IMG/VR virus record: IMGVR_UViG_3300045107_000625
Location: 1-35,630 of that record
From: a virus
Length of the DNA: 35,630 nucleotides
Reading direction: 5' to 3' (one strand)
Numbering within the stretch: the first letter of the stretch is position 1; every line of letters starts with the position of its first letter. The notes under the pieces were generated by a model. The model saw only the letters and a program-made list of their open reading frames with translations, did not search any database and was not told the origin of the DNA. This document shows, piece by piece, positions 1 to 35,630 of the stretch. Made by a program: the position numbers and the translations under genes.

Positions 1-186
1 TCGCTCTATAACGACGCGGGCACGCTGCTGGGCAGCCAAACGCTGACCACCAACATTCCTAGCACGGCGGGGCGCGAAACCGGGTTTGGCGTCGTGGCCA
101 CCAACAGCGGCACTACCGCCACCGACCTGATTGCAATGGACTATATCGGCTACTGGTACAGCATCGCGCGCTTGAGGGGGCAATAA
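1..186 (+). CDS. Tail-fibre-like protein, C-terminal end only (5' truncated)
   Basis: An open frame enters from the left edge and stops at TAA 184-186, giving the last 61 residues. The Gly/Thr/Ser-rich sequence ending TATDLIAMDYIGYW resembles the C-terminal ends of phage tail-fibre or receptor-binding proteins. This is family resemblance from memory, not a search. It sits just before the 309-1787 genes on the same strand. It may be the missing end of the fibre gene that leaves the right edge of the window (34420 onward). The two fragments do not join in frame without at least one extra base. Confidence 0.5.
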   Translation, partial: SLYNDAGTLLGSQTLTTNIPSTAGRETGFGVVATNSGTTATDLIAMDYIGYWYSIARLRGQ

Positions 187-270
187 ATAATCGCCATCCG
201 GGATCCCAACTCAACCTGGGGGGGCTGGAAGGCTGGCCGTAGGACCGCTCTAGCCGATAGGAGACAGGTT

Positions 271-294
271 GCGGTGGTTCGGGAGAGCCACCGC
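271..294 (+). promoter_or_regulatory. Strong hairpin upstream of the gene at 309
   Basis: GCGGTGG at 271-277 pairs with CCACCGC at 288-294, and the inner TTC/GAG extends the stem to about ten pairs around a GGGA loop. No T-run follows, so it is not a classical terminator. It lies just before the Shine-Dalgarno (GGAGG, 299-303) of the next gene. It could be an mRNA processing or stability element. No gene is seen between 187 and 308. Confidence 0.4.
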
Positions 295-308
295 GATTGG
301 AGGTAGTT

Positions 309-1025
309 ATGCCCAAACGACTGGTAATCGCCTACACCCCGATCACGGCCACACTGACCGTCAACCCGGACGCGGGGACGGCACGGCAGCGGGGGCGGGA
401 GTTTGCTGCCGCGCTGCTGTCCTCGGGGCTGGCCGAGTTTTTGAGCCTCCATGGCCCCTATTTTGGCAGCAAAGCGACGCCCTCGACGGTAGTCGGGGCG
501 AACGCTATCCCCGGCTGGTTGGGCGGACGGACGATGGATGGGCAAACCGGCAACGACTTCCGAGCGGCGGCAGCGTTCATCGTGGGGATGATCGAGGCTG
601 GGATGACCTGCCACGACGGACGGGAGATTTACAGCCTGACCCTGCCTAGCCACTTCGACCTTTCGATGGGGTTCACCCGCCGCCTGCCCGACCATGAGCC
701 TGATCGCGACTTGATTCCTGACAACGTGCGGGCGGTGTGGGGCACGCGCTACAAAACCGGCCAGGGGCTCTACGGCGGGGAATCAGGGCAGGGCGGGCCG
801 GGGCCCTACCCCACCACGCCCGAACTGCACGAGGCGCGGTGGATTCTGGCCCTGCAGAAATCCGACCCCGACGCCTGGCTCTGGGACTACTACGAGGCCC
901 CGGTCGTCGAGGGCCGGGTGCAGCAGCGGGTGGCCCAGGGCGTAGGCAACGCCCTGGCGAAGTACCGGACCACCAGCGTCACCCCGGCCCAGATCGCCGC
1001 GCTGGTGGCGAAGGCCCAAGCTTGA
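309..1025 (+). CDS. Hypothetical phage protein (238 aa) between tail fibre and membrane genes
   Basis: I do not recognise this protein. The ATG at 309 is chosen because GGAGG lies five bases upstream; an in-frame TTG at 297 overlaps that site and is less likely. The sequence looks soluble, with no signal peptide or membrane segment. It has an aromatic and Gly-rich middle (around GTRYKTGQGLYGGESG) and a helical C-terminus rich in Ala and Gln. Lying between a fibre end and two membrane proteins, it could be a tail accessory, assembly or lysis protein. None of these roles can be read from the sequence. Confidence 0.75.
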   Translation: MPKRLVIAYTPITATLTVNPDAGTARQRGREFAAALLSSGLAEFLSLHGPYFGSKATPSTVVGANAIPGWLGGRTMDGQTGNDFRAAAAFIVGMIEAGMTCHDGREIYSLTLPSHFDLSMGFTRRLPDHEPDRDLIPDNVRAVWGTRYKTGQGLYGGESGQGGPGPYPTTPELHEARWILALQKSDPDAWLWDYYEAPVVEGRVQQRVAQGVGNALAKYRTTSVTPAQIAALVAKAQA

Positions 1026-1060
1026 CCTGGGCGTACGCCCTCGAGAACGCGGGAGCGATG

Positions 1061-1393
1061 ATGGCTGACCCGACGACTACCCTCGAGCCGCTTCAATACG
1101 TGCTCAGCTTCGCGCTCGGATTCGCCACCCAGCTGGGGCGCCTTTTCGACCCCGACGACGGGCGGCTGTTGCCCTGGTGGCGCATCCTGGCCCGGGCCGG
1201 GCTGGCCGGGCTGGGCAGTTTGGGGACCATCGCGTACCTGGCCGACCACATAGATGTGACCCCGAACCTCGTGATCCTCACCGGGGTTGCCGTAGGGTGG
1301 GTGGGGGGTATCTTCATCGGCCTGTTGTCCGGTGACATCCGGCTCAGGTTCCAGCGGAAGGAGGGTGACAAGAATGATGGAAACCTTGAATAA
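1061..1393 (+). CDS. Small membrane protein, holin-like (110 aa)
   Basis: The start is taken as the second of two adjacent ATGs (1061), five bases after GGGAG; ATG 1058 and a TTG at 1022 overlapping the previous stop are alternatives. Hydrophobic stretches (YVLSFALGFATQL, LAGLGSLGTIAYLA, LVILTGVAVGWVGGIFIGLL) give two or three membrane segments, followed by a charged tail (RLRFQRKEGDKNDG). Size, topology and position after a tail-fibre end fit a phage holin, but there is no diagnostic motif. It overlaps the next gene by 20 bases, indicating translational coupling. Confidence 0.65.
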   Translation: MADPTTTLEPLQYVLSFALGFATQLGRLFDPDDGRLLPWWRILARAGLAGLGSLGTIAYLADHIDVTPNLVILTGVAVGWVGGIFIGLLSGDIRLRFQRKEGDKNDGNLE

Positions 1394-1787
1394 CCTGTAC
1401 GTGTGGTGGGTCGGGGTGTGGGTGCTCGGCCCGGAGCGGTGGCTCGACTGGGTTCAGAGCTACCCCATCGGCGGCTCGGACAGCGCGATCTACCTCGCCT
1501 ACGCCGAGTTTTTCGCCATCATCTCGATGGCCCTGACAATCCGGATCGCGCGCAAGCTGGGGCGTTTCCACGTGGCCTGGTGGTTCGGCGGGGTGCTGCT
1601 GTGTAACGTCCTGGTCTTCATGCGGGCCACGTTCCCCCCGCCGGGGCCACCGCTCACCCCGCTCGACCTGTTGATGCTGGGGTTCCTGTTGTGGGCTGAG
1701 TGGATCGCCGCCTTGGGGGTGAAATACCGCGCAACCTTACGGCGCCCCACCGATTGGGGTGCACTCCGGCGAAAGCTCGAGTCATGA
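1374..1787 (+). CDS. Membrane protein with three to four TM segments (137 aa)
   Basis: AAGGAGG at 1358-1364 lies nine bases before ATG 1374, which supports this start; ATG 1377 is equally in frame. Hydrophobic helices are seen at the N-terminus (LYVWWVGVWVLG), around AIYLAYAEFFAIISMALTI, WWFGGVLLCNVLVFM and LDLLMLGFLLWAEWIAAL. The basic C-terminus (RRPTDWGALRRKLES) probably faces the cytoplasm. It ends the rightward block before the attachment-site region. It could be a second holin/antiholin or a lysogenic-conversion membrane protein. The family was not recognised. Confidence 0.65.
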   Translation: MMETLNNLYVWWVGVWVLGPERWLDWVQSYPIGGSDSAIYLAYAEFFAIISMALTIRIARKLGRFHVAWWFGGVLLCNVLVFMRATFPPPGPPLTPLDLLMLGFLLWAEWIAALGVKYRATLRRPTDWGALRRKLES

Positions 1788-1809
1788 CCCCACGCCTAAA
1801 GGCGGGGGC
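1788..1809. repeat. Hairpin resembling an IS200/IS605-family end, or a terminator
   Basis: CCCCACGCC, a TAAA loop and GGCGGGGG form an imperfect hairpin directly after the stop of the previous gene. From general knowledge, hairpins with a CGCC-TAAA-GGCG core in C/G runs are typical of the ends of IS200/IS605-family elements. No transposase (TnpA) or TnpB gene is next to it here. It may instead serve as the terminator of the 309-1787 block, although only a mixed TTCC tract follows. Confidence 0.4.
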
Positions 1810-1826
1810 TTCCTCGGAGCGTCGCG

Positions 1827-1851
1827 GTGAAACGGTGAAACAGAGTGAAAC
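1827..1851 (+). repeat. Three GTGAAAC direct repeats left of the att core
   Basis: GTGAAAC occurs at 1827-1833, 1835-1841 and 1845-1851, all in the same orientation and eight to ten bases apart. Two more copies lie at 2046-2062 on the other side of the att core. Clustered short direct repeats flanking a core are the usual form of arm-type binding sites for tyrosine integrases such as lambda Int. Assigning these as arm sites is inference. Confidence 0.5.
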
Positions 1852-1879
1852 AAAAAGAAAACCGAACAGCCAAAAACCG

Positions 1880-1924
1880 TGGTGGGCGCTGAGGGACTTG
1901 AACCCCCGACTTTATCCTTGTAAG
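1880..1924 (-). other. attP-type core: 3' half of a tRNA-Val(TAC) gene
   Basis: Read on the minus strand from 1924, this gives anticodon loop CTTACAA (anticodon TAC), a 3' anticodon-stem strand GGATA, a five-base variable region, a T-arm with loop TTCAAGT between GGGGG and CCCTC, acceptor strand AGCGCCC, discriminator A and CCA (1880-1882). Beyond 1924 the sequence cannot complete the anticodon stem and no D-arm is seen, so identity to a tRNA ends at the anticodon loop. That is the usual crossover point for tRNA-targeting integrases. The integrase gene ends about 40 bases away. I read this as the phage-borne att core, not a functional tRNA gene. Confidence 0.75.
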
Positions 1925-1966
1925 GACGACACCGGACCCTATTCATAGAGCCCACTTAGATGACTT

Positions 1967-3217
1967 TCAGCGTTCCCGTGGTTCTTCATCCGAATCTGCC
2001 CCAAAACTGGAAGGGGTCTGAGAAGAGGGTCGAGCCTCGGTTTTGGTGAAACGGGGTGAAACCAGCGATCGATTCTGGACCGCATCCACCAAATCTTGCT
2101 TGTTGAGTTTGTGGTAAAACTTCACGGCGGTCACCACGCTGCGCTGGCCGTGAAAGTTGGCGACCAGCTTGGGGTTGCCAGTGGCTCGGATTAGCTCGGT
2201 CTCACTCGTCACCCGCAGGTCGTGCAACCGGTACAGTCCGATTCTGACTTTGCGCCGCTGGCCGTCCTTCCCCAGCCGCTCCACTGTCTCGAACAGCCCC
2301 GCTCGAATTTGCAAGCTCTCGAAAAGGCGGTTGTAGTTGTTGGGCAGGATTCGGGTGCCGGCAGCGCTGGGGAACAGCCAATCTTCGGGGGCTGCATGGC
2401 CCTCGGCCTGCATATAGCGGCGGTGCTCCAGCAGCACCGCCTTGGCCTCGGCGTTGAGCGGCACGTCACGCACCGAACCTGACGTTTTGGTAGGCCCCAC
2501 CTTGCCCGCGTTGCCGGGTTTGGGCACGATAGCCCGGCGAATGTGCGCCCAGCCGTCCACTAAATCTATGTCGGCCCACTGGAGGCCCAGGGCCTCGCCG
2601 CGCCGCAGGCCCAGCGCCAGGGTGAGGTACACCAGGGCGTACAGCCGGTGGCTGCGGGCGGCCTCCAGGAGCCGGGCTACGTGCTCGGGGGTCATGGCCT
2701 GGCCCGGCGAGCTTTCGGGCAACCGGGGCAGCTCGGATAGGGCCACCGGGTTGGTGCGCAGCTCGTCGGGCCATCGGCGCAGGGCCCGCTTCCAGGCCGA
2801 ACCCAGGAACTGTCGGAGCTTGACCACAGTGCTTTTGGCGTGGGGCAGGCTGCGGTAGAAAGCCTCGAGCTGGTCGGGGGTGAGCTGATCCAGGCGGATG
2901 TGCCCGATGCCGTGCTCGATGTGGGCCAGGTGGCCGCGCATTCGTTGTTGGGTGTTCTCGTCGAGGTCGGTGCGGGTTTCCAAATAGGCCGCGCACCACT
3001 CGCCCACCGTGGGCAGTTCGCCGCCGCCGTGTCCCTGGGTGAGCAGGAGCCGCGAAAGGAGCTGCTCGGCCCGCTTGCGGTTGGCGGCGGAGGCCGGGCC
3101 GGGGCTGGTGGCGCTCTTGACCAAGCGCTTGCCCTCGCGGTAGCCCAGCGTGACTCGCACGAGGTAACAGCCACGTTCGGGGACGTAGCGCACGGAGCCT
3201 AGGGAGCGACGGGGCAT
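1967..3217 (-). CDS. int: Phage integrase, tyrosine recombinase
   Basis: A 416-residue site-specific recombinase for integration and excision. The N-terminal part (about 1-60) resembles an AP2-like arm-binding domain and residues about 70-165 a SAM-like core-binding domain. The catalytic domain shows the expected residues: R205 in LGLRRGE, K244 in GPTKTSGS, the HDLR box at 332-335, H356 and nucleophile Y368 in KFYHK. The start ATG (3217) has GAGGA seven bases upstream. The gene reads toward the att core, which is about 40 bases beyond its stop, the standard int-att arrangement. Length is normal for the family. Confidence 0.95.
   Translation of the reverse strand: MPRRSLGSVRYVPERGCYLVRVTLGYREGKRLVKSATSPGPASAANRKRAEQLLSRLLLTQGHGGGELPTVGEWCAAYLETRTDLDENTQQRMRGHLAHIEHGIGHIRLDQLTPDQLEAFYRSLPHAKSTVVKLRQFLGSAWKRALRRWPDELRTNPVALSELPRLPESSPGQAMTPEHVARLLEAARSHRLYALVYLTLALGLRRGEALGLQWADIDLVDGWAHIRRAIVPKPGNAGKVGPTKTSGSVRDVPLNAEAKAVLLEHRRYMQAEGHAAPEDWLFPSAAGTRILPNNYNRLFESLQIRAGLFETVERLGKDGQRRKVRIGLYRLHDLRVTSETELIRATGNPKLVANFHGQRSVVTAVKFYHKLNKQDLVDAVQNRSLVSPRFTKTEARPSSQTPSSFGADSDEEPRER
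2046..2062 (+). repeat. Two GTGAAAC direct repeats right of the att core
   Basis: GTGAAAC at 2046-2052 and 2056-2062, ten bases apart, lie within the 3' end of the integrase gene. Orientation and spacing match the triplet at 1827-1851. Together they flank the tRNA-derived core and are candidate integrase arm sites. Confidence 0.45.
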
Positions 3218-3228
3218 GTTTCAATCCT

Positions 3229-3250
3229 CACTCGGGCTTTAGCCCGAGTG
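3229..3250. promoter_or_regulatory. 22-bp near-perfect palindrome just upstream of int
   Basis: CACTCGGGCT (3229-3238) and AGCCCGAGTG (3241-3250) are exact inverse complements around a two-base centre. It lies between the int Shine-Dalgarno and the upstream small ORF, whose stop codon is inside it. No T-run follows on the int-coding strand. An mRNA hairpin limiting int expression, or a protein-binding operator, would both fit. Confidence 0.5.
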
Positions 3251-3334
3251 CAACATACAGCCATCCAGATAGCGCCCCGCCTGCTCGGGGGTGATCCCGC
3301 CGTAGTGGTTGATTCGGGAGGGCTGGCGGGGCAT
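3239..3334 (-). CDS. Tiny ORF (31 aa) upstream of int; related to a remnant beyond the lipoprotein gene
   Basis: ATG 3334 to TAA 3239 encodes a peptide ending with ITPEQAGRYLDGCMLHSG. No clear ribosome-binding site is seen. Its RYLDGCML segment matches RYLDACIL, encoded in a 22-bp near-identical copy at 3922-3943 on the far side of the lipoprotein gene. This fits an original small gene that was split or part-duplicated when the lipoprotein cargo entered. Whether it is translated is unknown. Confidence 0.3.
   Translation of the reverse strand: MPRQPSRINHYGGITPEQAGRYLDGCMLHSG
3255..3276. repeat. Direct repeat flanking the lipoprotein gene, copy 1
   Basis: The 22-bp segment (ATACAG, one variable base, then CATCCAGATAGCGCC) recurs at 3922-3943 with a single mismatch. 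The two copies bracket the AT-rich lipoprotein gene at 3356-3898, consistent with insertion or recombination of a cargo cassette. Confidence 0.7.
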
Positions 3335-3355
3335 AAGAAAGGGACGGTTGATGTT

Positions 3356-3898
3356 TTATTGATTGGGCTTGCCCGAAAACAAAGCATCAATTCGAATTGG
3401 CGTATCGCCATCCAATAAAGCAACAGACAAGCGGATGTTGGTTTCCGACTTCAATGGATACTCAAATATATTTCTGTAGTAATAACCAACATAGCTGTCG
3501 AAATAAGCGTTGTCCAAAGGATAAAAACCGTCCTCAATTTTTGATTTAGGTGGTGCAATAGATGGGGCTTTGGGGGAATTCCTGTCAGCATAACTACTAA
3601 AACTTGGGATCGCTCGAGTAGTTTTACCATTAGGCAAAATCATTACTGAGTCATCCCAAATAACTTTTATAACTTTATCGCTAGTATTTACCAAAGTAAA
3701 ACCAATATGATTACGAAATATGACGAACTGGATTTCAAAATCTTGATATTTAGCTACAAAAGTGCCATTTTGGCTTGTGTAGTTTTGCCCGTCTATGGTC
3801 ATTGTAAACGCCTTACCCCCATCTATGGGGTTATAAACAACGGATGGAAAGCAAGCCGTCAAGAACCCTAACAAAGTTAAACTCAACAACTTTTTCAT
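3356..3898 (-). CDS. AT-rich lipoprotein, candidate lysogenic-conversion (moron) gene
   Basis: This 180-residue protein begins MKKLLSLTLLGFLTAC, a type II signal peptide with lipobox LTAC and lipidated Cys16, so it should be exported and membrane-anchored. The mature part is rich in Asn, Tyr, Ile and beta-prone stretches and matches no family I know. Start ATG 3898 follows GAGGTG at eight bases. The DNA is clearly AT-richer than its surroundings, uses codons rare in neighbours, and is bracketed by 22-bp direct repeats. It lies between repressor and integrase on the strand expected to be read in the lysogen. An accessory role such as superinfection exclusion is inference. Confidence 0.85.
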   Translation of the reverse strand: MKKLLSLTLLGFLTACFPSVVYNPIDGGKAFTMTIDGQNYTSQNGTFVAKYQDFEIQFVIFRNHIGFTLVNTSDKVIKVIWDDSVMILPNGKTTRAIPSFSSYADRNSPKAPSIAPPKSKIEDGFYPLDNAYFDSYVGYYYRNIFEYPLKSETNIRLSVALLDGDTPIRIDALFSGKPNQ

Positions 3899-3921
3899 CT
3901 TCGCTTCACCTCAAAACTAGA

Positions 3922-3943
3922 ATACAGGCATCCAGATAGCGCC
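3922..3943. repeat. Direct repeat flanking the lipoprotein gene, copy 2
   Basis: Near-identical (21 of 22) to 3255-3276. In minus-strand sense it falls just after the repressor stop and ahead of the lipoprotein Shine-Dalgarno. It encodes the scrap RYLDACIL, with no start of its own. Confidence 0.7.
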
Positions 3944-3955
3944 ACGGTTTATTTG

Positions 3956-4693
3956 TCACCCCTTCTGGATTCGCATCACGGAAACCCCCACGATCCGGCT
4001 GCCTGGAGGGGCTACCAGCACCGGAACGTAGTTGCTGTTGTCGTTGCCCAGGGTAAGGCGGGTGTCGTTATCTCCGCTGAGGTAGCGCTTGATGACGACC
4101 CCGTCATCCGACATCCACACCGCCACCACCTGCCCCGGCTCGGCGTGGTCCTGGCGGCGGCAGATCACCAAGCTGCCGTCTGAGACGTAATCCTGCATGG
4201 AGTTGCCCCGAACCCGGACGCAAAAGGTATTCTCCGGATCCATGTGGTTGAGGTCGGGAAGAAGAAGGGTGATCATCTCAGGGTCATCCTGAAACCAGGG
4301 CGGCCCCGCCCCGGCCTCGATGATGGGGAGGCTGACCAGCCGGAGGTCCGGCCCAGCCCGGCTCACGGCGTCCTCGACGCGCTGCTCCATAACCTGCGAT
4401 GGCTGGCCCAGGCCGAGCGCGGCCCAGCTCGCCGGGTCGAACTCGAGAGCTCGGTAAATCGCGAGCAGGCGATTCCCTTGGAGTGACATGGGATGAATGA
4501 TGCCCCGCTCGAGGTCACTGACAGTGGTCTGGGCAATGATGTTTTTGTCGCTGGCCGGGTCGTAGGTGCGATCCGAAAGCTCCTGCTGGGTCAGGTTCAG
4601 GCGCTTCCGGCGCTCGTAAAACGCTTTGGCCCACGCCGGGCGCTGATCGTTCGCGACACAAGACATTATGGAACAAGCGTAAGGTATAACCAT
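3956..4693 (-). CDS. CI/LexA-type phage repressor with S24 autocleavage domain
   Basis: Up to 245 residues. The N-terminal HTH (about 30-70: RLNLTQQELSDRT, then TTVSDLERG) resembles a Cro/C1-type domain with a small insertion. The C-terminal part is an S24 peptidase domain: an Ala-Gly cleavage region in IEAGAG (about 125-130), the serine in GNSM (S165) and the lysine in VIKRY (K202). It should hold lysogeny by repressing the rightward promoter and self-cleave after DNA damage. The start may be ATG 4693 or ATG 4666 (MSCVAND); neither has a convincing Shine-Dalgarno. It diverges from the leaderless HTH gene at 4760. Confidence 0.93.
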   Translation of the reverse strand: MVIPYACSIMSCVANDQRPAWAKAFYERRKRLNLTQQELSDRTYDPASDKNIIAQTTVSDLERGIIHPMSLQGNRLLAIYRALEFDPASWAALGLGQPSQVMEQRVEDAVSRAGPDLRLVSLPIIEAGAGPPWFQDDPEMITLLLPDLNHMDPENTFCVRVRGNSMQDYVSDGSLVICRRQDHAEPGQVVAVWMSDDGVVIKRYLSGDNDTRLTLGNDNSNYVPVLVAPPGSRIVGVSVMRIQKG

Positions 4694-4752
4694 ACCAATA
4701 CGCTATCATACTACCGTTACCGGTATTGACATATATAACCCTGCCGTTATAC
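4684..4752. promoter_or_regulatory. Candidate operator region between repressor and early genes
   Basis: GTATAAC (4684-4690) and its inverse complement GTTATAC (4746-4752) lie at the two ends. A perfect eight-base palindrome TACCGGTA (4718-4725) abuts the -35 box of the rightward promoter. Repressor binding here is expected from the divergent layout. The exact sites are a guess from symmetry. Confidence 0.4.
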
Positions 4753-4753
4753 T
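4726..4753 (+). promoter_or_regulatory. Rightward early promoter, leaderless type
   Basis: A consensus -35 TTGACA (4726-4731), a 16-base spacer and -10 TATACT (4748-4753). The ATG of the next gene begins at 4760, six bases after the -10 box, about where transcription should start. The mRNA would therefore have no leader, a known feature of many Deinococcus-Thermus promoters. No Shine-Dalgarno is present, in agreement. Confidence 0.75.
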
Positions 4754-4759
4754 AATGGC

Positions 4760-5011
4760 ATGAACCCCGACGACCTACGGGAAATGACCCTCGAGCAGCT
4801 GTCGAAAATTACGCGTCGCTCGCCTGTCACTTTGCGGATGTGGGCGCGGCGGCGGCAGCTGCCTGCCCGGAAGATAGGGAAGACCTATGTAGTGTCCATC
4901 CCTATTTTTTTGGCCTCGCTTACCGATGGATCGTTAGCCGCTTGTTTTTCAGTTCGCGAGGCGGCAGAGATCCGCCAAAAGCTCGAGCAACCGGTCGAGG
5001 TGCTGTCATGA
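4760..5011 (+). CDS. Small HTH protein, Cro/excisionase-like (83 aa)
   Basis: The N-terminal half (EMTLEQLSKITRRSPVTLRMWARRRQLPARKIGKTYVV) reads as a MerR/excisionase-type helix-turn-helix with a wing, a DNA-binding domain of the HTH_17 kind. The C-terminal half contains a second helical part (FSVREAAEIRQKLEQ). As first gene under the rightward promoter and divergent from the repressor, it is the best candidate for a Cro-like regulator or recombination directionality factor. It is predicted to be translated from a leaderless message. Its stop overlaps the next start (ATGA). Confidence 0.8.
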   Translation: MNPDDLREMTLEQLSKITRRSPVTLRMWARRRQLPARKIGKTYVVSIPIFLASLTDGSLAACFSVREAAEIRQKLEQPVEVLS

Positions 5012-5244
5012 ACAGCCACGTCCCCCTCATCCTGACCCGCCCTCAGGCGCTTCAGTACACCGGCCTAACCCGCGACATGTTCGACGAAGCCGTTCGTTTG
5101 GGGATCATCACCCCCCTAAACCGCCGAGGGGCCAGAGGTGCGCTCCTATTTGACCGCGACGCCCTCGAGCCCGCTGTGCGGCGCTATCTGGACCGCTTGA
5201 AGGCTGTATCGGGCGCTGAGCCCGCAAAAGCAACCCCCCGCTAG
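5008..5244 (+). CDS. Second small HTH (MerR-like/excisionase-like) protein (78 aa)
   Basis: ATG 5008 overlaps the previous stop in an ATGA. The sequence LTRPQALQYTGLTRDMFDEAVRL followed by GARGALLFDRDALE matches the pattern of DNA-binding excisionase/MerR-type proteins: helix-turn-helix, then a beta wing and an 'F-D-x-x-x-L' helix. It is a candidate Xis or an early regulator cotranscribed with the gene at 4760. Which of the two acts in excision cannot be told from sequence. Confidence 0.75.
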   Translation: MNSHVPLILTRPQALQYTGLTRDMFDEAVRLGIITPLNRRGARGALLFDRDALEPAVRRYLDRLKAVSGAEPAKATPR

Positions 5245-5255
5245 CCGGCGGGGGG
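5234..5255 (+). terminator. GC-rich hairpin over the stop codon of the second HTH gene
   Basis: CCCCCCGC (5234-5241) pairs with GCGGGGGG (5248-5255) around a six-base loop. No T-run follows; a Shine-Dalgarno (AAGGAGG-like) for the next gene comes directly after. It may attenuate the early transcript or separate regulatory from early genes. Confidence 0.4.
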
Positions 5256-5270
5256 AAGGAAGGAGACCAA

Positions 5271-5591
5271 ATGCTCACCAACACAATACCACAGACAGAG
5301 GATAGAGCGCGACTGGAGTGGATGCTCCAGCGGGCCGAGGAGCACGTGGCCCGGCTGCGCGAGGTCCATTCGAGGCTGCCCATCGGCAGCCTCGAGTGGG
5401 CCTGGACCGATGAGTCCCTGTTCGAGGCCCGCTGCGTGCTGCGGCATATCAGGACGGCCATCAGGATGGCCGGGCGAAAGTGGGAGTGCGAGCGCTGCGG
5501 CCAGCGCTACGGCCCCGAGTGGGTCGCGGCCTGGGGGCTGCGCTGCGATGTGGAGTGTGACGGCGATTTGGTGGAGGTGGACCGTGCCTAA
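5271..5591 (+). CDS. Early protein with a C-terminal cysteine pair motif (106 aa)
   Basis: Start ATG 5271 follows AAGGAAGGAG. The N-terminal half is helical (RARLEWMLQRAEEHVARLREV). The C-terminal half has CERCGQRYG and, further on, RCDVEC, four cysteines that could hold one zinc ion. No family is recognised. It is the first of three neighbouring genes with such motifs and overlaps the next gene by eight bases. Confidence 0.75.
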   Translation: MLTNTIPQTEDRARLEWMLQRAEEHVARLREVHSRLPIGSLEWAWTDESLFEARCVLRHIRTAIRMAGRKWECERCGQRYGPEWVAAWGLRCDVECDGDLVEVDRA

Positions 5592-5994
5592 GCCCACCTA
5601 CTACCTCGTTAAGGCCGCGCGGTGCTCGCACTGCGGCGGCGCGGGATACGTCCAGCACCCCGCTTGGGAGCGTTACTGGATCGAGTACCGCAAGCACTTC
5701 GGTTCCCACGGCGAGCCCAATGCATTGGCTGAGATCGACTTCCACGACGCCTTTTGGCGCGGTGAAGGGTACCATCACCCCAAAGACATCCCCGCCGAAG
5801 AGGAGCCCTGCCCCGAGTGCGAGGGGCTAGGGGCCCTCCGGTCCGAGGCGCGGCTCGAGGAGGCCCTGCGCGAGTTGCTGCCCCAGCTGCTGGCCGAGGC
5901 CGAGGCTCGCGAGCGGGCCAGTCTTGAGGCGGCAGACGCTGCTGCCCTGCTCGAGGACCTCGAGCAGGGTGAGGGCTACGGCGAGGTGGCCTGA
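5584..5994 (+). CDS. Early protein with two CxxCxGxG zinc-knuckle motifs (136 aa)
   Basis: The start is GTG 5584, with a strong GGAGGT site shortly upstream and overlap with the previous stop. CSHCGGAG near the N-terminus and CPECEGLG near the middle are DnaJ-type zinc-knuckle repeats, likely coordinating one zinc between them. The C-terminal part is a long Ala/Glu-rich helix (about 85-130), probably a coiled coil. The function is unknown. In phages such knuckles occur in small nucleic-acid- or protein-binding accessory proteins. The stop overlaps the next ATG (TGATG). Confidence 0.75.
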   Translation: MPKPTYYLVKAARCSHCGGAGYVQHPAWERYWIEYRKHFGSHGEPNALAEIDFHDAFWRGEGYHHPKDIPAEEEPCPECEGLGALRSEARLEEALRELLPQLLAEAEARERASLEAADAAALLEDLEQGEGYGEVA

Positions 5995-6599
5995 TGGGAA
6001 CCCGCTCTCGCATCCCCGACCCCTTGATGGACCGCGCCCTGGCCGCCTGGCGCGAGGCCAATCCCCAGGGATTGATTGGCCGCTTGGTGGAGCTGCACCG
6101 GCGCGACCCCGAGCTGGCGTTCACGCTGGCGTACTACACCGAGCGCTATTACGCCCAGCGCACCCCGCCCGGCGAGCCCTGGCCCTATCAGTGGCTCATG
6201 GCTGACGTGGCGAGCTGGCCAGTGGTGCACGGGCCCTCGAGGCTGAGGGTCTTTTATCAGGACATGCCCTCTGATCAGACGCTATGCCTCGTGTTTTATA
6301 CGTACCTAACAGGGTTTGAAACAGGAGGTGGCCTGATGGATCCGATCACGCTGGGCCAAGAGCGGGTGCGGCAGTTCCTCGAGTTCGAGCGCGACATCGC
6401 CGCGCTGGCCTACCGCGTCTCCGTCGAGGTGCAGGCCTACTACTCGATGAGGAAAGAGCGGTTGCGGCGCGACCTGCTCGACGAGGAGCTGGATGAGCTG
6501 TATAGGAATGCGGAGGGCTGCCCCTCCTGCGGGGGGTCGGGGCGGTGGGGGGACGACATCCCCTGCGGACGCTGCGGGGGGGGGGAGGGCGTGCGGTGA
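5994..6599 (+). CDS. Early protein with C-terminal CxxCxGxG zinc knuckles (201 aa)
   Basis: A helical protein of unknown family. The first 115 residues are rich in aromatic and charged residues. A second helical block runs about 118-172. At the end, CPSCGGSG and CGRCGGGEG form the same DnaJ-like paired knuckle as in the previous gene. It is coupled to that gene by a TGATG overlap. A second start at ATG 6336 (MDPITLGQ), preceded by ACAGGAGGTGG, could yield an 87-residue C-terminal product. Confidence 0.75.
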   Translation: MGTRSRIPDPLMDRALAAWREANPQGLIGRLVELHRRDPELAFTLAYYTERYYAQRTPPGEPWPYQWLMADVASWPVVHGPSRLRVFYQDMPSDQTLCLVFYTYLTGFETGGGLMDPITLGQERVRQFLEFERDIAALAYRVSVEVQAYYSMRKERLRRDLLDEELDELYRNAEGCPSCGGSGRWGDDIPCGRCGGGEGVR

Positions 6600-6620
6600 C
6601 CCGCAACACAGGAGAAGCCT

Positions 6621-6695
6621 ATGGTAAACGAACTAGCGAACACGTACACCGGCTTCCAAGAGTGCGGCGGGTTGCTTGAGGAGGTGGGCCCATGA
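6621..6695 (+). CDS. Very small ORF (24 aa), coupled to the next gene
   Basis: ATG 6621 has GGAGA (6611-6615) five bases upstream. It encodes a 24-residue peptide starting MVNELANTYTGF and ending in TGA 6693-6695, which overlaps the ATG at 6692. Spacing and overlap look like a genuine coupled micro-gene or a translational leader for its neighbour. No function is evident. Confidence 0.5.
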   Translation: MVNELANTYTGFQECGGLLEEVGP

Positions 6696-6922
6696 CCTTC
6701 TACACCCCCCCCTTCTTCGAGCCCGACTGCCCTTCCCCCCTCGACGCGCTGCGCGAGGAAAACCTGAAGCCCTGGGAACTCCAGGGCCGGGCCATCTTCT
6801 GCACTGCCTTGATGGGGCACTGCCTCGAGCGGGGCTTGCTCGGCGAGGCTGCGCGGTTCGAGTTTTTGAGCAGTTTGTGTAGGGATGAACTCGAGCGGCG
6901 GGAGGTGCGGCATGTCACCTGA
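6692..6922 (+). CDS. Hypothetical early protein (76 aa)
   Basis: Starts at ATG 6692 (ATGA overlap; GAGGAGGTGG upstream). It is a small helical protein with two cysteines (IFCTALMGHC) and an amphipathic, charged C-terminus (FLSSLCRDELERREV). The family is not recognised. It sits in a tight run of overlapping early genes and overlaps the next by 11 bases. Confidence 0.7.
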   Translation: MTFYTPPFFEPDCPSPLDALREENLKPWELQGRAIFCTALMGHCLERGLLGEAARFEFLSSLCRDELERREVRHVT

Positions 6923-7100
6923 TTACCGAAACGATCCTCCCCCCCTGGAAGTCCCACAAAGCCCAGAGGACGGGCTCGATTTAGACCCCGCTACCAGGGC
7001 TCAGCTCAAGTTCATTCGGCGCTACGAGTGGCTTCTGACGCTCGTGGGGGCGGGTTTTGTCCTCGTGTTGCTGGCGGTACTGGCGGGGGTGGGGCGGTGA
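6912..7100 (+). CDS. Small single-pass membrane protein (62 aa)
   Basis: ATG 6912 lies five bases after GGAGGTG (6901-6907). The first 40 residues are Pro-, Asp- and charge-rich. The C-terminus is one strong hydrophobic helix (LLTLVGAGFVLVLLAVLAGV), giving an N-in or N-out tail-anchored topology. The function is unknown; small membrane proteins in early phage operons often modify the host envelope or block superinfection. Confidence 0.65.
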   Translation: MSPDYRNDPPPLEVPQSPEDGLDLDPATRAQLKFIRRYEWLLTLVGAGFVLVLLAVLAGVGR

Positions 7101-7279
7101 GCCAAAAACCACCTTCGCGCATATTGGGTCGCATTGACGCAAACGGCCACCGAGTCATTTGGTTGGATAAACCAAAAGCCATTTTCCCTATTGCGTGCGT
7201 CGAAATCCGACCCCGAAAAAAGCTGATCGGGTTCTGCGATTTTCAGCGCGCACAGCGCTGGCTTAAGGAGGCCAAATGA
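7097..7279 (+). CDS. Hypothetical early protein (60 aa)
   Basis: The likely start is GTG 7097, overlapping the previous stop (GTGA), with a G-rich site upstream. The product is basic, with beta-prone stretches (GRIDANGHRVIWLDKP, CVEIRPRKKLIGF). It overlaps the next ATG (ATGA). No family is recognised. Confidence 0.6.
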   Translation: MSQKPPSRILGRIDANGHRVIWLDKPKAIFPIACVEIRPRKKLIGFCDFQRAQRWLKEAK

Positions 7280-7488
7280 CCATCCTCCGCGAGTCCACCC
7301 TCGAGTACCCCTCCGAAGCCCGGCTGATGGATAGGTTCGCACAGGCCCGCTACTCCAGGCCCCACTTCACCCCCGTGCAGGGCGGGTGGAGCGTGTGCTG
7401 CGCGCCCTGGTTCGAGCTGTGCGGTCGGGGGCGGACGCGGCTCGAGGCGCTCCAGCATCTGGCGCAGAAACTGGCGGTGACGCCATGA
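7276..7488 (+). CDS. Hypothetical early protein (70 aa)
   Basis: ATG 7276 follows AAGGAGG and overlaps the previous stop. The C-terminal WSVCCAPWFELCGRGRTRLEALQHLAQKL has the look of a small alpha/beta fold (strand, then a helix with 'EAL..L'), as in HicB-like or other small beta-alpha proteins. This is a weak resemblance. It lies in the early operon before the RecT-like gene. Confidence 0.65.
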   Translation: MTILRESTLEYPSEARLMDRFAQARYSRPHFTPVQGGWSVCCAPWFELCGRGRTRLEALQHLAQKLAVTP

Positions 7489-7721
7489 CTTTAGTTGATG
7501 TCTCCCGCCTCTCCGAGCGCATCCAGCAGATCACCGGCAGGCTGCCGGCCATCCTCCTCAACACCGACGGCGGGTTCATCGCCACGGTGCGGCACGGCGA
7601 GCGGGATTTGGCGGTGTGGGGGGACGACGTGGAGGGGGCGCTCGAGGGCCTGCGGCGGTGGGTGGAATGGGGGCCGGAAGCGGCCCAGAAAGGGGTTTGG
7701 TATGGGCGAACTCTCGGTTAG
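7485..7721 (+). CDS. Hypothetical early protein (78 aa)
   Basis: ATG 7485 overlaps the previous stop (ATGA). The pattern LPAILLNTDGGFIATVRHGERDLAVWGDDVEGALEGLRRWVE suggests strands followed by a helix, much like its upstream neighbour, so the two may be distant paralogues. It overlaps the RecT-like gene by 20 bases. Confidence 0.65.
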   Translation: MTLVDVSRLSERIQQITGRLPAILLNTDGGFIATVRHGERDLAVWGDDVEGALEGLRRWVEWGPEAAQKGVWYGRTLG

Positions 7722-8595
7722 GAGCGAACTCGACGCCTTGACCCTGGCAACGCAGGTGGGGCAACTGCGGGGCTTCGGCGAGACGCTGGTTAAAAGCGGC
7801 CTTTTACCCCAGAGCATCAAGACTCCTGAGGCGGCGGTGGTGATCATCCTCAAAGGGCGCGAACTGGGGATTCCGCCGATGGAGGCCCTGAACTCCATCA
7901 GCGTTATTCAAGGCAAGCCCACCGTGAGCCCCCAGCTCATGCTCGCGCTCATTTACCGGAGCGGCCTGGGCAGCATTCAAATCCTCGAGCGCACCGATAG
8001 CCGCTCGGTGGTCCGGGCGCACCGCAAGGGCCTGCCACCCCAGGACTTCACCTTCACCCTCGAGGACGCCCGGCGGCTGGGCCTGGCGGAGAAGGACAAC
8101 TACCGCAAACAGCCCTCCGTGATGCTCCAGTGGCGCAACGTAGCAGCAGCAGCGCGTGCAGTGTTCCCCGACGTGGTGTCGGGCCTGTACACACCCGATG
8201 AGATGGGGGCTGAGGTAGTGGTCGGGGACGACGAGGGCATGAGTGTGGTCATGCCCCAACAGCCCCGTGAGGCTGCTATCGAGGCTGAGATTACGCCCGA
8301 TTACGCCACCCCTGCCCAGATCACAGCCATCAGCATCGCGCTCAAAGAGGCCGGTTTTGGCACGTCAGAAGGGGCTAAAGCCCAGGGGCGGGATTTCCTA
8401 GCGTTTTTGGTGGGCCTCGAGGAGCTGACGAGTGCCAAACATCTAACTACCGAACAGGCCGAAATCATTCTCAACTCCATTGGCAATAGCGACCTGGGGA
8501 CGTTCCGTGCTGACAAAGAGCGGCTCGAGGCATTAGTCAACGAATGGCAGGCATTTAGGGCGGCGAAGAAGGCCCCAGTTGAGCCTGCTGCGTAA
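7702..8595 (+). CDS. RecT-family single-strand annealing protein
   Basis: A 297-residue protein whose N-terminal two-thirds match the RecT/phage annealing-protein pattern I know: ILKGRELGIPPMEALNSISVIQGKPTVSPQLMLALI, followed by LEDARRLGL and a QWRNVAAAARAVFPDVVSGLYTPDEM block (about 40-180). The remaining C-terminal region is helical. RecT proteins bind single-stranded DNA and pair homologous strands in phage recombination and end repair. The start ATG 7702 has AAAGGGG upstream. No RecE-like exonuclease lies beside it. Confidence 0.85.
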   Translation: MGELSVRSELDALTLATQVGQLRGFGETLVKSGLLPQSIKTPEAAVVIILKGRELGIPPMEALNSISVIQGKPTVSPQLMLALIYRSGLGSIQILERTDSRSVVRAHRKGLPPQDFTFTLEDARRLGLAEKDNYRKQPSVMLQWRNVAAAARAVFPDVVSGLYTPDEMGAEVVVGDDEGMSVVMPQQPREAAIEAEITPDYATPAQITAISIALKEAGFGTSEGAKAQGRDFLAFLVGLEELTSAKHLTTEQAEIILNSIGNSDLGTFRADKERLEALVNEWQAFRAAKKAPVEPAA

Positions 8596-8598
8596 GCC

Positions 8599-9480
8599 AT
8601 GCAGGAAATGACCCTCGAGCGGCTCAAGCCCGCCCTGGCCCCCCACAACACGCTGGGGGCTATCGTCATGGTCTTTTATGAGCTGGGAGGCGAGTGGACA
8701 GCCTCCCAGCTCATCGCCGCCACGGGTAGGCCGGAGCGCTCGGTGTTCGACGCGCTCAAATCTCTGGTAAAAGCGGGGACACTGCGGAAAGTTGCAGTGG
8801 CGACTGCGGAAACCCGCAGTCCGGTGTACGTATTCACTGCGGAAACCCGCAGTGAGTTACTGCGGAAACCCGCAGTGGCGACTGCGGAAACCCGCAGTGA
8901 GTTACTGCGGAAACCCGCAGTGAACCAGGCCGAATCACTGCGGAAACCCGCAGTCGAAACCACTGCGGAAACCCGCACCACTGCGGAAACCCGCAGTGAC
9001 CAGAATGCCGAGCAGGACGCGCAAAATGCGGCGACTGCGGAAACCCGCAGTTCGGAAAAATCTCCTCTTCTTTTAAGTACTTCTTTAACTACAAAATTAC
9101 TTAAAGAACCAAGGGCAGTTAAACCCAAATCTAATAAGGGGGGGTCTGGGGGGGAACCCGAATACGACCCTTTAGCTGACCCCGACGTGCCGAGCTGGAT
9201 TCCGCTCAAGCTCTGGACCGACTTCGCAGGGCACCGGCGCGACATCCGGCACCCGCTCACTGCGCGGGCCGTCAGAGTTCTGGTCGGTCAGCTCGAGGGC
9301 TGGCGCGAGACGTTCGGGCAGGAGGCGGTTCTGGACACCTTGCGGGCCAGTATCGCCAACGGTTGGCGCGGGGTTTTCGCGCCCAAAAGCCAGTCTCCAC
9401 CAGGTAACGGCGAAGCCAAGAGCCGGAATCGGCGCAACTACGAGCGGATTTTATCGAGCATAGGAGGCGGGGATGATTGA
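8599..9480 (+). CDS. Replication initiator (lambda O-like role) with the origin inside the gene
   Basis: A 293-residue protein in three parts. Residues about 15-65 form a winged helix (GGEWTASQLIAATGRPERSVFDALKSLVKAG). Residues about 67-152 are a low-complexity linker made of TAETRS and LRKPAV units, encoded by the iterons. The C-terminal domain (about 190-270: WIPLKLWTDFAGHRR, then LRASIANGWRGVFAP) resembles primosomal DnaT/DnaD-like replisome-organiser domains. The role is to bind the iterons and recruit the loader encoded next. The start is ATG 8599; ATG 8608 is possible. It overlaps the next gene by eight bases. Confidence 0.8.
   Translation: MQEMTLERLKPALAPHNTLGAIVMVFYELGGEWTASQLIAATGRPERSVFDALKSLVKAGTLRKVAVATAETRSPVYVFTAETRSELLRKPAVATAETRSELLRKPAVNQAESLRKPAVETTAETRTTAETRSDQNAEQDAQNAATAETRSSEKSPLLLSTSLTTKLLKEPRAVKPKSNKGGSGGEPEYDPLADPDVPSWIPLKLWTDFAGHRRDIRHPLTARAVRVLVGQLEGWRETFGQEAVLDTLRASIANGWRGVFAPKSQSPPGNGEAKSRNRRNYERILSSIGGGDD
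8781..9051. repeat. Iteron array (ten 18-bp units), probable replication origin
   Basis: The unit ACTGCGGAAACCCGCAGT, with inverted arms ACTGCGG/CCGCAGT, begins at 8803, 8836, 8859, 8881, 8904, 8937, 8980 and 9034 (exact), and at 8781 and 8962 (degenerate). Most starts are 22-23 or 33 bp apart, about two or three helical turns, so sites lie on one DNA face. The unit is read as TAETRS in some copies and LRKPAV in others, so the DNA, not the peptide, is conserved. It lies within the initiator gene, as in lambda O. Confidence 0.8.
9052..9145. other. AT-rich tract next to the iterons, candidate DNA-unwinding element
   Basis: Directly after the last iteron comes a stretch rich in A/T (for example CTTCTTTTAAGTACTTCTTT, then ACAAAATTACTTAAAG), in strong contrast to its GC-rich surroundings, yet still inside the open frame. 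In lambda-type origins the melting region sits beside the iterons in the same way. Confidence 0.6.
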
Positions 9481-9931
9481 CCAGAAGGCGTTTAGCGCGG
9501 GGATGGCCCTGCTCAGCGACCGGTTCAACCGGGACGTTAGCGAGGAGTTGTCCAGGGGGTATTACGCGATCCTGAACCGCGAGATGGACACTGCAGGTTT
9601 CAAGGTGGCGGTACAGCAGGTGTTCCGCCACAACCGCTTCTGGCCCAGCCCGCAGGAACTGATCGAGGCCTGCCGAGGGCGGGCTGAGGAGTTAGCCGAG
9701 ACCGAGTGGTTCCGGCTGATGGAAGCCGCGCAGAGCGGCAAGCGGGCCGAGCTGAGCATCTCCGGGAAGCGGGCTCTAGCCGCCGTGGGCGGGGACTGGG
9801 CGCTACGGACCGAGCAGACCAGCTACCTCCGGCGAGAGTTCCTGAAAGCGTACCTGGCCCACGCAGGGGCACAAAAGCCGTGGACGGTACAGGTAGGTGG
9901 CGAGCCGGTAGCGCTGGAGGACGACGCATGA
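9473..9931 (+). CDS. Probable helicase loader / replication partner (152 aa)
   Basis: This gene directly follows and overlaps the initiator. The helical N-terminal domain (about 1-65) with FRHNRFWPSPQELIEAC resembles the family of small phage helicase-loading proteins (SPP1 G39P type, 'F-x-P-S-x-x-E-L'). The position matches lambda P after O. There is no Walker motif, so it would not be a DnaC-type ATPase. The last 22 residues are odd: GAQKPWTVQVGGEPVAL comes from a 51-bp segment identical to one in the tail gene at 21138. Confidence 0.6.
   Translation: MIDQKAFSAGMALLSDRFNRDVSEELSRGYYAILNREMDTAGFKVAVQQVFRHNRFWPSPQELIEACRGRAEELAETEWFRLMEAAQSGKRAELSISGKRALAAVGGDWALRTEQTSYLRREFLKAYLAHAGAQKPWTVQVGGEPVALEDDA
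9866..9916. repeat. 51-bp perfect repeat, copy in the replication gene
   Basis: Identical base for base to 21237-21287. It is read in the same frame there, giving GAQKPWTVQVGGEPVAL in both proteins. Outside the 51 bp the two genes are unrelated. Confidence 0.9.
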
Positions 9932-10167
9932 ATGCCCTTGTAAAAATCCCGGCTGACCTTTACCCCATTTATCAGTGGGCACAAGGTTTCAAGGGCGGCC
10001 ACGCCCAGGAAAAACACGCGGCCTTGGCCTCGGTAATACGAGCCTGGTTCGCAGCTCGAATTGCCGATGTGGAAAAGGGCCACCGGGCCGAGGTGGTGTG
10101 GAACTCCCTGCGCGAGCACCTTCTGCCGGTGCTACGCAAGCATGGCGTGGACTGTAGGACGCAATAA
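9928..10167 (+). CDS. Hypothetical early protein (79 aa)
   Basis: Starts at ATG 9928, overlapping the previous stop, after GGAGG. It is a helical, basic protein (YPIYQWAQGFKGGHAQEKHAALASVIRAWF). The family is not recognised. Its place between replication and nuclease genes suggests DNA metabolism, but nothing in the sequence shows it. Confidence 0.65.
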   Translation: MNALVKIPADLYPIYQWAQGFKGGHAQEKHAALASVIRAWFAARIADVEKGHRAEVVWNSLREHLLPVLRKHGVDCRTQ

Positions 10168-10170
10168 CGT

Positions 10171-10542
10171 ATGTTTCAGAGACAACGTACCCCCAAAACT
10201 GCCACCCTCAGGAAACTGCACGCCATGACGTTCAGTGAGGCCCACCTCGAGCGCCTCATCACCGATTATCTGCGTGCGTGTGGCTGGTTCGTGCTCAAAA
10301 CCGATGCTGGTGCGGGCCGCCGGGCGGGCGGGAGTTTCGGCTCACTCCAACCCGGCTATCCTGATCTGACCTGCCTGAAAAACGGTCGGGTTTTGCTCAT
10401 CGAGGTTAAATCCCCGAGTGGGACGCTCAGCGAGGCGCAGAAACGCAAACATCGCGAGCTGGCCGCGCATGGCTGCCACGTACACGTGGTGCGCTCGATA
10501 GGGGAGCTCGAGGCGGCATTGGAGGTCAATGCTGTACACTGA
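10171..10542 (+). CDS. VRR-NUC domain nuclease (123 aa)
   Basis: Residues about 20-118 carry the PD-(D/E)xK pattern of VRR-NUC proteins: an early acidic helix (SEAHLERLI), GYPDL with D65, IEVKSPSGTLSEAQ with E78 and K80, and a following H. Such phage enzymes are endonucleases, some acting on Holliday junctions, and may serve recombination with the RecT-like protein or resolve replicating DNA before packaging. The start could also be ATG 10225 (MTFSEAH), since no strong ribosome site precedes 10171. Confidence 0.88.
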   Translation: MFQRQRTPKTATLRKLHAMTFSEAHLERLITDYLRACGWFVLKTDAGAGRRAGGSFGSLQPGYPDLTCLKNGRVLLIEVKSPSGTLSEAQKRKHRELAAHGCHVHVVRSIGELEAALEVNAVH

Positions 10543-10981
10543 GGCCGTAGCGCCCCGCCGGGGAGACGGGTTATGTAACCCAGCAACCGACGTGGGCGTT
10601 TTAATGGTTCCCGGACGAGTCCCCAAACACGGCAGTGTAGCCTGGCCCCGCTGGCGGGATGAGCTGCATTTTACCCTGGCAAAAAACAATATATCTCCCG
10701 TCGCCGAAAATCAGATACTGCACCTGCGGGCCGTATGCTACTACGGCTCAAATGGGCAATACACCACCCCTACCGAGTGGGCAGACCGTCTGGCTGTGCC
10801 TCAGATTGCCACGCTGACCGAAACCCTATTCCTGGCTTTGTTAAATCACCTTTACGTGCGCCGGGCTCAGGTCAACAGCCTGCATATTGAGCGTCACATT
10901 TGCCTCGAGCAGGAACTGCAAGCCCAGTTCGGCCCGGCCTGGGCTCGAGGGGGGTTGAGGCTAGAGTATGAAGCGACCTAA
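10529..10981 (+). CDS. Hypothetical protein (150 aa) before the terminase genes
   Basis: ATG 10529 follows GGAGGT closely and overlaps the nuclease gene; ATG 10604 (MVPGRVPKHG) is an alternative giving 125 residues. The body is helical with paired aromatic positions (AVCYYGSNGQYTTPTEWADRL). No family is recognised. The location just before small terminase suggests a late-gene regulator or packaging accessory, which is inference. The stretch between the two starts contains the palindrome GGGTTATGTAACCC (10568-10581). Confidence 0.6.
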   Translation: MLYTEAVAPRRGDGLCNPATDVGVLMVPGRVPKHGSVAWPRWRDELHFTLAKNNISPVAENQILHLRAVCYYGSNGQYTTPTEWADRLAVPQIATLTETLFLALLNHLYVRRAQVNSLHIERHICLEQELQAQFGPAWARGGLRLEYEAT

Positions 10982-11417
10982 ATATCGCCCCGACCTCGAC
11001 CTCAAAGCCGAGATTTTAGCCGAGAGTATTTTACTCGGCGATGACACCACTTGTCAGCGCTATAAAATCAGCCCCCGGACGCTATATCGCTACCGTGCCG
11101 AGCTGCCCAAAAACATGTTCTTGGCAGAGAAAGTCAGTCAAAAAAAGGCCAGCCTCGAGCAAGCCTGGGCGGCCACGATCCCGGCGGCGGCTAGAGCGGC
11201 TATCGAGTTCCTGGCCAGGGCAGCTTGCCAGGCTGACCCCCGCGACCCTGAGGCCATCCATGCTGTAGCTGGTGCACTCAAAATCCTGGCCGAAACCCAC
11301 GTCACCCTGAGAGGTCTAGATGTCATCCTCGCTGCCTATGGAGCTCGAGCTGATGCCGCGCAACCTGCGCCCCTACCTGCGGGCGCTGGCCAAGCAGCAG
11401 AGCGCCCGAGCGCCTGA
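10968..11417 (+). CDS. terS: Probable terminase small subunit
   Basis: 149 residues. The N-terminal part (about 8-50: LKAEILAESILLGDDTTCQRYKISPRTLYRYR) is an HTH fitting the DNA-recognition domain of small terminases. The rest is helical (ASLEQAWAATIPAAARAAIEFL), suited to oligomer formation, with a Pro/Ala-rich tail. It would bind the phage pac or cos site and load the large subunit, whose gene overlaps its 3' end by 98 bases. The assignment rests on the HTH, size and position. Confidence 0.75.
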   Translation: MKRPKYRPDLDLKAEILAESILLGDDTTCQRYKISPRTLYRYRAELPKNMFLAEKVSQKKASLEQAWAATIPAAARAAIEFLARAACQADPRDPEAIHAVAGALKILAETHVTLRGLDVILAAYGARADAAQPAPLPAGAGQAAERPSA

Positions 11418-12684
11418 AACTCCGCCTCCGCCACTGCTGGAGTTCATCCCCCAGGTCTCGCCCTATTTGCAATCGCCGCATCACCTAGCCCCCCTGGCAG
11501 CATTGCTCGAGCGCAGCCTCAACGAGCCGGTGCGGGCTCTGGTCTCCACCCCCCCCCAGCACACCAAAACCACCACCTTATTGCACGGCATGGCCTGGCT
11601 AATGCGCCAGCGCCCCCAGCGCACCAACGCCTATGTCAGCTATGCTACCGACTTTGCCCGTAGCAAATCTCGCCTGGCGCGGCGCATTGCTGAGGATGCT
11701 CGAGTGCCCCTCGACCCCAACTCAGACCGGCTCGAGGAATGGCGTACCCTCCAAGGGGGCGGGATGTTGGCTACTGGCATCGGAGGGCCGCTAACCGGCC
11801 ACGGCATTAACGGCCTGCTGCTGGTGGATGATCCGGTGAAGAATCGCCAGGAGGCCGAGAGCGCCCTCATTCGGGAGCGCCACTGGGAGTGGTTCAACGA
11901 CGTGGCCTTCACCCGGCTGCACCCCCAGGCCAGCGTCATCGTGTGCATGACCCGCTGGCATCCCGACGATTTGATAGGCCGCTTGAGCGCCAAGGGTTGG
12001 CACCTGCTCAACCTGCCCGCCATCAACGAACAGGGCCACGCCCTGTGGCCGGAGCGGTATCCCCTCGAGGCCCTGCATAAAATCCGCCAGCAGGTGGGCG
12101 AGTACACCTGGGCCAGCCTGTACCTGGGCCAGCCCCGGCCCAGGGGCGGGGCGCTTTTCCGCGAACCGACCTACTACGACCAGCTACCAGACACCGGCTA
12201 CACGTATGCCAGGGGGTTCGACCTGGCCTACAGCAGCCGCAAAAGCGCGGACTATTCGGTCATCGTTTCAGGTCGCTACGCCGCCGGGGTGCTGTACCTC
12301 GAGGATGTGTGGCGGGCCCAGGTGGAGAGCCCGGTGTTCGCCAATGCGGCCAAACTGGGGCGTGGGCCGATGCACATCTATGCCCACGGGGTCGAGCGCG
12401 GAGTGCTACAGATGTTTCAGCGCGACCACCGGCTGCCCATCGTCATTCGCGATGCCAGAGATGGCGGTGACAAGTTCGCTCGAGCGCAGCCCGCTGCCGC
12501 CGCGTGGAACGCTGGACGCATCCGCATCCCCCAAAGCGCGGCCTGGCTCGAGGCCCTGCTGAGCGAGGTGCTGGCCTTCACCGGGGTCAACGACCCGCAC
12601 GACGACCAGGTGGACGCCCTAGCTGCGTTGTGGGATGCACTCTCGCGCAGCAGTGACGTGCGGGTCAAAGGAGAGGTGGCATAA
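11320..12684 (+). CDS. terL: Terminase large subunit
   Basis: 454 residues, ATPase plus nuclease for DNA packaging. The Walker A variant is STPPQHTKTTT (K about 84), Walker B GLLLVDD (D170, D171), and the coupling motif VCMTRWH (about 208-214). The RNase H-like nuclease domain shows GFDLAYSS (D about 301) and DPHDDQVDA (about 425-433). GAGAGGT four bases upstream supports ATG 11320. Overlapping neighbours on both sides (small terminase, portal) complete the usual packaging module. Confidence 0.95.
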   Translation: MSSSLPMELELMPRNLRPYLRALAKQQSARAPETPPPPLLEFIPQVSPYLQSPHHLAPLAALLERSLNEPVRALVSTPPQHTKTTTLLHGMAWLMRQRPQRTNAYVSYATDFARSKSRLARRIAEDARVPLDPNSDRLEEWRTLQGGGMLATGIGGPLTGHGINGLLLVDDPVKNRQEAESALIRERHWEWFNDVAFTRLHPQASVIVCMTRWHPDDLIGRLSAKGWHLLNLPAINEQGHALWPERYPLEALHKIRQQVGEYTWASLYLGQPRPRGGALFREPTYYDQLPDTGYTYARGFDLAYSSRKSADYSVIVSGRYAAGVLYLEDVWRAQVESPVFANAAKLGRGPMHIYAHGVERGVLQMFQRDHRLPIVIRDARDGGDKFARAQPAAAAWNAGRIRIPQSAAWLEALLSEVLAFTGVNDPHDDQVDALAALWDALSRSSDVRVKGEVA

Positions 12685-14159
12685 TGGCTAGATCTGTGCA
12701 GGGTATGGCGGTGGGTAGAGGCTCGGAGCTGCTCGAGTTACGATTGGCGTTCGAGCCCGCCGAAGATCCTCAGACTGCCGATACCTACGCCAAAGGGACA
12801 TATATCCCCTGGCTGTTAGACCCCCTGCAAACCATTGAGTTCTACAGCGGCAATCCGTGGCTAGCGGGGATTGGCAAGCTCATTGCAGATGGGGTCAGCG
12901 GGGGCATCTGGAGCTTGAAGGCACGGGAATACGACCTGGCTGGCAAACCGATTGATAGCGCCAGCACCGAGGAGTTTGCTCGAGCAATGGCCTGGCTGAG
13001 TCATGAAGACATTTGCCAGGATGGGGTTTCGCTGTACGGGTTGAAGCAGTTTTTGCGTACCGCCATTACTCACCTCGAGCAGACCGGCAACTTGTTTATC
13101 GTACCCACCCGCGATCTGGCGGGGCGCAACCTGTGGCGTATCGCCATACTGTTGCCCCAGTACGTGCGCTATATCGTAAATCGCGATCTGGACGGCCAAC
13201 AGCACAGTATCCAGCTCTACCAGCTCGACCCCTTCTTCGGGGCACAGTACTTTGTGGAATACGGCAAGCGCCCCCGTGGGGACCGCAAAACTAGAGAGTT
13301 TATTCACGTCCGATTACCCAATACCCTCAGCAGTGTGTACGGCTTACCACCCTGGCTCGAGGCCAGAGACGCGGTAGCTCTGGACAACGCTCACCGCAAC
13401 TACGTGAAGAGCTTTTTTAGCAACCACGCTGCCCCGCGCTGGATGGTGGACATTACTCAGGATCCCGCCTGGAGTGGCCCCGAAGCTACTCAGGCCGACC
13501 TCGAGGCGGTTTATGGTTACATCAAAAACTATTTGGCCGCCAACCGAGGGGATATGGCGGGCCGCAACCTGATTACGCAGTATCCCGGCGGTATCAAGGT
13601 AGTGGTGACTCCCCTCGACCACAAACTCGACGACCCTACCTTTGCTACCACCACCAAACACATCCGCGACCAGATTATGGCCGTGCGACACGTCAGCCTG
13701 ATTGACCTGGGCCTGCCCGAGGGCGGCTACCGTGCCACCGCCGAGACCCAGAGCAACAACTTCCGTGAACAGGTGCTCGAGCCCGCCGCCTCTCCGCTCA
13801 TAGCCCTCATCAACCGCCTGCTCCACACCCCTCAGCCCTCTGGCCTGGGCATCACCCAGTGGGATTTTCATATCGAGTTCCGCGATGCGGCTGCGCTGCT
13901 TCAGCGCATCGAAACGCTGGTCAAATCCACCGGAGTTCCGTTTATGACTCAGGATGAGGCGCGCGCTGAGGTAGGTCTGGAGGGGATGGATTTAGACGAT
14001 ATTTACATTCCTGCTAACATGGTCGCCGTTGACCAGGTGGATATTGGCGAAGATAGCCTCGAGGCCACTCCTGACCTCGAGCCTGCCGCCGACAACACCC
14101 CTGCCGACGAAACCGCCCTACAGCCCGACGGCAATCAGCCGCCCCTGCCCAGCGCCTGA
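12684..14159 (+). CDS. Portal protein (HK97/SPP1-like)
   Basis: 491 residues. Start ATG 12684 overlaps the terminase stop. Portal-type sequence runs through the middle: FIHVRLPNTLSSVYGLPPWLEARDAVALDNAHRNYVKSFF and PGGIKVVVTPLDHKLDDPTF, then ATAETQSNNFREQVLEPAA, all typical of PBSX/HK97-type portals. It forms the dodecameric ring at one capsid vertex through which DNA is packaged. The acidic, Pro-rich C-terminus (about 455-491) is probably disordered. The stop overlaps the MuF gene. Confidence 0.93.
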   Translation: MARSVQGMAVGRGSELLELRLAFEPAEDPQTADTYAKGTYIPWLLDPLQTIEFYSGNPWLAGIGKLIADGVSGGIWSLKAREYDLAGKPIDSASTEEFARAMAWLSHEDICQDGVSLYGLKQFLRTAITHLEQTGNLFIVPTRDLAGRNLWRIAILLPQYVRYIVNRDLDGQQHSIQLYQLDPFFGAQYFVEYGKRPRGDRKTREFIHVRLPNTLSSVYGLPPWLEARDAVALDNAHRNYVKSFFSNHAAPRWMVDITQDPAWSGPEATQADLEAVYGYIKNYLAANRGDMAGRNLITQYPGGIKVVVTPLDHKLDDPTFATTTKHIRDQIMAVRHVSLIDLGLPEGGYRATAETQSNNFREQVLEPAASPLIALINRLLHTPQPSGLGITQWDFHIEFRDAAALLQRIETLVKSTGVPFMTQDEARAEVGLEGMDLDDIYIPANMVAVDQVDIGEDSLEATPDLEPAADNTPADETALQPDGNQPPLPSA

Positions 14160-15517
14160 TGCAAACTCGGCCCATCCGCACGGTGCGTCACCACATGGCC
14201 TTGGTCGAGGCGGCGGTAGCCGATTACGCCGAGGCCCTGTGGGCCGCTACCGCCCCGCCGTTGCTGCGCTGGGTACGGCGGATGCTGCGCGAGCTACGAC
14301 CCAGCATCCATCTGTTATTGCAAACCCGAGCGTTCGATGAGGCCGACGCGCTGGCGAACCTCATCCGGCAGCTCGCCCAGGGCCAGGAGCCGCCCAACCT
14401 CGGGCCCGCCCTGGACGGCCTAGCCTCAACAATCAACCTGCAATACGGTCTTCTGCCCTCTGACCCCAGAGCCGCTCAGCTCGAGGCCAGTTTTCGGCAA
14501 ATGCTGGAGGCCGATACCAGTAGCTACTGGCGCACCCTGACCGACCCGGCTACCTTGGCAGGCCACATCATAGAGGCTAAAAATGCCGGGTTGGGCTTGG
14601 ATGCCATCGCCAAACAGGTTAGCAACATCTACCGGGCTAACTACCCTGCCAGCGCCCGCCTGGTGCGCACCCTCTACAACGCTGGGGCCAACCGGGCCCA
14701 GCTCGAGGCTCTGCGGGCCAGCGGCTATACCCATAAGCAGTGGCTGGCCACTCCCGGCCCCCGCACCCGCCCGGCCCACGCTCAGGCCAATGGACAGGTC
14801 AAGCCGCTCGAGCAGCCGTTCGTGGTGGGAGGCTATAACCTGATGTACCCCGGAGACCGCAGCCTGGGCGCACCAGCGGGGATGACGGTCAACTGCCGGT
14901 GTACGCTGGTGGGCAGTGGAAACCCCGCAGGTGATACAGTTTCTGACGTGCGCGAAGAACGCATTCGTCAAGGGGTTCAGTATCAGGTAGGCGTGTCGCA
15001 ACTTTCAGCCCGCGATACTCAAACCGTGTTGCGAGGCTTCAACCAGGCAGGATTAGTGGACTACCTCAAAACCCGGCCCCTTCAAGAACTTTCTTTTGCT
15101 CCCCTGCCCCAACCACAAAAAGGGTTTTTGGCAGCCCAATACGATGAAATCGAGGCCCGTCTAATAGTTCACCCCACTCGCCCAGCACAAACCTATAAAC
15201 AGGCTTTCAAACCTCAAACCCTCGAAACTTTTTCCCAGACCGCTCGCAACCGTCTCGAAGCACTCAAATTTTCCGCTATTCACGAGATAGGCCACCATTT
15301 GCTTGCTGACCTGCGCAACCGTCCCGGCTGGCTGGCCCGGCTACAGCAAGCGGCTAAAAAGGGCTTACCTATAAGCCGTCGTGCTGCGGTTGATTGGGAA
15401 GAATATTTCTGCGAGTGCTTTTCCGCTTACACTTTCAATCCTCGTGCACTACAGGCATTTGACCCGGTGGGTTATGCTATAATCAAAGCTGCACGAGAAG
15501 AGTTGAAACTACCATGA
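14159..15517 (+). CDS. MuF-type minor head protein fused to a HEIGH zinc metallopeptidase domain
   Basis: 452 residues. About 1-280 is the phage Mu gpF-like head domain, with the family's conserved end: KQWLATPGPRTRPAHAQANG, then MYPGDRSLGAPAGMTVNCRCTL. Beyond this is an extra C-terminal domain (about 290-452) with HEIGHH at 375-380, a zincin HExxH motif. Downstream EEYFCECFSAY (about 414-424) offers a Glu as third zinc ligand. DNA for the extension looks less GC-rich than the head part. MuF proteins with C-terminal enzymatic domains are known as phage polymorphic toxins, possibly injected with DNA. A capsid-maturation protease is the alternative. Confidence 0.85.
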   Translation: MQTRPIRTVRHHMALVEAAVADYAEALWAATAPPLLRWVRRMLRELRPSIHLLLQTRAFDEADALANLIRQLAQGQEPPNLGPALDGLASTINLQYGLLPSDPRAAQLEASFRQMLEADTSSYWRTLTDPATLAGHIIEAKNAGLGLDAIAKQVSNIYRANYPASARLVRTLYNAGANRAQLEALRASGYTHKQWLATPGPRTRPAHAQANGQVKPLEQPFVVGGYNLMYPGDRSLGAPAGMTVNCRCTLVGSGNPAGDTVSDVREERIRQGVQYQVGVSQLSARDTQTVLRGFNQAGLVDYLKTRPLQELSFAPLPQPQKGFLAAQYDEIEARLIVHPTRPAQTYKQAFKPQTLETFSQTARNRLEALKFSAIHEIGHHLLADLRNRPGWLARLQQAAKKGLPISRRAAVDWEEYFCECFSAYTFNPRALQAFDPVGYAIIKAAREELKLP

Positions 15518-15729
15518 CCGCCCTTCATCCCAACCTTAAACACCTTCAGGCTTTGAAAGCTGAAGCCCGCCAACTGAGGGCCGAAGGTCGTTTGACCCTC
15601 GAGGAGACCCGGCGCATCCTGCTCGCAGCCAAGGCCGCAGCGGGCGATTTGAGCTTTGATGTCTGGTTCGAGCCCCTGGCAGTAGCCTTGCCCCTGGCAC
15701 ATACTCGTCTTATCGTGCCACAGTTATGA
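15514..15729 (+). CDS. Small protein coupled to the MuF-peptidase (71 aa), possible partner or immunity protein
   Basis: ATG 15514 overlaps the MuF stop (ATGA), so the two should be translated together. The first 45 residues are strongly helical and basic (LKHLQALKAEARQLRAEGRLTLEETRRILLAAKAAA), then comes a hydrophobic tail (FDVWFEPLAVALPLAH). No family is recognised. Position directly after a candidate MuF toxin is where immunity genes are usually found, but a head accessory role is equally open. A transcription terminator follows. Confidence 0.65.
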   Translation: MTALHPNLKHLQALKAEARQLRAEGRLTLEETRRILLAAKAAAGDLSFDVWFEPLAVALPLAHTRLIVPQL

Positions 15730-15754
15730 TTGTGCTATAGTTAGTCTTGACACG

Positions 15755-15805
15755 CCCCTCCGGGGATTCGCAGCTTAAAAAGCTGCAACCGGAGGGGTTT
15801 CGTTT
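15755..15805 (+). terminator. Terminator-like hairpin whose 3' arm holds the next gene's Shine-Dalgarno (copy 1)
   Basis: The outer stem CCCCTCCGG (15755-15763) pairs with CCGGAGGGG (15789-15797); the inner stem GCAGCTT (15770-15776) pairs with AAGCTGC (15780-15786). TTTCGTTTTT follows, as in a Rho-independent terminator. GGAGGGG in the 3' arm lies eight bases before TTG 15806, the start of the capsid gene, so the ribosome site is locked in the stem. A second copy with the same outer stem and a different, still paired, inner stem is at 31407-31445. Confidence 0.8.
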
Positions 15806-18001
15806 TTGGCTAAGCCTGCTCAATCCAGCCGCATCCCGCTCCAACTGCGCCGATTGCGGGAGGGGGTAGTGCTGCTGCGGGCCAGCAACGACACCATCGC
15901 CGACAGCTATGGCACGACCATCACCGTCGAGGCCCTGATGCGCGACTGGTGGGAGGGCTACCGGCAGCACCGCACGGTCAGTTTGCAACACAATCTGCCC
16001 AGCCTGCGCGGCATCGCGGGTAAACCAATGGTGGGTGTGGCGACTCGAGTGGACTTCACCCCTCAGCTCGAGGTGGAGTTGCGCGTGCTCGACCCTGAGA
16101 CCCTGAGGCTGCTCGATGGGGGCCAGCTCAGCGGCGGCAGCCTGGAGTTCGTGGCTCTGGAGCAGCGCGCCCAGGTGGTAGGCGGGGTAGAAAGCCGGGT
16201 GTATTACCGACTCGCGGCTGAACCTGAGCTATGCGGTCTAAGCTTAGTGGACGAACCCGGCGTACCCGGCTCTGACGTACTGTCGCTGCGAGCGCTGCCG
16301 GGAAACTGGCAATTTGCGGTGGTAGATCCCAAGGCCCTCGAGGCTACCAGCCCAGCGGGCCTCGAGGGCTTGCGCTGGTTCGACCACCATGATCCCCAGA
16401 GCCACCTGGTGGATGAATCCAAATTGGCTTCAGCTCTGGCTGCACTCAGGGCGGGCGATTTTGTCGTGCCGCCAGAAGCCAGCCTGAGTCGTGAGGAGGT
16501 GGCGCGACGTGCGGCGGAGCACCTGCGTCGGCATACGGCAATCGGCATTGGAATGCGGGGGGAACCCGTCAAAGAGGTGAACGTGAATAAACAGCAGTGG
16601 TTAGAAGCACGCGCTAAGCAACTGGTTGCCGAGGGCGCAAACGAACCCGAAGCTATTACCAAAGCCCAGGCCGAGTACGACAAACTATCTCCCGACTTGC
16701 GGGCCAAAATCGAGGGTAGCGACAAAAAGGAGGCGGATTTCCAGATTGATATCAACTTTGATGTCAACACCGCCCAACCCCAGGCCCGCGCTGCTGCGCC
16801 TGCCACCCCAGCCAAACCCGCCGAGGCTGCGGTGCTCGAGGCCCGTTCCCGCGAGATTGCCCGTGAGGAAATGGCCCGTGTGATGGCGGATACTGCCGAA
16901 AACCCGATGGCCGCATTGGCCGCAGGTTTCGAGGTACGTAGCCGTAAACCCGACCTCGAGGGGGTACTGACTGAGATCATGGCGGCTATCGTCACCCCCT
17001 GGATGGAGCGGCGCAGCCACAGCAGCGACGAAATCCAACGAGCCTATAACATCCTGGCTCGCAATGGGATTGATAAACGCGCCCTGACCCTCGAGGCCAA
17101 CGGCGCGGTCATCTATTCCGACATCGCCCGGCAGTTCGCCATCAAGCCCCAGCCCGACATCATTGCCCGCAACCACTGGCCCAGTGTGCCGATGGGCGGG
17201 GTAAAGAAACGTACGTTCCCCCGGTTCGACCGGGCTGGTATTAGCCATTCCTGGAACCGCGTCAGCAACACCGCCATTGCTGAGAGCGACCCCACCCTGG
17301 ACAATTTTGTCGTCGAGGTAACTCAGCTCAACTCCAAGGTCACAGTGCCCGACGAGTTCCAACAGTTCAACGACCAAGGCCTATCGTTCGTGTCCTCGGT
17401 GCTGCTGCCTGCTATGCGCGCAGCTGCCCAGTACGAGGAAGACCGGCAGTTCTTCCTTTCGACTGGCATCGCCCCCGGCCCAACGACGTTCAACGGCCTG
17501 AAAACCCTGGCTACTGCCACCGTGGTAGCCCCATCCGCCAACGGCGATGCCTTTACCCAGGACATCCTGACCCGAATGCTGCGGGCGTTGCCGGTCAACT
17601 ATCGCAACGATACGTCTCGTCTGGCGTTTTATTTGCCGGTCAGCATCGGCGATGACTACGGCGACATCTTGGCGGCTCGGCAAACCCCTGGCGGCGATGC
17701 CTGGCTCCAGCGCTTCGCCAACCAGCCGGGGCCCATGCCCATCGGCGTACACCGTGGTGTTCCGATTTATACGGTGCCGCATTTGCCCACCAACGAGACC
17801 CAGGGCACCAGCACCAACGCGGCCACGTTGTACTTGGTGCACCGCGACATACCGGTCATCGGGGATGCGGTTACGCTGCGCATTGAACCGTACCGCCGCG
17901 AAAATTTCGTAGACGTGCTGCAACTCCAGGAGTTTGTGGGGCTGGGCTACCAGTGGCCTGAAGCCATCGTGCGCCGCCCCGGAGTACTGCCCAAAGTCTA
18001 A
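15806..18001 (+). CDS. Prohead protease-scaffold-major capsid protein fusion
   Basis: 731 residues in three parts. About 1-190 resembles a prohead protease (XkdF/S78-like), with H62 in LQHNL and a Ser-bearing LSGGSLEF (109-116). About 250-365 is charged and helical, like a scaffold or delta domain. About 370-731 is an HK97-type major capsid protein (for example RFDRAGISHSWNRVSNTAIAE, then QEFVGLGYQWPEA). Start TTG 15806 is served by GGAGGGG. An internal GTG 16583 with AAAGAGGTGA upstream could give a 472-residue scaffold-capsid product, a nested-start arrangement like lambda C/Nu3. Confidence 0.87.
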   Translation: MAKPAQSSRIPLQLRRLREGVVLLRASNDTIADSYGTTITVEALMRDWWEGYRQHRTVSLQHNLPSLRGIAGKPMVGVATRVDFTPQLEVELRVLDPETLRLLDGGQLSGGSLEFVALEQRAQVVGGVESRVYYRLAAEPELCGLSLVDEPGVPGSDVLSLRALPGNWQFAVVDPKALEATSPAGLEGLRWFDHHDPQSHLVDESKLASALAALRAGDFVVPPEASLSREEVARRAAEHLRRHTAIGIGMRGEPVKEVNVNKQQWLEARAKQLVAEGANEPEAITKAQAEYDKLSPDLRAKIEGSDKKEADFQIDINFDVNTAQPQARAAAPATPAKPAEAAVLEARSREIAREEMARVMADTAENPMAALAAGFEVRSRKPDLEGVLTEIMAAIVTPWMERRSHSSDEIQRAYNILARNGIDKRALTLEANGAVIYSDIARQFAIKPQPDIIARNHWPSVPMGGVKKRTFPRFDRAGISHSWNRVSNTAIAESDPTLDNFVVEVTQLNSKVTVPDEFQQFNDQGLSFVSSVLLPAMRAAAQYEEDRQFFLSTGIAPGPTTFNGLKTLATATVVAPSANGDAFTQDILTRMLRALPVNYRNDTSRLAFYLPVSIGDDYGDILAARQTPGGDAWLQRFANQPGPMPIGVHRGVPIYTVPHLPTNETQGTSTNAATLYLVHRDIPVIGDAVTLRIEPYRRENFVDVLQLQEFVGLGYQWPEAIVRRPGVLPKV

Positions 18002-18028
18002 TCCTAATCACGCTCCTCGGAAAAAAGT

Positions 18029-18244
18029 ATGGCTAAAACCGATAAAACCGAAACCACCGTCCTCGAGCCGCAGCCCGAAACCACCGAAACCACGGCAAAC
18101 ACGGTACGGGCCAAACTTGGCCCCAACGCTCCCGCCGGGCGGCTGTTGGTTGGTAATACCGTGTTGACCGCAGCCGAGGCCGCCGAGATTAGCGTTGAGG
18201 AATTCGAAGCGCTCAAAACCGAGTACGACCTGATCCAGGAGTGA
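18029..18244 (+). CDS. Small head protein, hypothetical (71 aa)
   Basis: It lies between the capsid fusion and the connector gene. The first 35 residues are a Thr/Glu-rich, probably disordered tail (KTDKTETTVLEPQPETTETT). The second half is compact: GRLLVGNTVLTAAEAAEISVEEFEALKTEYDL. Its size and position fit head-tail joining or capsid decoration proteins, but no family was recognised. The ribosome site is weak. Confidence 0.65.
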   Translation: MAKTDKTETTVLEPQPETTETTANTVRAKLGPNAPAGRLLVGNTVLTAAEAAEISVEEFEALKTEYDLIQE

Positions 18245-18245
18245 T

Positions 18246-18827
18246 GTGGGCTACCTCAGCACATACGCCGATTCCATTGGTTCCCTGGCTGGCTTCCCTG
18301 CCGATAAGGAGTCTCTGGCGTATGCCGAGGAGCTCATCAGCGCCTACACCGGCTGCTTGTTTGGCGTTGTTCCAACCCCATTCACCAGCAACATCCGCCT
18401 CGAGGCCGCATCCTATCAACTGCCGTTGCCGATTGACGTGCAGAGCGTGAACACTGCTACCGGAGTAGGCCAGGATGCAATTACCCAGGCAACTATAGTA
18501 ATGCCCGCCGCCGGTGTAACCCTCGGTTTGCGCCTCAGTCGCAACCTGCTATATGCCGAGGATGCCGATGGCCTCCCGTACCGTTTTGGCGCAGGGCTGT
18601 GGACGGTGGTAGGCACACGCGGTTATCCCAACGTGCCCGGCGCAATCATCAAGGCCGCGTCATTGCTGGTCGCGGCCTACCTCGAGCCTTCCGACCCCGA
18701 TCGCAGTAGGTTTGCCAACCTCAACCTAGGCGACTTTGGGGGCACCATGCGCCTGAGCGAGTTGCCCGTGCCCGAAGCCATGCAAATGCTCAACGCCTAC
18801 CGCAACCGGGTGCAGGTGTCTTTATGA
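18246..18827 (+). CDS. Head-tail connector (adaptor) protein
   Basis: 193 residues from GTG 18246, two bases after the previous stop. The N-terminal helices (SLAYAEELISAYTGCLFG) resemble gp6/gp15-type adaptors that dock under the portal. The rest has beta segments, then a helical end (IIKAASLLVAAYLEPSDPD and MQMLNAYRNRVQVSL). Gene order (capsid, connector, stopper, gp10-like, terminator) supports the assignment. It overlaps the next gene by four bases. Confidence 0.7.
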   Translation: MGYLSTYADSIGSLAGFPADKESLAYAEELISAYTGCLFGVVPTPFTSNIRLEAASYQLPLPIDVQSVNTATGVGQDAITQATIVMPAAGVTLGLRLSRNLLYAEDADGLPYRFGAGLWTVVGTRGYPNVPGAIIKAASLLVAAYLEPSDPDRSRFANLNLGDFGGTMRLSELPVPEAMQMLNAYRNRVQVSL

Positions 18828-19126
18828 AGGTAGTCGCCACCATCTACCAGTGCCAGGAAACCCTCGAGGCCGGGTTCCCCCACCCCGAGCAGGCCCGTCG
18901 CCGCGTGCTATACCAGGGGCCAGCTCATCTCAGTAGCCCCAATCAGGCCTGGCAGCGGGCTATCGCGCTGGACGGCAGCTACAGCGGCACGTTGTTGGTG
19001 CATGCCAACTGCTCGCTGCAAACGGCGGATGAAGTCTGTGTGGATTCGGAAACCTGGCGAGTGCTGACGGTGGCCCACAGTGCCAGGCAGTGGCGGCTCG
19101 AGCTGGCCCGAAAGGATGTGGCATAA
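18824..19126 (+). CDS. Probable head closure (stopper) protein (100 aa)
   Basis: A small beta-rich protein (ARRRVLYQGPAHLSSPN, then GTLLVHANCSLQTADEVCVDSETWRVLTV), matching in size and order the SPP1 gp16/HK97 gp-type closure proteins that seal the connector after packaging. ATG 18824 overlaps the upstream stop. The assignment is mainly from synteny. Confidence 0.65.
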   Translation: MKVVATIYQCQETLEAGFPHPEQARRRVLYQGPAHLSSPNQAWQRAIALDGSYSGTLLVHANCSLQTADEVCVDSETWRVLTVAHSARQWRLELARKDVA

Positions 19127-19333
19127 ATGGATGCAAGCCAGTTTTGGCTCGAACAGGCTCTGAAGCGCTTAGCAGCAGGCAGCCCTGATTTGAATGCCTT
19201 GGAGATCGAAATCAAATCGGCCTACGCCGCCCTGCTAAGCGAAGAGGACGAGGAAAACGACAGCGAGGAGGCCCCTATGGCGGTGGGCGACGGTCCCATG
19301 ATGCGCGTCAGCGTCAGTGGGCGGAGGAAATAA
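19127..19333 (+). CDS. Small acidic hypothetical protein (68 aa)
   Basis: ATG 19127 begins right after the previous stop and its own stop overlaps the next ATG. A helical N-terminus (DASQFWLEQALKRLAAGS) is followed by a very acidic patch (LLSEEDEENDSEEAP) and a basic end. No family is recognised. It belongs to the head-tail joining cluster. Confidence 0.65.
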   Translation: MDASQFWLEQALKRLAAGSPDLNALEIEIKSAYAALLSEEDEENDSEEAPMAVGDGPMMRVSVSGRRK

Positions 19334-19926
19334 TGCCCCTCGACCCGGCGACTCTGGCCCAGCTCCGGCGCAAACTGCGCGGCGGGCTGGTCGCTGTGGC
19401 TCAGGAGTTGGTCAACCAGGCCAAGGTCCGAGCTACGGCTCACGTAGATACCGGCGAGTTGCGCAATTCCATCACCTACTCAGAGATATCTGACGGCGTA
19501 CTATTTGGCCTACCCGACAGCCCCAAACACCGGGCCTTGGAGCTGGGCTTTGCCCCACACTGGGTTCCTGGCAAATACATCGGCGGCTGGATGGGGCGCA
19601 ACAATGTGGGCCAAATCTACCGCCGCTCGAGCCGTTCGGCAGGTAGCCGCCCCCGGCGCAGCAAACCACTCAAACGGGCAGTGGCAACGGCTACCGGGCT
19701 GTATGTGGGCGGCCCTAACTCCGTACTGGACTACGGGCCGGGCGGTACGTCGGGCATGAGGGTACGGGGCAAATCCCGCGTGTTCAAACGCTGGATGACC
19801 AAAGGGCAGCGCTCCGACGAACTGACTCCGGGCAAGGTGGGGTTCTCGGTGGTGCGCTGGACGGTGCACCACCGTCTGCGGGCCATAGCTGCTCAGGCGT
19901 TCGTGCAGGGGTATCGCAATGGCTAA
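19333..19926 (+). CDS. HK97 gp10-like head-tail joining protein
   Basis: 197 residues. The N-terminal part LVAVAQELVNQAKVRATAHVDTGELRNSITY is the hallmark of the gp10/minor tail Z family ('A-x-x-x-x-P/x-V-D-T-G-x-L-R-x-S'). The following stretch GGPNSVLDYGPGGTSG and a C-terminal helix also fit. Such proteins complete the neck in long-tailed phages. The usual family length is about 130-150, so an insertion (about 75-125, Arg/Ser-rich) makes this one longer. Confidence 0.8.
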   Translation: MPLDPATLAQLRRKLRGGLVAVAQELVNQAKVRATAHVDTGELRNSITYSEISDGVLFGLPDSPKHRALELGFAPHWVPGKYIGGWMGRNNVGQIYRRSSRSAGSRPRRSKPLKRAVATATGLYVGGPNSVLDYGPGGTSGMRVRGKSRVFKRWMTKGQRSDELTPGKVGFSVVRWTVHHRLRAIAAQAFVQGYRNG

Positions 19927-20335
19927 ATCTCAGGCCCTGCGAGAGCTGTATGCGGCCCTCGAGGGCTATCAGCCCCTGGTAGTCCTGACCGGGCACACCC
20001 CTGGGGCTACCAAACTGCCCGAGGCCCGCATCGTGGGCGATGCGGTGCGCCTGCGTCCACACCCCGTCCCCGGTCTAGTGCTGGGGCTAGGGGGCAAAAA
20101 CCAGGGCCGCACCCAGGCTGAGAAAGTTTGGGACGTGAGCCTGATGGTCTATGCGGCAGACGTGTTTGCCGCCGCCGATATCCTGGAAACCCTCGAGGCG
20201 TTCGCCCTTGATAGCCGCTGGACTACCTCCAGCATCCGCAAAGCAGAATGGCTCTCGAGCCAGCAAGTCGAGCTCGAGCCCGACCAGCAATACATCAGTT
20301 GCCAGGTGCTGCTGCGGCTGTACCTGGTGAGTTAG
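19919..20335 (+). CDS. Tail terminator protein
   Basis: 138 residues, overlapping the gp10-like gene by eight bases. The pattern of an N-terminal helix (ALRELYAALEGYQPLVVL), a middle strand region with EKVWDVSLMVYA, and a C-terminal strand (ISCQVLLRLYLVS) fits lambda U/SPP1 gp17-type terminators that cap the tail tube at the head side. Position between neck and major tail protein agrees. Confidence 0.7.
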   Translation: MAKSQALRELYAALEGYQPLVVLTGHTPGATKLPEARIVGDAVRLRPHPVPGLVLGLGGKNQGRTQAEKVWDVSLMVYAADVFAAADILETLEAFALDSRWTTSSIRKAEWLSSQQVELEPDQQYISCQVLLRLYLVS

Positions 20336-20343
20336 GAGGCAGC

Positions 20344-21132
20344 ATGGCAAGGTCGCTAGTAGATAAAACCAAAGTTGGATTTTCGGCGGGGGCTCGGATG
20401 TTCTGGGGGCCCTATGGCAGCACCGAGGCTGCCCTGCAACCGTTAGGGCTGCTGAGCGAGAACGCTACCCTCAACATCGGCCAGACCACCCGCCAGAAGT
20501 TCGACGGGCAGCCGAGACTGTTGGTGGTGCAGGCGATCCAGCAGCAAAGTGCCGAAATTCAGGCGGTAATCCACGAAATCACCAAAGACAATCTCAAACT
20601 GGCCTTGGGCCTGGACACTGCCGACCTGGTGGACACCGCCGGAGTAGACGTGGTGGTGACCAACGAGCAGGTAGTGCTCGACGCGAACGGCAACGGGATA
20701 CTGACTCACCCCATCAAGACCGGCAATGTTCCGGTGGTGACCAACGTGGGCGGGACCGTCACCTACGTGGCCGGGACCGATTACATCTTCATCCCCCGCG
20801 ACCAGTTTGGCCGCAGCGTAATCTACCGGCTTTCCACTGGGGCCATCCCCGCTCAGGCCACCCTCGAGGTGGACTACACCTATACCCCCAACGTGCGCAC
20901 CGAGTTCCCAGTGGGTCAGCGCACCACCATCGTCGAGCGGATGTTCAAAGTCGAGGAAGAATATACCGACGGACGCAAATTGATTGCGCTGCTGTACCGG
21001 GCTAATATCACCGTCAACGGCAACATCACCGTCAACGCTGGGAACGACCAGGGCATGAGCATACCGCTCAAGATAGACGGACTATACGACTCCACCAAAA
21101 ACAAAATCGTCTCAGTGTTCCTCGAGGGTTAG
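20344..21132 (+). CDS. Major tail (tube) protein with an inserted beta domain
   Basis: 262 residues; ATG 20344 follows TTAGGAGGCAGC. The N-terminal (GARMFWGPYGSTEAALQPLGLLSENATLNIG) and C-terminal (VEEEYTDGRKLIALLYRANI) parts fit tail-tube subunits. Between them, residues about 130-183 (GGTVTYVAGTDYIF and ATLEVDYTYTP) form a module that also occurs in the hub protein at about 745-805 (SGTVTYQAGVDYLF, ATIKVSYRYK). It would stack in rings to form the tail tube; the insert probably decorates its outside. Confidence 0.8.
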   Translation: MARSLVDKTKVGFSAGARMFWGPYGSTEAALQPLGLLSENATLNIGQTTRQKFDGQPRLLVVQAIQQQSAEIQAVIHEITKDNLKLALGLDTADLVDTAGVDVVVTNEQVVLDANGNGILTHPIKTGNVPVVTNVGGTVTYVAGTDYIFIPRDQFGRSVIYRLSTGAIPAQATLEVDYTYTPNVRTEFPVGQRTTIVERMFKVEEEYTDGRKLIALLYRANITVNGNITVNAGNDQGMSIPLKIDGLYDSTKNKIVSVFLEG

Positions 21133-21137
21133 TTGCA

Positions 21138-21617
21138 ATGGCCTCTAAAACCCAGATTGAACTGGAAACCTTACGCCGCCAGGTGGCTGACCTCGAGGTG
21201 CGCTTGGCGGCCCTACAACCTACCCCCGGTTTGTCGGGGGCACAAAAGCCGTGGACGGTACAGGTAGGTGGCGAGCCGGTAGCGCTGCGAGCCCTGACCG
21301 AATCGCAGTGGGTCGCTGCGCTAGGCGAATTGCCCGCGTTTCTGCTGACCTACATTGCCGGTAAGCAGTCGGGCAATAGCGATGACCCCGAGCTGCTGGG
21401 TAAAATCCGCCTAACCGCCCAAACCTGGATTGTGGCCTGTGCTCTCAAACCCGACGAGCTGCGCCTGGAGCGCCTGACTATCCCTGAGGCGGTGGAGGCG
21501 GTGAGGGTCATTGCGGCCTTGAACGGCGTTGACCAGGCGCTGGCCCAGTTTTTTCGAGAACGACTCCTCGGCCATGCTGCTCGACCAGGCGGCGCGGCGA
21601 TACGGAACACGGCCTAG
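21138..21617 (+). CDS. Tail assembly chaperone, short (G-like) product
   Basis: 159 residues, located between tail tube and tape measure, where long-tailed phages encode the chaperone pair. The sequence VGGEPVALRALTESQWVAALGELPAF is typical of chaperone N-termini. The six-T run 21549-21554, in codons CAG TTT TTT CGA, marks where ribosomes could shift into the frame ending at 21768. A 51-bp part (21237-21287) is identical to part of the replication gene at 9473. The N-terminal helix (LETLRRQVADLEVRLAAL) looks like an added coiled coil. Confidence 0.75.
   Translation: MASKTQIELETLRRQVADLEVRLAALQPTPGLSGAQKPWTVQVGGEPVALRALTESQWVAALGELPAFLLTYIAGKQSGNSDDPELLGKIRLTAQTWIVACALKPDELRLERLTIPEAVEAVRVIAALNGVDQALAQFFRERLLGHAARPGGAAIRNTA
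21237..21287. repeat. 51-bp perfect repeat, copy in the tail chaperone gene
   Basis: Identical to 9866-9916. Here the encoded GAQKPWTVQVGGEPVAL continues smoothly into a chaperone-like sequence, so this is the more likely original location. Confidence 0.9.
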
Positions 21618-21768
21618 CGCCTTGCTGGGCATTGCGAGCACCCGCACCGCCCTGGCCTTCGACCTGGCGCTGGCCCAAAAAGCTGCGCTGCATGACCTCG
21701 AGCATCAATCCGGCGAGTTCTGGTGGATACCGTTAGTGCAACTGGCCAAGGGGTTTATGAATGGCTGA
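21550..21768 (+). CDS. Tail assembly chaperone, frameshift extension (GT-like)
   Basis: This frame has no good start of its own (ATG 21574 lacks a ribosome site) but stays open from the T-run at 21549 to 21768. A +1 or -2 shift there would give an about 209-residue fusion continuing FFENDSSAMLLDQAARRYG. The segment LLDQAARRYGTRPSALLGI and the later QSGEFWWIPLVQ are typical of chaperone T domains. Such frameshifts are conserved in long-tailed phages, usually -1; Mu uses -2. The stop overlaps the next ATG. Confidence 0.7.
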   Translation, partial: FFENDSSAMLLDQAARRYGTRPSALLGIASTRTALAFDLALAQKAALHDLEHQSGEFWWIPLVQLAKGFMNG

Positions 21769-21952
21769 GCCAATCCAAAGCGTAGAAGCCGAATACCTCG
21801 AGGAGGCCGGGGTATTCGTGTTCATATTGTCCAACGGACAAAAAATCGGGGTTAGCGCTACCGGATTATATCGCCTGGGCAGCCTCGAAGGTAAAAGCTG
21901 GTCCGAGCTGCTCGAGGAACTGCCCAACACGCCGGTAAAACTTTATGGCTGA
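21761..21952 (+). CDS. Hypothetical small protein before the tape measure (63 aa)
   Basis: ATG 21761 overlaps the end of the chaperone frame; its stop overlaps the tape-measure ATG. It has strands EYLEEAGVFVFILSNGQKIGVSATGLYRL followed by an acidic helix (SWSELLEELP). The overlaps on both sides argue that it is a real coupled gene. The function is unknown. Confidence 0.65.
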   Translation: MAEPIQSVEAEYLEEAGVFVFILSNGQKIGVSATGLYRLGSLEGKSWSELLEELPNTPVKLYG

Positions 21953-24900
21953 GCAGCTTAGCCTGGGCGACTTGACCTGGAAACTCGGGTTCGACTCCGA
22001 GGATCAGTTCCTGTCCGCACTGAACGAGTTATTCGCTAAGGCCGAGGCCAAGGCCAAATCCGGCGGGGCGGTGGGGGGGGAAGAGTTTGGCAAAGCGTTT
22101 ACCGCCAAGGCCAAACAGAGCGCCTCAGGTTTTGGCGATGACTTTATCCGCTCGCTGGGTATCCAAACACTGGGCACGTTTCTAGGCCAGGCCCTGCAAA
22201 CCGCATTCCAGAGCGCAATATCGGCTACGCAGCAATTCGTGAGTGACTCTAACCGCGAGTTTCGCAGCTATCAAATCAATTTGAACACCATCGCTACCAA
22301 CACCAACGAATCGCTAGATAAAATCAAAGCCGGTATCAAAAGCATTTCCGACGAGAGCCGGGTTTTTAGTGAGGTCGAGGTTTCTCGCGGGGTAGCCGAG
22401 CTAATCAAGGCTGGTTATGACGCTAGCACCGCGCTCAACATTGTCAGCAAATCGGCCAACCTCGCCAAAAGCGAAATCAACGACCTCACTGGGCAATATG
22501 CTGACCTGGGAGGAGTTTCCAAACAAGTATCAGATGTAATGGCGGGATTTGGTATTCAGACTGGCGACGTGGCTCGAGTGGTAGATGTGCTGGCAAAAGG
22601 GGCGGCGCAGTCTAAGCTGGGCATCACCGACCTGGTGGAGGCCATCGCACCCATCGGGTCGTTTGCCAAAAACGCGGGCTTGAGCCTCGAGGAAACCGTT
22701 TCAGCCATCGCTCAGCTCAAAAACACGGGTTTGCCTGCAGCCGAGGCCGCTACTGCGCTACGCACGGTGTTGCAACAGTTAATTACGCCTCCGCAGAACG
22801 TCAAGAAAGCGTTTGACGAGCTGGGGCTGACGCTGATAAAAGCCGACGGCACCTTGCGACCTTTTCCGGAAATACTGGCTAATATCCAGCGTGTCGCCGA
22901 AAGCGGCGGTAGAGGAGTACAACTGCTGTCGTATGGGCTAGGTACGTACGGAAACAACGCCGCACAGGCGCTAGGAAAAGCTCAACAGGCCACCAAAGAT
23001 TTTTCGATTGAACTGCAAAATTCGGCTGGATATGCTCAACAATACGCAGACTCGCTCAATAAAGGCATCATCTCCGGGGCCGATTTTGACCGGCAAATAG
23101 CCAACGCCAAGCGGGCGCTGGGCGAACAGCTCAAGCCGGTTCTGCTCGATCTATATACCAACATCCTGCCGCCATTTATCCGGCTAATCCAGGATGCTGC
23201 TCCTTTGCTCGAGCGCTTAGCAAGCGCAATTGATAACATTGGAAAACCTACGTTTAAACCCGGAGCAAAAGATGCCCTCGAGGCCCTCTACACCGATGCT
23301 GACAAAGCCGATGTAGCTTTGACTCGTATTGCGGACAACCAGAAAAAACTCGACTTGGCTCGAGAAAAATTGTCTACCGCGACCGCAGTACCAGCGGTAA
23401 CGCTAGCCGCTAATTTACAAATTGACGCCACCAAAAAGGAAATCGCGAACCTCGAGCAGGCTATTGCTGCCGATCAAAAAATCTTAGATGGGCTCAAACG
23501 TCAGGCCGCCGAAAGCAGCCAAGCCGTTGCCACAACTCCCAACAAACCCACATCCACCGCTGACCCCAGCGCATTTACTGTAGGCCGAGGCAATCCCTCT
23601 GGCCGTTCCCGCACCCCTAAAGACCCCATCCTCGAGCAGGCTCAGGAGCTGGACAAAAACTTACGCCTGCTCGAGACGCGCTTTACCTTGGGGCAGGTGC
23701 CTCTGGAGAAATATCAGGCTGAACTCTCCACGCTCGAGGGCCGCTTCCAAACCCTGGGTAAATCCGCCCGCAGCACCGACCAACAGCTTGCGGTGGCCGA
23801 AGGCTTGAAGGCGGTACAGGCTGCGCGGGAAAAGCAGGACAAGCTCGACCAGGAAGCCAGGGCCAAAGCAGCCCAATCCGAGGTAGACCAGGCCCGGTGG
23901 GTAGCCGAGCAGAAAACCGAATCCTACAAACTAGCCTACGAAGCCGAAAAACAATATCAGGACGAACTGGATAGGCAAAAAGCCCAAGCTGTGCAGACCG
24001 ATTTTGAGCGGGCACGGGATGTAGCAAGCGCTCAGGCCGCCAGTTTCCAGAAGGCCCTTGACGACAAAGCCAAGCTAGTGGACACCACCAACGATGTGGA
24101 GGGTCTTGAGGCCCTCAAAGCCTTTTACGAAAACTTGGGCCTGACCGGCGAAGCGGCCTACCAGCGCATACTGACCAAGCTGGACGAGTTATACACCTTC
24201 CAGAAGCAATTTGGGGCGGAATCGGCCAAAAACCGAGAGGCCAACATTTTGGCCTCGGATAAAACTTTGCAGCAGCAGTTGTTCGATGCTCGCCAGGTTG
24301 CAGCCAGCTTTGCCGAAAACCCAAAGCTGTTTACCCAGGCCGACCTGGACAAAACCTCTCAAGCCATAGACCTACTCGAGCTGTACGGTCAGGACGTGGG
24401 CCACCTGCGCGAACTGCTGGGGCAGGCCACTACCGAGTTCGTGCAGATGAGCAACGCGGCCAGCGGAGTGTTTAGCGACCAGGCTCCGGTGCAGGACTAC
24501 ATCAACAATTTCGACAAGCTGGTTTTGCAGCTCAAAACCGGTGAAACCACCAGTGCGGAATTTAGAGCCCAGGCCGAGGCCATCATTGCGCAGCTCGATA
24601 AATACGCTGCTATTGCCGCTTCCAACGGTGACTTTACCTTGTTCGATGCAGCCAACAAAGCTGCCGATGCCCTGTTTACTCGCCTGAACGACATTATCGG
24701 CCTGGGCAAAACTGCCGTCAAAGGGCCGGATAATACCGTCCTGGGCAAGTTGCCGGAGGACCTTAAAGCGGCTGGGGACGATGTAGGCGAACTCGAGGGC
24801 AAGGTCAACTCGCTGATAGTAGCTCTGAACAACGCGCCTACCGACCCGCTCGAGCTGGAAGCCTTTGCCAACGAGGTCAACACCCAGATGTTTGCCCTGT

Positions 24901-25640
24901 TCGACGAACTCGAGGCCAAACTGGCCGCACTGCCGCCGGATGACCCCGCGGTAGCCCGCCTGCAGCAAACCCTGGATTTGCTGCGGCAGATTGCTATTGT
25001 GGGGACAAGCATGCCCAATGCATTGCCTGCGTACAATGCGCCTTCGCAGGCTCAACAACAATACCGTGCCGGTGAGCGCGACCCCGGCAACCCGGTCATT
25101 TCCGCCCCGCCCTCGGTTGATTTTTCCAACGTAGAAAAACAGCTTGGAAACCGCATGACCTCCATCGCGGGCACGTTTATCAAAGATTTGATTGGTGGCG
25201 CTACTGATGTGGGCGGTGCGCTGAAAAAGGCCCTTGGCGATGCCAGCAGCTTCTTCCTCGACCAAATGATTCAGGGCATTATCGGTCCCATTGCTCAGGA
25301 ATTGGGTAAAGCGGTAGCCGGTAGCCTGTTTGAAAAAGGCGCTACCGGAGCGCTTTCCTTGGGCCCGCTGGGTCTGATCGTGGGCGGGGGACTACTGCTG
25401 GGCAGCCTGCTATTGGGCAGCGGGGGGAAGAGTGCGAGCCAGCAGGCCGCCGAAAGCAGCCGCCCCAGTACCGGGGGGGCCAGCAGCATCACCTATGAGA
25501 GTAATTTGACCCTCAACGTGCCCTATGTGGGCAGCTTGGCCGATCCGAACTTCCGGGCACAACTGAGAGACTACGTGTTCTCGATCCTCGAGGAGTTCGA
25601 GCGGCGGCTGCGCCCCGCCGGAGCTGGAGCCACGGCATGA
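21945..25640 (+). CDS. Tape measure protein (1231 aa)
   Basis: The largest tail gene but one, following the chaperones. Residues about 115-300 (DESRVFSEVEVSRGVAELIKAGYDAS, then LSLEETVSAIAQLKNTGLPAAEAATALRTVL) match the PhageMin_Tail domain of tape measures. Long charged coiled-coil stretches follow (about 450-900). Hydrophobic parts occur near residue 65-90 and at about 1135-1165 (GPLGLIVGGGLLLGSLLLG), as expected of a protein threading the tail and later the host membrane. At about 1.5 Å per residue, the tail would be roughly 185 nm long. Confidence 0.93.
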   Translation: MAEQLSLGDLTWKLGFDSEDQFLSALNELFAKAEAKAKSGGAVGGEEFGKAFTAKAKQSASGFGDDFIRSLGIQTLGTFLGQALQTAFQSAISATQQFVSDSNREFRSYQINLNTIATNTNESLDKIKAGIKSISDESRVFSEVEVSRGVAELIKAGYDASTALNIVSKSANLAKSEINDLTGQYADLGGVSKQVSDVMAGFGIQTGDVARVVDVLAKGAAQSKLGITDLVEAIAPIGSFAKNAGLSLEETVSAIAQLKNTGLPAAEAATALRTVLQQLITPPQNVKKAFDELGLTLIKADGTLRPFPEILANIQRVAESGGRGVQLLSYGLGTYGNNAAQALGKAQQATKDFSIELQNSAGYAQQYADSLNKGIISGADFDRQIANAKRALGEQLKPVLLDLYTNILPPFIRLIQDAAPLLERLASAIDNIGKPTFKPGAKDALEALYTDADKADVALTRIADNQKKLDLAREKLSTATAVPAVTLAANLQIDATKKEIANLEQAIAADQKILDGLKRQAAESSQAVATTPNKPTSTADPSAFTVGRGNPSGRSRTPKDPILEQAQELDKNLRLLETRFTLGQVPLEKYQAELSTLEGRFQTLGKSARSTDQQLAVAEGLKAVQAAREKQDKLDQEARAKAAQSEVDQARWVAEQKTESYKLAYEAEKQYQDELDRQKAQAVQTDFERARDVASAQAASFQKALDDKAKLVDTTNDVEGLEALKAFYENLGLTGEAAYQRILTKLDELYTFQKQFGAESAKNREANILASDKTLQQQLFDARQVAASFAENPKLFTQADLDKTSQAIDLLELYGQDVGHLRELLGQATTEFVQMSNAASGVFSDQAPVQDYINNFDKLVLQLKTGETTSAEFRAQAEAIIAQLDKYAAIAASNGDFTLFDAANKAADALFTRLNDIIGLGKTAVKGPDNTVLGKLPEDLKAAGDDVGELEGKVNSLIVALNNAPTDPLELEAFANEVNTQMFALFDELEAKLAALPPDDPAVARLQQTLDLLRQIAIVGTSMPNALPAYNAPSQAQQQYRAGERDPGNPVISAPPSVDFSNVEKQLGNRMTSIAGTFIKDLIGGATDVGGALKKALGDASSFFLDQMIQGIIGPIAQELGKAVAGSLFEKGATGALSLGPLGLIVGGGLLLGSLLLGSGGKSASQQAAESSRPSTGGASSITYESNLTLNVPYVGSLADPNFRAQLRDYVFSILEEFERRLRPAGAGATA

Positions 25641-25677
25641 GTATCGCCACGCGCCGGGCCGCAGGAGCAGCTTGACT

Positions 25678-26100
25678 ATGAGCCTATACACCCCAATCAC
25701 GGTCACCCCGGTCGCTCCGGCAGGGTCCGCGGTGACCCTGCCGATGCCGGAGAGTGTGCAATTCCAGGGGAGTAGCAGCATCAGCTTCGTTTTCAAGGAC
25801 CCCTGGCCGAGCACCGACCTCCAGGCCCTGCTGAAGCCGGTGCTCTCCCAGCCTGCCGAAAAAATCCTCACCGGTCGGACCCTCCTGAACAAGCAATACG
25901 CCATCGTCAGCCCCCCCGGAGTGTTGGTAGACCTGACCTGGGGGGAGGCTGAGCCGTTTGACGGAGGGACCATCGCCCACGCGGCTCGGGGCGTGCTGGC
26001 CTTGCCCACGGGGGGCTACGACCGCAGCAGCCGCACCTTCAACGTAGTGCTGTACGCCTGCAGCGTGGCCTTTTTGTGGGGCGGGGGGAGCCTGAGCTAA
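25678..26100 (+). CDS. Distal tail protein, hypothetical (140 aa)
   Basis: ATG 25678, or TTG 25672, which is closer to the AGGAG at 25663-25667. A beta-rich protein (TPITVTPVAPAGSAVTLPMPESVQFQGSSSISFVF, then RTFNVVLYACSVAFLWGGGSL). It lies between tape measure and hub, where distal tail (Dit-like) proteins are found. It is shorter than usual Dit proteins. The assignment is from position only. Its stop overlaps the start of the next gene. Confidence 0.6.
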   Translation: MSLYTPITVTPVAPAGSAVTLPMPESVQFQGSSSISFVFKDPWPSTDLQALLKPVLSQPAEKILTGRTLLNKQYAIVSPPGVLVDLTWGEAEPFDGGTIAHAARGVLALPTGGYDRSSRTFNVVLYACSVAFLWGGGSLS

Positions 26101-29100
26101 TGCCACTCGATCCATCTGGCCGCCACTCGATTGGCCCGGCAATTGACCCTAATCTAGTGGGGCCGGACCTGACCCTTCCGCCCAGCGACATCACCGACGG
26201 GCGCACGGACGCCACTCTGCTGGCCCCTAGCGATCCGACCCGGCCCGAGCGCTGGATTACGGTGACCCCAGGCAGCCTCTATTTCGACGACCTGGACCGC
26301 CTGTTAGCTCGAATCTTCTGGTCGCCTGAGGGGGGGCTGGGGGCTCAGTGGGTGTATCACACCCCTAGCGGCTGGTCGTGCAGTGCGGCTCAGACACTAT
26401 ATGCCGCCAGCCGTTTCGCGCGGGCAGCATTGGTCGATGCAGTCGAAAGCCCCCTTTGGGTCTATCCTCTGCAAGCGGTCACCGGCGTGACCTTGGTGGT
26501 GGGGCCGGGCAGCCGCGATGCTGGGGGGACGGAAGTAGGATTTATCGTCGAGAGCTGGGGACTCCGATACAACGGGCTGCATGACTACGCCTGGAAGCGC
26601 CAAAACGATGCTCAATCCGAAGAGCGCATCCTGCCGCTGCCTGGGGGGGTATCTGCCTCGGATTTGCTGAGCAGCGTTGCCTTGGTTACCGTAGACCGCA
26701 ACGGCCCGCTGGCCTGGGAGCGGGCTGTGGTGTACGCCACCTCGAGCAACATCTACGTGCAACTGCTGTTGCAAACCTACGACACGCCCGGCTTGCCCTC
26801 CCCGCTACAGCTCACCGGGACTCCGATCGCCGTGACCAAACCCAGTGATCTCAGTGTCGTCGAAACGGTCTTGGCTCGCGAAATCGGCGTCAATGTGGTG
26901 GCCACAGATAACACTGGATTTTTTGGCCTGGCCGTGCAGGGGCGAACCGGCGGCGGTGCGAGCGCGACCTGGGGGTTTGTGGTCGCGGTGGCTGCGAGCG
27001 GAGGCTATGGGTATAGCCTGTCGGCGCAGGGCAGGATGCTCGAGAGCGGAACGCTGGCCCCGTTGTGGATTATCCCGGATTACGCGCAGGTAATCCCCGG
27101 CGGCTACGGCGGGGCGGCAGCATTTGGGCTTGGCGTAGGGCTGACCGGCACGGATACGATTGCCGAGCTATATTGGGAGTACGTCGGCGGCACCCTGAGC
27201 CTGTTACCCAGCGCGAATAGCACATTGCTCAGCGGCATGACCGCACACGGTCCAGATACTCCGCTCGCGTATTTAAATCGCGGCCTTGAGGCCGCATCGC
27301 TATATTTCAACGACCTCGCGTATACCGCGGCGATGCCGTACTGGACCAACGACCCCTATAACACGTATATCGGGTTGTTCTCCCCGCCTGGCAGCGACGA
27401 GGCCCAGGCGAGGAGCACTCTGCTGGTCACGGTATACCCCAGCGGCAGGGCCCTGGATTTGATCCCAACGGGGCCAAATCGAGTCCTGGTTCCTATTCTG
27501 ACCTCGAGATCGCTCACCCTGCGCGAATTGGAGTGGACTGCGCTTCCCCCGCCCGCACCCAGCTACCAGGACCGCGTTCGTCTGACCATTTCCAAACAAG
27601 CCTCGAACGTGGGCCGCAGCGGAGCCATTCAGTTCGCCGACTACGCCCTCTCGCTCACGGTGACCCCGGACGTACGCCTCGAGGCCGGCAGCGCCCAAGT
27701 CATCGGCCACGCCCTGGACCCGGCCACCCCGGCGCTGAGCTATTACGTCAAATCCATCTCAGAGGATAACGGGCTCCTGACCTATACCGGGGAGACCATC
27801 CTGGCCCGGATGGCCAGAGAACGCCCAGACGATTTCGTAGCTCAAGGGCCGTTCACCGGCAAACAGGCGTTGGAAACCATCCTGACCCACTGGGCCGCCA
27901 AATATACCTGGCTGCAATGGGACGAGCTGCCCGAGTTCTACCTCTCCGGCGATACCCAGATGCCGATGTTCCCGGGGCTAATCCTGCTCAACGCTCAGGA
28001 TGGCGATGGGCGGGTGACCAGCCGCAAAACCATGCGGCAGTGGCTCGAGGACTACTTCAAAGTCTTTGAGGGGTACACGTTCCAGGCTGCGGCCACCGGC
28101 AAGCTGCGGGTAGTGCCCCCGCCTTGGTTAGACGCTTCGCCTCGGGTGACCCTGACCCAGGACGACTTTTTGCAAATTGCCGAAGGCACGGACACCGAAA
28201 GCATTCGCAACCTGGCCGTTGTGACCAGCCAGGGGCTGGAGTTCCCCTCCGGCGAGGTAGAGGTGGTGGACGAACCCTACACCTATCCCGGCACCGGCCC
28301 CGGCGGGGCCATCGTGATGAACCACGAGGTTTCCCCGGGCACCACCATCACGGTCAAGGATGTTTCGGGGACGGTGACCTACCAAGCGGGGGTGGACTAT
28401 CTGTTTTACAACCCCGGCTCAACCGGGCATAGCGAAATCCAGCGGCTGCCCTCCGGCGGGATCGGGGCCAGCGCCACCATCAAAGTCAGCTACCGCTACA
28501 AAGCCACCTTGCCCGATGTGATGGTTCCGTCAGGATTTGCCTTGTGGGGCCGCATCCAGGCCCTGAACAACTTCGTGCCCTGGGGGCCCAAGCCCGCCGA
28601 CCTGACCCTGGACTACAAACCCCTGGGGCCCACCACCGCGAGCGGGGGCTACGCCCAGCCGCCGATCCTGGACCTGAACAACAGCGGCACCCTGATCACC
28701 TACTCGCCCTCGAAGTGGCCGCTGCAGGAAAACATCCTCCTGACCGGGGACTCCATTGAGGTGCGCTGGAACGTCAAGGACTGGCTCTCGCAGTGGCAGA
28801 CCGGCGATATCGGCCCCTATGACAACCCCGGCAGGGGCACCTTGCCACTGGACAATCAGGAGCACCTGCTGGGCATCACCGTGTTCACCGCCCCGGGAAC
28901 GGATAATTTCAGCCCGCAGCAGGCCAAGATGTGGCTCTGGGGCCAGTGGGCCGGCGACGGGATATTCCTGCGGGCCCAGGTCTGGCTGGCCGATCAAAAA
29001 ATTCCCCCGCCGCTCGCCACCGGCATCTGGGTCCACGGCATCTGGGTGCAACTGAACGGCAGCGGGCGCAAGCTGCAAAAATCCAGCCGTACCTACATCG

Positions 29101-30608
29101 GGCGCTATACCGAAAATGATATCGACCTCCCGGGCGTGGTGGAGAGCCGGGCCGCGTTCGGCCCGCGGGAGGAAAGCTTTGACACCGGGCTGCTCTCTAT
29201 CCCGGATGATGCGTTATTGGCTCGAATCGCTCGAGCCAAGGTCTTGGAGCGGCTCAACCCGGCCCAGATCGTGGTGGCCCAGATCGCCCCGCCGTTTCGG
29301 GTGGGGATGGAAGACATCGGCAGGGAGTTCATTCTGCCCGCTCCGAGCGGCGGGACCCGAAAGGGAATCCTCGAGAGTTTGGACTACTCCGAGACCCACG
29401 AGAGCGGCGGGAGCGCCCTCAGCCTCACCGCCCGCTTCCGGGTGACCGAGAGCTTGCTGGCCGGGCAGGGGGGCAGCAGTTGGGTGGGGATCAGCACGTA
29501 CGGCCAAGCCTACTACACCGGCGGAGTTTTTGCCGCGAACTCTGGCGGCGGGGTGGGCGGCTCGCCCGGCGGCGGTAGCGGCGGCGGCGGGCCCACTTTA
29601 CCCAGCGGCTTCCCGCCCACCGCCTTCCACTGGATGGGCACCCAGAACCTCAGCCCGCAGGACGTATTTTCCAACCCGAGCTACTATCAAAATTTGCCCT
29701 TCAACTCCTTCATCGTCAACACTGACGAGAGCTGGAGCCTGCTGCTAGGAAACTCGATCCGCTCCAAAAGCCAAATTGTGAACGAGCTGGTCCAGCTGCA
29801 AGCGGCCCTGCCGGGGCGGGGAATCATCGTGATTTTGCACAAGCAGGCCCCGCCGCCCTCGTTCCTCTTCGACGACGCCGCCTGGGGCCGGATATGCGCC
29901 AACGGCGCGGTGTGGGCGGCGGCCCTCGAGGAGGCCAAATCCAAAGGCGTGAACGTGATGGCGGCGGTTGACCCTGAGGGCAACGTCAGCGACTGGGGGC
30001 ACTACGGCGACGCCAGCAAAGCCGCCCAGCGGGGCAGTCAGTTCGCAACCGCAGTCCACCCGGTCTCTATCAGTTTGCGCTGGTTGTGGCTGCACGGGCT
30101 TTACAACGGGATCACCGGCATCCCCCCGGAAGTGGTCGGGCAAGTCAGCATCCCCGGGTGGACCCCCGACCCGGTCGCCGCTCAGACCGGCGGGGGCTTC
30201 CGTGCCCAGGCTGCCTTCCAGGGCCAGTTCATCGCGGGCGGCATTGGGATCAAACCCCGGCGCTGGGCCATCAATGGCGTCGAGGTCTACCAGCTCCGCA
30301 CCCACGCCCATTTCGTCCGCACGTTGACCTACATGCGCCAGCTCGGGCAGATCATCTCCGACCCGCTGATCCTGCCTCCGGCTCTGGCCGGCAACTACAC
30401 CGACTGGGTCGCCACCGGGGCCAGCGTGAGCATCACCACCGGCACCGGCCCGCTGCCAGTAGATCCCACCAGCATGAACCAGGCCCTGAACAACGCGCTG
30501 GTGACCGCCGATAGCGACGCGATCGTGTGGTGCTACGCGGAGGCTGAGCCCTCGAGCGCGGTCTACGCAGCCTGGGCCGCGGCCATCGCCGATCCCCACG
30601 AAGTTTAG
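26100..30608 (+). CDS. Giant tail hub/tip protein with C-terminal TIM-barrel-like hydrolase domain (1502 aa)
   Basis: Residues about 1-490 are beta-rich with no family recognised. About 490-1120 looks like a hub/central-fibre region (VRLTISKQASNVGRSGAIQ, TGKQALETILTHWAAKYTWL), including the 745-805 beta module shared with the tail tube protein. A Gly/Ser linker (about 1149-1165) then leads to a separate domain (about 1175-1500). That domain has FHWMGTQNLSP, GRGIIVILHKQ, VNVMAAVDPEGNVSDWG and VEVYQLRTHAHF, a periodic strand-helix pattern suggesting a glycosidase-like barrel. It probably contacts and opens the cell surface. The enzyme activity is inference. Confidence 0.75.
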   Translation: MPLDPSGRHSIGPAIDPNLVGPDLTLPPSDITDGRTDATLLAPSDPTRPERWITVTPGSLYFDDLDRLLARIFWSPEGGLGAQWVYHTPSGWSCSAAQTLYAASRFARAALVDAVESPLWVYPLQAVTGVTLVVGPGSRDAGGTEVGFIVESWGLRYNGLHDYAWKRQNDAQSEERILPLPGGVSASDLLSSVALVTVDRNGPLAWERAVVYATSSNIYVQLLLQTYDTPGLPSPLQLTGTPIAVTKPSDLSVVETVLAREIGVNVVATDNTGFFGLAVQGRTGGGASATWGFVVAVAASGGYGYSLSAQGRMLESGTLAPLWIIPDYAQVIPGGYGGAAAFGLGVGLTGTDTIAELYWEYVGGTLSLLPSANSTLLSGMTAHGPDTPLAYLNRGLEAASLYFNDLAYTAAMPYWTNDPYNTYIGLFSPPGSDEAQARSTLLVTVYPSGRALDLIPTGPNRVLVPILTSRSLTLRELEWTALPPPAPSYQDRVRLTISKQASNVGRSGAIQFADYALSLTVTPDVRLEAGSAQVIGHALDPATPALSYYVKSISEDNGLLTYTGETILARMARERPDDFVAQGPFTGKQALETILTHWAAKYTWLQWDELPEFYLSGDTQMPMFPGLILLNAQDGDGRVTSRKTMRQWLEDYFKVFEGYTFQAAATGKLRVVPPPWLDASPRVTLTQDDFLQIAEGTDTESIRNLAVVTSQGLEFPSGEVEVVDEPYTYPGTGPGGAIVMNHEVSPGTTITVKDVSGTVTYQAGVDYLFYNPGSTGHSEIQRLPSGGIGASATIKVSYRYKATLPDVMVPSGFALWGRIQALNNFVPWGPKPADLTLDYKPLGPTTASGGYAQPPILDLNNSGTLITYSPSKWPLQENILLTGDSIEVRWNVKDWLSQWQTGDIGPYDNPGRGTLPLDNQEHLLGITVFTAPGTDNFSPQQAKMWLWGQWAGDGIFLRAQVWLADQKIPPPLATGIWVHGIWVQLNGSGRKLQKSSRTYIGRYTENDIDLPGVVESRAAFGPREESFDTGLLSIPDDALLARIARAKVLERLNPAQIVVAQIAPPFRVGMEDIGREFILPAPSGGTRKGILESLDYSETHESGGSALSLTARFRVTESLLAGQGGSSWVGISTYGQAYYTGGVFAANSGGGVGGSPGGGSGGGGPTLPSGFPPTAFHWMGTQNLSPQDVFSNPSYYQNLPFNSFIVNTDESWSLLLGNSIRSKSQIVNELVQLQAALPGRGIIVILHKQAPPPSFLFDDAAWGRICANGAVWAAALEEAKSKGVNVMAAVDPEGNVSDWGHYGDASKAAQRGSQFATAVHPVSISLRWLWLHGLYNGITGIPPEVVGQVSIPGWTPDPVAAQTGGGFRAQAAFQGQFIAGGIGIKPRRWAINGVEVYQLRTHAHFVRTLTYMRQLGQIISDPLILPPALAGNYTDWVATGASVSITTGTGPLPVDPTSMNQALNNALVTADSDAIVWCYAEAEPSSAVYAAWAAAIADPHEV

Positions 30609-30616
30609 GAGGATTT

Positions 30617-31396
30617 ATGATTAATCCCTGGTACAAGCTCTTGACGGCCCAGCCCGCGAACAGCGGGGGCCGGCGGCGCATCCTCGAGGTCCACCTCGAC
30701 AGCCCGCTGGGGGCCCTGGCCGAAGGGTTGGAAAACCTGGCCCTGGCGGTTTTCAGCGCCGGGGGCGTGATGGCGGCGGGGACAGTGAGCGTTTCGGGGA
30801 CGGTGCTCTCGGTGAGCGCGCGGCTGGGGATCACCCTGGACGGCTCGGCAGCCCTGGCCTCCGGCGGGCAGACCCTGGACCTGTTCTCGGTACCGGAGAA
30901 CAACCGGATTCGGGCCTACCTGCAGGCCGCGCCAATCCCCCAGGATACCGTGATCATTGATCCTGACACCAGCCAAACCCTGACCCACACCACCTATTTG
31001 CGGCTGGGCAAACTGGCCTTCGCCCAGGGGGCGACCCTGCCCGACGTACCCACCAACGCGGTCCCGGTGGCGAAACTGACCCGGGTACCTGGCGGGGTCA
31101 CGCTGGACGAGGTTGAAACTCCTGGACCCAAACTGCGAAAGGTGCTCGAGGGCTCGGCCCCCCTGGATTTTCCCAGCATCCCCGCCGGGGGCATCGCCAC
31201 CCTGACCATGGCTATAGCCGGAGCCCAACCTGGCTCTGAGGTGCTGCTGGGCGCACCGGCCAGTCTCGAGGCGGGCCTGCTGGCCTTCGGCCTGGTCACA
31301 GCCGCCGATACGGTCACGGTGCGCCTGTACAACTCCACTGCAGCCGCGGTTGACCCCGCTCCGGCTACCTGGAAAGCCTCAGTGCTGGTACACTAA
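30617..31396 (+). CDS. Tail protein, hypothetical (259 aa)
   Basis: ATG 30617 follows TAGGAGGATTT, a strong ribosome site. The N-terminal part is helical; the middle is beta-rich (VSVSGTVLSVSARLGITLDGSAAL). The C-terminal 90 residues (IPAGGIATLTMAIAGAQPGSEVLLGAP, then DTVTVRLYNSTAAAVDPA) form a jelly-roll-like repeat found at the end of many phage tip or fibre proteins. It is probably a structural tail protein near the tip. A terminator-like hairpin follows directly. Confidence 0.65.
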   Translation: MINPWYKLLTAQPANSGGRRRILEVHLDSPLGALAEGLENLALAVFSAGGVMAAGTVSVSGTVLSVSARLGITLDGSAALASGGQTLDLFSVPENNRIRAYLQAAPIPQDTVIIDPDTSQTLTHTTYLRLGKLAFAQGATLPDVPTNAVPVAKLTRVPGGVTLDEVETPGPKLRKVLEGSAPLDFPSIPAGGIATLTMAIAGAQPGSEVLLGAPASLEAGLLAFGLVTAADTVTVRLYNSTAAAVDPAPATWKASVLVH

Positions 31397-31406
31397 TCCT
31401 GAAACG

Positions 31407-31445
31407 CCCCTCCGGGGATTGGTAGCCAGGCTACCGCCGGAGGGG
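31407..31445 (+). terminator. Terminator-like hairpin with embedded Shine-Dalgarno (copy 2)
   Basis: The outer stem CCCCTCCGG (31407-31415) / CCGGAGGGG (31437-31445) is identical to copy 1 at 15755. The inner stem GGTAG/CTACC (31421-31435) differs in sequence but pairs too. TTTTACG follows and the lysozyme gene starts at TTG 31453, seven bases after the buried GGAGGGG. The sequence just upstream is also alike in the two copies. Confidence 0.8.
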
Positions 31446-31452
31446 TTTTACG

Positions 31453-32118
31453 TTGCGCCACCCCAATCAATTCGAAGAAGCTGACCTGGCCGAACTGGTT
31501 GGGGCCGAGAAAGCTGCCCTGTACTACCCGCACCTGCTCGAGGGCTTCCGCACCTATGGCCTGATTAATGCCCGCCGTCAAGCCCACTTTTTGGCCCAGG
31601 CGCTGGCCGAGACTGGCGGATTCAGCCACCTCGAGGAATCCCTCAGCTATTCCCCGCTGCGCCTAACCCAGGTCTGGCCTGGCCGCTTCCCCACCATAGC
31701 GGCCGCCGAGCCCTATGCCTTTGCGCCGGAGAAACTCGCCAACCTGGTATACGCCAACCGCATGGGCAACGGCGGCCCCGAAAGCGGCGACGGTTGGCGT
31801 TACCGGGGGCGGGGGCTAATCCAGCTGACCGGGCGCAATAACTACGTCGGGGCCACCCTCAGCCTCAATGCGCGGTTTGAGGGTGCTCCCGACCTCATCA
31901 GCTTCCCCGAGCGGCTGCTCGAGCCGCGCTGGGCGGCTATCAGCGCCTGCGACTACTGGGCGCGGGCACGCTACATGGGGCTGTCGCTGTCGTGGTGGGC
32001 CGACCGCAACAGCCTCGAGATGGTCACCCGGGGGGTCAACGGCGGCTTGATTGGCCTCAACCTCCGGGCGGCCTGGTTAGCCAAGGCCCAGGTGGTCTTG
32101 GCCAAAGGAGCGGTATGA
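31453..32118 (+). CDS. Endolysin, GH19 chitinase-like lysozyme
   Basis: 221 residues from TTG 31453, the only start that keeps the N-terminal helices. The pattern HFLAQALAETGGFSHLEESL (catalytic Glu about 53, second acidic pair 61-62) and GDGWRYRGRGLIQLTGRNNY (112-131) is the GH19 signature of phage endolysins, which cut the peptidoglycan glycan chain. No signal peptide is seen, so release needs the adjacent holin. The Shine-Dalgarno is inside the preceding hairpin, which may delay synthesis. It overlaps the holin gene by four bases. Confidence 0.93.
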   Translation: MRHPNQFEEADLAELVGAEKAALYYPHLLEGFRTYGLINARRQAHFLAQALAETGGFSHLEESLSYSPLRLTQVWPGRFPTIAAAEPYAFAPEKLANLVYANRMGNGGPESGDGWRYRGRGLIQLTGRNNYVGATLSLNARFEGAPDLISFPERLLEPRWAAISACDYWARARYMGLSLSWWADRNSLEMVTRGVNGGLIGLNLRAAWLAKAQVVLAKGAV

Positions 32119-32306
32119 ACGACAAAAAACCCTGGTGGCAAAGCAAAACTATATGGGCGGCGGTGCTGACGGCATTGCTGGGGGCCTACGGCCAAATAGA
32201 CGCATCCCTCAATGACCAACTCCCCAACATCCCGGATTGGGTCTTCGTGGTGCTGGCCGCATTCGGACTGTACGGGCGGGTTGTGGCTACCAAGCAGGTG
32301 GGCTAA
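32115..32306 (+). CDS. Holin (63 aa)
   Basis: ATG 32115, after AAAGGAG, overlaps the lysozyme stop. The product has a basic N-terminus (MNDKKPWWQSK) followed by two hydrophobic segments (TIWAAVLTALLGAYG and WVFVVLAAFGLYG) and a short basic tail, a class II holin layout. It would form the membrane lesions that free the endolysin. Confidence 0.8.
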   Translation: MNDKKPWWQSKTIWAAVLTALLGAYGQIDASLNDQLPNIPDWVFVVLAAFGLYGRVVATKQVG

Positions 32307-32515
32307 TGCTACCCCAGGCCTTGCTGGATATGGCCCTCGACCTGCTCAAGGCCCGCTTTCCGGGTCTGCCGGTGACCTGGTTGCTGGCCTATGCTCCCCG
32401 GCTGGCCGAGCTATACCACCGCTTCGCCGACCCGGTGCAGCGGGCCGCCGAACTGGATGCGCTGTGGGCCGAGCTGGAGACCCGCCTCGAGCAGCTCCTA
32501 GGGGGTGGGCATTGA
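32306..32515 (+). CDS. Small helical protein of the lysis cassette (69 aa)
   Basis: ATG 32306 overlaps the holin stop. The N-terminal half is moderately hydrophobic (LPQALLDMALDLLKARFPGLPVTWLLAYA); the second half is a charged helix (AAELDALWAELETRLEQLL). Lying between holin and lipoprotein, it could be an inner spanin or holin regulator, but it lacks a clear membrane anchor. The TGA overlaps the next TTG start. Confidence 0.6.
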   Translation: MLPQALLDMALDLLKARFPGLPVTWLLAYAPRLAELYHRFADPVQRAAELDALWAELETRLEQLLGGGH

Positions 32516-32799
32516 AAGCGCTGTTGTTGGCCGCGATGGTGGCGCTATCGAGTTGCGCGGTGCTGGTAGGCGACCCCAGCCCTAGCATTGCCCCAGTTGA
32601 AGGGGGCTACGAGGTCAGCACCGGCCTCGAGGGCGTGTTGGTGGTTGGAGCAGGAGCCGATATCACCAGTTGGCAACCCTACTCAGCCTGTGACTACCGC
32701 CCGGTGCTGGCGGGGCCTAAGCGGGCCATCGTCTGCCGGGCTCCGGTAACGGTGCGGGTGTTTACAACTGGCAAAATCCGAGCGTCGGTGGTGCCTTGA
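32512..32799 (+). CDS. Small lipoprotein of the lysis cassette, spanin-like position (95 aa)
   Basis: The start is TTG 32512, overlapping the previous stop (TTGA). This start is chosen because it gives a complete lipoprotein signal: MKALLLAAMVALSSC with Cys15 in lipobox LSSC. The mature part is beta-rich (GVLVVGAGADITSW, AIVCRAPVTVRVFTTGKI). After endolysin and holin, a lipoprotein suggests an outer spanin (Rz1-like) or unimolecular spanin for outer-membrane disruption. It is not Pro-rich like lambda Rz1, so this is tentative. Confidence 0.65.
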   Translation: MKALLLAAMVALSSCAVLVGDPSPSIAPVEGGYEVSTGLEGVLVVGAGADITSWQPYSACDYRPVLAGPKRAIVCRAPVTVRVFTTGKIRASVVP

Positions 32800-33191
32800 T
32801 TCGGTTTTCTGATGCCCCAGTCTCGGTAGAACTGCGGTTTTATCGGGGTGAAGCATCGGCATTTACGTTTTATATCGCCCGCGACCTGAGCGCCACCCCG
32901 CCCCGGATGCAGGTGCGCGATGTGACCGATAGCCCCGTGGTGCTATTACAGCCCAACAACGGCCTGGCCGTGGTTAGTGTACCCGTGACCTCAGTCCCCC
33001 CACGGCCCGACGGCAAGCCGCACACCTACCAGGGCACCTGGACTCGAGTGGACATCGCCCCCACCGTTGCTCAGCGGGAGGCCATGTTGGGCAAAAGCGG
33101 CCTGGTGGGGGATTTGGCCTTTGCGCTGGCTGCCGGGGATTTCACCCCATTGCGGGCCAGCCTATCGGTTAGCAACGACGTGAGCAGGTAG
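32796..33191 (+). CDS. Hypothetical tail/baseplate protein (131 aa)
   Basis: TTG 32796 overlaps the lipoprotein stop (TTGA). The sequence VSVELRFYRGEASAFTFYIARDL, then NNGLAVVSVPVTSVP and YQGTWTRVDIAPTV, has the beta pattern of baseplate upper-protein N-terminal domains (BppU-like) that attach fibres. This is a resemblance only. It begins the fibre module downstream of lysis genes. Confidence 0.65.
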   Translation: MIRFSDAPVSVELRFYRGEASAFTFYIARDLSATPPRMQVRDVTDSPVVLLQPNNGLAVVSVPVTSVPPRPDGKPHTYQGTWTRVDIAPTVAQREAMLGKSGLVGDLAFALAAGDFTPLRASLSVSNDVSR

Positions 33192-33194
33192 TTT

Positions 33195-33509
33195 ATGGAG
33201 CTTGTCGAAACCCTCGAGCGCTTCGACCTCATCGCCATAGACGAGCAAACCTCGCTGGTGCTGGTGGCCGGGGTGCCGGGGCGGGATGGGGTGAGCGGCA
33301 GCGGGGGGGCCATCTTCTACCAGATTTTGGCGACCATCGGGGCCGTCCCCCAAATTCGCTATCCGCTGGTGGGAGTCCCTGCCGCCAATAGCGGCCTGCT
33401 GTTCTTGAATGGCTTGCTCGAGACGTTGTGGCACGTTGAGGGCCTCGAGCTGGTCATAGATGCCACGCTGCTCCCTGGCGACGTGGTGCTGTTTCGCTAC
33501 ACCCTATAG
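33195..33509 (+). CDS. Hypothetical tail/fibre-module protein (104 aa)
   Basis: ATG 33195 follows AGGTAG. N-terminal strands (VETLERFDLIAIDEQTSLVLVAG) lead into a short collagen-like patch (GVPGRDGVSGSGG). The C-terminal part (NSGLLFLNGLLETLWHVEGLELVIDATLLPGDVVLFRYTL) resembles the fibre-end unit 'VYLNG...GDRIRVTYLK' of the next protein. Probably a fibre accessory or adaptor; the role is inferred. Confidence 0.65.
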   Translation: MELVETLERFDLIAIDEQTSLVLVAGVPGRDGVSGSGGAIFYQILATIGAVPQIRYPLVGVPAANSGLLFLNGLLETLWHVEGLELVIDATLLPGDVVLFRYTL

Positions 33510-33518
33510 GAGGATAAA

Positions 33519-34418
33519 ATGCCCAATACCCAGATTGATGCCAGTAGACAAGTCAAAGACGCGTCCGTTACCGATGCCAAGCTCTCCAGCACCTTTATCA
33601 AGGCCAACGGCGCAAACCCCTTCACGGCCAGCCAAAGTTTAGGCGGCTTCCGCCTGACGAACGTCGGCGATGCCGTGGCGGATAGCGATTACGCATCGTG
33701 GGGCCAGGTCAAACAGGCCATCCGCAATGTGATTTATCGCCGCGTGGCCCGGGCTGCGGCCACCGGCAACGTCAACGTTTCCAACCCGGGCACGGCAACC
33801 TTCGATGGGGTCACGCTGGCTAACGGCGATATTCTGTTTTTGCCCAGCCAGACCGCCCAGGCCGAGAACGGTTTGTACGTTTTCAACGGTTCAACCTCGG
33901 CGCTGACTCGAACCGTGGATGCCGACAACTCCAGCGAGGTGCAGCCGGGTCTGGCGGTGTTCGTATCTGAGGGCACAACGCTGGGCAACTCGCGCTGGAA
34001 CCTCATTACGGATGGGCCGATTACCCTGGGAACCACTGCGCTGACGTTTAGCCAGGAGACTACCGGCGGCACCTATACCGCTGGCAACGGCCTACAGCTG
34101 GTCACCAATGTGTTCTCGGTGGTCCCGGCGAGCGGCTCGGGCATCACGGTCAGCGGGGGCGGGGTAGGGATTGATGCCAGCATTATCCAGCGCAAGGCCG
34201 ATATTGTAGTGCGCGAAACCCCGTCGGGATCAGTCAACGGCTCTAACACCGCATTTGCTTTAGCGAATACGCCTGTGGCGGGGTCCGAACAGGTGTATCT
34301 CAACGGGGTGTTGCAAGAGCCCGGCGCAGGGAACGACTACACCATCAGTGGGGCCAACATCACCTTCGTGACAGCCCCTGTTACCGGAGACCGCATCCGG
34401 GTCACCTACCTCAAATAA
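33519..34418 (+). CDS. Tail fibre protein (299 aa)
   Basis: ATG 33519 follows TAGGAGGATAAA. The opening TQIDASRQVKDASVTDAKLSSTF and the GFRLTNVGDAVADSDYASWGQV segment are typical phage fibre N-terminal repeats. The middle (DGVTLANGDILFLPSQTAQAENGLYVFNGS) is a common fibre beta module. The C-terminal GSVNGSNTAFALANTPVAGSEQVYLNGVLQEPG, ending RIRVTYLK, is a recurrent phage end domain. It should form a trimeric fibre contacting the host. Confidence 0.88.
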   Translation: MPNTQIDASRQVKDASVTDAKLSSTFIKANGANPFTASQSLGGFRLTNVGDAVADSDYASWGQVKQAIRNVIYRRVARAAATGNVNVSNPGTATFDGVTLANGDILFLPSQTAQAENGLYVFNGSTSALTRTVDADNSSEVQPGLAVFVSEGTTLGNSRWNLITDGPITLGTTALTFSQETTGGTYTAGNGLQLVTNVFSVVPASGSGITVSGGGVGIDASIIQRKADIVVRETPSGSVNGSNTAFALANTPVAGSEQVYLNGVLQEPGAGNDYTISGANITFVTAPVTGDRIRVTYLK

Positions 34419-34419
34419 T

Positions 34420-35630
34420 ATGCGCTATCTACTGGCTATTTTGCTGGTGGCTCTGGGTTTAGGACTGACCCAGAGCACCACCATCGGCACCAACCAAATC
34501 CGCGACGGAGCCGTCACCAACTCCAAATTAGCCAATATGCCCGCGCTGAGCGTCAAGTGCAACAACAGTGGCGCGGGCGCCACTCCTATAGACTGCACAC
34601 AGGCGCAGCTCACCGCGCTGCTCAACCCGTTCACCAGCACTTTAAAGGGACTCGTCCCCGCCTCTGGCGGGGGCACAAGCAATTTCCTGCGGGCGGATGG
34701 GACGTGGGCTGTGCCCCCCAGCGGGGGCATCGCCAGCCTGGCGACCGCCAGCCTGCCCGCCCCGGCGGCGGGGAACAAAGGCACGGTCTACTATGTCAAC
34801 GACACCAACGGGGGGCTGGGGGCCCTGGCCTGGAGCGACGGGAGCAACTGGCAATACCTGCAACTCGGCCAGGTCTATCCCGCCGGTTACTCCAGCCTCC
34901 AGGCGGCAGTCAACGCGGCCAGCAGTGCTAAACTTCGGTTGGTAATTCCCCCCGGAACCTACACGCTTTCCACCGCGCTCAGCCTCGGCAACTACACTGA
35001 CCTCGAGTGCATGGCCGGGGCCACCTTTCAGCCCGGCACCTCCTCCACCACCGTGCTGTTCATCCAGGCCAGCCGGCTGCGGCTGCGGGGCTGTGCGGTG
35101 GATACCTCGAATCAAGGCACCTACACCGGCATTGCGGTGGATACGCAGGGGGTAACCGATGCCGGAGACCGCTACGCCTTCACGGTAGACGGGCTCTACA
35201 TCAACTCCAACTTCAACCAAAATGGCACCTGCCTGCGCCTCTTTTCCGGCGGAAGTGGAGCTACCTCGAGGTGGATTTCCCAAACGAGGTGGAATAACGT
35301 GTCCTGCCGGGGATTCGCCACTGGGTTGTTGCTCCAGACCACCGGTGGAATTGCCAACGATTACATCAACGGCAACGTGTTCAGCAACTTCTTTGCGACT
35401 GCTAATACTATCCAAATCAAAATTGATGCTCGCACCGACGCGGAAATCAGCAGTAACCAATTCACCAACTTCAATTTGCAAACCGGAAGCACCACCAGCC
35501 GCAGCATCACCATCAGCGGCAAGGCCCAGGCCAACCGCTTCGACGGGGTGACCTGGGACTGGGGCGGGGCCAACAGCGGGGTTTCGGGGAAGCTGGCCTA
35601 CGAGGTCACCGGCTCGGGCAACAGCTACGC
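34420..35630 (+). CDS. Tail fibre/tailspike with beta-helix domain, 3' truncated by window edge
   Basis: 403 codons plus two bases are present. The first 19 residues, MRYLLAILLVALGLGLTQS, look like a signal peptide, odd for a virion protein. Next come fibre-type units (IRDGAVTNSKLANMP, GTSNFLRADGTWAVP). From about residue 165 there is a right-handed beta-helix/pectate-lyase-like region (RLVIPPGTYTLSTALSLGNYTDLECMAGATF, then Asn/Thr-rich rungs). Host receptor binding or polysaccharide cleavage is likely. No Shine-Dalgarno is seen; ATG 34420 follows the previous stop directly. The C-terminus may be the fragment at 1-186. Confidence 0.8.
   Translation, partial: MRYLLAILLVALGLGLTQSTTIGTNQIRDGAVTNSKLANMPALSVKCNNSGAGATPIDCTQAQLTALLNPFTSTLKGLVPASGGGTSNFLRADGTWAVPPSGGIASLATASLPAPAAGNKGTVYYVNDTNGGLGALAWSDGSNWQYLQLGQVYPAGYSSLQAAVNAASSAKLRLVIPPGTYTLSTALSLGNYTDLECMAGATFQPGTSSTTVLFIQASRLRLRGCAVDTSNQGTYTGIAVDTQGVTDAGDRYAFTVDGLYINSNFNQNGTCLRLFSGGSGATSRWISQTRWNNVSCRGFATGLLLQTTGGIANDYINGNVFSNFFATANTIQIKIDARTDAEISSNQFTNFNLQTGSTTSRSITISGKAQANRFDGVTWDWGGANSGVSGKLAYEVTGSGNSY

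Follow-up and report, generated by a model that had tools for sequence, protein, structure and literature searches.

Hairpins that sequester the Shine-Dalgarno (SD) sequence are known from the phage T4 genes e, soc, 49, and I-TevI, where RNA made late in infection does not include the 5′ arm of the hairpin (PMC3014915). The original prediction for the DNA described here, that no phage element of this form had been described, is partly contradicted by these T4 hairpins, although late T4 RNA is without the 5′ arm that the leaders described here should have. In phage HK022, the put RNA, which is about 70 nt long and consists of two tandem stem-loops, stands at the head of early operons and exerts its effect on terminators far downstream, with putL located just downstream of its promoter (PMC9378689). 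Defining traits of put are binding to the zinc-binding domain of the RNA polymerase β′ subunit and protein-free antitermination. In Thermus phage P23-45, gp39 favors extended −10 promoters and acts as an antiterminator (PMC7403470).

The window analyzed here (the whole stretch of viral DNA, 35,630 nt) has a temperate layout, with an integrase and an S24-type repressor among its protein matches. Seven related tailed phages form a small, apparently temperate family; searches of phage and plasmid collections with DNA or the capsid protein as the query returned no close relative.

A cassette preceding the capsid and endolysin genes

As predicted, the window contains two hairpins, copies a and b, with a common outer stem and apical stems that differ in sequence yet both pair (Table 1). 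There are no further sites with this stem in the window. Each 3′ arm contains GGAGGGG, and the first start codon in frame is a TTG 7 to 8 nt downstream of it, again in agreement with the prediction. Copy a precedes the gene for a capsid fusion protein, the C-terminal part of which matches a virion structural protein; its orthologues are approximately 56 to 63% identical, and the TTG position is identical in 7/7 phages. The endolysin encoded behind copy b (PHROG 181 endolysin, E value of 2.8e-60; PDB 9ms6, E value of 1e-33) has a start that aligns with that of its orthologue in the relative G004. Two features went beyond what had been noticed before: a −10-like element 5′ of each hairpin at matching spacing and a CCCC-TCC-GGGG mini-hairpin overlapping the 5′ arm.

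Table 1. Positions of the leader copies and associated genes in the window
Feature	Position	Strand	Basis
Copy a, extended −10 element TGC-TATAGT, no recognizable −35	15733..15741	+	sequence, −35 scan
Copy a, predicted RNA 5′ end	~15748-15749
Copy a, long hairpin (state A)	15754..15798	+	fold, compensatory changes in 11 copies
Copy a, outer stem, state A	15754-15763/15789-15798
Copy a, CCCCTCCGG/CCGGAGGGG	15755-15763/15789-15797
Copy a, apical stem GCAGCTT/AAGCTGC	15770-15776/15780-15786
Copy a, alternative mini-hairpin CCCC-TCC-GGGG (state B), excludes outer stem	15755..15765	+
Copy a, SD sequence GGAGGGG within 3′ arm	15791..15797	+	sequence
Copy a, U-rich tract	15798..15807	+	sequence
Capsid fusion gene, 731 aa, TTG start	15806..18001	+	PHROG 1623
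Copy b, extended −10 element TGG-TACACT	31386..31394	+	sequence
Copy b, long hairpin (outer stem 31406-31415/31437-31446)	31406..31446	+	fold, compensatory changes
Copy b, CCCCTCCGG/CCGGAGGGG	31407-31415/31437-31445
Copy b, apical stem TGGTAGC/GCTACCG	31420-31426/31430-31436
Copy b, alternative mini-hairpin CCCC-TCC-GGGG	31407..31417	+
Copy b, SD sequence GGAGGGG within 3′ arm	31439..31445	+	sequence
Endolysin gene (lysozyme-type), TTG start	31453..32118	+	PHROG 181, PDB 9ms6
Copy c, tentative, degenerate	10529..10606	+	TACACT at 10535, imperfect long hairpin, ATG 10604
Copy c, mini-hairpin CCCC-GCC-GGGG	10553-10563

The full cassette, comprising a predicted promoter, a hairpin of about 45 nt with the SD sequence in its 3′ arm, a U-rich stretch, and a TTG start, is present in 11 copies across the seven related phages and as a whole was found solely within this family. 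It precedes the capsid gene in 7/7 phages and the endolysin gene in 4/4 long records, and the endolysins behind it belong to three unrelated families. The bare stem CCCCTCCGG-N-CCGGAGGGG is not rare, with many viral and bacterial occurrences among the matches listed, and it was rejected as a diagnostic pattern because it is far too common in both collections. A wider pattern of promoter plus mini-hairpin was found in 17 stretches of viral contigs, among which the long hairpin with SD sequence and TTG was confined to family members. No Rfam family scored above the gathering threshold in the window, and the copy a stretch gave chance-level matches only.

Both window copies have TGCTATAGT or TGGTACACT 12 to 13 nt 5′ of CCCC, and a −10-like element lies 10 to 13 nt upstream of CCCC in 11/11 copies. 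Ten of the 11 a and b copies have the extended form, TGC or TGG followed by TATAAT, TATAGT, or TACACT; the variant in G004b is TTG-TAAAAT. The relatives have TGCTATA[AG]T or TGCTACACT at equal spacing. The TACACT hexamer of copy b, the final T of which doubles as the first base of the TAA stop of the upstream gene, is also found in G002b and L353. The −10-like element and its spacing are conserved in all copies, but the remaining upstream sequence is not: the 11 a and b copies share no consistent −35 element and, GTGC apart, no conserved upstream block. From the position of the −10 element upstream of CCCC, RNA is predicted to start about 4 nt before the hairpin, and in every copy the predicted start falls 3 to 5 nt 5′ of the stem (AGAC-stem, GACAC-stem, and GAAAC-stem). 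Each hairpin is thus predicted, on sequence grounds, to be the transcribed 5′ leader of the operon behind it, expressed from an extended −10 promoter.

Conserved pairing and two predicted folds

In isolation, copy a folds at −30.4 kcal/mol (z = −5.0) and copy b at −30.2 kcal/mol (z = −3.7), and for each, 0/200 shuffled sequences were equally stable. Since MAFFT misaligned some apical stems, which weakened an alignment-based pair count, covariation was assessed by folding each copy separately and by an arm-swap test. In the 11 copies, own arms paired far better than swapped ones (permutation P = 2.5e-4 for the outer stem and 5e-5 for the apical stem). The idea that selection acts on RNA structure, which had been based on the two window copies, is therefore borne out by compensatory changes in outer and apical stems among 11 copies in seven phages. 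The proposed burial of the ribosome binding site also extends to the relatives, with the GGGG of the SD sequence paired in 11/11 individually folded copies, and all 11 have the TTG start. Promoter-like element, hairpin, SD sequestration, TTG start, covariation, and distribution over two operons are all supported by these comparisons.

A U-rich tail follows 10/11 hairpins, including both in the window; over all 11 copies, U makes up on average 74% of the up to 8 nt that come directly after the stem. The T-rich tract of the original prediction thus holds for most copies but not for L353, which has CGTCCC in its place, and this indicates that termination is not a universal function.

The competing mini-hairpin is formed by CCCC/GGGG with a spacer of 3 to 5 nt in 10/11 copies and by CCC/GGG in the other, the spacer ranging from 3 to 6 nt overall. 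For RNA ending before the 3′ arm, the predicted fold is two tandem hairpins in 11/11 copies, which makes the leader look two-state. State A is calculated to be more stable than state B by 7 to 13 kcal/mol at 65°C, so that any switch must be kinetic or factor driven.

A covariance model, R1, gave 11 matches at 55 to 78 bits, and the best score among 98 unrelated loci (0.88 Mb) was 25 bits. Within a phage, the two leaders are 66% similar, versus 53% between orthologous capsid copies (1/24 label permutations), a pattern expected if both respond to a common trans-acting factor, or from gene conversion.

It is possible that the packaging operon is headed by a third, degenerate leader, copy c, outside the range of the original prediction. 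It extends into the beginning of the coding sequence of a small gene, the second one 5′ of terL. For the c site in two relatives, model R1 gave E values of 3.5e-4 (G001) and 0.065 (G002); it gave no match at the c site of the window, even with filters off. The CCCC/GGGG palindrome is kept in 4/4 tentative c copies, and G004c has it without the long hairpin.

Possible functions of the leader

With moderate confidence, we interpret the cassette as a conserved, two-state leader of late operons that serves as both attenuator and translation lock. The extended −10 promoter would start RNA about 4 nt 5′ of the long hairpin. As the RNA emerges, CCCC would pair first with the near GGGG, forming two tandem hairpins (state B) and leaving the distal arm free; once the 3′ arm has emerged, CCCC would swap partners to it (state A), burying the SD sequence. 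Both this RNA start and the exchange from state B to state A are predictions. Where a U-tract follows, state A would look like an intrinsic terminator placed some 50 nt away from the promoter, and the leader would limit leaky expression of endolysin and capsid in the lysogen and in early infection. Late release could come about if a factor or cotranscriptional kinetics kept the RNA in state B or if RNA polymerase were modified. The OFF function, termination, and a release factor are what we infer from this arrangement. No candidate late regulator was identified, no gp39 or gp76 homologues were found in these phages, and the subset of window proteins scanned had no Pfam or PHROGs match to a Q- or AlpA-like protein. 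A lock on the capsid gene seems odd and counts against this interpretation, since the product is needed in quantity, unless release is efficient. More tentatively, every late operon may carry the same nascent-RNA switch. RNA polymerase or a phage factor would bind its tandem form, in which transcription and translation could go ahead, and collapse into the single long hairpin would both terminate transcription and hide the SD sequence.

The hairpin could instead be a 5′-terminal mRNA stabilizer of the ompA type that shields abundant late mRNAs from 5′-end-dependent decay, with SD sequestration as a side effect or overcome by ribosomes loading during RNA synthesis. The short distance between predicted RNA 5′ end and stem in all copies would suit this function, and late mRNAs would benefit. 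However, ompA-type stabilizers are not known to require an SD sequence in the stem; it would be needless here, yet its placement is invariant, and the U-tract, TTG starts, and conserved competing GGGG would be left unexplained. We therefore regard this explanation as unlikely, although 5′-terminal stem-loops are known to stabilize mRNA, going by Emory 1992 and Bouvet 1992 as cited in PMC3997798. Silencing in the manner of T4 e and soc, in which readthrough RNA from upstream carries the hairpin and late RNA starting in or after the 5′ arm is translated, would agree with the matching T4 gene types (lysozyme e and soc) and their SD sequestration (PMC3014915) and with the gene upstream of copy b, which ends only about 10 nt before the stem. 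It is nevertheless improbable, because the −10-like element in every copy puts the RNA start 5′ of the 5′ arm.

Terminator activity is plausible for most copies but does not define the element, which, contrary to the original proposal, is not primarily a terminator between modules but the predicted leader of the downstream operon: the gene upstream of copy a stops 238 nt before the hairpin, whereas in both window copies the conserved −10 element is 12 to 13 nt from CCCC. We give little credence to an ordinary intrinsic terminator of the upstream module, with the SD sequence reused from the stem for compactness and the −10-like sequences incidental; the GC-rich stem, the U-tract in most copies, and the identical stem sequence in many bacteria among the matches listed would fit, but the selective conservation of the −10-like element with its spacing and the lack of a U-tract in L353 would not. 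A DNA operator, in which the CCCC-N-GGGG palindrome past the RNA start binds a late regulator and the RNA fold is secondary, is very improbable. The palindrome is present in all 11 copies (one as CCC/GGG) and in the tentative c copies, including G004c, and the within-genome likeness of leaders suggests a common trans factor; however, operator half-sites are held at a fixed distance, which the variable spacer does not match, and covariation between the arms extends along the entire hairpin. The suggestion of an RNA thermosensor melting at the growth temperature of a thermophile, prompted by an SD sequence inside a hairpin and a possibly thermophilic host, is hardly tenable, since the near-perfect, GC-rich stems remain folded at 65 to 75°C by calculation, with SD opening of at most 5% at 65°C and at most 8% at 70°C.

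These phages appear to time their late genes with one reusable cassette rather than operon-specific signals, and this cassette has kept its place although the endolysin genes behind it are unrelated. The arrangement suggests that temperate phages have a late switch acting at the level of RNA, and model R1 provides a means to find related phages. If the leader proves to be a tight off-switch, it may be of use for expression control at high temperature.

Comparison with known phage leaders

Extended −10 late promoters, predicted here, are a likeness to P23-45, in which gp39 joins a preference for such promoters with antitermination (PMC7403470); model R1 had no match in the P23-45 genome. Tandem stem-loops near a promoter recall HK022 put, although here they are predicted only for RNA lacking the 3′ arm, and this form would be smaller and transient. 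As in the lambda Q (PMC6606751) and AlpA (PMC7969949) systems, lysis or late genes would lie behind a promoter, here a predicted one, and then a terminator-like hairpin. Unlike in those systems, the window proteins scanned included no homologue of Q or AlpA, a corresponding binding element was not found in this DNA, the hairpin is about 5 nt from the predicted RNA start and holds the SD sequence, and the promoter has an extended −10 element without a −35 element. A stem-loop a few nucleotides from the RNA 5′ end is also a trait of ompA-type stabilizers, as far as the references in PMC3997798 go.

The closest translational precedent is given by the hairpins at T4 e and soc, with which the leader shares its association with phage lysozyme and capsid-related genes, an SD sequence within a hairpin, a promoter close by, and, probably, the avoidance of premature lysis. 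It differs from them in that one cassette precedes two operons and includes a TTG start, a U-tract, and an alternative mini-hairpin. RNA from the T4 late promoter omits the 5′ arm, whereas the RNA predicted here would include the whole hairpin.

Predicted hairpin leaders in the window and in related phages

The two hairpins with a common stem described in the original prediction are both present where it placed them, before a capsid fusion gene (PHROG 1623 match) and an endolysin gene (PHROG 181 and PDB 9ms6 matches), and a pattern search of the whole window finds the stem at these two places only. Both have fold energies of about -30 kcal/mol (z of -5.0 and -3.7 versus shuffled sequence). By itself, the outer stem sequence is a common bacterial hairpin motif, and the argument must therefore rest on context and relatives. 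A previously overlooked -10-like hexamer with an extended TGn lies upstream of each hairpin at nearly equal distance. With a start assumed 7 or 8 bases 3' of the -10, the predicted RNA 5' ends are GACAC-stem and GAAAC-stem; thus, the transcript of the downstream operon probably begins with the hairpin in each case.

Positions of leaders and other features
Feature	Record	Position (strand)	Sequence or remark
Predicted extended -10, capsid copy	window	15733-15741	TGCTATAGT
Predicted extended -10, endolysin copy	window	31386-31394	TGGTACACT
Candidate third copy	window	10529-10606 (10535)	head of packaging operon
Candidate third copy	G001 (L323)	11635 (11629-11710)	
Candidate third copy	G002 (L342)	13108 (13103-13190)	
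Candidate third copy	G004 (L345)	about 1235-1306 (-)	
Capsid leader	G004 (L327)	3922-4003	GCTCGTAAGAGC
Endolysin leader	G004 (L344)	3269-3351 (-)	GCTCGTAAGAGC
Fused head protein	window	15806-18001	731 aa
Inverted repeat array	window	8802-8999	TCACTGCGGAAACCCGCAGT
C-rich hairpin	window	5225-5290 (-)	CCCCCCGCCGGCTAGCGGGGGG
C-rich hairpin	G001	3794-3885 (-)	CCCCCGGCCCCCGCCGGGGG
Promoter and mini-hairpin	L355	4272-4304 (-)	GTGCTACAGT
Promoter and mini-hairpin	L357	7410-7442 (+)	GTGCTACAGT
Promoter and mini-hairpin	L363	3089-3121 (-)	GTGCTACAGT

Scans with head morphogenesis protein and capsid alignments recovered six related viral records (G001 to G005, which are L242, L325, L326, L327, and L328, respectively, and L353), with capsid proteins about 56-63% identical in the closer relatives and 50% in L353. 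At all six capsid junctions, TGCTATA[AG]T or TGCTACACT is followed after 10-13 nt by a hairpin with the Shine-Dalgarno sequence (SD) in its 3' arm and then a TTG start codon. Genome scans located a second copy of this cassette before the endolysin gene in G001, G002, and G004, and the long relatives (n = 3) match the window in having one capsid and one endolysin copy each. The endolysins of the window and of G004 are lysozymes (52-53% identical), that of G002 is Amidase_3, and that of G001 belongs to PHROG 465. Since these are not all homologous, the cassette has held its position while the downstream gene was swapped.

The data set is seven phages, whose seven capsid copies are mutually orthologous. 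In phages with two leaders, these are more alike than orthologous capsid leaders (66% versus 53%), and the within-phage pairing ranks first among 24 label permutations, as would be expected with one common factor or with sequence exchange between leaders. The G004 leaders have the same apical stem-loop (GCTCGTAAGAGC) on different outer stems, which suggests that sequence was exchanged between them or that one binder recognizes both.

A weaker relative of the cassette, at the head of the packaging operon in the window and in the relatives listed, is tentatively regarded as a degenerate third copy. This candidate shares sequence with the beginning of a small coding region (M-x-Y-T-E-S-x-H-P-x-x-G-E-T), and only its CCCC-GGGG mini-hairpin is left in G004. 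A covariance model of the 11 capsid and endolysin copies (R1) matches it in G001 (E 3.5e-4) but, even with filters off, gives no match at the window site. Because the region is protein coding, its conservation is not independent evidence.

Gene content and other hairpins

The fused head protein, a single protein with a long N-terminal part and a capsid-like C terminus, is kept in relatives. The window phage looks temperate, as it encodes an integrase and an S24 repressor; RecT-like and O-like replication genes are also present, and the repeat array within the latter probably represents origin iterons. CTCGAG occurs 113 times in the window versus 8.7 expected in random equal-base sequence, a strong excess, and 78-111 times in the three long relatives.

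A C-rich, very stable minus-strand hairpin occurs in two phages, in G001 some distance after TGCTATACT, raising the question of a separate leader or terminator. In three other phages, a pattern search, whose matches may be due to chance, found a promoter joined to a C5/G5 mini-hairpin, followed by a free AGGAGG and ATG, with no SD-hiding arm. In each of the small viral records L004, L012, and L044 (6-7 kb), CCCCTCCGG/CCGGAGGGG forms two or three hairpins; these gave no R1 match and were therefore rejected as relatives of the cassette.

Covariation and predicted competing folds

When each copy is folded singly, the outer and apical architecture is identical in 11/11, and the pairing of CCCC with the GGGG of the SD is invariant. 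At the flanking positions, the kind of base pair varies but pairing is maintained: UA, GC, AU, and GU at position -1; UA, CG, and UG at position 4; CG, UA, and UG at position 5; five types at position 6; and GC and CG at position 7. When 3' arms were reassigned among copies (20,000 permutations), own arms paired better than nearly all permutations (P = 2.5e-4 for outer and 5e-5 for apical stems). The covariation sought in related phages is thus found, supporting the proposed selection on RNA structure. A MAFFT-based pair count agrees in direction, weakened by apical-stem misalignment; a one-column slide scores equal covariation, with fewer cells paired. R1 scores the 11 copies at 55-78 bits, matches that follow by construction, whereas the highest score among 98 unrelated loci is 25 bits.

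A nearer GGGG lies 3-6 nt 3' of CCCC in all copies (GGG in G005); its role in the long hairpin differs by copy, and it is half unpaired in both window copies and the G002 endolysin copy. RNA ended before the 3' arm is calculated to fold as two tandem hairpins (CCCC-GGGG and the apical stem) in 11/11 copies, while with the arm present, the long form is favored by 7-13 kcal/mol at 65°C. These calculations suggest that CCCC has two rival partners, of which the SD-freeing one would form first, and we infer that the transient tandem form matters.

Possible functions and precedents

The most constant feature of the cassette is SD sequestration. The proposed terminator is consistent with a U-tract after the stem in 10/11 copies but not with L353, which has none; from its sequence, termination cannot be the defining function in every copy. 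A thermosensor, also proposed, is disfavored because stability is too high, with SD bases calculated to be open at most 8% at 70°C. A role as an mRNA stabilizer stands as a rival and would suit a hairpin within a few nucleotides of the predicted RNA 5' end. We favor a late attenuator and translation lock. A search for gp39/gp76 homologues found no cognate factor in phages of the cassette family.

Each part of the proposed lock has a precedent. In Thermus phage P23-45, late promoters are of the extended -10 type and an antiterminator is present (PMC7403470), AlpA allows bypass of a terminator at lysis genes (PMC7969949), and Q acts in antitermination at a late promoter (PMC6606751). The SD is hidden in T4 e and soc (PMC3014915), and the leader of HK022 put contains tandem hairpins (PMC9378689).
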